From NCBI GenBank assembly GCA_030867875.1, contig JAOWCC010000577.1:145258344-145322343 (forward strand): 64,000 nucleotides of DNA, given 5' to 3'. Of this stretch, positions 1-64,000 are shown one piece after another. The notes under the pieces were generated by a model. The model worked only from the letters and a program-made list of their open reading frames with translations, was not told the origin of the DNA and ran no database searches. Every line of letters starts with the position of its first letter. The first letter of the stretch is position 1. The DNA is from Actinernus sp. WN-2022 (Eukaryota > Cnidaria > Anthozoa > Actiniaria > Actinernidae). The position numbers and the translations under genes were made by a program.

Positions 1-165
1 GTCGCTTTGCTCCTCGACTCTCGTCGATTTGCTCCTCGACTCTCGTCGCTTCGCGACTCGGTTGTCGTCGCTTCGCGACTTGGTTATCGTCACTTCGCGA
101 CTCAAATTCTCGTCGCTTCGAGAGTAGTTAAAAAAAACTCGTCGCTTCGAGAGTCGTTTAGCAGC
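1..165. repeat. Short tandem repeat with core gtcgcttcgcgactc
   Basis: About seven imperfect copies of a 20-27 base unit containing tcgtcgcttcgcgact follow each other from the window edge. The unit contains the small palindrome tcgcttcgcga. An open reading frame through it only translates the repeat. It adjoins the DNA-transposon remnant to its right and may belong to it. Confidence 0.7.
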
Positions 166-179
166 GAGCCCCTCTGTAA

Positions 180-830
180 CCAGGATAGGACGATCCCAGA
201 CGATTCTTTCGATTCCTGGTTTCCATATGATCGCGTCTGTCGTAAGATCGCGCGGCCGGACTGGGTCCAACAATATTTATCTTGGCGCCAAACTCGATAC
301 AAAATGGCGGCCAGTCAATGAAAGAGCGAGACTCCTGGCGTGTTATTTACTAATAGACACGGCATCTCTTCCCGAAGCAGATGGATCGCTTTTGTGCTTT
401 TTGAAGTATCGGCCATAACAAGTTCGAATGTTTTTATACTTTTTCTCGGCTTCTGCGGCCGTCATATTGAACATTTCAGCCAATTTGGACCAGAATTTTT
501 CTCTAATCTGCCTGTTTGTGTAGTCCGTACTAAATTTATCGTATAGGAATTCGTATCGCTGCACTTCTTCCATAAATCGTGCGATTGAACTTTCGACACG
601 CGGCGCCATTTTGTGCATGTAGGAAGATGTACATTATGGGATAGCTTCGATCGTGTCTGTCGTAAGAATAGAACTCAATTCTAACGGGACGATCGGGTCG
701 TTTCTGTCGTAAGGATCGTCCGCGATCGCCCCGGGAGAGTTTACATATAATCGTCCCGATCGCTTGGCAAATTAGTCTGAAGCGATAGAGATGATCCTAA
801 CGACAGAGACGATTATATGGAAATCGGGTC
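180..830. mobile_element. DNA-transposon remnant with subterminal iterons around a MADF ORF
   Basis: Variants of the motif tctgtcgtaagatcg occur in direct orientation near 230, 650 and 695, and inverted near 795 (gatcctaacgacagagacga). They surround the minus-strand MADF ORF. Iterons plus a MADF/Myb-SANT-like protein are typical of PIF/Harbinger-type elements and related DNA transposons. No transposase was seen, so this is a fragment or a non-autonomous derivative. Ends and target duplication are not resolved. Confidence 0.5.
343..618 (-). CDS. MADF-domain protein of a DNA transposon (91 aa)
   Basis: A 91-residue minus-strand ORF starting at an ATG. It reads as a MADF (Myb/SANT-like in Adf-1) DNA-binding domain: a helical segment around RFMEEVQRYEFLYDKFS, then YTNRQIREKFWSKLAEMF, then AEAEKKYKNIRTCYGRYFKK, with the usual spacing of Trp and aromatic residues. 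In animal genomes such proteins often accompany PIF/Harbinger transposases, and the surrounding iterons fit a mobile origin. It is on the opposite strand to the mosaic receptor and lies upstream of its first recognised exon. The domain is nearly all of the ORF, with no BESS or other C-terminal domain, so it may be a first exon or a relic. Expression is unknown. Confidence 0.6.
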   Translation of the reverse strand: MHKMAPRVESSIARFMEEVQRYEFLYDKFSTDYTNRQIREKFWSKLAEMFNMTAAEAEKKYKNIRTCYGRYFKKHKSDPSASGRDAVSISK

Positions 831-1188
831 CAACCTATACATTACCTTTCGTTGATGTAATTAAGCTGATCTTATATCCTCGAAATCGAAATGGCCTGAA
901 CATTTAGGGTGCGCCGCGTATTCCGGAATACGAATACACAGAATAACCACAACAAATTGCTGGTTTATATCGAGATTTTTCAGCAACTGGGACACTAATG
1001 GTATCCTGAATATCATATGTCAGCAAGAGTTTGAAGCTTACAGTGCAAAATGTGCCTGATCCAGTGCCTGATTTCCAGAGACTATTCCATCTATTCTTAT
1101 TCTGGAATAGAATCAGTTCAACGCGCCATAAAATTAGCATGATAGCCGATGATATAACTATATCTAAAACGTTATATTTTTATTTCAG

Positions 1189-1469
1189 TTTAAATTACAG
1201 TGCTGTTTATCTCGAGGGGCGATTCAAGGGATCCAAAGCTCTCTATTTGGACAGCACAAGGGCATTTGCTCAAGTACCTGCTGTCAATCTCGATGGAAAT
1301 TTTACCATCGCGTGCTGGATAAAATACATGGGCGCGGAAAAAAAGAATGTCATTTTGGCAGACTGGGGAATCGTACCCAACAGGTATAACTTTGTATTTG
1401 AAATCAACTGGCCTTCTGTTACATTCACGAGGAGGGCGTCAGATGGAGAAAATATATCATATGCTCTAG
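1189..1469 (+). CDS. Exon: LamG-1 domain, N-terminal part
   Basis: Open segment after acceptor tatttttatttcag and before donor gtatgt. It encodes the first two thirds of a laminin-G/concanavalin A-like jelly-roll: GSKALYLDSTRAFAQVPA, then NFTIACWIKYM (the FTxxxWIK strand), then a strand pair ending ENISYAL. Such domains bind carbohydrate, matrix or cell-surface ligands outside the cell. The exon starts with one leftover base (previous intron phase 2) and ends in phase 1. A second acceptor 12 bases downstream (exon start 1201) keeps the same frame. This is the first recognised exon of the gene. The leading strand of the domain and any signal peptide must lie upstream. Confidence 0.8.
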
Positions 1470-2392
1470 GTATGTACATTAACTTTATTCATTCAAATCA
1501 AGAGTCAATTCTTCAATTCTACTGTGCTGGTCAGATTTCCAAAGTTGGACTCTTCAGGGTTGTATATTGTTAGTATAAGAGTCACGGTTAAAGTAGGTCG
1601 GCTCAATCCCGGCTTCTGGGAAACTACCCGCCCACCCCTCCCTTGGATATGCATCGGTCTATTAATAATTAACCATTAAAGGTTGGGGTGAAGTGTGGGG
1701 CCGGTGTTTCCCAGAAATCGTGGTTGATCCGGTAGGTCCCGGTTGGCTCTTGTTTATGACGCAGTATATATGTGCGAAACAAAAAAATTGGGGGAAAATA
1801 TGTTGAATTCCTGGTTATAGCCGATTTAGAATAATCAAATAGGGAGAACATCCGGTTCGTTTTCATAAATCAAACACTAATATAGTATTTAGAGTTACCT
1901 GAATCGGTAATACCATTTTGGGCTGGAAGAATCACTCGTTGCCAATGTTGTTTTATTTATTTCCCGCTTACTCGGAAGACTACAAACCATGTGCTCCGGA
2001 ATTTTACTCGACTCCACTATTAAATGCACACCCGGATGCTTAGGGAAGCGTACCACTCAAAACGCCGTTACTGTACACGGAGTGATTCCGCGCGGAAAGG
2101 ATATGATACTGAAGTACAGTATGTTAAGCTTTGAATAAAGAGGTATGGAAAGAATGAATGCAAATTAAGAGGTAGTGTTGGACTGTTGGTTCACAACGAA
2201 ACGTCGTGTGAAATTTCTTGTGGAAACGTCGATGTGTGACGCTTCGCTTATGTTAATTAGATCATTACCTATGATGACATGTATATGACTACTAAGTCTA
2301 CTTCAGACTCATGTTTGCCAGCTGACAATAATCACTGACTTTTCTACAGTTGGTGCGTTTAACTGATCTATATTTGTCGGTCTGTTAAATAG
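1470..2392. repeat. Intron with a small inverted-repeat element (about 1595-1745)
   Basis: Within this intron ggctcaatcccggcttctgg near 1600 is mirrored by ccagaaatcgtggttgatcc near 1712, giving a hairpin element of about 150 bases that looks like a MITE. Nothing else recognisable is seen in the rest. Confidence 0.5.
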
Positions 2393-2653
2393 GTGAAGCC
2401 TTTACACCATCTGCATGGCACCACATAGCAGTAACATGGAGGGAGACAAGTGGTAATCAAAATGTTTCATTGTATAGAGATGGGTTTCTTTCCCGCCAAG
2501 TGAGTTCTCAGAAAACCTTTGCACTTGGCGTGAGTAGCGTGTGGGACATCGGTCGTGACGCCACCGATCAGTATGCATTTTATCATGGATATGTCAGTGA
2601 CTTGTTCATATATAAGAGAGAGCTGGATAATCAAGAGATCGGAAGGTTAATGG
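2393..2653 (+). CDS. Exon: LamG-1 domain, C-terminal part
   Basis: Bounded by acceptor ttaaatag and donor gtaagt, phase 1 at both ends. It completes LamG-1 with the diagnostic SAWHHIAVTW strand, then VSLYRDGFL, and finishes with YHGYVSDLFIYKRELDNQEIGRLM, the usual closing pattern of the fold. Joined to 1189-1469 it gives a complete domain of about 180 residues. Confidence 0.82.
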
Positions 2654-4674
2654 GTAAGTCAACTGATTCACCAGTCTCACTAGCTGGGAAATACTTCTTA
2701 AAATACTCCACTTATCTTGCCCTGTGTGTGTAGCGGTGGTACAATCCATTACGCGCGAACAACTTTTTTATCCGTTTAACTGTGGTAGCGGAAAGATATA
2801 TGGCCTGTGATTTTCTCTCAAAGAATAATGGTAAAATATAAAACTACACTGATCCTGGAAGAACACCATTGTTAGAGTATCACACCGTATCAGCTTTGCT
2901 GTAGTCTTCGGACTTGTTATTGTTGTCATAAAACATAAAGCCGCGAGGGGGGGAAGAAATTAGTCATCATCATGTTTCCCCAAATGTATAAATGCTGATT
3001 CGTTATAATACTATGAAACTGCATACATAAACAATTTTTAAAGTGCAAGTATAATGTCAAAAAATAAAAATATATATTGTACTATTGTGTTTGTTTCTCA
3101 CAAAAAGGTATTAATCTTGCAAATTTTGTAACATTTCTGTCATTTAATCCCTAATTTTGGTTACTTTTCATGGATCCTGTGACGTCATAAGATGAATCAC
3201 CTCCCTCCCTAGAGAAAACTACTACAATAAAATCCCGTAGGTTTTCATTGTGACATCACAAGATGAATCAATCCCGCAATTCGGGTAGCGTTTATTCTAG
3301 TTTAATTTCTGCTCCTGTCTCTGAAAGAAAACTAATTTACACAACTGAAGTATATTAGAAATAGAATTTGGGGCAAAAAGAGTTAATGTTGTTTTACTTG
3401 CACTTTAACTACTCTTTCAGGATGTTTAAATCCTGCATTTTTCAAATTTGCATTTATGCAAATTAGATTCCATCTTTTTGCAGCGGGATCTATAGTATTT
3501 GTGCTGACGATCATTTCTAAATATGTTTACTGTTTGTTTGCCGATTAGCTGCTGGAATCCCCTGCTCACTGTCGGAGTGGACTCCCTCATACCCCTCAGC
3601 ATCTGCACCATCTCCTGTCCAAACTTGTACAGAAATCTGCGCAGACGTTGGCAGTTGTCACGAGAGCCGGCCTTTTGCATACGGTATGTCTAGAGCAGAT
3701 TTCGTATAAGTGGGCAAGTTCACACCGCGGCAAAAACGTCACGCGCATGCGCATTTGATGAGCAGCACGCGCGCGTCTCCCCAGTTCCCCCCCGAAACTA
3801 AAAGAAAAACAGAAGCAATCATTTACGTGAAATCTTTCGCGAAAAACAAGAAAAGTAATTAAAAGCTAAGCCTTAGACTTTAATTAACAGGTTGAAGTTT
3901 TCTTCATTTGCAATTCACTGTGAGTTTACTAAGTTATAAAATTATTAACTAAAAACGTTTAAGACCTCGGAGACTTGTATTGAACTCCAGAGCCTTCATT
4001 CTTTCGACCAGCGGACCATAGCATTTTGCCGTGGTGCACACAGCGGTCAAACGTCTGCGCGAGCGTATTACGGTCAGTCTGGTGGGCGGCCGCGCGAATT
4101 TCCCGCGCAAAATTTACCTTAAAACTTCTACCCCCAAAAGTTAAGAAAAATACGTGAAAGTTAAGCTTTTTATTTTCACCGTCGACGGAAAATTGAACAA
4201 ACTTCAAACTGTGAGTTTACCAAATTTTTTCGTAATTTACCAAAAAAGTTCTCAAGGTTTGAAAACGGTTGTGTGAACAGTGACGGCCGCGGGCTCGCTT
4301 TGAATTTGGTTTGGAATATGTTGTTGTTGCAAGACTTTTGACGCATGCGCAGACATTTGACCGCTGTGTGGCCGTGGTGTGGAGCAAGTTACTGGCCTTT
4401 ACATTTAAATGGTTTCCCATTGTTTTTGTCTTTCTGATCCAATCAAATTACAGAGTTATAGTGCAGTAAGTTACAGTACGGTTACTTTGAGGTTACGGCC
4501 GGACATGCCGTTTTGTCCCACATATGAAATAATCTCTAACGTATCACTGGTACGTTTGATACAGCTGCTGTAGAATCGTATTCTTGTTCAAATGACTTAG
4601 GGAAGAAAAAGAAAACATAACAAGGAAGATTACGTGAAAATATATATAAAATCAGAGTTTTTTTTCTTTCCCAG
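2654..4674. other. Intron with one MITE and other repeat-like DNA
   Basis: It contains the 371-base MITE described separately at 3038-3408, then GC-richer palindromic DNA at 3700-4400 in which cagcggtcaaacgtctgcg near 4041 is mirrored by cgcagacatttgaccgctg near 4349, and at 4428-4520 a fragment resembling the element at 53446-53616. A minus-strand ORF at 3426-3680 shows no recognisable domain. Confidence 0.5.
3038..3408. mobile_element. MITE family A, copy 1
   Basis: A 371-base element with perfect 13-base terminal inverted repeats: ttaaagtgcaagt at the left end and acttgcactttaa at the right. A near-identical copy lies at 63013-63392, in the intron that splits the potassium filter. No coding capacity. 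The ends overlap TTAA, so a TTAA-type target is possible, but the flanks were not resolved. Confidence 0.8.
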
Positions 4675-5175
4675 TCGACTGTATGGGGGCTCTGCTATCA
4701 GGAAACAAAGAAAACGGCGTCATCATCAATGGTTCCTTTGGAGGCAGCGAATTTCCGGTCTACTGCGATCAATCTACGAGTGGTGGAGGATGGTCTGTTA
4801 TATACAGACGTCCTAACAACACTTGGTATTCCATGCATTCCTCTGAAGAATATAACACAGGCTTTGGGAACTACACTGGCGGAGAATTCTGGATTGGAAA
4901 TAAGAAAATTAGCTTGATGACAAAAAGACGATCTCAGCTTTTGATCAACATTGAGAATAATACTGGCTCCAAAACATATGCATTATATGACTCGTTTAAG
5001 TTGGAGAAAGATGACCAGCAATACATACTTCGAATACGGGGCTTTACAGGGACGGCTATAGATACACTGTCAGCTGATGACAATCTATATTTTCAAGCAC
5101 TTCATGTCTATTATAACTTAAGCAGAAGACATGGTGATATTAAGGGCATGGAGATGAAAATACGACCGAGGGAAG
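4675..5175 (+). CDS. Exon: truncated fibrinogen-related domain (FReD)
   Basis: A single phase 1-1 exon of 501 bases (acceptor tttctttcccag, donor gtaaga). It opens like a fibrinogen C-terminal domain: DCMGALLSG, then FPVYCDQSTSGGGWSVIYRR, then YNTGFGNYTGGEFWIGNKKI. It ends like one too: HGDIKGMEMKIRPRE. In between, the Ca-binding loop and the C-terminal Cys pair of the canonical domain are missing, leaving about 165 residues instead of about 215-220. Fibrinogen-related domains bind sugars or acetyl groups in innate recognition and adhesion. With the binding loop gone this copy may be structural or may recognise something else. Confidence 0.82.
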
Positions 5176-5335
5176 GTAAGATGTATCTATATATACCATG
5201 ATTAATATTCAGTAATTCTGATATGCAATTTTCTAAAATAATAAAATGTGGATATTTAGAAGACGTCTGATGTGCCCCTGCAGTTATAATCGATTTATGG
5301 TTATTTCCTCTGCAATTGACATAATGCAACGAAAA

Positions 5336-5690
5336 CTCGGTGTCCTAGGAAATTTGCATCCCTATAAATTTGCACTGTGAAAATTTCCTAGGGTATTTGC
5401 ACTCCCCGCTGCAAATTTCCTAGACTTTTTGCCTAGGAAATTTGCACCCTCTTCGGAAATTTGCATTCCCTGTGTCTTGCGTTTTCTTAGGCTACTTTAA
5501 AAGTGATCTGAATTGAGCGCCAATTATTTAGCATAGCGTTCTTACCGAAACTCCTTGCTGAGGAAAGTTGCACTCCCCGTGTCTTGCGTTTTCTTACTCT
5601 TGACTTGAGATGATGTGAGCGCCGATGGTTTACGTATAGTTCTTACTCAAACCTTAGGAAATTTGCATTTCAAAAGGCTTCACGTTAGAT
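5336..5690. repeat. Repeat array with core ggaaatttgca
   Basis: At least seven copies of (cct)aggaaatttgca or its reverse complement tgcaaatttcct lie here in both orientations. They sit on an imperfect unit of about 100 bases that also carries ctgtgtcttgcgttttctta and cgttcttaccgaaac. The same core recurs at 7374-7470, about 2 kb away in the same intron. Confidence 0.65.
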
Positions 5691-7373
5691 TGTGGAGTCG
5701 CAGAGCCAATATTTTTCTATACAAGGACCCTGGATGTGTCGGGGTATTCGATAGTTACGTAGCGTTCTTATCGAAACCTTACGGTTTCTTAGCCCCTTGA
5801 GTGCTGTTTATTTTGAAATTCCTTTTGCTTTGTAAACAGATGATGCTTTGCAAAGCTTGCTCGTGAATAGCGGGCCACTGAATAGACCAGTAATTGAAAG
5901 GCTGCTGAACCGCAAAGCTAAATGACCCGATAATTGAAAGGCGGGAATCTTAAAATAATCTTTCCAATTTTCATGAAATGACTCTTAAGGGACCGTTCAT
6001 TATTGCTTCGAGGGGGGCTGGTACTCTGCAGGGAAGCCAAATTAAAATTTTGCCATCCCCCCTCTTCTGTCATAAAAAAACAATGACCCGCCCTTATCAG
6101 TTATGATTTTTTCAAGAGCAATGAGCCATCTTACCAATACACTGAAGTAGCTAGCTGATGCCTCTTCGAATCAATTTATAGTGGAGTTCAACAGTAATGG
6201 TGCTTAGGCTGCTTAGATAGCTACATGTAGTTAGCGTATTGAGCCAAGAAATGGCTGCATCAAAGCGGAATAATAATCATCATTGATTTAATCTGGGCAT
6301 TCCGACTTGCGTGCCAGTCTTCTTTATAAACTTGTAGACAGCTGCAGAAGCCAGTCTGCTTGTCCTCTATTGGATGCAATTAGCTTTGGCAAGACTATGG
6401 TCTACAAGTACAGTTGTTACTGATAATTGTATGTAAACTTCCGTTCTATTAACTGGTCCACTTGCGCCATTGTGGACTTCCTTGTGGACTACCTTAACCA
6501 ATTACTCTGTTATACTGACTATTAACTATTATCGATGAACAAAAGGGAGTCCAACAATACCTTTGAGCAAGTGTGAATTTTATTTCTATGAGATATAAGG
6601 GAATGAAGTTCTTGTCATGTACCTAGATTTTTAAATCCAAAGCACTGTATACGTAAGGCATAAGAGAGCTGCAGACTGCTGCAGCACAATGTTAGGGCCA
6701 TGATAGTGTTTCTTGAAAGATGAAAAGAATATTTTGCAGTGAAGGGAACAAATTACAACCCCACCTCATACATTTAAAAATCTTTACGTCCCCCCTATTG
6801 CCTGGGGGAAAAACATTACGTCCAACCCCCATTTCGTGCCTGCGGAGGAGGCTATACCTCCGTGCTGTACTTCCAGCTTTTGTTGCCTCGCTATGATAAA
6901 AACTCTAGAGGTCGCGATATTATAAAAAGTTTGAAACTTGGATTTGCACGCAGGATATCTACAAATTCGGATGCTTATATAAATACGAAGACTGTTTTTA
7001 GATATAGATGTACCCTATGTTTTAAAATCTTCTATACTGTAAGAGAAAGTGAATGGACCTCTGAAATAACTGGATGCTCTTTCAGCTTTGAATGTACATA
7101 TTACACTGAATAAATAACTTATTGGAAAAGTTTATTGTGTGTAAATTGATCAATGTGTACGGTTATCAAACTCTGGTTTGCAAACCAAAGTCCCAGCTGA
7201 AGCTTAACTGATTGAAAGCGAATGAAAACTGATTATCCACAAACTTTTCAAGAAAAAAGCAAGGTTCAAGCCGGAGATAAGATTCTAATGTCAGTTCTGC
7301 TATGACTGGTGCCTAGGTAAGCTAATAAACGTCTGAACAATCACTTAAATCCGTTTTTTTGTTTGCAAAATTC

Positions 7374-7470
7374 TTAGGAAATTTCCACTCTTCATACAGG
7401 AAATTTGCACCGGGGAGTGCAAATATCCTAATTGCAAATTTCCTGGTGGTGCAAATTTCCTGTGAAACCG
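7374..7470. repeat. Second cluster of ggaaatttgca motifs
   Basis: Four to five copies of the aggaaatttgca core in both orientations within 100 bases. It matches the array at 5336-5690 and is probably the other end of one inserted element. Confidence 0.6.
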
Positions 7471-7740
7471 GCAAAAGGGTGTCCGACGTCCATCCCAGCT
7501 AAGAACCAGGTCTACATTATATTTAGATTTCAGTTTATAATTTTTGTATACAATCTTACGAAAAACAATTGAACAGCTATAATTACAAAGCTCAAGAAAA
7601 CGAAATGCCTTGCTTTGATTGGTATTAGTAAATACTGAATGACGCGGCACTGTCATTAAATGTCGGAATATTCTAAAAAACAACTCCTCTTTTATTATTT
7701 CGCCCCGTAATCCGCTTTGTTCTTCTTTTATGTTAAAAAG

Positions 7741-7972
7741 GTTTCTCCAGTGACTTTTCCCTATACTTCAAGTCAAACCTAACAACAAGAGACAATGTGA
7801 CGGTGGAAAACTTACCAGGATTCTCTGCCTTCACTGCCTGTGTATGGACCAAGCTCCAAGTTCCTCATAAGGGAACGCTGTTTTCTCTGACGTCTGTGAA
7901 TTACAACTGTCATCTAAAATTCGATATCTTGCGGAGTGGATATGGGATGAATTTCAAGTTCAATATGTCCAC
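7741..7972 (+). CDS. Exon: pentraxin-like domain 1, N-terminal part
   Basis: It encodes SSDFSLYFKSN, RDNVTVENLPGFSAFTACVWTK and LKFDILRSGYGMNFKF. The order and spacing (a membrane-distal strand, then AFTACVWTK with a conserved Cys) fit a pentraxin, a Ca-dependent lectin-type jelly-roll found in secreted and neuronal recognition proteins. The exon start at 7741 uses the AG of ttaaaaag and keeps phase 1. A downstream AG at 7749-7750 would give the wrong phase after the FReD exon. The exon ends in phase 2 before gtaaga, the same internal phase as in pentraxins 2 and 3. Confidence 0.75.
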
Positions 7973-8828
7973 GTAAGAATAACCGAAATCTTACAGCATA
8001 TACAGTGATTAGACTGCCCAAGATACCTTAGAGGAAATTACTGATTGATAATTAATAATAATTATCTTGTATTCTGAAAGTTTTGTTTCTAAATATCAAT
8101 GATAGAATTTGAATCCATGCTTCTCAAATTCATTAATAATTAATGAGGTCAACAACCAATCAGGTCATCCCATTGCGGTCAGGTACATGTACCTTGATGC
8201 ACGATGAAACTCCACATGAAGATGTGAGGATGCATCTTGATCTCCAATCAAATGACAGATGAATCTTGATGTTCAATGAAACGCCAGATCAAGGTTGCTC
8301 CGATTAGTTCAAACACTGATCAATACACTTTTAATAATCATTTTAATAAGCATTGCATCACAGGAATGGCGAGAAGTAAAGGAAAAGAATGAAATAAAAA
8401 TCCACGTCTGGAGTGTGACTCGAACCTCGCGTGCAACCGGCTGCTAGCCTCTGTCTTATCCACTACACTGTCAGTCCTGTTTGTTGAAACGTTCATGAGA
8501 AAATAACAATCACAGCCCTTGTAGTCTATAATTGCATGCCGAAGCGGCCTCGTGCTTTCATCTGTTCTCGGTGTTTGGATCGCCTGGTGAAACACTAGCT
8601 CTCGTTTTTGATCTATTATTACATCAATAGCTAAGCAGTATAACTGGGGCCTATTTGCATTTGGAAACAACCGTTCACGAAAATGGCACCTCTCAATAAA
8701 TGTTGAAACTACTGACATAGTTATGTATCGACGTTTAAAAACTTAAGTTTGTTGGTCCTTTTTTTCTCACGTTTGCAATTTATAAATAACTATAATCTGC
8801 AAGAATATATGACGTATTATTATTGCAG
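7973..8828. other. Intron with a tRNA-like SINE remnant
   Basis: Apart from the tRNA-like element at 8345-8480 nothing recognisable is seen. Confidence 0.4.
8345..8480 (-). mobile_element. tRNA-derived SINE-like element, third type
   Basis: On the minus strand tagtggataagacagagg resembles an A box and, about 35 bases further, gaggttcgagtcacactcc is a B box. A cloverleaf-like head followed by unrelated DNA points to a tRNA-derived SINE rather than a tRNA gene. A longer minus-strand ORF over it (8338-8718) has no domain. Confidence 0.5.
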
Positions 8829-9226
8829 GATTGCCATTGAAACGGATCAGGCATTTGACGATGAGTGGCACCAATTTTGTATCACCTGGCAAAACCGTGG
8901 CAAAATCGCATTTTACAGAGATGGTAAAAAGCAAGGAGAGAAAGATGAGAAAAGCGCTAGTACTGACGCATTCAGACCAGGTGGGACTCTCACTATTGGC
9001 AAGCTAAAGAGAAGTAACGATGACAGTTTACACTATCCAAAGCATACCATAACTGGACAACTGGGGCACTTCGACTTATGGGACTTCGTACACCCGGAGC
9101 ACTTTATTGTTTCGTATGCAAGAGGTCCTGGTTCAGTATCGGGAAATATCGTACCTTGGGCCATTATAAGACCTTGGGTGTCAGGAAAAGTACAAATGAT
9201 CTATCCTTCCTCGTGCAAGTTGAAAG
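8829..9226 (+). CDS. Exon: pentraxin-like domain 1, C-terminal part
   Basis: It starts in phase 2 after ttattattgcag and ends in phase 1 before gtaaac. It encodes DEWHQFCITWQNRGKIAFYRDGKK, the paired Cys strand of pentraxins (FCITW), a GGTLTIGKLK strand, ITGQLGHFDLWDF, and the closing SGKVQMIYPSSC seen in all three pentraxins of this gene. Together with 7741-7972 it gives about 210 residues, the normal pentraxin length. Confidence 0.83.
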
Positions 9227-9340
9227 GTAAACACTTGAGAATATATTCGATATGCTATGAAAGAAATTGTGATGCGATATGAACAAGGGAAGATTGTCAG
9301 AAAATAACAACTAGACATAGCTTCCAATGGTAAACTCGTG

Positions 9341-9713
9341 GATAATAATAATAATAATGGCCATATTTATATATCGCCATATACAACAATCTCATGGCGC
9401 TTTACATTTTACTGACATATCCCGTCAGTTAACTTTTCGGACTGCTATTACAGCGCTAATGACTGCCACGCAGTTTACAATGTTGAGTGTGTGGTTAGTG
9501 CAATGGCCAGGCTGCTGTACCGGGTGACAATCCCCTTCTCTTTTTCGAGTAGTACAACAGATTCTTTCACGTCCCCTTCAAATACTGATAAGAAGTAGGA
9601 GACAAGGCCAGCGGCTTATAAATGTCCCTGCCCAAGGACGCAGCCAGGATTCGAACCTCCGACCTCCTGCACTCTAGACCGTGCTCTACCAACTGAGCTA
9701 ACCAGTGAGGCGG
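9341..9713 (-). mobile_element. SINE family 1, copy A (tRNA-derived)
   Basis: On the minus strand the element begins with a tRNA-like head containing A box tagctcagttggtagag and a perfect B box ggttcgaatcc. It runs through a family body with ttcgagtagtacaacag (given here on the + strand) and ends at gcgatatataaatatggcc plus an att tail. Two other copies are at 21597-21928 and 59778-60103. Confidence 0.8.
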
Positions 9714-10292
9714 TACGAAGTTAACTGTATATTCAGCAATTATGGGAAATCCAGAAAAATAATTTTAAGTCGTAAACTGCCATTTTATTATAATCATAGT
9801 TGTAGCTAGCAATAGGCAAGACGAGGCACTCGCCACGTCTATATTTTCCCCTTGGATTGTAAATTACGATCTTTACTAAACATCTTTAAATTTCAAGCAG
9901 AGCTACCACACTTCAAAATGCTGAAGTACGCGGAACTTCCGGTAGCTATGCTCTCTGGAACCCACTGGGGTATTTGACCCACCCTTCCCTCCCCTCTCTT
10001 CCCCAGACCCCGGCCTTTATAAACGTTGCCTCATCTGGTATGGAACTTTATAGATACGGCCTTGACAATACACTAGTTTTCAATTTTATGTTGAATTCCG
10101 TATTACTTTCATTTTCTTCTGGCAGAAACCCAAAGTTGTAGAGTTCATGAGCAGCTTAAAAACACTCGATTTTTAGCAACTTCCAGAGCAACAAGAAGCC
10201 AAGAATTTATGTGAAATACAAATAATTATGACAATGAAATTCAAACGAATATATACTCTTCAATGTTTAACGTAGTTGATTTGTTCCTATAG

Positions 10293-10490
10293 AGTCCTAC
10301 CACTGGGGTTATAGTAAAGGAAATAGCACGGTACTCATCGATGATATGAAGAGCAAACAAGCAACGGTGGATGGTGGACGACTTACCTCTGACAAGGAGG
10401 GGCTCATCATCGAAAGTGATAACTATGTGGATATACCAGACGTATCAGGAAAAAGTGGGTTGTCAATGTCATTCTGGATAAGACAGGGAG
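10293..10490 (+). CDS. Exon: LamG-2 domain, N-terminal half only
   Basis: A phase 1-1 exon (acceptor ttgttcctatag, donor gtacgt). It encodes the opening of a LamG/ConA-like domain: SYHWGYSKGNSTVLIDDM, then LIIESDNYVDIPDVSG, then SGLSMSFWIRQG. It stops just after the FWI strand. The next exon in genome order is the start of a TLDc domain, not the rest of LamG. A matching C-terminal LamG half is found 8.3 kb downstream at 18749-19102, after TLDc-1 and both discoidins. No other completion was found in 10491-11242. Confidence 0.75.
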
Positions 10491-11242
10491 GTACGTACAT
10501 GTACCCACGCTTGTATTATACTGCATGCCATTTGGAAAAATAGATACGAAGAAGTATAGTCCATGAAAGAACATTGATTCAAGAACATTTATAGCCCAAC
10601 GTGACTGTTCTATGTGGAAGCTCTAAAATTATAGAAGAGCTCTATATACACACAGGAAATCAACCCATGCAAGTCAAAAAATGTTCTCACCGCGCGAACG
10701 TGTCGCTCGTCCGGCGTAAACTTTAATTACATTGTTTGTATAGTGCAATCATATATACGCGTGAGCCTGCGCGAGAACCTGAAGCTTGTAGGTTTGAATC
10801 CTTTATTAGCAAATTTACCAAATTGGGTTGTATATTGACCATATACATAACGAGGTTACTACAATTGGAGACACAAGTGGTGAGACACTTTCGCCTTTTC
10901 CTTCCCCAATCAGTGTTGGGTAGAACGAGAAGAGGAAGACGAAGAGACTGCAAGGCCGAAAATCAACTAATCTTGTCTCAAATTGTAGTTTATTATTTAC
11001 GGCCTTCTGATCCGAGTTGGAGCTCCGCTTATAGTCTTGACTATATACACTTTATATTGTGATTGCTTAGTACTTTATTAGAACCTCAGTGCTAACAAAA
11101 TTTATGAATAATATAGTAGTAGTCTGTAGAGTTTCGATCCCTGAATGATTGAGAATGCCTTTGATATTATCTCTTTTTCTGGTAAACAACTGTGGAAATT
11201 CCTTAAACGGAACATTAAATAACAAGGTCGTGTTCTTATCAG
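10491..11242. other. Intron, no recognised content
   Basis: I searched this 750-base stretch for the missing LamG strands (a WHH or THVT-like strand followed by LYLDG) and found none in any + frame. ORFs on both strands around 10736-11062 are without recognisable domains. Confidence 0.4.
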
Positions 11243-11473
11243 TTCTAATTTCTAGTATCCTTGGAGACAATTCTCAATATTACAAACATCTAAAGACCTG
11301 GCTAGCTTCGTTCATCCCAAGTTACGCATCTTGGATCCAGTGCTACTCGTCCAGAGATGACGGATGGCGGTTATCTGTATTTCATGATAAGTGTGACTAC
11401 AAAGGTCCGACTATCACTATCATTAGGGTCGGGCAGTACGTGCTTGGTGGAGTTATGGATCAAAGTTGGGGAG
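11243..11473 (+). CDS. Exon: TLDc domain 1, N-terminal half
   Basis: A phase 1-1 exon starting after gttcttatcag. It encodes LISSILGDNSQYYKHL, then the TLDc signature WIQCYSSRDDGWRLSVFHDKC, then KGPTITIIRVGQYVLGGVMDQSW. TLDc (TBC, LysM domain catalytic) modules in OXR1, NCOA7 and TBC1D24 are intracellular and linked to oxidative-stress resistance and V-ATPase binding. Here the module sits between LamG, discoidin and MAM domains, so it is most likely extracellular, which is unusual. The alternative AG at 11254-11255 gives the wrong phase, so 11243 is preferred. Confidence 0.82.
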
Positions 11474-12582
11474 GTGAGCATTTTCGTGGGCAGTTAAACC
11501 GTTGACATTTTGTTTTATGTACGGCTATTTTGAAAGTTGTTTTGTTGCTTTGTATACATCGCATATTGCATTGTACATATTGCATATTGCACGGCGCACA
11601 TGGTGCATTCCAAGAACAAAATGCATTGTCGGTGCCGGTGTTCGTTCAGTGATGTACGTGTGTGTGTTATAACTATCTTTTTAAAGAATTATTTTTGGCA
11701 TGTGTTGAATCCTGTCTTGACAATGAAATATGCACAACGTTGCAATGTGCACGGTTCAAGAGACAACCTTTTTCGCAATAGGTGTATGGTAAATGTTGAA
11801 GACGTTTTTTGGCAATCTTGGCAAATGGCCTTTTATATCGAGTCATTTGCTCGTAATGAAAAGATCGAGAGTTTTGTGTGGTGGGACGCAGTACTGGACG
11901 TAACTTAAGAAATAAAAATACCTTACAGTTATTAGGCCCATATGCGCATACGGACGTCTACAAACGTCTATGGACGTATGGACGTCTACAAATACTACCT
12001 TAGGAATCATCAATGTGGAATATTTGATGTTAAACGTTATGTCATTTTTAACATGTGCACATTCGTTTGACCAAAACGCTAAAAAGTTTTGGTTAACATA
12101 TACCTCTTATTAACCGAGTGTGAGGACCGATTTTCCCCCCTTTTTGAGGCTATTTGCTATGCAGATATGCCTCTGTGTCATCGTATTGTGGGTCTGTGGG
12201 TCAGATTGGATCATGTGGATGGCATGCCCCTAGCCGCGAAGGACTGGGGAGCGAGCAATTATGAAAATAGCCTCCTGTACGTTTGACGTACCTATGTTTT
12301 TATGACCCAAGCTGCGAGTAAAAAGGAGGAAAAACGAGGATCCATAACTAATTGTACGGACCGAGCAAACGATGTTAATAAGATATTTATTATATGGTTT
12401 CTTCGGTTTCTTTAAGACCGGAAGTGAGCGGAAGGTCCGCACGGGAAGTCATGGACCTCAAATTGACCAATCATAGCTCGCGAAATTACTTAGCCCATAA
12501 TAATAACTGAATATGCTGCAGTGTCTCCTTCCCACAGAGATTGTTGTATCCACATCTTAGCTTTAGTTTCAAACAGTTTCAG
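11474..12582. other. Intron, no recognised element
   Basis: It contains short internal repeats such as tgcatattgcacggcgcacatgg-like AT/GC steps near 11570 and repeated ggacgtctacaaacgtctatgg-like units near 11950-11995. No coding exon or typed mobile element was recognised. Confidence 0.35.
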
Positions 12583-12906
12583 GATCTGCTGGATATCTTC
12601 CAAGTTCTTTGGCATTCTTATTTACCCTGAATAACCCATACAATATCGAGCCATCTCAATTCCTTATAAACCCGAAGAAAACACAAATGGCTGGACGCAC
12701 CAATAGTTTCTTGGGGCCGAACTTTGGCTCTGGAGACCTTGTTATGTATGAGGGTACTGATGGCCGCTTTAGTTGTTCCAGTGAACTTGGGAACAGCTAT
12801 ATTATACCAGAGGACATCACAAGGCGAGCAAACGGCAGTAAAAGCCTCTTATTAGCTGGTAGTCGTTGGTTCTTTCCAGATGAAGTTGAAGTATTTTATT
12901 ACAGTG
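12583..12906 (+). CDS. Exon: TLDc domain 1, C-terminal half
   Basis: Acceptor aacagtttcag, donor gtgagt, phase 1 at both ends. It encodes LAFLFTLNN, the GPNFGSGDLVMYEG turn, and the closing SKSLLLAGSRWFFPDEVEVFYY, which strongly matches the TLDc C-terminus (F-x-x-x-E-V-E-V-F). Several earlier AGs were rejected because in-frame stops (12558, 12564) follow them. The intron position inside TLDc-1 is the same as the point where TLDc-2 is interrupted. Confidence 0.83.
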
Positions 12907-13209
12907 GTGAGTACATAGTGCGGGATTATTCTACAGTCTAACACTGCTCGAAAGACAGTAGCATGCATGTTTAATTCATATTGGTGTGATGAAATATTGC
13001 TTGTAAATTAACCTAACAAGCCGGGCTATTTGAATCTTCCCGGGCAATATAGCCCTGTGTAAATTCTATAACTCTTTTCAATTAAAATAAGGGCATAAAT
13101 AAATAGAAAACGACTGAAGCCTAAAATGAGTCCACCTTCAAATTGCTACCGCGATTGAAACCAAAGTAAGTAGTGTTAATACTTTCTATTTTAACCCGGA
13201 CTGTTTTAG

Positions 13210-13496
13210 CCCGCAAGTCTCCACTTGGTATGGAGTCAAGACAGATTCCTGACAGTGCTGTAACTTCGTCTTCATTCGTACCACAAGAGGGAGCACATCT
13301 TGGTCGACTCAATGGGCCAAAAGCCTGGTGCGCAGGAGCGCAGAACGATGAACAGTGGCTGGAGGTTAAACTTGGACAGATCGTGTCAGTTACACACATA
13401 GCAGTACAGGGCAAAACAGCAGATAGATACGTGAAGTCATATTATGTCAGCTACGTCAATATTACAAGCTATAGCGGTTGGATGAAAGTCCCAAAG
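13210..13496 (+). CDS. Exon: discoidin (F5/8 type C) domain 1, N-terminal part
   Basis: It starts in phase 1 after ccggactgttttag and ends in phase 0 before gtaaat. It encodes LGMESRQIPDSAVTSSS, GRLNGPKAWCAG, DEQWLEVKLGQIVSVTHIAVQGK and VKSYYVSYVN, the classic order of a coagulation factor 5/8 C domain that binds phospholipid, sugars or matrix. The first Cys before LGME found in most members is absent here. Confidence 0.88.
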
Positions 13497-15615
13497 GTAA
13501 ATTGAATTTATCAAGAAGTGTTTTGATATGTTAGTTTGCCTTAGTCTTAGTGTAAATGTGACGTTATGAAGCACACATTTGATAAAAGGGTTAATGGTCT
13601 ATATCACCAGGATACTTAAATCCTTAAAAGTATCACACCGAACTTTTTGCGAATTTCGGTAAGCGAAATCTATTTCACAACTGTAGTTTTTCTCCGCAAA
13701 CAAAAGCATTGTTCAATTACACAATTTTAAAATGTTTGTTCACTAATGTCTTTAGGTTTCCTGACGATTTCAACAGGAATTTGAGCCTTGCAATTTCAAA
13801 GTCATGATATTATCCAAACCTAAACGCATCTTGACAAAGTACTAAAATATATTTATCAACTGAGCTATCAACAAATGTTTAGAAAAGTTGTAAAAATTCA
13901 AAATTAGCGGCCTTTTATAGGATATTTTTGTATTTTTGTTTTTCGATATTGATCTATTGGTCGATAGGTTGCCAACCACATTGCGAATTTTCCGATAGGT
14001 AGTATCAATTAAAATGTTAATTGCAGCACCTTTTTACAGACATAGTGCCGAAGACAACTATCAACCGTTATAGTTTACAACAAAATTTTGGCGCGCGCTC
14101 ATTGACCAAAAGCGATCACGTGACGTGATAGTTGTCGTCCACGGATGGAAACTATCAGAAGTTATTGTTCACCACAAAATTTTGGAGCGTCTTCATTGGC
14201 TAAAAAACGATCACGTGACGTGATAGTTGTATTCCGCGGATGCAAACTATCAGGAGATAATGCCCGCTGAGAGCGGAAGACAATTTTGTAATTAACAATA
14301 ACGACAAATAGAGTGTGTTTGACTTGGAACTATTATACAAATAGACTGTGTCCGTCGAGGAACTATCGGCTGATAGTTGCCCGCGGAAATTTGATGTTCT
14401 TAAAACAAATATAAGCCCGAGAACGAAGTTCGAGGGCTTATATGCTAGTTTTAAGAACATCAAATTTTCAAGGGAAACTATCAGCCGATAGTTCCGAGAC
14501 AAACACAGTCTATTTGTCGTTATTGTTCAACACAAAATTGTCTTTCGTGCTCAGCGGGCACTATCACCTGATAGTTTTCATCCGCGGACGACAACTATCA
14601 CGTCACGTGATCGGTTTTAGCCAATGAGCGCGCGCCAACATTTTGTGGTGAACTATAACGGCTGATAGTTTCCCTTGGAAATTAGATGTTCTTAAAACTC
14701 GAACTTCGTTCTCGGGCTTATATTTTTGTTAAGAACATCAAATTTCCGCGGGCAACTATCAACCGATAGCTCTTCGACGGACACACTCTATTTGTATAAC
14801 AGAAACCTCGAGCTTGCAGTCTAATTGTTAATTAATGCACTTTTCTTCTTACCACTATTATTATAAAATAAATGTTCTTCCTACTACTATTAAATATTAT
14901 ACATTTTACTCACACTCTCAATTCTAATTGGCCGAGACTCGATAGCTAATCTCGTTCTCAGAGCCTGTGCGTTTTTCGGCCAGCGGTGTAGGTATTAACT
15001 GTAGGTTGTGACGTCACACTGCTATTATCTGTAGGTATTATCTGTAGGTACAGCTCGGTGCTAAGCAAATACGACCATTTTGCGCTAGAAAGTAGATGAA
15101 TTATTTCGCTTTTCTGCCATTTTGCTATTTTAAGCTCCGAGCTATGTTTCCAGTCTTTCTTTTCCCCTAAACTCGTAAATAAAAGCAATGTGTAGTTCGA
15201 ATAACAAACAAAACATCTTGAAATTCAATCATAAACAAACCAATTGACGGCGTTTCATTTAGCTTCGTTTTCGCTAGCTTCCTTTTTGCTAAAACGTTTG
15301 CTTAAAATCAGAAGTCCATGGCCTTCTGTTAAAATGTATAATAAAACAATTATTGAATTCGGTTTTCGCATGATAACATGAAAATTATCAAGACCTCGGC
15401 CGGTGTTATCAGCCTCGGCCTTCGGCTTCGGATTTCTACGTGAGTGTTTTACTGTGTTAAGTTCGCAATGGATTGTGGTCAAATGTACAGCCATCTTCAG
15501 TTTCGTTACGGTGGATTGGGATTTTGCTGGTATTGTTCGCGCAATGTTGCAGCACGTGTCCGTATCTTAATTTAGCTGAATTGTTTTAGTTCGTTTTACT
15601 ACTCTTCCAATTCAG
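13497..15615. other. Intron dominated by a large fold-back element
   Basis: About 750 bases are taken by the inverted-repeat element at 14040-14805. The flanks (13497-14039 and 14806-15615) show no recognisable coding or repeat structure apart from AT-rich stretches. Confidence 0.45.
14040..14805. repeat. Fold-back element with nested inverted repeats
   Basis: Two long arms are mirror copies around a centre near 14426 (ataagcccgagaacgaagtt and its reverse). Each arm contains repeated actatca/tgatagt pairs and tcacgtgacgtgatagttgt-like palindromes. A third partial copy of an arm follows at about 14670-14800. No ORF of note. It is probably a non-autonomous DNA element or a nested pair. Confidence 0.75.
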
Positions 15616-15754
15616 GTGTTTTTAACAAGAAAAGATGGGATAACTACAGAGCATGCTTTTTTGCCACCTCTACGAGCTTTCAAGATTCGTGTCCACCCAA
15701 CAGCTTGGCATGTTGCTATATGCATGAAGATTGAACTGTATACATTGCATGGGC
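15616..15754 (+). CDS. Exon: discoidin domain 1, C-terminal part
   Basis: Phase 0 start after cttccaattcag, phase 1 end before gtaagt. It encodes LPPLRAFKIRVHPTAWHVAICMKIELYTLHG, the terminal strands of an F5/8C domain (AxxIRVxPxxWHxxIxMRxEL). The usual closing Cys of the family is replaced by one a few residues earlier (ICMKIE). Confidence 0.85.
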
Positions 15755-15896
15755 GTAAGTATATGATTAATAGTTTGCTGCAAGAGGGAAACATTAAGTT
15801 TCATCTTGTGAAACAAAAATCTTTCTGATAAACGAATCCTTTGTTTAACAAGTAAATACGCAACATGGTTTAATGCTTCTCTAACATTTCATTAAG

Positions 15897-16237
15897 CTTG
15901 TGACGGTGCTTACGGCATGGAAGACATGACCATCTCAAATCATCGCATAACCGCATCTTCTACATATGGAACAGATCAATTTTACAGTAGCCCAGAATAC
16001 CGCTGGCCTCATCGTGGGCGTTTAAATAACAACGATAAAACGACAGCACGAGCATGGTGTCCTGCCACACAAGGACTAATGGAGTGGTTTCAAGTAGATC
16101 TTGTGCGAAAACAAGAAGTGAAGTGTTTTGCATTACAAGGACGTCCAACACACGTTCAATTTGTAAAGGAATTTCAAGTATCTTACAGCGAAGATGGGAC
16201 AAACTGGAGATTCATGAACGAACAAGTCGACAACAAG
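15897..16237 (+). CDS. Exon: discoidin domain 2, N-terminal part
   Basis: It begins in phase 1 after cattaag and ends in phase 0 before gtagga. It encodes CDGAYGMEDMTISNHRITASS, then HRGRLNNNDKTTARAWCPA, EWFQVDLVRKQEVKCFALQG and VKEFQVSYSEDGTNWRFM. This is a complete N-terminal part including the first Cys and the QVDL core strand. Only 142 bases separate it from the first discoidin, consistent with tandem duplication. Confidence 0.88.
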
Positions 16238-17395
16238 GTAGGATATGAATGTGGGAAAAGTTTGTCTGTTTTATTTATTTCTTATACTGGCATGTGTTTT
16301 GCTAATTATAGCTATTCTCACTGAATAGCTAATGAGCACATCGATAAGCTCTACTAAACATGCACGCAGGCTGCTGGGGACGTGCATCATGCACCGCGAG
16401 GGTGGTAGTATATAGTTTAGCCCAGATTCCTCGTTCACAGTGCATAGTACGACGACGGCAGTACAACTTGGAATGCCCTACCCACCTCCACTGGTGACGG
16501 TGACCAGTTGCACGATATCCTCACTCATTGTCACCTGTCGCAACAATCGCGGGTCTCACCCATAACTTAGCGACAATTAGTATTCAGTGAGGATATATAA
16601 CAATGTAAAGTTGCTATTGGTAACATGTCATAGACCATATCGTAATTCCGCCATTTTTGCATAACTGGATCGTGTGCGATGCACTCCGGGATGGATACCT
16701 CAGTTATACAATGGGAAGTAATCGAACCGTGAACTTAATTTAGTCCTCGGTTCGATTACTTCCCATTGTATAATCGATATATCCATCCCAGAGTGCATCG
16801 CACACGATCCAACAATATGGTCTATACACATGAAAGAAAGTCAGCGATGTCTAACGTCTTGTGTTACTGGCGTACTTTGAACACGATTTATTTTTCAGCA
16901 CCTTGTAACATTGCTTAACATGGTATTGGAAATACCAATCGGAAATGTTATCCAGCATTCTGTCGAAAATGTTAGCGCAAAACTATTAAGAGTTAGATGT
17001 TTTAATTTTTTGTCACTTTTATTATAGCTCTAGAGATGTATTGAGCTAAAAACGCTAAAACAAAATGTGCCCCCCCCCCCCCCCTCCCCACGGCGCGGTG
17101 AAATATTCATTCCCACATGCCGATAGCAAGTAAAACTCGGGCGGCTCCCGGCCCGAGTAATTATTTTTTGCTATATATGATTAATAGTTGGGTTGTAAAC
17201 TAAAGCTTGGCCCCAAAAAGTGGCACGACTTTCAATTGCAGCAAAGCAAAAACTATTTCAATATTGTGGTCCTTTGTTCGTCTGCTGCAATATAATTACC
17301 TTCAGTTGGTATTTCTCTTATATTTAACTATCGGTTGTCATATACAACCTAATTAACTTATATAAAACAACTATTCTTTTTTCTTCCCATTTTAG
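16238..17395. other. Intron with a hairpin element and a poly-C tract
   Basis: It contains the inverted repeat at 16631-16824 (listed separately) and an 18-base C-run near 17070 that is likely a sequencing and replication slippage site. Otherwise no recognisable structure. Confidence 0.45.
16631..16824. mobile_element. Hairpin MITE
   Basis: Long arms: ggatcgtgtgcgatgcactc at 16667 is mirrored by gagtgcatcgcacacgatcc ending at 16810. The arms continue through caatgggaagtaatcgaacc and its mirror, leaving a short loop around 16737. Outer atagaccatat and atatggtctat bases extend the pairing with a small bulge. Confidence 0.75.
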
Positions 17396-17540
17396 CAAAT
17401 ATTTGAGGCGAATACTGACAAGGAGCTCACCAGTCTGAGCGTGCTTCCTCGTTCACTAATGACACGATTCATAAGGATATATCCAACTCGTTGTAATAAA
17501 TACTGTTGTATAAGAATGGAGATCTACGGAAAACACCAAG
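17396..17540 (+). CDS. Exon: discoidin domain 2, C-terminal part
   Basis: Phase 0 start after ttcttcccattttag, phase 1 end before gtaatt. It encodes ELTSLSVLPRSLMTRFIRIYP and CCIRMEIYGK, the terminal strands of the F5/8C fold with the expected I-R-M-E-I-Y-G ending. A CNKYCC cluster precedes the last strand and may form an extra disulfide. Confidence 0.85.
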
Positions 17541-17605
17541 GTAATTTAATTATCAAGGAAACCGGGTTTTGTTATTAAAACTATAACTGAGTACTGAATT
17601 TTAAT

Positions 17606-17826
17606 GGGACTTGAAACAGCCATAGGGACTGATCAAAGTCATGCTGGACCCGGCTAATTCACAGATCGAATTGAAATTTTGCGTGATGGTTTTTGTGGAG
17701 GGAGGAAAGCCGGAGAACTCGGAGAAAAACCCTTGGAGCAAGAGCGAGACACATGTTATTGGGGCTCGAACCTTAGCCACAGTGGTGAAAGGCAAAGCGC
17801 TTACTACTTGCCCGTCTCCCCAATAA
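17606..17826 (-). mobile_element. SINE family 2, copy A (tRNA-derived)
   Basis: Minus-strand tRNA-like head (agcgctttgcctttcaccac and aggttcgagcccc) followed by a body whose + strand reads cagatcgaattgaaatttt and ggaggaaagccggagaa. Related copies at 20904-21130, 55197-55440 and, more divergent, 38764-38935. All four lie on the minus strand. Confidence 0.7.
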
Positions 17827-18331
17827 TACTGCTGGACGCTATGACTGTATTGTCCCGCCTCGCACACTTCGTATAATTTATAATTTACAGATTTTACAAT
17901 GGATAGTTTTCACTGCAGCGTTGAAGAACGATTTTTAATCAAGTTTTCTCTGACGCGACTTTCAGCAAGAGAGCAGGAGGCGTGCGGAAAAAGGAAAATA
18001 GCTTTCAGAGGAGTTTTGTATTATTAAACAGATAAAACTCATGATGAGACTCGAATGCCTCAAACTTCAAAATAACAGTGAAAACTTTGATGACCTAACA
18101 AAACTCAAAATTTTCTGTTCTCCAAAACGTTTCGATCGACTGAATTAAAATCTCCAAATATTGGCCAAATCAAGACAAAGTAAACGATCACAAATATCGC
18201 GGTATTATGGCTATTGCGATTTGTTTTTCATTGACAGTATGTCAGGTGAGGATAGTAACGCGCGGAAGGGGAATGCCTGGGATATTCTCAATCGTAGGGA
18301 ATCATGGGAGATTACCTGCCGTGGCTTATAA

Positions 18332-18520
18332 CCTAGTCAGCTTGCCTGTTTGTTGCCCCATTTCAGACCACGTGACTTTTCCCTTGAGTAATGCTTTTTT
18401 GTTTTACTGTATCCTAAGAAGAAATGTACCAATTTCTATAATTGGAAAACAAAGCATTGTATCCTCTGGAGAGCTATCACGTGGTCTGAAACGGGGCAAC
18501 AAACAGGCAAGCTGACTAGG
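18332..18520. mobile_element. Hairpin MITE with about 44-base arms
   Basis: cctagtcagcttgcctgttt at 18332 is mirrored by aaacaggcaagctgactagg ending at 18520. Pairing continues inward through the cagaccacgtga / tcacgtggtctg boxes. About 100 unrelated bases lie between the arms. Confidence 0.75.
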
Positions 18521-18748
18521 TCTATTATACACATTGTTCTACAACTGAACACAATTACTAGTTTTATTGTGCTCTTTCATGTGGTAGCATTCATTTCCCT
18601 CTACAGATTTAGCTGCCAAATTATGCAAATTAGGAGGCGGCATCTATGACTAGATAACAATAGAATTGGCCAAGCAAATAACTTGCCAGTGATATTTCAA
18701 CTTGAATAAAACTGCCTTCACTTGTTTTTATATTTTCTTATCATCTAG

Positions 18749-19102
18749 GTTCGAAAGGCAACTTTACTGGTTTAAGATTAAATAACAGAGGAGGACGCTA
18801 CGATATCGAGTACAGGACTGACACTCAGACATGGAAACTGGAACAACCAATCATGGAGAGTTTAACGCACGTGACCATCACGTGGTCACAATCAAACGGA
18901 CTCAGATTGTATTTGAATGGTTCCTTGTCGAGTGAAGATATATTGGGGCATATGGTGAACAGAAATAACAGTTCGAATGCTATGGCGAATATCAAGATAG
19001 CGGTTTCTTCAGAGTTTGGAAGTCTGCCAATGAAACTTGGAAAAATAAGCGTGTGGAGGCGCGAGCTTGACCAAGAACAAGTCACAAAGAAATATAAGTC
19101 AG
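18749..19102 (+). CDS. Exon: LamG-2 domain, C-terminal half only
   Basis: A phase 1-1 exon (acceptor cttatcatctag, donor gtttgt). It encodes GLRLNNRGGRYDIEYRTD, the ESLTHVTITWSQSNGLRLYLNGSL strand pair, and the closing MKLGKISVWRRELDQEQVTKKY of a LamG/ConA-like domain. The domain start (HWPLD-like strand and FWI strand) is absent, and the exon directly upstream ends discoidin-2. The missing start may be the orphan half at 10293-10490. I infer this from the complementarity, and the junction alignment leaves a few residues unaccounted for. Confidence 0.78.
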
Positions 19103-20590
19103 GTTTGTTTTTAACACATTCTACAAATACGGCGCCTTCCTGAGTCATTTTTTGTTTATCTAAAGACATGAATGAACAAGGACCCGCACTATAAAAGGGC
19201 CTAAACCAGTTGACTGAAGACACCTTCAGTTGTCAATCAGCCTTTGTCAATCGGCCTTTTCCAAGAATGCAATCACGCGGTTGTACTGAAGGGCAAAACA
19301 ATATTAAAGTGCATATAAGGCCTGGCCAGTTATGCGTTTTTTTAAAAGCTTAGACCTTAAAAGGTAGGAAAAAATACCGAAAAATTAAAATAAAATGTAT
19401 TCATTATTCTTTTAGCGGCTAAATTTCCAAATTTAGACTTCATTTACGCGCACGTCCGGGGACTGGGGCGAGAATGAAACGTGACGCCATCAACAGAACT
19501 CGTCTTTTCGCGGGTGTAAAGCGACGCACCTCGTTGGCATATTTGCTAAATAATCGCAATAAACTTTTCGCAGAACTAAACCCAGTGCCAATTTTGTAAA
19601 GCGCTCTCCCGCGCTTGATTTCGGTCCACAGGAAACCCACGACACGTTTTTGGGCAGCGCAACTTTGAACGGCCAATACACCACGACAAATAAATCAAAT
19701 CAACTTTTCATTACGGTATCCTTTGGCTATGGCCTTTAGTCTCTTCGTACAAATATAATTAGCCAGTGCTTATATGAACTTTAATTCATACTTGTACGAG
19801 ATCAGTAGTGTTATTTGCAGAACTTGTTTGTAAATGTTATTTTCCTCCTCCAATCGATTGTCGATATTTCTAAAACAGCGTTTTTCAAGATATTTGCCCT
19901 CTAGCATCCATGGCAACGCCTTGGGGATCACGAGCTCGATTCATTCGTTAACGAAATATTATATCAGCACCACTGTCAGAATTATTACCCATTCATCCTC
20001 ACGTGCCCACACACAATCATTATTCAATAAACTTAACAATAAAGTCAAAAAGTCTGAACCAAATTCGCCGAAACTTTCTCCACTCAAGAGAAAACTCACA
20101 TTTTGCCAAATGGCACACTTCAAAGAAGTTTGACTCACCGATTAACTTCTCCTAGTGATGAAATCCTTGTGAAATCCTCATTTTCTTGTTGTTTGGAAGA
20201 GAGGTTAACAGCCATTTGAATTCACAAACCTCGCCGTGAGCATGAAAGCACTTTACAAAGCTTCCACTGCTTGCATGCGAGTGACGTCATTTTCATTGTC
20301 CGTACTTAAATTTCATATAGAGAGCCAATCAGAAAGCGAGAAAATTGGATGTTGTTGTAAATTTACAACATAGCTTCACAACTCTTTGACTACAACCGTT
20401 GGGAATCATTTATTCCCTGTTATTCTTCGATTGGAAACGTTAAATGTTTATTCGACAAAAGGTTGATTATTGATTTCTTTTCGTACTAACATTCCATGAA
20501 AATGTGAAATAGAATAAACTGACTATTTAGAGAAGAAGGTTGACATTGAACGATTTCTGATATATCTTTTTCTTGATTTTCACATTGAAG
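19103..20590. other. Intron with a family C MITE copy
   Basis: It contains the repeat at 19790-19990 (see that entry). ORFs on the minus strand around 19440-19684 show no domain. Nothing else recognisable. Confidence 0.4.
19790..19990. mobile_element. MITE family C, copy 1
   Basis: Shares ttgtacgagatcagtagtg, ccaatcgattgtcgat, ttctaaaacagcgttttt and attcattcgttaacga-like blocks with copies at 50925-51060 and 62700-62910, all in + orientation. Ends are not defined. Confidence 0.6.
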
Positions 20591-20722
20591 TTTCTTGTGA
20601 CTTTGAAAACGGAATGTGCTGGAATGGTAGTTCTGGTTTGAACTCCACCACCTCATGGATCCGAACACTATATTGTTCATCAACTAACAGTACCGGAGCC
20701 TGTTCGGATGGATCAGTTACCG
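20591..20722 (+). CDS. Exon: MAM domain, first part
   Basis: A phase 1-1 exon (acceptor ttttcacattgaag, donor gtaagt). It encodes the MAM opening SCDFENGMCWNGSS, followed by STTSWIRTLYC. The motif C-x-F-E-x-G-x-C-x-W is the classic start of MAM (meprin/A5/mu) adhesion domains of receptor phosphatases and neuropilins. The three MAM exons total 501 bases, the normal domain length. Confidence 0.85.
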
Positions 20723-20903
20723 GTAAGTTAACATGAATGCTGTTTTGTTCCAGTTAGGGAAAGTAAAAATAATAAGATGATGACCAGAGGTTCGTGAGTC
20801 TCGGATGGCAACAAAAAGTCAAATATTCCTTTGTTTGGCGCGTTTTGACATCACGTCCGTGACGCCACAAACATCAAAACAAATACAAGAAAACCATGAA
20901 TTT

Positions 20904-21130
20904 TAAAGGACCTGAAACAACCATAGGGGTTGATCAAAGTCAGGACCCGGCTAATCCTCAGATCGAATTGGATTTAGCGTGTTGGGTTTTGTGGAAGGAG
21001 GAAAACCGAAGAAAAATCCTGGGAGCAAGGGCGAGATACCAACAAACTCAACTCATGTTACCGGGGCTCGATCCCAGGCCACAGTGATGAGATGCCGAGC
21101 GCTTATCACTTGCACCACCCCGACTCCCCG
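20904..21130 (-). mobile_element. SINE family 2, copy B
   Basis: Same body as copy A: ggacctgaaacaaccatagg, cagatcgaattggattta, accaacaaactcaac. The minus-strand tRNA-like head contains gatcgagccccgg-type B-box sequence. Copies A and B are more like each other than like the 38 kb copy. Confidence 0.7.
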
Positions 21131-21596
21131 ACTCGTCCCAGGTCTTCCCGTCCATGTTGAACGGCTAGAAACGTGTACGAGGTAAGATTACTTCCGGTTG
21201 CCGTCCGTGACTCACGAACTTCTGGTGCACGTGAGTTCTCTGGTAGCCATTTCGGAGTCGAGGAAGGGACTGGGACCAAGTGTCAAATTTAATCTGATTA
21301 AGAAATGAACTACATCTCAAGAAAAATGAATAACATCTCAAGAAATATCATACTAAAATTAGTAGGTTTACCGAGTTTGAGGAAGATTGGATTCCGTTGA
21401 TAATAAAAATGTGGTGAGCTTTCAAAAATCGCAAAAATAAGAGAGAATGTGTGGCTTTTGGGGACGGCGCACCTTCTCTAATTTTTGCGATTTTTGAAAG
21501 CCTGCTATTCAGTTCGTATTTATCGAAACATTTTCAAACTTGGTAAACTTGCTAATAATTCTAACGTGATCTTTCCTGTGATGGAGTTCATTTACT

Positions 21597-21928
21597 GCCT
21601 CACTGGTTAGCTCAGTTAGTGTTCAAATCACGGCCTTGAGCAGGGATGTATATAAGCTGTTGGCCTTGTCTCCTTCTACTTCTAATCAGTATTTGAAGGG
21701 GACGTGAAAGAACCTGCTGTGCTACTCGAAAAAGAGCAGGGGAATGTCACCAATGCAGCAGCCTGGCCATTGTACTAACGTACATACTCAAAAACTGTAA
21801 ACTGCGTGGCAGCTATCAGTGCCGTATAAGCAGTCTGTAACTTCACTGACAGGATGTCAGTAATCTGTAAAGCGCCATGAGACTGTGGTGATATGGCGCT
21901 ATATAAATATGGCCATTTTTATTATTTC
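21597..21928 (+). mobile_element. SINE family 1, copy B
   Basis: + strand. Head gcctcactggttagctcagt, then a degraded B-box region, body gaaggggacgtgaaagaacc and tactcgaaaaagagcag, end gcgctatataaatatggcca followed by a short att-rich tail. The tRNA-like part is missing about 30 bases relative to copy A. Confidence 0.75.
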
Positions 21929-22092
21929 TTAATCAGATCAGTTTTTGACACTCGGTCCCAGCCCCTTCCTCAACTCCGAAATGGCTAATTAAAGCAGAGA
22001 GGTAGCACCACTAAAATCGAATATTATACAACGTAAAAGTATGCACAAACCTTAGGTTTAACATAACTCTTGATCTCATTTTTATATTACAG

Positions 22093-22343
22093 GCTATTGT
22101 ATGATCCTTAAATCATCACCAGTTTTACGCGGTCGGTCATCTGAGTTTACTACTCCACGCCTGTGCAGTGCGTTCTCCTGTGTCTCATTCAGCTACCGAA
22201 TGCTTGGAGCAGGCGTGGGCAGGCTAAATATCGTTCTTAATGATTACTATGGCAACAGGAAGTTGTTATGGAGATTAAGTGGTGACCATGGAGAAGCGTG
22301 GCACCGCGGGGAAGTTCCCGTCAAGGTTACGCATGCGTTCCAG
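22093..22343 (+). CDS. Exon: MAM domain, middle part
   Basis: Phase 1 start after tttttatattacag, phase 0 end before gtatgg. It encodes SSEFTTPRLCSAFSCVSFSYRM, then GAGVGRLNIVLND, KLLWRLSGDHGEAWHRGEVPV, all standard MAM strands (CVxFxYxMxGxxxGxLxVxL, LWxxxGxxGxxW). Confidence 0.87.
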
Positions 22344-22801
22344 GTATGGGGCCGTTTTAGTCCTTTTCTTTCAACCACTCTTTTTGGATGTCATCAACAT
22401 ATTTAAAACCTAAAAAGATGCCATGCTGAATTTAATTGGTAAAGAATTTGCAGAACGTACGTCGATCAGAAGGTAGATATTTGTTTTATTCTAGAACAAC
22501 CAAACCGAACTTTATCATCGATAGATATTTGCTGGGATCTTATTCACCGCCTCACTGCGAGTGGTTAGCTCAGTATCACAAAAATAACAGCATTTGAATA
22601 TATTCGTATAGAATTTGCACTATATAAATGAATACCAATTACCTTTTATGTTCGTAGTTTTAAAATCAAGTTTCGTTCTCAGACGTTTCGCGCATAATCT
22701 TTAATTTATTAATAACTTATTATATTGCAAAATTTTCGAAAAGAAAACAAACAGTTTTTTTTTCAGGGTGGCATTCACTATATATCTGGCTTTTCACACA
22801 G

Positions 22802-22919
22802 GTATCATTTGAGGGAATATCTGGAGGATCTTACGAGCACTATATAGCAGTCGACAATATCCTAATTACCATTCGGGACTGTAAGCTGTTTCCTCGGAAG
22901 GCTGTTCCACATACGGGCG
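22802..22919 (+). CDS. Exon: MAM domain, last part
   Basis: Phase 0 start after cttttcacacag, phase 1 end before gtaaga. It encodes VSFEGISGG, YIAVDNILITIRDC, the typical MAM end (FEGxxGxxxxxxIAxDDIxxxxxxC) with one change, DN for DD. It is followed by a basic linker ending HTGG. Confidence 0.87.
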
Positions 22920-23980
22920 GTAAGAGCAGTGTCATATAAAATAACAATGTTGTCATCGAGTTATGGGTCTTGATTTACTGTTTCAAAAACGAGCAGCAGT
23001 GTTTTATCAGATTTACAAACACCAGGACGTGATCTGATAAAGCACTGATGTGAGATTTTGGACCGGCTTCTAAAACGTCGATGTATAGAGTCGTGTAATT
23101 CAGCCGTTATTTTGGCGATACGCCCTACATGTATTTCGGCCGAGAAAATCGAAGCAAACGTTCTGATGTAAAAGAGGACCGTATCTATATCAAATTTAAA
23201 AACCTCATTTTAAACATTCAGTAGTTTGGTTTTTCCTCATGAATTATTAATGAGTTTTGAACTAAAGATAGAGTCAACGTAACGTTTTAACAAATACACG
23301 TTTGCTTCAAATTAATATTTCAATAATATTTAATATCATGAAGAAAACTAACCAATTGTTGTTCAATTGGCGCAATGACTCCCTAATAACTGTTACGTGA
23401 AACTGACGTATTTCTTTTAAGATGAAAAGTAACATTAAAACGAAATGTTCAGTGGAACCATGGAATAAAAACGTATAGGTTAGGTTGAAATCGTCATTTA
23501 AATATTAATACTTAATAATTTAAAACAAAGTAGATAAATTTCGATAAGCGATGTTCCATTCCATCTCTTTTCATGTGCTAACCTGGACCAGAGATTCGCT
23601 ATTCCTGACACAAAACGTCATTTTTACGTCCTGAATTCTAGTCTGCATCACATTAGGCTCGTCTATAAACATTAAACATTGCTATAAGTATTGGAAATGT
23701 ATGGGATTATCATAACTGCTTCTCACAATCCTTTGTGCATGCAAGACAAACACTGAACTAAATACTCACACGAACATTATAAAATGGCCTTTAGAGTATG
23801 ACTTCGAGGTAGTTGAGTTTAAAATTTCTCAAGTCACTAATTAGTTTCTATAATATTTAATTCCGAGTCACAAATTAAGGATTCTCGTAGAATTGCGGCC
23901 CGAATGATACGGTTGTAGAATCGAAGTATACTTTCGAAATACATAAGTACTTCTCAAACGTTTATATTTTCATTTTATAG
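22920..23980. other. Intron, no recognised content
   Basis: AT-rich sequence of about 1 kb without recognised exons, RNA genes or typed repeats. Confidence 0.35.
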
Positions 23981-24214
23981 AAATTAAGTCAACTGTCATC
24001 GGACATATATCATTATACAAAAACTATTTGCGTCGCATGCTGGCCGAGGAGGGGCTGGGTTCGTCGTCCTGGATGGCGTGTTACAGGTCACGTGAGCATG
24101 GATGGGACGTGTCTACTTTCCATGGTCTGTGTAACCTGAAGGGGCCAACGTTATCGTTGTTTAGAGAGAACAATCACTTGTTTGGTGGATTCACAGAGCA
24201 AAGTTGGGGACAAG
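23981..24214 (+). CDS. Exon: TLDc domain 2, N-terminal half
   Basis: A phase 1-1 exon (acceptor tttcattttatag, donor gtaatg). It encodes STVIGHISLYKNYLRRML, SSSWMACYRSREHGWDVSTFHGLC, then KGPTLSLFRENNHLFGGFTEQSW, collinear with the first TLDc N half over its whole length. The exon after it is not the TLDc C half but a pentraxin. The C half is 5.2 kb downstream at 29458-29742. Confidence 0.82.
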
Positions 24215-25076
24215 GTAATGAAGCACATCATGAAACGGCAGAGAATGGGTTCTCCCTTCATGTCGGCAGACATGAATTACTGCCAAATTGTATTGTGTTC
24301 TATTGTATTACGTATTTTGGTAGCAATTCATGTGTTGCCTACGTGAATGGACCACTTGAGAATGCCTGACACAATGTGTATTTCAATATTAATTTTATGC
24401 AACAAAGCATGTTTACTTTTTCGTTCTTTTCAAAACAATAAACATATTTTTAATTAACACCGGTGGGGGAGGGAGGGGGATTTTGGGTGCGTGTTTGCCA
24501 CTCTGTCTGTTACCGCACGGGTGGGTCTCAAAACTCTGACCCTATTTCAGATGAAAATATATGCTTTTCCATACCCTTTTTCAGACAATTAAAGGGGCCT
24601 TTAATCGCGTTATATAATCCAATGACGTGATATTCGATTTTTGTATCCTATCTCAGTCTGTGAATTATTCTCAAAATAATCTAACTACATGTCATATAAT
24701 TTGCGGGAGTCGAATACCAATGTATCTCTACATTCCCAGACTGAGGACTGCCGAGGCGCTTAAGAAAAGCTTTTCTTACGATGGGGCTAAGTTATGGAAG
24801 TTATTGCCAAAACTCACTCAAAGAGTCAGAAAATGCCTTCAAAAAGAGCTCAACAATATTGATTTACGTGGCCTATTGTTCTATGGCTACAGATACTCTC
24901 ACTCCACTAAATAACCCATCGTCACTTGACTAATCTTATTAGGTAAGTTTATATAAGCCATTATTATAGTTTTAATACAATATTATAGTGTACGGCTCTC
25001 TTGGAGACCAGGATTATTATATTCTTGATGAGATTCCGTATTATATTAAGATAAAGATTCATCATTATTGTTATAG
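24215..25076. other. Intron with LINE remnant and a small palindrome
   Basis: A hairpin pair gaattactgccaaa / ttttggtagcaattcatg lies at 24273-24333, overlapping intron sequence just after TLDc-2a. A related pair is at 34985-35088. A + strand LINE fragment follows at 24655-24912. Confidence 0.45.
24655..24912 (+). mobile_element. LINE 3' fragment (end of reverse-transcriptase ORF)
   Basis: The + frame reads IPRLRTAEALKKSFSYDGAKLWKLLP, matching the frequent C-terminal tail of non-LTR retrotransposon ORF2 (RPRTE-xxKKSFSYxGAxLWNxLP). It is 5'-truncated and lacks the catalytic domain. A derelict insertion in the intron. Confidence 0.65.
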
Positions 25077-25299
25077 TGTACCAAGACCCAGATGCGCACA
25101 GTCTTGATTTCTGGAGGGAACAGCAGAGTGACTACGTCATGCTTAAACTATCACATGATCTAAGGGCATTCACTTTGTCTCTCTGGCTGAAAACTACTTC
25201 TGTGAATGAAATGACCTTGCTATCTACCTCAAACAACCACATTTACGTCGTGTATACAGGAATGTACTTACAATTTGGACTGTTTAACCGTACCAGCCT
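25077..25299 (+). CDS. Exon: pentraxin-like domain 2, N-terminal part
   Basis: Phase 1 start after attattgttatag, phase 2 end before gtgagt. It encodes AHSLDFWREQQSDYVMLKL, LRAFTLSLWLKTTS and TLLSTSNNHIYVVYTGM, the first half of a pentraxin/LamG jelly-roll. It lacks the Cys of the FTACVW strand found in pentraxin 1 (LSLWLK here), but the second-half exon has the partner Cys (HHICITW), so this disulfide may be missing. Confidence 0.78.
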
Positions 25300-25344
25300 G
25301 TGAGTAAAACATTTGAACTACTTTCCTTTTTACTCCCAGTTTAA

Positions 25345-26180
25345 TTAGTATAATATGTATATGAATTCATTTGAAATATAGAATCGGTGGGAATCGATAA
25401 AGGCGAAATAACTACAGTGTATAAGCATGGCTAAAATATATTTTACTGTGAGACTACTGAAACCGGGGCCACTTAGACAAGGAGAGCCAATCACATTGCA
25501 GAACGAAAACAAAGCATTCCAACTTACGGTTATTTGAGCCAATCAGCATCGAGTAGAAGACAATAGCATTGTTCAACTTGCCCGAACTTCGATCCGGTAA
25601 AAGGCAAATTTCGTGGACTCGTTCTGAAGTCAAAGTATTTTAAATGAAGAAAATCGCGTCGGATTAATGCTATAGGATTTGTATTTGGAATGCCGTTTAT
25701 TTTCGTTTTGCAATGTGTTTAGTTCTCATTGTCTAAGTGGTTACAGTAGTCACACTGTAGTTGTAATGTGTTTAGTTCTCGTTGTCTAAGTGGTTACAGT
25801 AGTCACACTGTAGTTGTAATGTGTTTAGTTCTCATTGTCTAAGTGGTTACAGTAGTCACACTGTAGTTGTAATTATATAATGTCTTTAGTTCTCATTGTC
25901 TAAGTGGTTACGGTAGTCACACTGTAGTTGTAATGTGTTTAGTTCTCATTGTCTAAGTGGTTACAGTAGTCATACTGTAGTTGTAATTTGTGTTTAGTTC
26001 TCGTTGTCTAAGTGTCCCCGGTTTCAGTAGTCACACTGTAAAGGATATTTTATTACATCACTCTCCACGTGAGCGAGCTTACTTCAGTACGTTTTGTAAA
26101 TTTTATTTTGTTTTGGTCCGGCTCTTTACATTTCCCTATCACGTCGAAATGTATATATATATTTTATACGAGCCAACCTA
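25345..26180. repeat. Fold-back element carrying a 53-base minisatellite
   Basis: The arms mirror each other: actactgaaaccggggccac near 25448 against gtgtccccggtttcagtagt near 26010. Outer arms carry the same AT-rich termini, so translations from both arms end in IYILY. Between them, 25714-26040, six copies of a unit containing tttagttctcattgtctaag and gtggttacagtagtcacact are arranged in tandem. Confidence 0.75.
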
Positions 26181-26297
26181 AATTAAACACATGGTTTCCT
26201 TCATGAACAGTACGACTTGAGAGAGGGGTACTTCTAGTTGGTTTTGTTTTCTACAATTCTTCAATTGATCAACTATCAACTTCTTTATTTTGAATAG

Positions 26298-26644
26298 GGA
26301 AGTCACTGCAATGCTACCAGATAACAACTGGCATCATATTTGCATCACGTGGGAAAACAATCACGGTAGCATGCAAGTACATATTAATAGTATTCGTAAA
26401 GGATACACTACAAATGGTGAAGGAAAACGAATTCCAACAGGTTCAACATTCTTTTTTGGACAGCGATTCCTAGGGCTGCTTGATCGCGTGAATCTGTGGT
26501 CTCATGCTGCTAGTACATCCATGTTATACCTTCTAAGCAAAGGTTGTCCGAGTTATCATGGCAACGTATTTGCATGGCCAGATTTCAAAGATGGCATGAA
26601 TGGGGATGTACGCGTGAACCAATCCAGCTGCCAAAATACCAAAG
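26298..26644 (+). CDS. Exon: pentraxin-like domain 2, C-terminal part
   Basis: Phase 2 start after tttattttgaatag, phase 1 end before gtttgt. It encodes DNNWHHICITWENNHGSMQVHI, GSTFFFGQRFLGLLDRVNLW, then GNVFAWPDFKDGMNGDVRV and the closing SSC. The NVFAWxDFxxGxxGDV segment is the terminal pentraxin pattern also seen in pentraxin 3. Confidence 0.83.
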
Positions 26645-27798
26645 GTTTGTTCGTTGAATATGTTTGTCATTTCAGGGTAGGACTAAGACTGGTTGACTGA
26701 CTAAATGTCAAATACACAGGTAACTCAGGCTCGTATGAAATAAACGTATATGTGTCTAGACTTACTCCATTCAAAATGGTAGGTACACAATCATTGAAGT
26801 TCGGATGCCAACTTGAACAGAAAGTCAACTAAAGCGGTGAGCCTTTCGAGCGGTTTTCCATTGAGTGTCGAAAAGTAATTGCTTTCGAATTTGATTGGTT
26901 AGTTATCCATAATTGAGTTTACTTTTCCTCGTGATTGGTTGAAGTAAAACCAATCGTGAATTACATCAGTTCGTGATTGGTTCATTGGGTTTTTACTTCT
27001 TCCTGATTGGCTCACTGCTTTTGGTTTTACGACACTCAACTGAAAACCGCTCTAATACATGAGCTAACTATAATTATAATATATAAGAACGATTGCACTC
27101 ACTTTTGCGGGTCATTTGAATGGCGTCCTAATATTGTAGAAACGTTCTGGAAATTCAATCTTGGGGAATTTTTGCATTCATTGTCATAATATTTTCACGT
27201 TTTGAAATTCACATCACGGTTATCCTGCCGGTTATCCATTTCCTTCCTATTTCAGTAACCCCACCTCTCCCTTACACACACAAACAAATTAAACGTCAAA
27301 TGGTCAACCCCTCAACACTTCCTTCCGCCATTGTCATGTAAAGTGTAAAACTGCATGAAAACGAGGCGAACGTTGACTCGAGCGACGCTACGACAGTCAA
27401 AGCACTGTAGATATAAATATTACACGATCGTAAAACGAATTTCTCGATTTGTTTTAAAGTTAATTCCCTTTTTGTTTCATATTCACGAACGAGTCACCGT
27501 CCGCCTCGTTTTCATAATCGCTTTACATGAAATATTCAAAATGGCGAAGGAAACAATATTAACCCTTTATCATAAAGTTTTCTCTTGTGACGTCATTGTA
27601 AAGAACGTTAATTGGTGTCAATTAAAAACGATATAATTATATGTAGTTTGGAGGCACTCATATAATTATACACCATTTTAAAGTAAAGCAACTACAGTTA
27701 GCAGAAGCTCCTTTTAGTGGATGCTATGATGTTAAATTGTAAAGCCATTTTAGTTCACCGCACTATCATAATGTTCATTCTCATCGTCTTCATTATAG
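26645..27798. other. Intron with one MITE
   Basis: Apart from the inverted-repeat element at 26848-27052 no structure was recognised. ORFs at 27007-27636 have no domain. Confidence 0.4.
26848..27052. mobile_element. MITE with gagcggttttc termini
   Basis: Left end gagcggttttccattgagtg and right end cactcaactgaaaaccgctc are inverted copies with few mismatches. The interior holds several gattggtt units in both directions. No coding capacity. Confidence 0.75.
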
Positions 27799-28084
27799 CC
27801 GTTGACTATGAGTTAAACTTTCAAATGATAAAGAACAAAGGATATGTTGTTCTAGAAGCTTCATGGCCATCGAACCTCGACGGATTTACCATTTCCTGGT
27901 GGATGAAAACCAACTTAAGGGGGACACAGTATATATACACTTACTCTGGTAGTGATAATGAGTGTGGCTCAACGGTGAAAGTGTTTATGCAGCTGTGGTT
28001 TGTCTGGGACGACAGTGCTTCAAAATGGAAATACAAAGTATTGCTTGCTGGTGGCATTCCTTGTTATTCCCCTGTTTCAGAACA
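27799..28084 (+). CDS. Exon: pentraxin-like domain 3, N-terminal part
   Basis: Phase 1 start after cgtcttcattatag, phase 2 end before gtaagt. It encodes DYELNFQMIKNKGYVVLEA, LDGFTISWWMKTNLRG and KVFMQLWFVWDDSASKWKYKV. The FTISWWMK strand and the phase pattern match the other two pentraxins. CGSTV and IPCYS cysteines are extra and could pair with each other. Confidence 0.76.
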
Positions 28085-28320
28085 GTAAGTGGTGTTGTAT
28101 GATTAAAGAGTTCTAATAAGTTAGTTTAAATGTTCCTAAAATTGCTTGATTCAGTAGCAATCAGTCCAGATACGGTCTAGATCGTAATCAGTCCAGATAA
28201 GCCGGATGTTCAATCTTAAACTGAAACAAGAAGACTTTTTCGTATTTTGATGATTTGGCCGCCATTCTGTTATTGAAAAGCAGCTTTATCGCTACTCACT
28301 ATTTACACGTGTACCACATA

Positions 28321-28470
28321 CCAGGGGCGTAGCTAAACTTTAGAAGGTGTACGCACAGAGGACAAACCTATAGAGAACAAGCAGCCTGCGGCAGTGCTCT
28401 GGGGTCAGAGTGTAATACTGATGTGTATACGCACGTGCGTATAGGGTCGTATAGTATTGCCACGCCCATG
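28321..28470. mobile_element. hAT-like MITE remnant
   Basis: The left edge caggggcgtagctaaac is the usual end of hAT-derived MITEs. The right edge near 28465 reads gccacgcccatg, a decayed inverse. About 150 bases of GC-richer sequence between them. Confidence 0.45.
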
Positions 28471-28648
28471 CAGAACACTCAGATATTGAGTAGCATTTAG
28501 CCAATCAGACTGTAATATTTTCTTTAGAACACTCGTACTAGTTACTAGTAATGGATTGGTCGAAAAGGAGAGCTATAGCAGCTACATTTTTGCTTAAGCA
28601 GCATGTAAACGCTCTCGTGTTTATATAGTTTTGATTGCTCTTGTTTAG

Positions 28649-29034
28649 AGAAATACTTCTTGCAGCACAACTTGACGATGGTTATTGGCGTCACATCACC
28701 AGCACGTGGTCTAAAGCAGATGGCGTGATACACTTGTATATCGATGGAATACACGCTGGATCAGAACGTCTATCCCATAACAAGACAGTACCCAATGGGG
28801 GAAAGGTACTTATAGCACAATCCCCACTGGAGAAACAAATGACAGGTAGTTTCAATGCAACCAAGGTTTATACAGGAAGGCTAACGAGACTTAACATGTG
28901 GAGTAGTCCATTGGACAGGGAAGCTATTGCAGTGCTTGCTAGGACTTGTGGCCCTGAGCGCGGAGATCTGCATTCATGGGCTGATGTACGGAATGGAGTT
29001 CGTGGCGATGTGGAAATCCTTACTCCTTCCTCGT
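28649..29034 (+). CDS. Exon: pentraxin-like domain 3, C-terminal part
   Basis: Phase 2 start after ttgctcttgtttag, phase 1 end before gtgagt. It encodes GYWRHITSTWSKADGVIHLYID, GGKVLIAQSPL, YTGRLTRLNMWSSPLD, then GDLHSWADVRNGVRGDVEI and PSSC. The last Cys codon is split: T here, GT at the start of 29458. Splicing to the TLDc-2 C half therefore completes the pentraxin's terminal Cys, which supports the genomic exon order. Confidence 0.83.
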
Positions 29035-29457
29035 GTGAGTATAAACACAACCTCGCAATTCAAATGCATCAGTAATTTAAATATAGTTTATATGTTTAGA
29101 AACCTAATCTCAAGAGGATATGCAATGACTTATAATAACATAAGTAAAAAGGGAATTCGAAATTTTTCAAAGAACTCCTTGGTGAATTGGTGATTACTCC
29201 TTGGAATTTCACTAAGTAAGTTCCATCCATATGCATAGTTCCATCTGTCTGGATCTGATTAGTCTTCAGGGTCATTATAGATAATATATCATGTATTCAA
29301 TCTGGTAATATTTGATGTTGTTACTGTAGCTGTAAACTGTACACAAATAAATAAATACTTTTTTTTTTCCTGGGTAAAGTTAAAATAATATTGTTCATGG
29401 TAGAAATCTCCTGAGCATATCAAAAGAAATAACACTTTTACTTTATTTACTCTGCAG
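29035..29457. other. Intron, no recognised content
   Basis: AT-rich, with a short A-run and T-run near 29340-29365. No repeat family recognised. Confidence 0.35.
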
Positions 29458-29742
29458 GTCCAAGTGGTCGATACCGTCCAAGTCCTAAGGCTTTCATTTT
29501 TACCTTACATAGCACTCTAACGCAAGTTAGCAAAATGAACGTCCGTAATGAACGTGCGCATTTTGCCACTATTGACTCCCCCTCGTACGGCCCAGTGTTT
29601 GGTGAAACGCCACATGACGTCATGATTGGCTTCAATGGTACTATGCGTAATGGTAAATACCGATACAATGAATCTTACCATGCTATGACGTCAGAATTCA
29701 ACAGAATCACCCTGGACGATGTAGAAATTCTATATCAGAAAG
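29458..29742 (+). CDS. Exon: TLDc domain 2, C-terminal half
   Basis: A phase 1-1 exon (acceptor ttactctgcag, donor gtttgt). It encodes SPKAFIFTLHS, DSPSYGPVFGETPHDVMIGF, then YRYNESYHAM and ITLDDVEILYQK. The motif SPSYGPxFGxxxDxxI is a TLDc signature, and the start aligns exactly with the TLDc-1 C-half exon. Because it follows pentraxin 3 in genome order, the TLDc-2 domain is interrupted by two pentraxins in a full-length transcript. Confidence 0.82.
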
Positions 29743-29921
29743 GTTTGTTTGTCTTTTCTCTTATTCATGTAGTGAACACGCCACGGGTTATAAACAATAA
29801 ATAGAACGAACGAAGCCAAGTATCCTGGATTTAAAGAGAAAGCATATTTAGAGAATGACTCCACAAATGCAATTCATCTAACTTAGTTGTTTCATTGTTC
29901 CTTGATCTGTTTAACTTACAG

Positions 29922-30026
29922 AAACACTTTGCGCTCCCCAATGTCCCTACAATCAAATGTGTGATGAAATCAACGGAGGTTGCCTGTGTACCACACGAAA
30001 GACGGCATATGGCCTTTGCAATATTG
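29922..30026 (+). CDS. Exon: small six-Cys EGF-like module
   Basis: A 105-base phase 1-1 exon (acceptor ctgtttaacttacag, donor gtatgt). It encodes 35 residues with six Cys: C-APQ-C-PYNQM-C-DEINGG-C-L-C-TTRKTAYGL-C. Length and the CxC pair followed by a final Cys resemble an EGF-like or related Cys-rich module. Spacing is slightly short for a canonical EGF, so the family name is tentative. Confidence 0.68.
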
Positions 30027-31124
30027 GTATGTATCATTTGTTTTGGTATATAAATACAATAACCTATTTGTGGTGCCGAAATTTGACGCGCGCTTATACA
30101 CTCGCGCGTATTCGCTGATATTTCCCGCTCGCGGAGAAAAAATATTGGGTCACGTGACGCAATCAACCAATCACGCGCGAGAGAAAATATTTGATGGGTT
30201 AATAAATTGATATAATTATATCATGTATATAATATCGTTAAACTGAAACAGGATAATAAAACTGTGAATGGAAACAAGCACACTAGCAAAAAAACTTCAT
30301 CGAGCACGATCCAACAAAAATATCGGTTATAACAGTGAAACGTTTAATGATCAACAAAAATGTAAAGGAATCTATCACAATTGGAATTAAAAGTTCAGTC
30401 CTAAAAGCATTATGAAGTACAAGCAAGGACACAGGGCAAATAAAAAACATTATTGCTGCGAGTGCAGCGAGCACAGCGAGCAGCAACCTATTTCGAACGT
30501 CTTTGATGCGCTAACCGAGTTCATATGAATAATTATGGGTTCCTCGACCTACATTGTTGCTCGTTATCATTTCATTGGAGCAGAGAACTGGTAACTACAA
30601 TAAGAACGTGCTTTCGGTACGTGTCCTTGGCCTTTCGACATTTTGGACAGCGAATGAGACCTCAATATAACCACAATAATCCCCGGCCGCTTCTATCGCT
30701 TTAGGTAAGTAGGATATTGCACAAAAAGTTATTGAAACATTCTATCAAAACATTAGGATGCTTTTTACTGCTTTGGGTACGTTGTGAAAGAAAAGCCTGT
30801 TTCCTCGGTGAATGCGGCTTGTATCCGAGCATAGTTTCTGTGTTTGATTCTTTCCTCACCAGAGTAACAGACGATACGATCAGATGTTTTCCCGGTGCTG
30901 TGGGAAGGCTAGAAGGATTAAAGCCTTGTCTGACGACTGTTCCTTGCTTTAACGAACTGAAGAACAGTTGCTTGACCCATTGTGTTCACGCATTTAATGC
31001 AAATGATCAAACTGAAACAATCACAAATGAACTGGGTCGTTAAAAACACACTGAATGCGCGCTGTTGACGCTAGCGATCCCTCACTACATTTCAATGTAC
31101 TGCTGCGACCTCATATAAACATAT

Positions 31125-31640
31125 ACATACATACATACATACATAATCTTTATTTATACACGAAGTCGCATCATATACATAAAATGATCTTCCTGGGAGC
31201 CGTGTTTAAAACTATAATTATATAACCATGTAATTGAAACAATACTAAATATAACTAATTGATGAACAGAGACTAAACCTACTCTTAAAATCTTAATTTT
31301 AGATGTACAATAAGCTAAGTATAACTTTACTAGTTTATTTAACTAATGTATTAAAAATAACCTTATTATGTAGCATACTTTTAAAATTATTTAAATTTGA
31401 TTTACCTCTTATCTCAATGGGGATTTTATTCCATAGGATAGATCCCCTATAATGCAGGCTGGACTTTGCAGCCTCAGTTCTAGGTCTGGGAATATGCCAA
31501 TTTGATACAGAGTTTCTAACATTATACGAGTGAACACTTGAAATATTAGTAAAAATCTGTTCCAGATATGGAGGAGAAAGATCATTATAAATTTTAAACA
31601 TGATTGTAGCCAATTGCTTTATCCTCCTGTGTTCTAACCT
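31125..31640 (-). mobile_element. LINE 3' fragment with (CATA)n end
   Basis: The minus frame reads MATIMFKIYNDLSPPYL, VHSYNVRNSVSNWHIPRPRT, LHYRGSILWNKIP: the typical C-terminal region of a CR1/Jockey-like ORF2. The (cata)5 stretch at 31126-31145 marks the 3' end. 5'-truncated. Confidence 0.75.
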
Positions 31641-31975
31641 ATCCCATATACACTATTCAATGCACCACGGACGTTCATGCAGCGGATTATAACTTAAGAA
31701 GTCAAATACATTTATTTATCAATAATTAAGCAACTAAAGGGTTTTGATGAAGTGTCGATGGCAAATTCAGGCAATTTATTTACTTGTGCACCAATATCAC
31801 ACGGCTCTAGCTAGGAGTCAGATTATTAAACTACAATTGCATATACTCTACTGCTTGCAGCGCTTCACTTTTGTTAGAAACTTCTAGTCTTAATTAAACT
31901 TGGTTTACTTGCTGTGTTTTTGTCCTTCTATATTCCTGGGTTGCCATTTGAGTGAGATGACGGTGCAATTGACCA

Positions 31976-32226
31976 GTTTCGTATTCTAAATTACCGCTGT
32001 ACGTGATGACTGTAGACGCATGTGCTCAGTGTTAGCCTCATCTTGGTGTTAAACATTCATAAATACCAGCGAGAAAGTGGACTATTCACAACTCTGTGTA
32101 TTGTTGTAGTTTTGAGTTGTGCACCCTCTCGCTGGTATTTATGAATATTTAACTTCAGAGTGAGGCTAACACTGAACACATGCGTCTACAGTCATCGCAT
32201 TCAGCGGACATTTTCGAATACGAAAC
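31976..32226. mobile_element. Hairpin MITE of about 250 bases
   Basis: The left arm from gtttcgtattc continues through gatgactgtagacgcatg, cagtgttagcctca and cattcataaataccagcgag. The right arm mirrors it and ends with gaatacgaaac. Arms of about 110 bases with a few bulges and a small AT-rich loop near 32100. Confidence 0.78.
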
Positions 32227-33038
32227 GGGACTATTATGATTCTGAGGTCCTCAAACTACCTGCTGAACTTATCGTTGACGAGTCACCTCGTCACTTCAGT
32301 GAAGAATACGTTTTTTAAATATAACTCCCGACCGGCTAAGCGTTCTCATATCACCCCTTGATGTCACTAGCAAAGGCATAACTGATCAACTGTTCTACAC
32401 ATCCTTTTCATTCGAGTTCCAAAATCTTCAATTTTAGTCACCAAATTCCAGGTATCTGCTGCATTTCTAGCATCCAAAGTGAGCTTAAAATACCACTCAT
32501 TGGAGTCAGTAATATTACATAAATTTCTTAGCTCATGTAATACACCTGATAATGCTTGCAGTCATAATCAGTGTCATAAACAATATGAGACAGCCTTATA
32601 TTGCGCGAAATAATAATACGTGATTTGGCTGCTGAGACAATTCAAACTTTATGGTGCTTAAATGATTTAGGCTGATATGGCCTTTCATGATGGCAATAAC
32701 TGGAAATTAGATAATATTTTCTTAGATGCGCCTGTGATTAAGATTATTGCAAACACTTTAAGAAATTGTGCCAACAACGAAATTTGCGAAACATCGGCAG
32801 CCAATAGCTAACTCGTGGATTTGATTCCAGACATTGTGAGTAGAGTGCATGTTCTTGTCTATCTATGTTTAGCTTCACGAATGTATACAATTGCACATAC
32901 ACAATCACAACATTTAATGTGGTGTCAGGGCGTTAGGTAGCATGCGCCTATCCACGAGTTAAAAATGAAACAGCGTAATGAATATATTTCTAATTTTGCG
33001 TTCGTATATAATGTACTATTACATTTTTTTAATTCTAG

Positions 33039-33683
33039 AGGAGAAATACAACCGTGCCACACATTTCTGGCCTCTGGATGAGCAATATGACATCGTTAAC
33101 CTTAAAGGGAGATATTGGGGCTTAACAAGGCAACAGATCACCACAGAAACAGGAGTCAACAATAAAGCCTTACGGACAAACGGTCAAGAAGAATCTGTAA
33201 TCATTTTAGACAACCACAATTCAACTTGCCCTAATTCACCTGTGAAGTGCCCTCATGGTGTTACAGTTGCCATGTGGATTAAGTATTGGAAGTTAAATGA
33301 ATCGAGAATCCAGACATTTCTTAGTCTTCCAGACAACCTTTACGTGTACCAGCCAAATGGTGTCCTGAGTCAGATGGCGATAAAGGCTTGCGCAAATAGG
33401 AGTGCATGTTGTACTAAAGTATTGAATTTTCCAGAAGAGATATGGACTCACCTGGCTTTTACATTTAGCTATTCCCTTATGGATCTGCGGGTTTACAGAA
33501 ATGGAAAACGCGTCGAGAATTTAGTTTCATCTTTTTGCAAGCCACTTGACTTGGTTTTCATGACCGGAGGGTGTTTACTTTCTCTTGGTACCGGGGGAGC
33601 TATTGCAGCCTATGATGACGTAGTGATATGGAACGTCTCCCTAACGCAACAAGACATTAAAGGAATATACGAGTCTTATACAG
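33039..33683 (+). CDS. Exon: LamG-3 domain (single exon)
   Basis: A 645-base phase 1-1 exon (acceptor tttttttaattctag, donor gtagga), the longest in the window. It encodes a full ConA-like domain: ATHFWPLDEQYDIVNLKG, GVNNKALRTNG, HGVTVAMWIKYWK, EEIWTHLAFTFSY, LDLRVYRNGKRV-like strand and YDDVVIWNVSLTQQDIKGIY at the end. Eight Cys (for example NRSACCTKV and SSFCKP) suggest several disulfides. Unlike LamG-1 and LamG-2 there is no internal intron. Confidence 0.85.
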
Positions 33684-36070
33684 GTAGGATTAAAGAATAG
33701 CCCAAACATCACATCCAAACTATTGTTTGCTCCATAAACGCCGAGATGATATATACTTAATTTTTGGATTTGCTTAATCATAATTCCTATAAAAACAATA
33801 TATTTTCATACATTAATGGAGTTTTTACAGTGTTGCCAGCACCTTTTCTGATTATTTGGTTAAAACAAGCTAAAAACCACCTTTTGGTAGAGCTGTTCTC
33901 TAGGTTTAATAGTATATGTAATACCAAAAGCCTTACAATTTAAGTAGACAAAGCGATGTTTGAATAGCTATACTATAACCGACCAACTTGACAGCAACAA
34001 ATGGTAATAAATAAAAATATATTCTTTGGATCTCCTGAAGCATAAGAAAAAAGTTAAGCATAAGAAAAAGGAAAATTGTTGATCCTTATGCTTGCATGTG
34101 CTTGCGCTTGCGTCGATCCTGTTTTCACTGTGCATAATGCCTCTTATGCTTGCGCTTGCGTCGCTCGTTAAAACCCGCAGGTTTTAATTGTAAAAATGTC
34201 ACGTTACATGTACGTTTGTTCGAAGTTTTCAGACTTCAAGTTGTACCTTAAAGGAAGATTGACTCGCACAAATTTGCTGTGAAGATGTTTTTCACTCGTA
34301 AATTAATATATCTGCTAGCATTTTGCGAGTTTGCGAGCGTTAATTTAGAGTCCTGCATGATAATCAGAAACATTTAGATGGTTACAGAAAATTCCTGGTG
34401 ACATAGTCCCTTTACCCTGTTCATACTATTTTATGTGAATAGTGCTGTCGGGAATCTCCATCACCATCTCAACTGTGTTCTCAGATGAAACCTGGAGTGA
34501 TGATTTGCTAAAGGCTGATAGCACAAAATACATTCAACTCACGAACAAGATAAGATACAACGTATGTGACCATTTTGCTTTTTTATTAATATACAGCTAT
34601 TTCAAAAACGTTGCCTCTGACAAGCGACAAACGACACTCCCAGACCGCAATGGATTGTGGTTGTAGCTGAAGTCTGGTGAATTTGTTTGTTTTTGGATAA
34701 AAAACTTTAAGACGAATATTAATGGTCTCCTGCGAATCGATTTTCGAATCACACTGCAGCTGTAGTTTATCCGTTTCAGACAGCTGGACAGTTATAACCA
34801 CAATCTATTTGGGTTTGGGAATGTCGCTTGTCCTTTGTCTGGGACAACGTATTTTGAAATAGCTGTATACTTCTGCCAAGAACGCACGAAATATGCACAA
34901 GAATGCACGAAATGTGAGATCGTGTTTTGGGTAGTTTTCCGTCGACCGCGCGAGCGCGCGCAAGGTTTTTGGTGGTTCTCCCTGAATTACTACCAAATTG
35001 TATTGTGTATTGTGTTCTATTTAACTGTGTACTTCGTTATATTGTTTTGTATTGTGCTAATTCCATTGTATTTTGGTAGCAATTCATGTGTTACCTACAC
35101 GAAGGGACCACCTTTTTGGTTATTATGGAAAGAAAAATTCGTTTTTGGCAGAATTTACATACTAAGCGAAGGCTTGTCAAAATACGAATGACTCGTAAAA
35201 ATACACAGCCGTATTAGATGCTTAGCCGACTAATAACCTCTATATATTACTATCTATATCATTTATTATTTATACTAAACAAAAAGTGTGTCACGCTGTC
35301 ACGTGGAGGCCATGCTGAATCCCAGGAGATTAAATGCAACCTTTGCTTTCCCGTCTAATTAACAAATGTACTATAATGACGATAGTTTACCGTGGTATGT
35401 CCTCTTATTTACCACGTTTTGCGTCATCTCATGGTCAAAATTGTTGTGGATTTGGCGAGGCGCCGGCCGGGTGAATTCACAACAAATTTTGATTATGCGA
35501 TGTCGAAAAACGTGGCAAATAAGAGGAAATACCACGGTAAAAACAACATTAAACTAGAAATAGTAAAGCGATCAGGACTGGCCAAGGAAAATTGCAGGGG
35601 AATTGCGCGCCATCTCGCAATCAATCTTGCACGAGAGATCACGTAATCTACCGTGTTATGTTCTCTTGTTTCCAATAGCAATCAGCCAATCAGAAAACGA
35701 GAAATTGATCAGTTGTTGCAAAAACGCGTTTAGAACCTGTTCAATGCAAGGTTACACGTCTGGAATCTATTGTTTCTAGCCAACATGCTAAAATAATGTA
35801 TAAGGGAAATTAATCTAAGTAAAAACGTGATTAGAAACTTTTATCTATCACACACCAAAGGCCGTTCTATTATTATTTAATCCTGTTAATTTTATGCTCC
35901 TATTTTTCTCTGACGCTTTGATGTTTGGCTGTTGTGCGTTTTAATTCGTAATTGAATATAGTACATGTATGCCTTCCTCTAAAATGCAATGTAATACAAT
36001 GCAATACTTCATTGACCTACATAACGACTCTGTGAAACCTTTACTGTAAATTTAATTTTGTTTGTCTCAG
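33684..36070. other. 2.4-kb intron with hairpin elements
   Basis: Three inverted-repeat structures: 34596-34875 (atacagctatttcaaaaacg mirrored by gtattttgaaatagctgtat), 34985-35088 (gaattactaccaaa / tttggtagcaattc) and 35379-35545 (accgtggtatgtcctcttat mirrored by ataagaggaaataccacggt). No exon was recognised, so the link between LamG-3 and the linker exons is inferred from phase only. Confidence 0.55.
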
Positions 36071-36135
36071 GTGGAGGACTTCTACTTGAATTCCGGTCAC
36101 AAGATCACAACAGTAATCACGCTCCACGTATTCTG
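36071..36135 (+). CDS. Exon: linker, first part (unassigned)
   Basis: A short exon between tttgtctcag and gtaaac, phase 1 start, phase 0 end, encoding GGLLLEFRSQDHN and SNHAPRIL. I do not recognise a family. The exon call rests on splice signals and phase fit on both sides, so it is tentative. Confidence 0.5.
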
Positions 36136-36261
36136 GTAAACTGTAGTATATGTGCAATGATTTTCATGTTTGACAAAGTTTTTATTGTCAGCTGTTGTAT
36201 CATTCCCGCAATGCATGCCTTCTGTAAAAAATATAAAACAACACCTAGTTTATTGTTTTGT

Positions 36262-37581
36262 AATAGTCCAATTTGTAGTTCTTGACCGCCATTTTGAAAG
36301 GTAACCAAGCCTCTGGTGACATCGAGGCTGGAGTTGAGACAGCTTAGTTAGAAGTTTGTATCTAGTTAGCATGATAATCAAAATCTATCCATATTCATAG
36401 AAAGAGGGTTTGTATTAGTGCAGGGTCAACTCCAGCCTCCATGGCTTGTATCTAGTTAGCATGATAATCACAATCTATTCATATTCATAGAAAGAGAGTT
36501 TGTGTTAGTGCAGGGTCAAGTCCATCCTCCATGGTTTGTATCTAGTTAGCATGATAATCAAAATCTATCCATATTCATAGAAAGAGGATTTGTATTAGTG
36601 CAGGATCAACTCCAGCCTCCATAGCTTGTATCTAGTTAGCATGAGAATCAAAATCTATTCATATTCATAGAAAGAGAGTTTGTGTTAGTGCAGGGTCAAG
36701 TCCATCCTCCATGGTTTGTATCTAGTTAGCATGATAATCAAAATCTATCCATATTCATAGAAAGAGGATTTGTATTAGTGCAGGATCAACTCCAGCCTCC
36801 ATAGCTTGTATCTAGTTAGCATGAGAATCAAAATCTATTCATATTCATAGAAAGAGGGTTTGTGTTAGTGCAGGGTCAACTCCATCCTCCATGGCTTGTA
36901 TCTAGTTAGCATGATAATCACAATCTATTCATAGTCATAGAAAGCGGATTTGTATTAGTGCAGGGTCAACTCCATCCTCCATGGCTTGTATCTAGTTAGC
37001 ATGACAATCACAATCTATCCATATCCATAGAAAGAGGGTTTGCATCAGTGCAGGGTCAACTCCAACCACCATGGCTTGTATCTAGTTAGCATGAGAATCA
37101 ACATCTATTCATATTCATAGAAAGAGGGTTTGTGTTAGTGCAGGGTCAAGTCCATCCTCCATGGTTTGTATCTAGTTAGCATGATAATCACAATCTATCC
37201 ATATTTATAGAAAGAGGGTTTGTATCAGTGCAGGGTCCACTCCATCCTCCATGGCTTGTATCTAGTTAGCATGATAATCACAATCTATCCATATTTATAG
37301 AAAGAGGGTTTGTATCAGTGCAGGGTCAACTCCATCCTCCATGGCTTGTATCTAGTTAGCATGATAATCACAATCTCTCCATATATTCATAGAAAGAGGG
37401 TTTGTATCAGTGCAGGGTCAACTCCATCCCGGCTCCATGGCTTGTATCTAATTAGCATGATAATCACAATCTCTCCATATATTCATAGAAAGAGGGTTTG
37501 TATCAGTGCAGGGTCAACTCCATCCTCCATGCGAGGCTGAGGCTTGGTTACTTTTCATGAACTACGAATTGGACTATTGAT
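36262..37581. repeat. Inverted-repeat element filled by a 90-base minisatellite (about 13 copies)
   Basis: The ends are inverted copies: aatagtccaatttgtagttc on the left against gaactacgaattggactatt on the right, with ggtaaccaagcctc against gaggcttggttac just inside. Between 36357 and 37530 a 90-base unit starting tatctagttagcatgataat and containing gtgcagggtcaactccatcc is repeated about 13 times. Copies differ by a few bases, with a higher-order pairing in places (aaatctatcc and aaatctattc units alternate). Confidence 0.85.
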
Positions 37582-37628
37582 AAAAATCGTAGTTAAATCA
37601 TTTATCATGCATTATACCTTATAGGAAG

Positions 37629-37767
37629 GGTAGCGTCAATGGGAATTTTACGATCTTTTACAACGGGTCATCGTACAAACCAATCTCAAGTCTCCTCGAT
37701 AACATGACGACGACATTACACCTAAACCACATGCCTATTGGCAACGTCAATTACTCTTCTAGTGAAG
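37629..37767 (+). CDS. Exon: linker, second part (unassigned)
   Basis: Phase 0 start after accttataggaag and phase 1 end before gtatat. It encodes GSVNGNFTIFYNGSS, KPISSLLDNMTTTLHL and GNVNYSSSE. The alternating hydrophobic pattern suggests beta strands, and four N-glycosylation sequons (NFT, NGS, NMT, NYS) fit an extracellular stalk. The AG at 37623-37624 would shift the frame to phase 2, so the AG at 37627-37628 is preferred. Family not recognised. Confidence 0.55.
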
Positions 37768-39117
37768 GTATATTATGTATTGGTTAGCTTTTAGATATAG
37801 TTAGACGCAAGCTTCTACATGTAAATAAACGTCGCAAAAATCATTACTTCAATTATTACATGATAGTCGGTGGTATACCGGCTGAGAGCAAAACTGTAAA
37901 AATGATATCCCGCTGCCTCCAATGGGGATATCATTGTTATCCGGCAACACATGTGGGATATCATCACAGACCAAAACTTATTTTATCTGAGATGCTGTTT
38001 TTTACTTCTAATGCTTCTAAAACGTGTAAAACATTACTTTTCAAAAGAGGCTATACATTATCATGAGCAAATTTGTTTGATTCGGACTTGGTTTGAACAG
38101 GCTTTTAAAGACATTTTGGTGATTTTGCTGATCTTCAAAATAAGATATGAAAATGCTTACCGGGCGATTTTCATGGATTAAAAAGTAAATCATATGGCTG
38201 CGTGGAGATACTGAAATTACCCTCTCGTGTTCAACTTTATAACTCGTTCGCTGCGCTCACTCTTCGAAACTTATCGAAATTTATCTTCGAGTGTTTAACT
38301 TGATAACTCGTTCGCTGCGCTCACTCGTGAGTTATGAAGTTAAACACTTGAAGATAAATTTCGTATCTCCGCGCGGCCATGTAATATCATTGATGTATAG
38401 CTACGCGCGAATCGCTTAGCTGTAGCGATACATCCCTTCATGCGGTCAAGAGTTCGATGTATACGAAAGTGCCTTGCAAGAAACTAGACCAGAAAATTGC
38501 TTTGCCAAAAAATGACAAATGATTGGTTTTGCGTCGAGGAACAGTTATCAATCAATCAATCAATCAATCAATGCTAGTTTATTAAACCCTATTGCAGGGA
38601 TTACAGGGTTGCCAACAAGAGAAAAGCAAATAGTTTCAGAGCGTTACAATGACTTATAGTCTACTACTACAACTAAAGATAATATGACATAGCATATACT
38701 ACTATTATTATTAGTTAGCCGAGTTATTACGGGTTAACCGTTAGTGGGTCTCCCAAGCCAGTTGTGCATGTTTAAGTATTCGAAGAATTTCAGGATGAAA
38801 GTGGACGTTTAGGTTGGTTTCTGAGGAGGGAGAAAAACTCATATATGGCGCCGCGATTGGAGATTGAACTCGGGCCGCAGGGATGGGAAGCGAATCGCTT
38901 ACCGCTTGCGCTACCCCGGTAGGCCTGGTACAAACTGTTTTGATACGAAATTAAAAGAATTGTCCAGAGTACACGTTTTGACGTTGTAGTAAGATAGATT
39001 TGGTACAAGTACAAAAGGATTTTACACAGGCAATACGAGTTGACATCTGAAAAGGTCACAGTGGTTTTCATATACTTGGTTCAAATAATTAATACCACAG
39101 TTATTTATTTGTTACAG
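37768..39117. other. Intron with hairpin, (caat)n tail and SINE family 2 copy
   Basis: 38190-38382 holds an inverted repeat (tggctgcgtggagatac and gtatctccgcgcggcca with ttcgctgcgctcact units between). (atca)n follows at 38549-38572, then a SINE family 2 relative at 38764-38935. Confidence 0.5.
38764..38935 (-). mobile_element. SINE family 2, divergent copy C
   Basis: The minus strand shows a tRNA-like head (gggtagcgcaagcggtaagcg then gagttcaatctcc) and, on the + strand, body blocks ggttggtttctgaggaggg and catatatggcgcc shared with the 55 kb copy. Confidence 0.6.
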
Positions 39118-39420
39118 TGTCGGTAGAATCTCCCTACAACCTTCACCAAAACGGTACAAACCAAACAGCAATCGAGTTATCCTGGACCTCTCCTAATATG
39201 ACACCTGAAGTTTGGGCAATTAGCCAGGGTTATCATGTGTATTATCAGGCTAATGGCTCCAGTCAAGTGCAGCGTCACACTGTCAATGAACTAGTAAATT
39301 GGATCACTCTCTCAAACCTGAAGCATAATACTGGATACAGGTTTTGGGTGTCTACCTACACATTGAGAGGAGAAGGGCGGCCAAGTAAATCCATTTATGC
39401 AGCTACGTTGGCGGCAGATG
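39118..39420 (+). CDS. Exon: FN3 domain 1
   Basis: A 303-base phase 1-1 exon (acceptor atttgttacag, donor gtacgt) encoding one fibronectin type III domain: SVESPYNLHQNGTNQ, AIELSWTSPN with the core Trp, GYHVYYQANG, LSNLKHNTGYRFWVSTYTLRG with the tyrosine-corner YRFWV. FN3 modules form elastic extracellular stalks and protein-binding surfaces. It opens the run of ten single-exon FN3 domains. Confidence 0.88.
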
Positions 39421-40161
39421 GTACGTATGCAATCCATCTACGGAAAAAGATGACGGATGTACATTTACCCACAATCCCTTGCGAACCTAACAAACACGTA
39501 GAAATCCTCTATTCTCTTAAGCGACAGTGTATTTGTAGTGTATTGGCAGCAGCATTTGTACTGGCTTGATTTTAAGATTTAAAACCTCTACCGTGATTTT
39601 ATAACGGATTTATAGATTTTCGTGCGCAAAGGATTGTGGGTAAACGTACAAGTCTCCATCGGTTTCTGGACGGCGGATTGCTTGCGGTAAGACGTTAGAC
39701 TACGTTTTGCACCATGACTAGGTGTGTATCAACAAATACTTTGGAATATTTAACAATTTCAAATTCAAAATGATCGGCGAAGTTCGAGGGGTTTGGGCTT
39801 GATACGCACTGATGGCAAACTTAGCAGCTGAAATCTTACCTAACTCAGTCTTACTAGTCGAACTCCCAAAAGTATAGTAGTTTATTTGCGGAGGATTACT
39901 GAATCATAAATTTATCTGAATTAATCCTTAAGTTCACTTGTCGTACCGAATGTTACACTTGAATGTGTTTCGAACACATCAAGGAACAGTACAAAGTCCA
40001 TCCTCCAAATCAATCAATCAATCAATGACCGGCTTTATTTATCCACGATAAAGTTTTAAGCTTGCTTGAAGCAACGTGAACTCTCGTTTTGTTGGTTTCT
40101 TTGTGTTATATCAGATTCTGTGTAGTGTTTAGCCAACTAACGTTCTGTTTTATAATTTCAG
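39421..40161. other. Intron, (caat)n only
   Basis: A short (caat)n run at 40009-40026 probably marks an old retroelement end. Nothing else recognised. Confidence 0.35.
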
Positions 40162-40491
40162 TGCCCAGAGGAGCCCCTGCCAATTTCACCGGTCGAAACA
40201 TTAGCTCGACATGCATAGAGGTCACTTGGCAAGCGATTCCCTCCCACTTGTTCACTGGTACCTTATATGGGTATCGCCTCTTCTATGTAGAAACTGCTTT
40301 AGCGTATAAATTACATGGCCAAGAAGATACACTGCTAAAGCACACTAGAAACGTAACTGTGAGTCCTGACGCACGTAGATTAAACGTGTGCGGATTAAAG
40401 CCACTAACCATGTATTCTGTAAGGATTTGTGGCTTCTCTTTGGAGGAAGGCAAAATTAGTGACGATATAAATGTCACGACCGACGAAGGAG
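40162..40491 (+). CDS. Exon: FN3 domain 2
   Basis: A 330-base phase 1-1 exon (acceptor tttataatttcag, donor gtaaac). PRGAPANFTGRNISS, CIEVTWQAIP, GYRLFYVETALAY and LKPLTMYSVRICGFSLEEG show the FN3 fold. The loop between strands C' and E is longer than usual (EDTLLKHTRNVTVSPDAR). Two Cys in TCIEV and LNVCGLKP strands are unusual for FN3 and could form an internal disulfide with VRICGF unpaired. Confidence 0.87.
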
Positions 40492-41330
40492 GTAAACTAT
40501 CGATAACTATACATGAATTAAATGCAAGACACTGTCCAGCAAAAGAACCAGTTAAGTAGATTAATAAAAGATTGGGACGGTCACAAGTAGCCTACATGTA
40601 GCCGTTACCCGACGCCACCTTACCGAGGGTGGGTCAATACGTAGATCAGAAGCTCATTAACGGGCTCCTGGATAGATTGTCCAGTAGACGGACCCTTGTA
40701 TTGTTTGGTAGTGTCTTGTCGCATGCCGGCCCCAGTATGTTACAACATCTATTTCAATATTAAAGCCATACGAAGAAAAAACACTAAAGAATATCGCATA
40801 AAGTACAGAAAATTCGGCTTTCGGTTTGCCAGGGAGGTGGGAGGGAACCATTTCCTCGTACTTCCCTGGTTTTGCTGAATGCTAACGTGGTAGATTATAA
40901 CGCGTAATCTTAAGGTTTCTTAAAGAAACTCCTTCAACCAAGTGTTTTGCGCGCTTTTGTTTTTGTTTTGATCGCGGACAGAAAGTGGACTGGAAAATAG
41001 TATTCAGAGACGAATAACAGCTACTTCTCATGAATTCATGAAACCCTGATGAAACTCATAAATTGTTCACACACACACACAAAAAAACAATTATACTGTA
41101 CTAGTCACAGCGTGTACCTTCTACGACACGTCGCCGTTCGGGTATTTCCATTTGATCGGAAGAAGTATTCACAAAATTCATTGTTTGTGAGCTGGTCGTA
41201 GCACATATATTCCTTGCATTTATTGGCAGGACAGGACAGGACATTTAAGTCAGGATTCCGACCGTGGAACTGACCAAACTAAGTAAGCTTATGTATGGTT
41301 TGATGAGTAACTGACATGATCAACTTGTCT

Positions 41331-42618
41331 CTGTAGCCACAGGCAGCCCAAGCTCTAAATATCTAGCTAATACTTACAGCGTTTGTATGGGAATTTCAAC
41401 GAGCTAGAAATACGAAAAGAATTAATGAATAAAATGCCTTACCTTGCTTCCATAGTGTATTACTTGCTGTCTGTGTGGTAACAGGGTTGATATGAAGCGA
41501 TTTTAGCGAGTTTTCATTCCTCTGCTCCCTTTCCTAAGAAAAAAGACAAGGCAGCACACTAGTTTCGCGAGGGCCCGCCACTTCAACCGAAATATTTCAG
41601 TTCAAAATGTTGTGGCCGCCACAATTCCTCCATAGAATCCCAGCAGAAAGGTTGTTCTTTCCTTTGAATGCGATTGCCACGCAATTCCAGCCTTGCGACG
41701 AGCACGACGAAACATTTTGTTTCTCCTAAGTGACGCTTATGAATTGGTAGAGAGCCTTGAACCAGCTGGGTAGACTGCCCGGCCGTCAAAGGCTGCTGGG
41801 TAACCGTCGAAAGGCTCCTTGGGTAACCGAGCCTTCGACCTAAAGTTAAGCCGCGCGGGGTACCTGACCAGCGATTGTCGACAACAACAAAAATTTTAGA
41901 GAGCATAGAAAAAATGCAATTATGAAGAGCAATCGTTTTACCTTTTGCAACAGTATGTATCGATCTGTATTCAAAACACGATCCTCTGAGATTGGTCGCT
42001 TTCCTTGATTCGCTCTGTACATGCACTTCGTGGGGACCCTGGTAGTAAATTTTGTTGTTGTCGACAATCGCCGGTCAGGTATACCCCGCGCGGCTTAACT
42101 TTAGGTCGAAGGCTCGGTTACCCCAGAAGCCTTTCGACGGTTACCCAGCAGCCTTTGACGGCCGGGCAGTCTACCCCAGTTGGTTCAAGGCTCTCTACCA
42201 ATTTATAAACATCAATTTGGAGAAACAAAATGTTTCGTCGTGCTCGTCGCAAGGCTGGAACTGCGTGGCAATCGCATTCAAAAGAAAGAGCAACCTTTCT
42301 GCTGGGATTCTATGGAGGAATTGTGGCGACCACAATATTTTGAACTGAAATATTTCGGTTGAAGTGGCAGGCCCTCGCGAAACTAGTGTGCTGCCTTGTC
42401 TTTTTTCTTAGGAAGGGGAACAGAGGAAATAAAAACTCGCTAAAATCGCTTCATATCAACCCTGTTATATACCACACAGACAGCAAGTAATACACTATGG
42501 AAGCAAGGTAAGGCATTTTATTCATTAATTCTTTCGTATTTCTAGCTCGTTGAAATTCCCATACAAACGCTGTAAGTATTAGCTAGATATTTAGAGCTTG
42601 GGCTGCCTGTGCTGTAGC
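41331..42618. mobile_element. 1.27-kb fold-back transposon with 7-base target duplication
   Basis: Two arms of about 560 bases are inverted copies (41338-41896 and 42046-42611) around a loop of about 150 bases. The ends read cacaggcagcccaagctc and gagcttgggctgcctgtg. ctgtagc lies directly outside both ends (41331-41337 and 42612-42618), giving an apparent 7-base target duplication. Arms carry ORF fragments on both strands that are mirror images and show no transposase domain. The arms are about 95% alike by eye, so the insertion looks recent. Confidence 0.85.
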
Positions 42619-42894
42619 TAGAATGATTCAAACCAGAATGATATGCCAAAATGAAAACTACTGATAACAGATCTACGTAAAACATTAAAACGTCAGATAT
42701 GTTTGTAATCGTGTTTACGGCTTCAAAATCGTCAAAACCGACATTCGAATGAAACGATTTTCCAAACAAACCAACTATAATCCTATCTCCAATACCTCTG
42801 TTGACAAAAGAAACCAGTGGAAAAGCGCTTTTGACTGATATATTATAACAAAACAAAGGGGAATAACGGACTGAAACACTCGCGGGAAAGCATG

Positions 42895-43040
42895 GAAAGC
42901 TGACCCGAAACCCGGCTCGAAATCCTAACTCGAAATTATCATAAATCTTGACTCGAAATCCTAACTCGGGATTATAAATCCTGACTGGAAATCGTAACTG
43001 AATTCTGACTCGAATCCTGACTATAGAAATCTTGACTCGA
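42895..43040. repeat. Short-unit tandem array (cctgactcgaaat type)
   Basis: About ten imperfect copies of a 12-16 base unit such as atcctaactcgaaat, atcttgactcgaaat and atcctgactggaaat. The minus-strand ORF crossing it (42542-43132) translates the repeat into R/V-rich text and is not considered a gene. Confidence 0.75.
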
Positions 43041-43564
43041 TGGACTCTTTCAGCTTGATAATATTTATTTTCTCCACCGCGATTGAAGAGTCGCACGGCG
43101 CCAACCATCGACATGAGAATGTTAACCTTCAAAACTGCTCAAACATGCGAAAATTTACTAGTCTAGAGCCTAGGGCAATTTATCTTTCAATGCAGTATAA
43201 TATTTACCAAATACAAAGCTATGATGGGAAATTAAGATTTCTATGGATTGCGAACTCCATTGAAAACTACAGAGTAACAGGGCGCGCAAAGCACTGTGGT
43301 TGAAAAAGATTCTTTAAAGGAACTTTACTAGAGGAATCGGATGACTTCCTAGATTAAATTCCGATACTTTATTTGATTACACAGTAATAATGCATAATAA
43401 ACTACATTTAGATTGACCGTGTATTTATATGGTTGAAAGATTGTAATACTGAATTAACAGTAAGACTCACTCACTGAAAATATTATGAGGTCAAGCTTTG
43501 TCAGATTTCATGTCAATATTTATTTGTATCCAATCAAATCTTACATTTCCTGTTTCTATATCAG

Positions 43565-43867
43565 TACCTAGTGGGAAGCCTCTGATCATCAATGCATATA
43601 ATACAAGCTCCACAAGTATTCTAGTCCAATGGAAAGGCATTTTACCTAATACTACCAACGGCATACTGCTTGGTTACATTGTCTCGTATCACCCTAAATA
43701 TAATGGCTCGGATAAAACAGTGCTCTCATTGGTTGGGCGTGGTTGCTATAATTTGACCATCAAAAATCTTGAAAAATTCACGCCGTTCATACTCAAGGTG
43801 GCAGCGTTTACAAGGAAAGGGACTGGAAACTGGAGTGATAATTTTGTTTGTATGACTGACGAGGATG
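43565..43867 (+). CDS. Exon: FN3 domain 3
   Basis: A 303-base phase 1-1 exon (acceptor tttctatatcag, donor gtgagt): PSGKPLIINAYNTSSTSI, LVQWKGILPN, GILLGYIVSYHPKYNG, LEKFTPFILKVAAFTRKGTGNWS. The GILLGYxVxY and VAAFTRKGxGxxS motifs are shared by the later FN3 domains and suggest duplication from a common exon. Confidence 0.9.
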
Positions 43868-43989
43868 GTGAGTTATAAATGCAGTGACCTGTTTGTTAAT
43901 TAGGCTGTAAGCTCGCGGTTTCTATCGGCTGATAATTGGCGAGAGGGAAAAGCCCCGACACACCTGTCAAAGTCAAAAGAAACCAAGTG

Positions 43990-44265
43990 CGAGAAGTCTA
44001 ATTGTCTTAACATACCCATAGTTTGGCGCCTTTCCGTGCAAAGACTTGAATATCAGCATTAAGATATTTAAGGACACACGGTACTTCACGGGCAGCCAAT
44101 GAAGTTTCTTTAAGACGGGAGTAATATGATCATACTTCGGGACTAAGCAGACGACGCGGCGGCAGCATTTAGGACTTTCTGTAGACGGTCATACTGGTAC
44201 TGAGGAAGGCCGTAGAGTAGAGAGTTGCAATAATCAAGATGGGAGGTGGCGAATGCATGAATCTT
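43990..44265 (-). mobile_element. LINE fragment (reverse transcriptase end)
   Basis: Minus-strand frames read HLDYCNSLLYGLPQYQ, then DRLQKVLNAAA, and further on ITPVLKKLHWLPV and FKSLHGKAP: the well-known thumb region of CR1/L2-like ORF2 proteins. It ends within about 50 bases of the acceptor of FN3 domain 4. Confidence 0.78.
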
Positions 44266-44313
44266 TCTCCTTCGGATTTGTATAAAGTATTTTAACGTAC
44301 GGCTTTTTTGCAG

Positions 44314-44610
44314 TTCCTGAGGCATATCCTGGTAACATTACTGCTTCCAACGCTACACCCACGAGTATAACATTGCATTGGAACCAAATTCCCCTTCAGA
44401 AAAGAAACGGCATTATATCTGGGTATACTATATTGTACTGGAACTCAAGCAGCAGTAACAGCTCATCGAAGCAAATAACGTCCTCTTGCCAAGTAACTAA
44501 TATCACAAGACTAAAGCCGTTCACTGAATATTGGGTTCAAGTTCGTGCGTCCACCAACAAAGGGCATGGACCAAGAAGTAATCCAGTTAGAGTTAAAACA
44601 CAAGAATGCG
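44314..44610 (+). CDS. Exon: FN3 domain 4
   Basis: A 297-base phase 1-1 exon (acceptor cttttttgcag, donor gtaagc): PEAYPGNITASNATPTSI, TLHWNQIP, GIISGYTILYWNSSSSNSS, LKPFTEYWVQVRASTNKGHGPRS. Rich in Asn and Ser with several sequons. The acceptor's pyrimidine tract directly abuts the LINE remnant upstream. Confidence 0.9.
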
Positions 44611-44788
44611 GTAAGCTTAGTACGATGATACGGGTTCCTTTAAAAAGTAGTATTTATCTGCATCGGCGGGGAAGATAAACACTGGTATGATCAACTAAAA
44701 GTCGATTAAGGTATGCTAACCGTCGTGGGGAGCGAGTAGCAGCTGACGTTTCGAGCGCTAGCCCTTCGTGGGGAGCGAGTAGCAGCTA

Positions 44789-45260
44789 GTAAGTAAGTAA
44801 GTAAATATTATTTCAACACGGTAGTTCTATCAGTCTTATACAACGCTGTTTTCCATAAATGCCGTGTATAAAAATATTACAATATTTATACATAGAATAT
44901 ACTATGATAATGATATGATATAAAATGATATGATATAAAAAGAATAAAATGTTCCATTTACAGTGCATCAAAGAAGCAGTGGGGTAATTTGTTCAGCTTA
45001 TTTCTAAAATTTGTAATTGATTTGCAAAGTCGTATCTCTTCAGGTAACGAATTCCAGACAAAAGCGCCTTTGTAGCCGAAACGCTTTTTCCCATAGTTTG
45101 TTTTTGGGAGAGACAATTGTAATTTTGTTGTCGAGCCTCTTATATTATATGGCGTCACAACTCTAGAAAATTTGTTAATTATTAATAAGTACTGGTCCGT
45201 GTAAGAACTATAGTAAAAACAATAGAGCTGTGGCAATGAGCATATCCTCACGGTCGAGTT
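44789..45260 (-). mobile_element. LINE 3' fragment with (TTAC)n end
   Basis: The minus frame reads YNIRGSTTKLQLSLPKTNYG, then GYKGAFVWNSLPEEIRLCKS, a typical ORF2 C-terminus. The (taag)n run at 44789-44803 on the + strand marks its 3' end. Confidence 0.75.
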
Positions 45261-46559
45261 TGCGTGAATATGACTTAAGTGCTATATGAGATATCTACAG
45301 TCCAAACTACACCCAGAAAATAAAGTAGTTTTTATGCTATGGGCTATTTTTACTGTGAAAACTCAAAGAAACCACCATCCAGCCAATCGGAAAGGGATGA
45401 AACAAAAGATCTTTCAATCACAAATTTGATAACTTTCCCCACGGTCGATATTCTTCGAAATTAAACCATAGTCATTTTGATCAAAAATAAATTGAAACTT
45501 AAAAAAATATCATATAGAAATGTATTATTTCGATGGTTTTCTATTGAATTTATGAGTATCAACCACTGAAATTACGAGAGAGAAGAATAGAAAATTAACA
45601 CCTTTTTACATTCCTTGCCGTTCACTGCTATCGTTCTTAGCCGGGCCACTACTTCAATATTTAGGTGCTTGATTATTGCTGGCTTTCACTTGACGTCATA
45701 GCCGCCATGTCGGTGCTCTTAAACAATAGATTCCTCGTTAGCTTCTTTTGTTGGGGCACCAACATGGTCATTTGAATCTATGGGGCCAATTGAGTGAAAA
45801 CCAGAATTTATATACTTTGTACATTTCGATGGCCAATCGGCTTATTTCGGCGAGTAGATAGTCGGTCCCATTCTAATTTTCCAAGAAGAGGGCCAGCACT
45901 ATCATCGAAGTTTGAATTTGTAATTATTCTGGCTGCTCGATTCTCAGGAATTCCCGAGTCAGAATTTCCGGGAATTCTGAGAAAAGTCCTAACATTTTTC
46001 AATGTTAATTGGCACAGTAGTTATTTTTTAAATTCCTGACTCATTCGGGTCTTCACGAAAAAGTGGAACAAATGAGTTTTTTTGGATTTATTTTTGTTAT
46101 GTAATACATATTCACATAAATATGGAAAGCTATATGTCTTGATGAAGCCTGATGAATAGAATTACAAAATTGGGCTTCACTTTTCGAATGTGACATAATT
46201 TGATTACCATATGTTAGCATAAATTAGCATAAAATAGCTACTTTGACAAAAACTGAACTGGATTCAACAAAATATGTAGTACAATAAAAAGTTAGAAGCA
46301 AAAAGTTATTTTTGTATTTTATTTCAAGATTCGCCCAAAGGGCAGGTGTTGTATAATAGGACACGAGGTCCCCTACTAGATACAGAACACCGCTACCCCC
46401 ACCTCTATAAGAACATCGTTACTCTAGCTCCACCCTTACGCTACCCAGTTAAAAACATATGTATATGTGTGTCGAGAAATTAATGAAAATAATTGCTATA
46501 TAGCAGTAAAAAATATATATAGAGACATATTCAAATGTATATAGGTAAATGTGTAAAGA

Positions 46560-47400
46560 TAATAAATAAATAAATAATCAAGAATGTTAACTAACAGCTA
46601 CAAACTGACATAGCATTAATTCGACGACACTTAGGACATAATAGCTTGTACGTACGAATATTGTCAGGATCAAAAATTGTGTTGAGTCTTTCAAAGAAAA
46701 AATATTTAAGATCTTATTTGAAAACTCCGAGAGAAGTGTTAGATTTATCATCAACTGGTAAAGCGTTCCATGAGTGCACAATTCTGTTGAAAAATGAGTC
46801 TCTGAAAAGAGATGTTCTTGATGTTTGTACATTAAGGTTGAGGCCTGATTCAGAGCGGCGAGTACGAGTATTACAAAAAGATAAGTAGCTGTCTATATCT
46901 AACTTGACATCGCCAGATTTACATTTAAAGAAAAAAAAACAAGATCAAGGTATTCTAGCCAGTAATTAATGGTAACAGGTTCACTCTCAGTAAACGTTCA
47001 GTATAGTTAAGGCCAGAGTTTTTACATATAAACCTAGTAGGTCTTCTCTGAATTTTTTCTATTACGATTACATTATAAATCGAAGACTGTGGTGCCCAGA
47101 CTTGAGAACAAAAGCACAGATTTGAGCGGACCAGAGAAATATATAACAGTTTGAAGGCGTCTTGATTTAAGTTTCCGCACAGTTTCGCTTGATAAATCCT
47201 AACATTTTATTGGCTTTGGCAGTAATTACCATAATGTGGTCATTCCATTTCAAGTCTTTGGAAATTATGATGCCGAGATCTCGTTCTTTGGTGACAATTT
47301 TTAGCTGACTCCCTTGCAATACATCGACGTATTGGCAACATGTCCAGCACATCTGGCTGAAGTAGGATGAAAGAAATTGAAACAATTATATTTACGGTCA
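46560..47400 (-). mobile_element. LINE fragment
   Basis: The minus frame reads GSQLKIVTKERDLGIIISKD, then LKWNDHIMVITAKANKMLGF, the region after the reverse-transcriptase catalytic core in CR1/Jockey-like ORF2. Further 3' text is frame-broken. An (aaat)n run at 46561-46577 may be the 3' tail. Confidence 0.65.
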
Positions 47401-49019
47401 CGTGCATACTGCCCGAAAATGTCATAATATAGGACAATTTGGAAAATAATAGAATGAATAATAAATATTCACCAAAAAAGGAATACCACATTGAACTCTT
47501 TTACTTTACTCTGATATCACAACAGATTGACCAAATTTAAGTGATTTCTAGTTGTAAACTAGGCCAACGTACGTAATTTGCATAATTATAAAAAATACAT
47601 AATAGGTCACTTACAATTTTTTTAGATATACAAACTCAAAAGGCAAAGTATCAACTCTCAAAAGTATACATAACATAACAACATATAACGTATACTTTCA
47701 TTTATACTACAGCAGGAGTCCGTAGCAACGCCAAAACAATGATTATGCATAAATTCGCACGAGGTCAAATTTCATTCACCTCGTGGCGTAAAATATCAGA
47801 TTTAAAATGCTTGTCCTGTCCAAGAAAACAATTCTATCCCCCAGATATGTTCTCAATGATATGTCGAGACATGTTCTTGAGCCAATAAGAAAGGTTTCAA
47901 ACAGTAGACATGATTTCAATGCCTTTCGAGCCACTAAACAAGTCTAAATCGTAGCCCATGAATTCTCACAGTAAGAAGTCTCCGCTGAAATTACGTAGCT
48001 GACGGCCAATTTACGACTCCAAAACACTCTATATACCTCCAATACTCCTATCCAGTTTATCAGACTGCTTTCCTGGTCGAGTTAGGCTAAAACTGGAGCC
48101 AAATCGTACGTTTTAGAAGCCGTCGGGTCCCGTCGCGTCTCGAGAAGTTGAAAATCCCGGGAATTCTTGAGAATTCCCTAGAAATAGCTGCGGTAAATTA
48201 ACCGGCGACGCCAGCCAGTCTGACATATGGAATTTGGCAAGGAATAATTTTTACTTTCTGTTTTGGGAGCATTTTCTATGTTAAAGTCGAGTCCGACAGG
48301 CGCCGCAGATTCAACTTATGATAATTTGGATTCGCCAAAAAAACTGGACTCAAGATTGATTTTAACTCTTTGTAACAACTAAACCAAGTTTACTTACTAG
48401 TATCCCGGCTCTTATTCCTGTTTCTAAAGTAATATAAAAGCCCCACGTTCTACATAATCTCTATTTATAAGTCAGCACATCGTCCGAGTGTACTTGTGTC
48501 CTTACGAATTATAATATTTACATGCCTGCCGCTAAGAGTTGCCATGACTGAACTCAAAAAGTATAATTGAGCTTGATTGATATTCACTTTAGCCAGTACA
48601 CCAAGTTCAATTACTACTGTTCTCGCTCTTAAACCAGTTTTTAAAGCCTGACGTTCTGTATTCTGCATTTAAATGAACAACACTGCAGTGAAATGAACAA
48701 CACAAACGCTTACATGCATGGACTTAAGGTCGCTACACACGAAGGGACAAATCCCTGGGACAAGTGCCTGGGACTTGTCCCCTCGTCTGAACTAGGAAAA
48801 ATATTGCCGCGGAGACAAAAGTTTGTCCCCGGGACCTGTCCCCACCGTGCTGTACATAATTCATAGAACTAGTTCGGGAACTAGTATTAATAGCAACTGC
48901 CACGGTGGGCACAAACGACAATATAAACGGCATGAGTTCTATATAAAAAAAATTCAATGCAGACGATTGCATTTTGGTAGAAGGATGTAGAATCGTAAAA
49001 GGAATATTACCTGATGTTT

Positions 49020-49760
49020 AAGCTATGTTACTACCATTATGACGTCACAATGACGTCATTTATCAATTTGTAATACGTTTCTTACAACTGTTCATTACCT
49101 CTAAAAACGGAATGTCGTATATTGTTAAAATCTACTCGTGATGAGAATGAAGGAATCGAAAACCCGATGTCGATTGGTTAAGGAAATCAAAAGTTATGAA
49201 AGTTTGAATTGTGTCCATTTTCCCGCCAAAATTTGGCGGGAAATAAACAACACAAAAGCATTTATGAAAATATCGCTTCATTCATCTTTTAGAGGTGTAA
49301 ATACTGTTGCATGACATTTTGTCCAATCATAAAACACGTCAGTGGCTAAAATCGTATGTTTTTAGAATTTTTTTTTTTTTGTCCATAACCTGCTTAAAAT
49401 TGAAATCATATTTTCGGCAACGTCATTATGACGTCATACCTTTTTATACATGTCCTTAGAAAAAATCATTTGAGTGATTTTCCAGTTTTAATGATGAAAT
49501 GCGCTAGTCTGGCACTCAAAAGTTACATTATTTTCTTTTCTTGACTTTTTAACAATAGGCAGCCTTATTTAGGTACGACTTTTGATGTCATTAAATATGA
49601 CGTCATAGCAACAGTCATTCCTCTATAACTTTTGCTGTAGTAGTCGTAGAACGTTCAAATTTGCGCCAAATGAATGTGTGTCATGAAGGCCCTTCGATGG
49701 TGGAATTTCACCAAAAAGGAGGCATCACTTATGACGTCACAACAACGTCATCATACTAAC
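49020..49760. repeat. Cluster of tgacgtca palindromes
   Basis: Exact or near-exact tgacgtca sites occur near 49039, 49051, 49428, 49600 and 49733, some as pairs 10-12 bases apart. They could be CRE/ATF-type sites, but they sit in repeat-rich intron DNA and may belong to an old element. Confidence 0.45.
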
Positions 49761-50029
49761 ATAAAACACCTAAAATATGTAGTTTCATTTTGTTAACAAC
49801 TCACCAACATTTCTTCAAATTGAGACTATAAGTAAATAAATGCTCACTGATTTCGATTTTGACGTTCTTTATGCCCGACGTGTGCACACAACTTGAAAAG
49901 CCCTAATATTAGACAAACTCCTCTCAGAAATGGCTGTTGCATCGTGGTATTTCACAATGCAGGCAACAAAAGTACTCCGCGATCCGATTGGTTGACATTA
50001 ACGATTAAGCAAACATCCGGGTCAATAGG

Positions 50030-50265
50030 TCACACCATTCCCGGGAATTCTCGGGAATATTCAGACAAATGTTTTTGTTACGTAGACTCCCGAGAATTCC
50101 CTATTATTCTCGAGATATGATTATTACGTATTTCATCAGTTCAAATTCGTTACCGGGAACTCCCAGGAATTCCTAGGTCTCTCAAAAATCAAACATCAAA
50201 CTTGGGAATTCTCGGGAATTCTTGGTAATTCTCGAGAATTCCCGGGAATTGACGCTTTCTTGGGA
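50030..50265. repeat. gaattc-rich palindromic repeat
   Basis: Many overlapping units of (c)gggaattctcgggaatt type with both halves inverted relative to each other. Shorter relatives lie near 45945-45985 and 48150-48185 in the same intron. Confidence 0.6.
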
Positions 50266-50497
50266 AAATACGGGTACTCAATTCGCCTGGGCTGTGACTG
50301 CGCGAGTTATGTTTTGATGATTATAATAAGTGAGCGATTTCCTTTGTTGTAGTTATTTCTTTAGGTTATTTTATATACGGTATACGCTGCATCTCACTTA
50401 GTGGCATTGCGTAAAAGTAAGCAATTGCTGTTGGTAATGTTACAATAATTATTCTACATAAAAGATTGAATCATTTCAACTGTGTTTTTTATCGCAG

Positions 50498-50833
50498 CCC
50501 CTTCCGAAGCACCTGCAAACGTTAGGGCGTTCAACGCAAGCTCGACAGCAATAACTATTACATGGAATGCACCGTCAATAGACACCTTAAACGGCATCCT
50601 TCGGTATATCGTTATCAACTATCAGGAGTCAAAGGCTGGTAATTCCTCGAGTTACGTGAAAAAACTTCCTGTAGGTGGTGGTTCATCGAGGCGAAGGAGA
50701 TCTGTGGACAGCAGTAGGGAAGTCACGATTACTAACCTAAAGAAGTTCACTACATACACCGTCCGAGTGGCTGCATTTACAGTTGCACAAGGACCTTTCA
50801 GCGCAGCAAGAAATGTTACGACAGATGAAGATG
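50498..50833 (+). CDS. Exon: FN3 domain 5 with RRRR furin-like site
   Basis: A 336-base phase 1-1 exon (acceptor ttttttatcgcag, donor gtaaga). The FN3 fold is clear: PSEAPANVRAFNASSTAI, TITWNAPS, GILRYIVINYQES, LKKFTTYTVRVAAFTVAQGPFS. Between strands C' and E sits an insertion GGGSSRRRRSVDSSRE (RRRR codons 50689-50700) that is absent from the other nine FN3 domains. RRRR-S fits the furin consensus R-x-K/R-R, so the ectodomain may be cleaved in the secretory pathway into two chains held by the FN3 fold. Cleavage is inference. Confidence 0.9.
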
Positions 50834-51727
50834 GTAAGACTAGGATGTACTTGATAACCTTTATTACTGTTTGCATTCATGAGCTTGCAATTATTGCCCC
50901 GTCGTTTGTTAACAAGGGAATGGGCCTTTCGCAAGCAAGACTTGCTAGTAAATGCTATTTTCCACCTCCAATCGATTGTCGATCTTTCTAAAACTAGCTC
51001 AATTCATTCGTTATTTGAAGTGATATATCAGCACGTGATTATTTCCTGAAAAAGGCCTGTAGCATGACTTCTGTAGGGCACATTGTTTATTTGCGCCCTT
51101 GTAGTTCTATTGGGGAGCGGTGCAGCAAGGAGCGCGAATAAACAATATGTCCAGACAAAATTATTACTATTATTATCATAATATACAAGGCCAAGTTACA
51201 TAACAATTCAAACGGCAAGATATCTGATAAAGCTTTTATTTAGCCGTTTCATACAATATGTTCTGAACATTAGCTATAGCTGTTATCAGGCCCGTCTAAT
51301 TGCACGTCATCATATTGTATGAATTGTTTCAATTATCCAAAAAACGGAAAACTACTCATGAAGTAAAATCTGAAGCAAAAGGTTTGAAATAGCTTCGCCT
51401 GAGGATGAACTGAAGAAGTCTCATTGCTAATCAAGAATCAGACGATGAGCTCGTAGCGAATAAGAATCAGGGCTGCACACTTATTTGCGACCCGCCATTC
51501 GCGCGCGTTTTTACCTTTGCTGCGTGATAATGCACGTGAATAAATTCACAGTACGTAAACAAACCACTACACCTGTTATGAGAAAAAAAAAATTAGATTG
51601 CATGTTGCGAACATATCCCTATATTTCCTGATTCTAACTTTGTTAACAGTATTTTAATGTTGTCAAATAAATTCGCTTCTAACGTTTTCGAAACGTTTAA
51701 GAAACCGTTATTTTTCTATACCCCCAG
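50834..51727. other. Intron with family C MITE copy
   Basis: Begins with MITE family C copy 2 (about 50925-51060). The remainder has no recognised content. Confidence 0.4.
50925..51060. mobile_element. MITE family C, copy 2 (internally deleted)
   Basis: Shares atgctattttccacctcc, aatcgattgtcgatctttct and ttcattcgtta with the 62.7 kb copy, but lacks about 60 bases between tctaaaac and agctcaattcattcg. Confidence 0.6.
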
Positions 51728-52027
51728 TTCCAGATGCGCCTCCTCCAGACTTGAAAGTGACCAACACCAGTTCCACATCAATAGCACTATCCTGGAAGCC
51801 TTTGTTGCCTTCATATAGCAACGGCATATTAACTGGCTACGTCGTACTATACCACGAGGCTGATAATTCAAGTGGAATGGCCATAGTGATAAAAATGACT
51901 ACCAAGGACTTATCAATAGAATTAACGAGCTTAAAAGTCTACACAAAGTACGATATTAGTGTAGCGGGATACACTCGAAAGGGAAGAGGAAATACAAGCC
52001 ACGTACAGAGCATCACTGATGAAGGAG
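51728..52027 (+). CDS. Exon: FN3 domain 6
   Basis: A 300-base phase 1-1 exon (acceptor tatacccccag, donor gtgagg): PDAPPPDLKVTNTSSTSI, ALSWKPLLPS, NGILTGYVVLYHEAD, LKVYTKYDISVAGYTRKGRG. Closest in pattern to FN3 domains 3, 8 and 9 (NGxLxGYxVxY). Confidence 0.9.
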
Positions 52028-52747
52028 GTGAGGAACATGAGGCGTTGAAATGTTCGAGCATGCGCACGACAACAGCTTTATGTCAAGTACCGTTGCAACA
52101 ATTCACTCAACTTGAATCATTGGTTAAAAGTATTTTTTATTAGCTATTGTAAATTGTAGCGTACTCCTACAGTGGGCAACTAATGTTTGGCTGGAAGTTC
52201 TGATTACAAACTAAGCTCTGTACTAGAATACTTCCATTGAAAATCATCCTTATTAAATTGAAGCGCTTTAATTGCAAGCTATAAGGTAGAGCTAACACCA
52301 ATTTAAACGTTAGCACCAAATAAGAATCATACGCAATTTATTATTCATCATGAAAGACACCTAAAACTTTTAAAACGTTTTAAAAACTTTGTTTCACCAA
52401 AAATGGCTTCATTGAAAGTGGTTTGTATTTGAATGATCGTTAGCCATAGAAAGGAGAATCTGCCTTGGCCTTGTTAAACCCAGTTTCAGGATCATGCGCA
52501 GTTGTACAAATCCTGTGTTTATTTGGCGGGCAGGTATATGTTAAACAATGGTGGCCCGCAAGCTGAACCAAAGGATTAATTTTGTATAACTGGGCATGAT
52601 CCTGAAACTGGATTATTAGGTTATTAGGTGCTCCAACGAGCTCTGGGCACGAGACTGGTGTTCTTTTAAACCAATGCTGTTATTTTTCATTCAAAAGCAT
52701 TGTTTACTGAGGGCTTTACTCTTTTTTAAATTTTAATTTATTTTCAG
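52028..52747. other. Intron with a hairpin element
   Basis: 52476-52612 is an inverted repeat: acccagtttcaggatcatgc against gcatgatcctgaaactggat. Confidence 0.5.
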
Positions 52748-53044
52748 TACCAACTGGTCCTCCTCTTAATTTAACCGCAAAAGCCTTAACGACGACAAGC
52801 ATTCTACTCACATGGCTCTCAGTTGCTAGGATACACAGACAAGGTGTTATAACACGTTATCATGCCGTACTTTACAACGCCGCGGGTTCATATGTCAACA
52901 ATCAATCTATCGATGGGAATGATCTAACCGCAGTCTTCAAGGATCTAGAGGTTATGAAAAATTACAAAGCTAGGGTTCAGGCCTTCACACAAAAGGGTGC
53001 TGGTCCCTTCAGTGTGTTCATCAACGCTTCAACTGGAGAAGAAG
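52748..53044 (+). CDS. Exon: FN3 domain 7
   Basis: A 297-base phase 1-1 exon (acceptor ttattttcag, donor gtacta): PTGPPLNLTAKALTTTSI, LLTWLSVARI, GVITRYHAVLYNAAG, LEVMKNYKARVQAFTQKGAG. Not opened by an ATG, so it is easily missed by start-based ORF scans. Confidence 0.88.
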
Positions 53045-53789
53045 GTACTATAGAGCGCATTATTTCATGGTTATGAGTGACATTTCAAATGCGTGAGCGT
53101 TACCTCTCATAACACTATTATACAATGTATAACAAACTTAATATTTGTAATACCTAACTCCAAGATGTTATGGTGATTCTCCATGCATACATGAACCTTT
53201 CTGAAATATTTTCAGTTGTTGATTTGAGTTACTGATACTATGAGTTCAGTCATGATTTCCAGTTTTGCTTGCTAGAGTTTCTTGAATTTAAGATATACGC
53301 TTTCTTCAAAGACGGTCCGGCGATGGGAGATAAGAAAATTAATGGGATTTTGATATTACACAATATATATTTTGTATGAAACATTGAGATACAGTCACTA
53401 GTTTTAACAACCTTGGACCCTATTTATTAGATCAGATTTCGTAAGAGTGGGACAAACACGGTGAACGGCAATGCACACGGCAAAGGTTACTGTACGGCAT
53501 GCTGTGACATTGAAATGGGTTCCCTATTGTTTTTGTCCTGCTGATCCAATCAAATTACAGAGTTACGGCACAGTAAGTTAAACTGAGTAAGGTTACATGC
53601 CGTAGTTTGTCCCACTAAAAAATATGTTATTTGTTATAGCAGGCTGAGTATTACAGCTTACAGCAGACGCTGGTGGGGGCCTGCTTTTACTCCTCGCACA
53701 CTCCCCACTACATTCACTAAACTCGACTCACGGTTGACGAAATCTGCTCCAACTCTCACTATTTACCTTTTTATTAATCTTACTAATAG
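53045..53789. other. Intron with a MITE
   Basis: Holds the element at 53446-53616. A long pyrimidine run precedes the FN3-8 acceptor. Confidence 0.4.
53446..53616. mobile_element. MITE with agtgggacaaac termini
   Basis: Perfect 12-base terminal inverted repeats, agtgggacaaac and gtttgtcccact, 171 bases apart. The interior shares gatccaatcaaattacagag with a fragment at 4428-4520. No coding capacity. Confidence 0.78.
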
Positions 53790-54086
53790 CTCCGAACATA
53801 CCGCCTGCCAATGTCACGGCCCACGCGACAGGAAGTACCACAGCACATATTACCTGGAGCAACATTGTACTCTCATTGCGCGGGACGATTCGTGGATATC
53901 GCATCGTCTACTACGAGATCAGGCATCCGTTCTCACTAGTAAAGGACAAAACTGTTCCGTACTCAGAAGTACAGGCAAACTTAACCTCTCTTTATATGAA
54001 TACGCGATATGCAATAAAGGTGGCTGCCTTCACCACAAGCGATGGAAACTTCAGCGACCCTGTATTTATTACTACAGAAGAAGGAG
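53790..54086 (+). CDS. Exon: FN3 domain 8
   Basis: A 297-base phase 1-1 exon (acceptor ttaatcttactaatag, donor gtacgt): PNIPPANVTAHATGST, AHITWSNIVLS, GTIRGYRIVYYEIRH, LTSLYMNTRYAIKVAAFTTSDG. A long overlapping ORF in another frame (53734-54159) is a shadow. Confidence 0.88.
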
Positions 54087-56306
54087 GTACGTATACAGTA
54101 TGATCAGCTCGGACGATTTTCATGAAGTTTCACGGACTATCTTTAAAGTATATATATAAGCCCTAGCCAATTATCTTTGATTTAAAAGTCAAACTGAAAT
54201 GACCGACATAGCAAAGAATATATAATTATAGTCTGCTAATTTGGATTAATAAGGACTCAAATTTCAATGTCATTTAAGGGATAGCCTAACTATTGTTCCT
54301 TTTGCTCAGTTTTTATGTCAACTCACTTATTAAAAGATCATTCTCTCAGACTGTAAGTATCAAATGTTTGACACCTGAAAAACAACTGAATCTGATGAAG
54401 ACATTCGATGTTATAGCTCATTTAATTTTCAACTCGGCCATTAGCCTTAAATGATGTCATTTCAAGGATTTGTAATGCTTCTTATAGCAATACTACGACT
54501 ATAAATTGGCCAAAAATGGTTGAACAAGATGATTTCTGGCAAGATGATTTCTGGCTAGGACTTATAGGCACTTTAAAGAAATACTTCAGCGAGTGTGTTT
54601 AAGTGAGGCCCTTTAGGGGGTATTCATGTCCCCTGTCTGAGTTTCAAAACTATTCGTGTCATAGTCTCGGAAGGTGGACATGTCATGTCGCTGTAGGAAT
54701 TTCGTCTATTGTTTTCTTATTTCTCTCTGTCGCTCTCGCAATTTCATACGTTCATCGTTATTTCATGTTCGTCGTTATTTCAGCAACGAATTTACGGCCC
54801 TAAAAGAGCCCAATTGACCTATTTAAATCGATCGTTGCTAGGGAAAGTTTGTAGCCTCGTAAAACCCGGAAAATTAAAGAGTGGGCAATAACTATTGAAA
54901 GGTGACTCCTAGGGTAAAGTCTTGAAGTCTGATGACGCATTAAGTGACGTCATGATGACGTCATCAAAATCTATAAATTTCTAAACTCTCCAAGGATTTT
55001 TAATCTACTAGTGATTTATGAATATTTTCCGAACCTACGAATTAATGCGCATAAAACCGAGCATGCGTTTGCCATTACGACAAAAAAAATAAGATTTTAC
55101 GACACTTTTCACTCCAATTTTAAGCTTTTTGGCGAATAAAAAGCCATAACTTTGGCATTTATTGTCGGTTTCCAAAATCCATGCTCTGAATTTCTAACGA
55201 GACCTGAAACAACCATGGCGCTGATCAAAGCCAGGTTCCGGCTTTTCCACAGATCGAATTGGAATTTAGAGTGCTGGTTTTTGCGCCGGAGGGAGGAAAA
55301 CCGGAGAACCCGGAAAAAACTCTCTGTGCAAGAGTGAGGTACCAACAAACTCAATTCACATATGGCGCCACGTCCGAAAATCGAGCCTGGGCCACAGAGG
55401 TGAGAGGCGAAGCGCTTAACCACTGCGCCACCCTAGCTCCCCTGCTCTGTTTTGTGGAGAACGTGGTCAACAACATTTTAACGGGAAAAAGTTTGGTGTT
55501 TACTGAAAGCGCGCTAAATGTTTAGGATTTTTAGAAACCGGAAGTGAAGAAATTAACGCATGCGCAAAAGTGCCTGTTTTGTGGTCGTGAAATAGTCGCG
55601 GAACTGTTGTTGCAGTAAAGTCTACAATAATTGGTCGAACAGGATGTGCATTTTCTCCTATTTCCTCTGACAATGGCCAGTTTTGGGACTTGGCTGAATA
55701 CTCCAGTCTTGATTGTCGGCAATGAGCTTCGGAACCCATTTCGCGGTAAACCGAAGAGCCAATATAAATCAAGCTAAAATTAGACCGAGATTCGACAAAT
55801 TTCATTTGAAGTTGAATCTCGTGGCGTTCACAATAGTTTGTGAAACATGTTTTATATAAGTACTTTCTGCTCAATTCACATTCAAATATACTAGGGAGAA
55901 AAGGTCGGCAACTCCTCGCCATTCTTGTGACAAAACAGAAAAGGAAATCGTCAATATCGCGGAAACTAAATAAACTCAAACACAATTTCAACACCACACA
56001 AAGAAAACCAATGACGAAACTACCTTCGTAGCGAAACATATGAGTCGAATATCTCAAGACGCGATTGTTTTGGGTAAGTTGTCAAGTACATTACGGCTTC
56101 GCGGATGAGGCTTGAGTTAAGGTTGACCCAGCGCAGTCCTGGGCACGAGACCAAACACTCTCTTACACGTCTTACCCTACTTGGGAGATGAAAGTTGTTT
56201 CACCGAACAAATAAACAGACCCCACTATTGCCAGGTCGCCGTTTGTTCAGTTTCCAATAAATACTTTTGAATGAAATTCTGATACTAACATCGATGTGAT
56301 TTGCAG
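54087..56306. other. 2.2-kb intron with SINE family 2 copy
   Basis: Contains tgacgtcatgatgacgtca at 54946-54964 (paired CRE-like palindromes) and the SINE copy at 55197-55440. A 185-residue minus-strand ORF at 55500-56057 has no recognised domain and no splice or codon evidence. Confidence 0.45.
55197..55440 (-). mobile_element. SINE family 2, copy D
   Basis: Best preserved tRNA-like head of the family: on the minus strand gtggcgcagtggttaagcgc (A box) and caggctcgattttcgg (B box). Body with gagacctgaaacaacc, cagatcgaattggaattta and accaacaaactcaattcac on the + strand. Confidence 0.75.
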
Positions 56307-56600
56307 TTCCAGGTGCTCCCCCAAGCGGCATCGAGATCTCAGTTCTAGGCCCAACCGCTATATCTGTAGTATGGGATCCAGTTCACCCTGGCTACCGTAA
56401 CGGTCTCATCACTGGATACCGAGTGCAGTATAGGGAATCTGTGTCGAGTTTGGATTCCTTGGTGACAAAAGTGATTCAGTCGACTGGTGTTAAACTGACT
56501 GAACTGCGCAAGGCAACAAGTTATCAAATACGGGTCGCAGCATCGACCAAGAAGGGATATGGAATAGAATCTGTAAATACTGTCTCAACAGGCGAAGATG
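56307..56600 (+). CDS. Exon: FN3 domain 9
   Basis: A 294-base phase 1-1 exon (acceptor tgtgatttgcag, donor gtatgg): PGAPPSGIEISVLGPTAI, SVVWDPVHPG, NGLITGYRVQYRESV, LRKATSYQIRVAASTKKGYG. The usual core Trp and tyrosine corner are present. Confidence 0.9.
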
Positions 56601-57718
56601 GTATGGCATCGATTCCTAGTCTTTAATTAGTTGCCAATGAAGATCATCTTGATTCACTTCTTTGTGTTGTTTTCACTTCTCTCCTGGTTTTCAGAACAAT
56701 GTAGAGGTACCAAACTGACGGTACAATAATAATAATTTTCTTTTAGTCATTAGCACTATTGTTGTAGTCCTTTGGGACCTTCACGGGTCGTATATAAACC
56801 ACTCCTTGTCATAATCACACCACTTGACGTCGCAACCAGCCTTCGTTTTGACCGGCCTTTTTTTTAGATTTCAATTTACATTGTTTATTTGTTATTTACG
56901 TAAATTGACAGGCAATTATTGCATGGTCCTTCCTTGAAAGATTTTGTCTAGCCTTAACGTTCAGTGTTACCGTTTAGATCCAACTTTGTTTTCCACTGTA
57001 ATTTAGTACCTGTAACCTCCAAAAGGTGGTGCTGCAGCATTGGGTTGGAGTACACATTCCAAAAACATTTCCCTGCGGGGGTTTTAACTGGTTTTCGTGT
57101 CCGGCTGAGCACGTTAGTTTTTTTTCTGTATGAACGTGACTATTAATGTATTCATGACTTGACATCAATTGTAATTATTTATCCTAGCTACCTTAGCCAA
57201 TAAACGACTGCTGGGCGACTCCCTCCACCTGTCTCATTGTGCTGTATATCATAGAAATGTTTTCTATTCGGCTGAGCGCAGCGAAAGAGAATAGAAACTT
57301 ACTTAATCTAATGAAAATGACGGCACTAAAGAGCCGATCAGACTGCGAGTTTGTCAAACGTCGGTTGTTAATTTGTGTTTGCTAAAACACGATAGCTAGA
57401 AGCCTTTAACTCATAGTTTAAATGTTGATTAATACCCCTAGAAATCAGTTGAACTGATATCTACATAGGATAATTAAGTCTGCATAATGACGTTACGAGC
57501 GTTAGCCCTTCGTCTTTCGCTCTGACAAAGGACTAATGCTCTAAAACGTCAGCTGCTACTCGCTTCTCGCGTCAGTTAGCATACTTCAATCGAATTCTAG
57601 TTGATAATACCAGTGTTTATCTTCCTTGTCGACACAGACCAATACTTTAGGTTTTACAGCAACTAGGCATCCATTGTATCGTCAAACTAATGGTAAATCC
57701 GCTTTTTTGTCCACGTAG
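56601..57718. other. Intron with an inverted relative of the 44.7 kb repeat
   Basis: 57480-57640 contains gcgttagcccttcgtctttc and cgtcagctgctactcgcttc, reverse-complement relatives of 44670-44785. Otherwise no recognised content. Confidence 0.45.
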
Positions 57719-58021
57719 TTCCGAGTCATGCCCCAATCAATATTACAGCACGAAACAGAACCAGTCTCCATACAATTCCTGTGTCCTGGAAACCGGTACC
57801 ATGGCAACACATGCACGGGACGCTGACTGGTTATCACGTCGCCTACACTGCGGTTAAAGTAGGAGACAAGGAGGTGTCTGGGAACGAATGGCTTGAACAC
57901 CGCCTGCCAGCTGCTGATACGTCAGTGATTTTAAATGGGCTGCAAGCACTGGCTGTTTATAGAATTGAAGTGTCTGCCACGACACGAAAGGGGCGTGGTC
58001 CTGCTGCGATCACCTTTGGAG
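57719..58021 (+). CDS. Exon: FN3 domain 10
   Basis: A 303-base phase 1-1 exon (acceptor tttgtccacgtag, donor gtaggg): PSHAPINITARNRTSLHTI, PVSWKPVPWQ, GTLTGYHVAYTAVKVG, LNGLQALAVYRIEVSATTRKGRG. The last FN3 before the channel part. It joins in phase 1 to the Cys-rich exon at 58441, linking adhesion and channel regions in one frame. Confidence 0.9.
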
Positions 58022-58440
58022 GTAGGGTAAACACGATACATTAGTTAGTTATTAGAGCGCGTTACGGTACGGTTACCCGTTACGGAATAACGAATTATTG
58101 AAATGGCTTCCCTACTGTTTTCATCATTCTGATGCAATAAATATAGGGCAGAAACGCTGATCTATCTCTTCAAAATTCAATGAATTGCGTTTGTCCCCTT
58201 ACTGGATGGCAAACAAATTTTTAAACGCTGTTTTAGAAAGATTGACAATATATAGCCGATTGGAGATTGGAAGTAGCATTTTTTGTTGCCACCCAGTACA
58301 ACCACGTGATTGCATTCCTGCAAAAGGTCCCTTGCACGGGTCACATTCCGTTCTCACTCGGTGCGGATTCTCCACCATCTCAGGTTTTACCTGTTCGTTT
58401 AACAGTAAAAATACATGAAGTTATCATGCTTTGTTAACAG
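58022..58440. other. Intron, fragment resembling MITE interior
   Basis: 58060-58150 contains gttacggtacggttacccgt and attgaaatggcttccctact, similar to parts of 53500-53560. No further structure. Confidence 0.35.
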
Positions 58441-58658
58441 AGACTTGTCGATGTAAGAAGCGTCTCACAACAAACTGGAGAAAGTACGAGCCGTATGTGA
58501 ACATCAGTAGTGATGGAGTGCCTGGTTTCATTATTCCAGTCATGATACGCAATATGGTGTCTTACTGCTGTGGCACGTGTGTAGCGCATGGCGAATCAAG
58601 TGTTGATTTCACTGTAGATGGAAAAAACAAGACTGCCGAGAAGAAAACCATCGACGAG
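58441..58658 (+). CDS. Exon: membrane-proximal ligand-binding-like domain, first part
   Basis: Phase 1 start after catgctttgttaacag, phase 0 end before gtaaat. It encodes TCRCKKRLTTNW, NISSDGVPGFIIPVMIRNMV, SYCCGTCVAHGESSVDFTVD and KNKTAEKKTIDE. This stretch lies between the FN3 stalk and membrane segment M1. Pattern GFIIPVMIRNMV...CC-x2-C-x3-GESxVDF is what I associate with the region before M1 in orphan two-segment channels of marine invertebrates, and it may be a degenerate half (S1-like) of an ionotropic-receptor ligand-binding lobe. This is a recollection and inference, not a database result. Four to five Cys suggest disulfides or metal binding. Confidence 0.72.
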
Positions 58659-60490
58659 GTAAATTTAAATGTAATAAAGTGTTTATTATACGACAGCAAA
58701 CACGTATCGCTTACTTTACAGCTCCGTTTGAAGAAATTATCTTGAGAGCAGAAACTATCAGACTTTTCTGAAGTCAAATGTCGGGAGCGCTCGTGCGCTG
58801 AAACTAACAATCTGTTTTCGCGCGCTAAAAGCTGATTGGCTAACCCAAACAGCACCATTTTGATTGGCTCGCACACTTACAAAACCTTTTAAGTGTTGAA
58901 TAAACCTGTCCAAATCCGTTCGTGATCCGTGATCACATATTTGCTCTCGTTTTATTCCGTATTTGCACTCAATGTTCGTTTTATGACATCCCATCTGCTA
59001 ATTATAACTCCATGTATTTAATTGTGCATTTAGGAAACGGTAACTCGTTCTTGCCTGGTTTCTACTAGCGACATAAACATAAACACAAGCAACATACGCA
59101 GACGCAGTGCCGTATTTGTGAGATAACTAATGATCACTGGTCGGGTGGAAATTCTCGAAACGAGTGACAGTATTGGCCTACCCAACAATATAAAACACCC
59201 TAACCTTTAGAAAGTGCAGTACAAAACAATAGAAGTATAGTATTATGGTTGCAATCAGAATACAGGTCTCGAGAGCTTCCGTGCTATTCGCGTATGTTGC
59301 TTGTGCTTAAGTTTATGTCGCTAGGGGAAGCCATGCAGGCTTTAGTATTTTAAATTTTCAATCGGCTTAGCTTTAAAAATGCGAAAAAATCGGACTTATT
59401 GAAAAGTACCCCAACTCATATTACTCCTTACTCATTCAAATTAAAGGTTTATTGTAAGTTATCGTCATGGCACCTCTAGCTACCTCAAACCTAAATATTT
59501 TTCCATTCTTAGTTCAGTTTTAAATATATTTTAGTTTAAAAAAATTTGATACGAGTTTGAGCCTGTCATATATCTGATTGTTAGTCGTTAACTAGCTTAA
59601 ATATTACACTGATCATGTGATTGCTATCTGACTATAATATAAGAACTTGACTTGTAATCGAGCAGGAGGAACTGGTATCGGGGACCATGAATAAACCTCT
59701 ATGAACAACTCACGTCTATAACAGAGCCATTTTGGGCTTCGAATTTCGCGGGCACCGCCATCTTGAATCTGATGACATAATAATAGGCCATATTTATATA
59801 GCGCCATATCACCACAGTCTCATGGCGCTTTACATTTTACTGACATATCCCGTCAGTGAATTTTTCGGACTGCTATTTCGGCGCCAATGGCTGCCATGCA
59901 ATTTACAACTTTGAGCGTGTGGCCAGGCTGCTGTACCGGATAGCAATCCCCTTCTCTTTTTCGAGTAGTTCAACAGGTTCTTCCACGTCCCCTTCAAATA
60001 CCGATTAGAAGTGGAAGGAGACAAGGCCAACGGCTTATAAACGTCCCTGCCCAAGGACGCGGCCGGGTTCGAACCCCCGACCTCCCGCACTCTAGACCGT
60101 GGAGTTATGACGTCAAACGGGCACCGCCATCTTGGATCTGACACGTTTCACGGCTGCTCCTATTTTTTTTAAACAATAGCTCTTTTGTCGTGTAACAGTA
60201 GGAACCGCCGTGAAACGTCATTCACTTGAAAATGGCGGCGCTTACGAAATTCAAAGCCCAAATTTGGCTCCGGCATACGTGTATTCAGTTTTTTTCAAAA
60301 ACTAAAATATATATTTTTTTTCAATAATGTTTTAATTTAGATCATATTGCCAGCAATATAATGGCAATTTGTTCTATCAGTCGGAGTTTCCTTTAAGGGA
60401 AATAAACTCGGCGCTGATAAAGCCAAATCTGAAATAACACTACGTACGTTTCATCAGCCGATAATACGTACTCTAACATTCTTCTTTCAG
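58659..60490. other. 1.8-kb intron with a hairpin MITE and SINE family 1 copy
   Basis: 59052-59338 is an inverted repeat (actagcgacataaacataaa against tttatgtcgctag with acaagcaacatacgc boxes inside). The SINE copy follows at 59778-60103. Confidence 0.5.
59778..60103 (-). mobile_element. SINE family 1, copy C
   Basis: Minus strand. B-box-like gttcgaacccgg is kept, while the A-box half of the head is lost at 60103. End block ggcgctatataaatatggcc and body ttcgagtagttcaacagg match copy A. Confidence 0.75.
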
Positions 60491-60736
60491 GTTCTACTCG
60501 GTATCGACGGAACGACAGATTTCAGTTTTCCTGTCCATGGCTATAAAGAACAGAAAACGTACAAAGGAGGTCTGGGCTACACAGCTATGGTTGAGTCACC
60601 TGGAATAGCGTTTGTCGTTGGCCAAAGCACGGCGGAGATCAAGTCTGCTATGTTCAAAACTGTACTCGGCAGCTGGCCTGTGATAGTGCTACCAATGGTC
60701 ATGGCATATCTCGCGGGTATCATCATATGGATAATG
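60491..60736 (+). CDS. Exon: membrane-proximal domain, second part, and M1
   Basis: Phase 0 at both ends (acceptor cattcttctttcag, donor gttagt). It encodes VLLGIDGTTDFSFPVHGY, KGGLGYTAMVESPGIAFVV, then a hydrophobic segment SWPVIVLPMVMAYLAGIII followed by WIM, the first membrane segment (outer helix) of the channel. The DFSFPVxGY and VESPGIAFVV text connects the extracellular lobe to M1. Without splicing at 60737 the frame continues for 21 codons to a stop at 60800-60802, so intron retention would yield a one-membrane-segment form without pore. Confidence 0.83.
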
Positions 60737-61426
60737 GTTAGTGGTAATGCACCTAACCATGTGGGAGGAAAATCTGAAATGAGAAATCTGAGACCAAGTT
60801 GAATCATGGGAGCCTATTGTGTTCTTGCTGGCTCCATTGTATTCACTTTCAAGAATAGGCTGAACTTCTTTCATTTGTATGAAGCCAGTCTTAGCTGAGA
60901 AATAAGGAACGTTTTTTGTTTTGTTTTAACCGTTACCGGTTGTTGACATTAGTTTCAGACTTCTCATTGCAGAGTTTCCTCTGTCAACGTGTTTTTAAAT
61001 AGGTGTATTTTGTTGAATTTTTTTAAATTTGTGGTGCGATAGACCATTTAAAAGCTATTCTCTTGGACCACCAACCAATAATTCTCAGCTATGAGGGGTA
61101 AGTTGTAATTGGTATATGTAGATATGGATATTATAAAAAAGACATTGTAAACTCATGCACTGTCGGATCCAGGGGAAGGGTTTTAGGGGTTGCAACCCCC
61201 ACTATGATTCCTGTAAATCACTGTAATCACTGTAAATACAATTTTAAAATCTCTAGATTAAAATAAAACTCTTTTTGCAAACCCCCCTTTCACAAAATCC
61301 TGGATCCGCCCCTGAAACGTTACAACTGTGCATTAAACGCATTCCTCAATTGTAATAATCCGTTAAATAAATCAGGGAAATTTTGTCTAATGTTCTTCAC
61401 TAAATTGTCGTTTCCTCTACCTCTAG
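60737..61426. other. Intron with hAT-like MITE
   Basis: 61150-61316 is a short inverted-repeat element: cggatccaggggaagggttt at the left, aaaatcctggatccgcccct at the right. The end caggggcggatccagga (minus strand) is typical of hAT-type MITEs. Confidence 0.55.
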
Positions 61427-61521
61427 GAAACTTCGATCAATCCAGGACACTTCCCGCCATCGTTCCTAGGAGGGATATGGGAAGGCATTTGGTGGTCTTT
61501 CGTTTCCATGACAACAGTAGG
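61427..61521 (+). CDS. Exon: pore helix and start of potassium selectivity filter
   Basis: A 95-base exon (acceptor cctctacctctag, donor gtaagg), phase 0 start, phase 2 end. It encodes ETSINPGHFPPSFLGG, IWEGIWWSFVSMTTVG: the turret, the pore helix with the WEGxWWxFVSMTT pattern, and the first half of the filter. The last two bases GG pair with the first base of 63501 to make the Gly of TVGYG. The neighbouring frame holds a longer ORF (61390-61632) that is only a shadow. Confidence 0.9.
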
Positions 61522-61934
61522 GTAAGGAGTGACTCCTGTTATGTTTTTTTTTCTCATTGTTTAACTTTGGCCATTGTCAATGTGAAATGTGTAAAACTAT
61601 GCGTCTGTCGAAGATACATATTTCTTATTTAACGAGTGCGAGGTTCTTACCGTTAGTTATAGACCGAGTTTCTCTGCTTTGTTGCCCCAGCGCTAAGCGC
61701 AACCGATCATTAACTCTTCACCAAATTATATAGGCGAATCCTAGTTTACGTTTTTTCCTCATTATCATACATCAAACTTCAAGCGATGTACATACAAACA
61801 AACAGAGTCCATCATTTAAAAGAGATTGTCACACTTGATAATCACTGAAAATTTGAGAGTAATATGATAAATATATTAAGAGGAATGAGCGTTTTAAAAT
61901 CTTAACATTTATATAGAATAAATGGCTGTCAGCA

Positions 61935-62320
61935 ACTCTTGTCCCCCATCCCATAGTGCTGCTAGTCTCTTCAATTCATTACCAATGGATATTAAAAATA
62001 ACGAATCTTTAATTAGCAGCCAAACGTTCAAAAGAAAGTTGAAACAAATATTTCTAGAACAACAAAATAAAGTTATTTATTTATAAGAAAGGAACTGCAA
62101 CTTATGTAAATCTCAAAATAGTGTAAACTGTACTTGTATCCCCCGTTAATTCCTTGTCGCTTCTCTACAAATGTAGATATTGTAAATATTTTTTATAAGT
62201 ACTTAGAATATAATTTATATTATTGCAATAATAATTATTCGAGGACCACGCCTTAAATTACTCTTTTTAGGGTAAGCGTGTATCCTCTGGAAATAAAGTT
62301 TATTATTATTATTTTACAGT
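61935..62320 (+). mobile_element. LINE 3' fragment with (TTA)n end
   Basis: The + frame reads AASLFNSLPMDIKNNESLIS, then QTFKRKLKQIFLEQQN, the very end of a CR1/L2-like ORF2, followed by an untranslated tail ending in aataaagtttattattatta. Confidence 0.72.
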
Positions 62321-62699
62321 TTTGAGAAGTCAATTTCTCCGTAAATATTTAACATATCAATCTCATATTTTCGGCTATTACTAAGTTTAAAATTCTCTTT
62401 CAACTGATGTAGTCTATTTGTTTGTAGTTTGAAGTTTAATTTATGCTAATGAGACAAAAATATAAACAATGACGTCAACAAGGATTGGCCTATAGTCATA
62501 AGATGATGAAACTCACCAATTATTGGGTCTTTCATTGCGTCTGAATTGAGCTACTACGGTATCAACAAGGCAGTTTAATTAACTGGTCCAACTCAGTAAT
62601 AACAACACCCAAACGAACGAGTAGACAATGGATCTTTTGCAAAATTTGCAATCACGTGGCTGTGCTGCGTGGCAAAAAAAATCTGACTTCATTTATTTA

Positions 62700-62910
62700 G
62701 AGGCACTTGTACGAGATCGGTAGTGTTATTAGCAAACCTGTTTGTAAATGCTATTTTCCACCTCCAATCGATTGTCGATCTTTCTAAAACAGCGTTTTTA
62801 AAGATAGCTTGCCATCCAGCATCCATAGCAGCGCCTTGACCACGTACGAGCTCAATTCATTCGTTAATGAAGTATTATATCAGCACGTGCCTGTATCCTG
62901 CAAAGGGACT
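62700..62910. mobile_element. MITE family C, copy 3
   Basis: Longest copy of the family: cttgtacgagatcggtagtg, atgctattttccacctccaa, tctaaaacagcgttttt, catccagcatccat, tcattcgttaatgaag. Ends unresolved. Confidence 0.6.
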
Positions 62911-63012
62911 ATTCAGTACACAAAAACTGTATAAAATTATATATACTATATATATACTACATATTATATCTAAAACTAAACTACATATCCTAAAACACTA
63001 TTAATAGCAATA

Positions 63013-63392
63013 TTAAAGTGCAAGTATAATGTCAAAAAAATAAAACCTTATATTGTACTGTTGTGTTTGTTTCTCACAAAAAGGTATTAATCTTGCAAAT
63101 TTTGTAACATTTCTGGCATTTAATCCCTAATTTTGGTTACTTTTCATGGATCCTGTGACGTCATAAGATGAATCACCTCCCTCCCTAGAGAAAACTACTA
63201 CAATACAATCCCGTAGGTTTTCATTGTGACATCACAAGATGAATCAATCCCGCAATTCGGGTAGCGTTTATTCTACTTTAATTGCTGCTCCTGCCTCTCA
63301 AAGAAAACTAATTTAGACAACTGAAGTATATCAGAAATAGAATTTGGGGCAAAAAGAGTTCACGTTGTTTCATGGCTTTACTTGCACTTTAA
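63013..63392. mobile_element. MITE family A, copy 2
   Basis: A 380-base copy of the element at 3038-3408 with the same 13-base inverted ends ttaaagtgcaagt and acttgcactttaa. The copies differ by scattered substitutions and a short indel near the right end (catggctt). Confidence 0.82.
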
Positions 63393-63500
63393 TTAGTCGT
63401 CTTCTCTCATAGACTATAGAAAGAGTACGAATATGCCCAGATAGAAATAGCTGAAAGTGCGGTTAACTGAAATCGGAATACTATATTAAATTTGTCTTAG

Positions 63501-63657
63501 GTACGGCGACCGAGCTCCTCTCGGCGGCGTGGGGCGAATATTTGCAGTTTGCTGGACTCTGACAGGGATTGTGATTGTATCTTTAACAACTGGAGTTTTG
63601 ACATCTGCGCTGACAAAGATAACCATGAAAAGTGAGGCACGCATATATGGATCACAG
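63501..63657 (+). CDS. Exon: end of potassium filter and M2
   Basis: A 157-base exon (acceptor aatttgtcttag, donor gtaatg), phase 2 start, phase 0 end. It completes the filter as GYGDRAPLGG, then encodes the inner helix VGRIFAVCWTLTGIVIVSLT followed by TGVLTSALTKITMKSEARIY. TTVGYGD is the canonical potassium filter. The SLTTGVLTSALT segment at the bundle crossing resembles the SYTANLAAFLT gate motif of ionotropic glutamate receptors and the equivalent part of prokaryotic GluR0-type channels. The gene continues beyond 63657. A stop has not been reached. Confidence 0.92.
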
Positions 63658-64000
63658 GTAATGACTTCAGTTGAAGTTCTTTATTGTCTTAAAGTGTGTA
63701 TAAATAGTCACACATCGTTATCATTAATATCGATTCTACATCAAGTAAATGGTTTAATAGTAAAATATGTATTGATTTAAGTGTTTTTCAAGTTTCAAGT
63801 TTCAAGTTTTATTTCGCACTGTTTACATAAATAAACACAACAGTACATTTTGAAGAAGAAAAAAAGTGAAGAAGTTAATTCAGATTATATTTCAAACAGT
63901 TGGTAGTGCGCAGTGACCAAAGGAGCAAAAGCTTTCGAGTTGATCACTGCAACGTTTGTATAGACCAAAGTTAATGATTAAGCTGATAAATATTTGAAAA
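63658..64000. other. Intron start with a short repeat and possible LINE end
   Basis: aagtttcaagtttcaagttt repeats at 63788-63812, followed by an A-rich stretch resembling the end of a minus-strand retroelement. The next coding exon is outside the window. Confidence 0.4.

Follow-up and report, generated by a model that had tools for sequence, protein, structure and literature searches.

Gene structure and domain content

The window, i.e., the whole stretch of 64,000 nucleotides of Actinernus sp. WN-2022 DNA that was analysed, contains 41 forward-strand exons within positions 1189–63657, which splice into a single open frame (10,807 nt, 3,602 codons, no stops); all splice junctions are AG/GT and 29 of the 40 are in phase 1. 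The open frame bears out the original prediction of about 40 exons joining in frame. An ab initio chain, trained on 20 exons chosen by eye from the same window and using preset splice weights, comprised 40 exons; relative to the 41-exon model, 36 exons were exact, two had one boundary off, three were missed and two were extra. BLASTP aligned the 3,602-aa product end to end, in a single match each, with predicted proteins of Nematostella (P0015, 4,084 aa) and Actinia (P0016, 4,107 aa), and a tblastn search with P0015 yielded 39 collinear forward-strand pieces covering window positions 1187–63660. The window likely carries most of one giant gene; approximately 249 N-terminal residues, the S2 lobe, a further membrane helix and the tail lie outside it.

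Table 1. Features of the window (position 1 is the first letter of the 64,000-nt stretch).
Feature	Positions	Strand	Evidence
LamG domain A, exons 1189–1469 + 2393–2653	1189..2653	+	Laminin_G_3 E 7.4e-18; P0015 aa 249–424
FReD (fibrinogen-related) exon	4675..5175	+	Fibrinogen_C E 4.8e-29; only profile positions 4–147 of 221
Pentraxin-like domain B, exons 7741–7972 + 8829–9226	7741..9226	+	Pentaxin E 1.1e-10
LamG domain C, first half	10293..10490	+	alone no Pfam match; scored jointly with 18749–19102
TLDc domain 1, exons 11243–11473 + 12577–12906	11243..12906	+	TLD E 3.6e-17
Two discoidin (F5/8C) domains, exons 13210–13496, 15616–15754, 15897–16237, 17396–17540	13210..17540	+	F5_F8_type_C E 9.9e-42, 2 stretches; exon ends set by fit to P0015
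LamG domain C, second half	18749..19102	+	Laminin_G_3 positions 42–150
MAM domain, exons 20591–20722, 22093–22343, 22802–22919	20591..22919	+	MAM E 1.2e-25
TLDc domain 2, first half	23981..24214	+	TLD positions 15–81
Two pentraxin/LamG domains inside TLDc 2, exons 25077–25299, 26298–26644, 27799–28084, 28649–29034	25077..29034	+	Pentaxin E 6.7e-28, 2 stretches
TLDc domain 2, second half	29458..29742	+	TLD positions 79–166, E 0.017 alone
EGF-like exon	29922..30026	+	inspection; 63% identity over 35 aa to P0015 aa 2254–2288
LamG domain F, single exon	33039..33683	+	Laminin_G_3 E 7.7e-10
SEA-like domain, exons 34443–34561, 36071–36135, 37625–37767	34443..37767	+	weak Pfam SEA, E 0.018, below cut-off
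Ten FN3 domains, one exon each, starts 39118, 40162, 43565, 44314, 50498, 51728, 52748, 53790, 56313, 57719	39118..58021	+	fn3 E 1.7e-118, 10 stretches
FN3-5 with furin-like RRRR-S site	50498..50833	+	motif scan
S1 lobe, first exon (CxC...CxxC)	58441..58658	+	profile/alignment comparison; phase-1 junction right after FN3-10
Rest of S1 lobe, pre-M1, M1	60491..60736	+	63% identical to P0015; secondary structure of homologue models
M1-P linker and pore helix up to filter	61427..61521	+	Ion_trans_2
Rest of filter (GYGD) and M2	63501..63657	+	68% identical to P0015 aa 3788–3840

A Pfam scan, run on pieces joined by eye, recovered most of the predicted domain list (LamG, Fibrinogen_C, Pentaxin, TLD, F5/8C, MAM and ten fn3), the exception being the EGF-like exon, for which the window scan gave no Pfam match. 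Features not on that list are the furin-like site, the SEA-like exons and two interrupted domains, one a TLDc domain and the other, likely, a LamG domain. The predicted TLDc domain 2 is split by inserted domains: its joined halves match TLD positions 15–166 of 170 (72.8 bits), and the order of the pentraxin/LamG insertion is identical in P0015 and P0016. This split is firmer than that of LamG domain C, whose joined halves cover Laminin_G_3 positions 4–150 of 151 in the window (36.9 bits; 30.1 for the second half alone), score 45.0 bits by Pfam in P0018 and have no Pfam match in P0015. In a custom profile test, shuffled first halves reached the joined score in 0/300 cases for the window, 2/300 for P0015 and 1/300 for P0016, and in 295/300 for P0018; on these results, the interruption of LamG C by an insertion of TLDc and two discoidin domains is graded only as likely.

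The last SEA-like exon of the window opens with a K-G-S-V motif, as found by a motif scan. The P0008 segment (9.6e-8) and P0009 (5.3e-6) pass the Pfam cut-off for SEA, and the P0016 and P0019 segments stay below it. Counting only matches inside the SEA stretch, the G-S-V/I motif is present in the window and in 10 of 26 homologues; in PMC6954182, the autoproteolytic SEA motif is given as GSVVV or GSIVA. Judging from the sequence, the window likely has a SEA domain with a G-S-V motif, and autoproteolysis is predicted. The Nematostella orthologue has G-K-V instead, so self-cleavage is not essential in all relatives. By tblastn coordinates, the furin-like site falls in the same FN3 domain in P0015 and P0016; R-x-[KR]-R matches outside this FN3 loop (in P0003, P0004, P0010, P0015, P0016, P0017 and P0023) were not counted.

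The end-to-end alignment of the product with one predicted protein each from Nematostella and Actinia makes the fusion of an adhesion ectodomain and a channel core in one protein very likely real at the sequence level. The domain order, which was to be looked for in other cnidarians, is present in both anemone orthologues, each holding the whole set within a single predicted protein, and the claim of one polypeptide was upheld. A misreading of two or more adjacent genes as one, with an adhesive secreted protein encoded upstream and an FN3-channel protein downstream, is very improbable; unrelated phase-1 neighbours would also join in frame, and the annotation of some relatives (P0001, P0022) comprises FN3 domains and the core alone, but the full order recurs in two anemone proteins, the split TLDc domain links exons 17 and 22, the likely split LamG domain links exons 6 and 13, and inspection of P0012, P0017 and P0018 revealed LamG, the SEA-like stretch, FN3 and the core in that same order. 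Both P0015 and P0016 are predicted proteins, and an annotation error shared by them is possible.

The 18 matches other than these two orthologues carry different adhesive ectodomains and/or FN3 domains on the same core. Family ectodomains reach approximately 3,900 residues (P0018), and the named family members among the matches listed all belong to stony corals or anemones. The database searches required shared words; one scored 7,997 candidates, and the best 120 of 133 were considered, with lengths of about 267–849 aa, a range below that of the longer animal glutamate receptors. The tree was built from 25 family rows (without P0003, P0004 and the fragment P0027), 10 of 27 GluR0-type rows and P0039; P0039, P0051 and P0024 form long branches, and the placement of P0039 is unsure. 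A literature search of open-licence papers found no description of such a protein among the matches listed.

The ionotropic-receptor core

The channel part had been described as a two-segment potassium-type channel preceded by an extracellular lobe. Pfam detects Ion_trans_2 in the window (E 1.3e-12), but the two-segment description does not hold: in the orthologues, M2 is followed by a second lobe (S2), a further membrane helix and a tail, and M1-P-M2 forms the central part of an ionotropic-receptor core. The predicted lobe is present, and it is now identified as S1. The window thus encodes the first part of such a core (S1-M1-P-M2), with a periplasmic-binding-protein-like lobe preceding M1.

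A profile comparison over S1, the pore and S2 indicated a match to GluR0-type potassium receptors; with S1 alone, the comparison with GluR0-type proteins gave no usable match (probability 0.3). The Lig_chan score of the window is 23.9 bits vs. the Pfam curated cut-off of 30.8; P0001 (32.7) and P0009 (34.3) exceed this cut-off, P0006, P0007 and P0012 lie below it, and at E up to 1 all ten core rows (10/10) match. A fold comparison of two homologue models revealed the GluR0 ligand core and NMDA/AMPA receptors. In these models, the lobe before M1 and the lobe after M2 fold together like the ligand-binding domain (LBD) of GluR0 and animal glutamate receptors; the window itself contributes only S1, M1, P and M2. 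Outside its core, the P0006 model is of poor quality, and its S1 is of mixed quality (mean pLDDT 56.8). The 50 Foldseek rows listed for P0001 are FN3-type or related proteins and include no ionotropic receptor; such receptors come up on re-ranking of the fold matches.

The PDB sequence matches are potassium-channel pores (the best 60 of 259 and the best 60 of 473), as would suit an ordinary two-segment channel of the KcsA/Kir type joined to an unrelated extracellular piece. This explanation is scarcely credible, since those matches span the pore only, M1 is preceded by FN3 and S1, the orthologues continue past M2 with S2 and a further helix, and the lobes as well as the membrane helices of ionotropic receptors are included in the fold match. 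It was dropped once S2 had been recognised in the orthologues, the pore of a two-segment channel being flanked by cytoplasmic ends only.

For the FN3 part of P0001, the top fold matches are LAR, PTPRD and contactins. LAR-type receptor phosphatases, contactins and sidekick resemble the family in their FN3 arrays; none of them is known to have a channel core. P0002–P0004 are labelled as sidekick by the source database.

Filter and ligand-site residues

The window filter TTVGYGD is created only by splicing, the Gly codon being divided by an intron (61521/63501). T[VL]GYGD occurs in the window and in 26/26 relatives, five of which have TLGYGD, confirming the potassium-type filter that had been predicted; this count is partly a selection effect, because the relatives were found with the core as the query, P0002–P0004 are isoforms and P0025 is nearly identical to P0026. 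The Thr and Asp columns on the filter side are invariant across 27/27 family rows and 27/27 GluR0-type rows. This conservation, together with that of the filter motif, argues against a relic pore, i.e., an adhesion protein retaining a non-conducting, channel-like membrane anchor; such a reading might find encouragement in the wide variation of the ectodomains between relatives, and we regard it as improbable.

Aligned S1 residues differ from those of GluR0-type proteins. In GluA2, Arg485 is the S1 arginine for the α-carboxylate (PMC6307864); the corresponding column, equated with Arg485 from its position ahead of the DF.HP stretch, contains R in 24/27 GluR0-type rows, and R or K in 0/27 family rows. 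A canonical glutamate site is rejected for S1 on this ground; as far as the aligned residues suggest, canonically bound glutamate is an unlikely ligand, if there is a ligand at all. At two more polar S1 positions, where GluR0-type rows have D (27/27) and T (24/27), the family reads S or T in 18/27 and Q in 13/27 rows. Glutamate receptors have an acidic S2 residue at position 705 (PMC6307864); in the family, an S2 Asp, which lies outside the window, is invariant in 10/10, 18/18 and 21/21 rows of three row sets, stands opposite an Asp of GluR0-type rows in the profile comparison and was not singled out in the 27 + 27-row alignment. The SYTANLAA motif, named for glutamate receptors in PMC3483616, is not found by eye after the pore in the window, which reads TTGVLTSALT there.

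An alternative is a potassium receptor gated by a small molecule, with an amino acid or another metabolite in the two-lobed domain triggering pore opening and the adhesive ectodomain serving only to position the channel; with the arginine column devoid of R and K and the two polar columns altered, we consider it possible but rather doubtful. Animal glutamate receptors carry an amino-terminal ANF_receptor domain. No Pfam match to this domain was found in the window pieces scanned, which begin after the approximately 249 N-terminal residues outside the window, and FN3 occupies its place.

Relation to known receptors and possible mechanism

Bacterial GluR0-type receptors, including GluR0, share with the present family the order S1-M1-P-M2-S2, the TxVGYG filter, the LBD fold and the M1-P linker (NPxxF...WW...TMTTVGYGD); unlike the family, they have no adhesive ectodomain, keep the S1 arginine (24/27 rows) and, in PMC12332018, are described with two transmembrane segments, whereas a further helix is present in the anemone orthologues. 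The rotifer Adineta vaga has AvGluR1, which is comparable through published descriptions: excerpts of PMC12332018 and PMC3483616 attribute to it a eukaryotic ionotropic-receptor layout with a potassium filter, as in the present family, but the architecture given there is that of eukaryotic glutamate receptors, with an adhesion array unmentioned in those excerpts. Animal ionotropic glutamate receptors (AMPA, kainate, NMDA, epsilon) resemble the family in the fold of the LBD and membrane domain and in the helix that follows S2 in the orthologues; they differ in having a Q/R/N site where the present family has a potassium filter, and the family lacks the S1 arginine and, by Pfam, ANF_receptor. 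The adhesion GPCRs GPR126 and ADGRG4 also combine a large adhesive ectodomain and cleavage sites with a signalling membrane core, and, according to PMC6954182 and PMC10687090, both have pentraxin and GPR126 has SEA; the window protein has pentraxin-like domains and likely SEA. Their core, however, is 7TM, and no GAIN or 7TM domain was matched by Pfam in the window pieces and homologues scanned. The likeness of the window protein to adhesion GPCRs is one of working plan only, not of membership.

On balance, we lean towards an adhesion receptor whose engaged or pulled ectodomain would open a predicted potassium-selective pore. As in GluR0, the channel would consist of four subunits, its lobes lying outside the cell and its filter close to the cytoplasm. 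No spacer separates S1 from the last FN3 domain, and force or binding at the ectodomain would therefore reach the two-lobed gate. After SEA self-cleavage at G-S-V and furin cleavage, the outer array would be retained by non-covalent contacts and could be shed or torn away. Hyperpolarisation of the cell would follow from the potassium current, and outside contact or pulling would be turned into an electrical signal. Self/non-self recognition or nematocyte signalling, as originally suggested, may be among the roles. More speculatively, and with rather low confidence, hexacorals may have an expanded class of "adhesion ionotropic receptors", i.e., GluR0-type potassium channels that have abandoned glutamate and are gated by contact or tension via shuffled, self-cleaving ectodomains, perhaps hyperpolarising the cell when it touches matrix, microbes, symbionts or adjacent tissue.

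According to PMC12332018, GluR0 and AvGluR1 both have a potassium-channel filter; the former is seen there as a primitive precursor of glutamate receptors, the latter as a presumed intermediate in evolution. The proteins described here add an animal family with a GluR0-type filter, without the glutamate-carboxylate arginine and with adhesion ectodomains. Two questions become testable. One is whether adhesion or force, in place of a small ligand, can drive the gate of an ionotropic receptor; the other is by what means anemones and corals perceive contact. If the proposed mechanism is true, evolution would have reached the plan of adhesion GPCRs (adhesive array, SEA, cleavage, signalling core) twice, the second time with a channel as the core.

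Exon model and evidence for a single gene

The original prediction of about 40 exons joining in frame is borne out by a 41-exon model, built from an ab initio exon chain and fits to homologues, in which every junction is AG/GT and the 3,602 codons obtained after joining contain no stops. The ab initio chain comprised 40 exons, of which 36 are exact in the final model, two are off at one boundary and two were discarded, and three exons of the model are absent from the chain; this agreement is only partly independent, because the splice weights were assumed values and the training exons were chosen by eye within the same window.

Search 2, made with a joined query of 3,361 residues and scoring on the ionotropic-receptor core (S1-M1-P-M2-S2, present in the window from S1 to M2), revealed two predicted orthologous proteins with the window's domain set, P0015 (Nematostella vectensis LOC5501224, 4,084 aa) and P0016 (Actinia tenebrosa LOC116307107, 4,107 aa). 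A tblastn comparison placed 39 collinear pieces of P0015 and 36 of P0016 on the window, and BLASTP covered residues 1-3602 in one match with each (42% for both). Compared with P0015, the window lacks 245 C-terminal and 249 N-terminal residues, the latter containing, by eye, a signal-like start and then a LamG-like domain.

Exon 17 carries one half of the TLDc 2 domain and exon 22 the other, and two pentraxin-like domains lie between them. When joined, the TLDc 2 halves correspond to TLD positions 15-166 of 170 with a Pfam score of 72.8 bits, versus 40.8 and 15.5 bits for the halves scored inside other pieces, and TLDc 2 of P0015, joined likewise, scores 48.6 bits; since this domain is split between both exons, it ties them into one gene. 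TLDc 1, which is intact, has an intron at roughly the position of the TLDc 2 split (by eye). TLDc 1 and two discoidin domains likely interrupt LamG C, whose halves would lie in exons 6 and 13; the split-LamG control failed in the coral relative P0018. The proposal of one polypeptide is upheld by the end-to-end matches to two single anemone proteins and by the TLDc 2 tie, and, judging from sequence, the exons very likely belong to one gene.

Features of the window and adjoining observations
Feature	Position	Strand	Remarks
Whole feature	1189-63657	+	
FReD exon	4675-5175		Fibrinogen-related match ends at profile position 147/221; C-terminal third unseen in exon
SEA-like domain	exons starting 34443, 36071, 37625	+	Weak by Pfam (E 0.018)
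90-bp unit, 13 copies	36356-37531		91% matches; most of intron between SEA-like exons 2 and 3
S1 lobe	58441-58658		CxC and CxxC cysteines invariant in 10/10 core rows; possible disulphides or metal site
MADF DNA-binding domain	343-633	-	Pfam E 2.1e-13; upstream of the feature
ORFs	31335-31652, 43973-44188, 44958-45281, 46955-47206	-	Resemble reverse-transcriptase remnants by eye; no support in Pfam scan

Receptor core and its relatives

Search 1 gave 14 matches and search 2 gave seven, six of them new; among the matches listed, search 3 added at least six filter-bearing relatives (P0021-P0026) and P0027, a 215-aa fragment without the T[VL]GYGD filter. All relatives with a stated source, among the matches listed, are from stony corals or anemones, and their database labels include 'uncharacterized protein' and 'sidekick-2-like'. 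Precomputed Pfam lists and Pfam scans indicate that the same core is combined with varied ectodomains (CUB-Ig, TSP1, EGF, C-type lectin, MAM, LamG and others), with PF00059 and PF00008 among the families. P0024 (Actinia, 501 aa) is short and has a signal-like start and the core, with no adhesion domain by Pfam; it is possibly a simple form of the family and convenient for expression.

The core tree, containing 25 family rows, 10 GluR0-type rows (bacterial potassium-filter receptors) and P0039, separates the family from all the others (99/99). The window groups with P0015 (100/94), next with P0016 (97/93) and next with three coral rows (99/95). P0039 is a TTVGYGD receptor of 545 aa in which, by eye, a lobe precedes M1 and a helix follows near the end; its branch is very long and falls outside the hexacorals.

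The window and 26/26 relatives carry T[VL]GYGD; these relatives were retrieved by searching with the core, and some are not independent of each other. Five of the 26 (P0001-P0004 and P0022) have the TLGYGD variant. The core is, with little doubt, of the ionotropic-receptor type, and its pore is predicted to be potassium-selective, which we regard as probable. In PMC6307864 the residues named as key to backbone binding are Arg485 and, at position 705, an acidic one. In the joint alignment, GluR0-type rows keep the S1 arginine (24/27), whereas the 27 family rows, some of them with a partial or divergent S1 (e.g., P0012, P0013 and P0014), have no R in that column (Y 15, F 7, G 2, D 1, H 1, L 1). 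The S2 aspartate is invariant in three overlapping alignments (18/18, 10/10 and 21/21 rows); therefore, half of the amino-acid site may remain, and canonical glutamate binding by the family is unlikely.

Glutamate receptors with a potassium-type filter are represented by GluR0 and AvGluR1 (excerpts of PMC12332018 and PMC3483616), and GluR0 of cyanobacteria has been described (PMC13099474, in part). Animal ionotropic glutamate receptors, including those of cnidarians, have been surveyed (PMC12226733, PMC6307864); the portions available mention no potassium-filter cnidarian member, with 'GYG' absent from the former and 'potassium', 'selectivity filter' and 'GluR0' absent from the latter. No description of an adhesion-ectodomain potassium receptor was found among the literature matches listed, which comprised titles and the starts of abstracts, mostly from open-licence literature.

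Predicted cleavage sites and proposed mode of action

Pfam detection of the SEA domain is also weak in P0016 (E 0.0048) and the relative P0019 (0.0014), and clear in the relatives P0008 (E 9.6e-8) and P0009 (5.3e-6). A motif scan found G-S-[VI] at the SEA site of the window and 10/26 homologues. Excerpts of PMC6954182 state that SEA domains bearing GSVVV or GSIVA cleave themselves and that the halves remain associated, force being likely to part them. In P0015 the motif reads G-K-V instead of the G-S-V of the window and Actinia; the Nematostella orthologue may thus have lost the ability to cleave itself. The motif scan also revealed a furin-like RRRR-S in FN3-5, at the identical place in P0015 and P0016; a furin-like site likewise occurs within one FN3 of P0017, P0018 and P0025. 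Both SEA and furin cleavage of the window product are predicted.

The protein would assemble as a tetramer, as in ionotropic receptors, and its ectodomain would attach to a surface or matrix. Tension or binding would reach the S1 lobe, because FN3-10 runs into S1 without a spacer in the exon model; transmitted via FN3-10, it would shift the lobe and open the pore. The SEA and furin sites would allow release of the outer part of the ectodomain. Given one gene, an ionotropic-receptor core and potassium selectivity, gating by adhesion or force is a tentative suggestion. The account as a whole, an adhesion receptor whose ectodomain controls a potassium pore, leads among its rivals and is modestly favoured; the resulting potassium outflow would quiet the cell.
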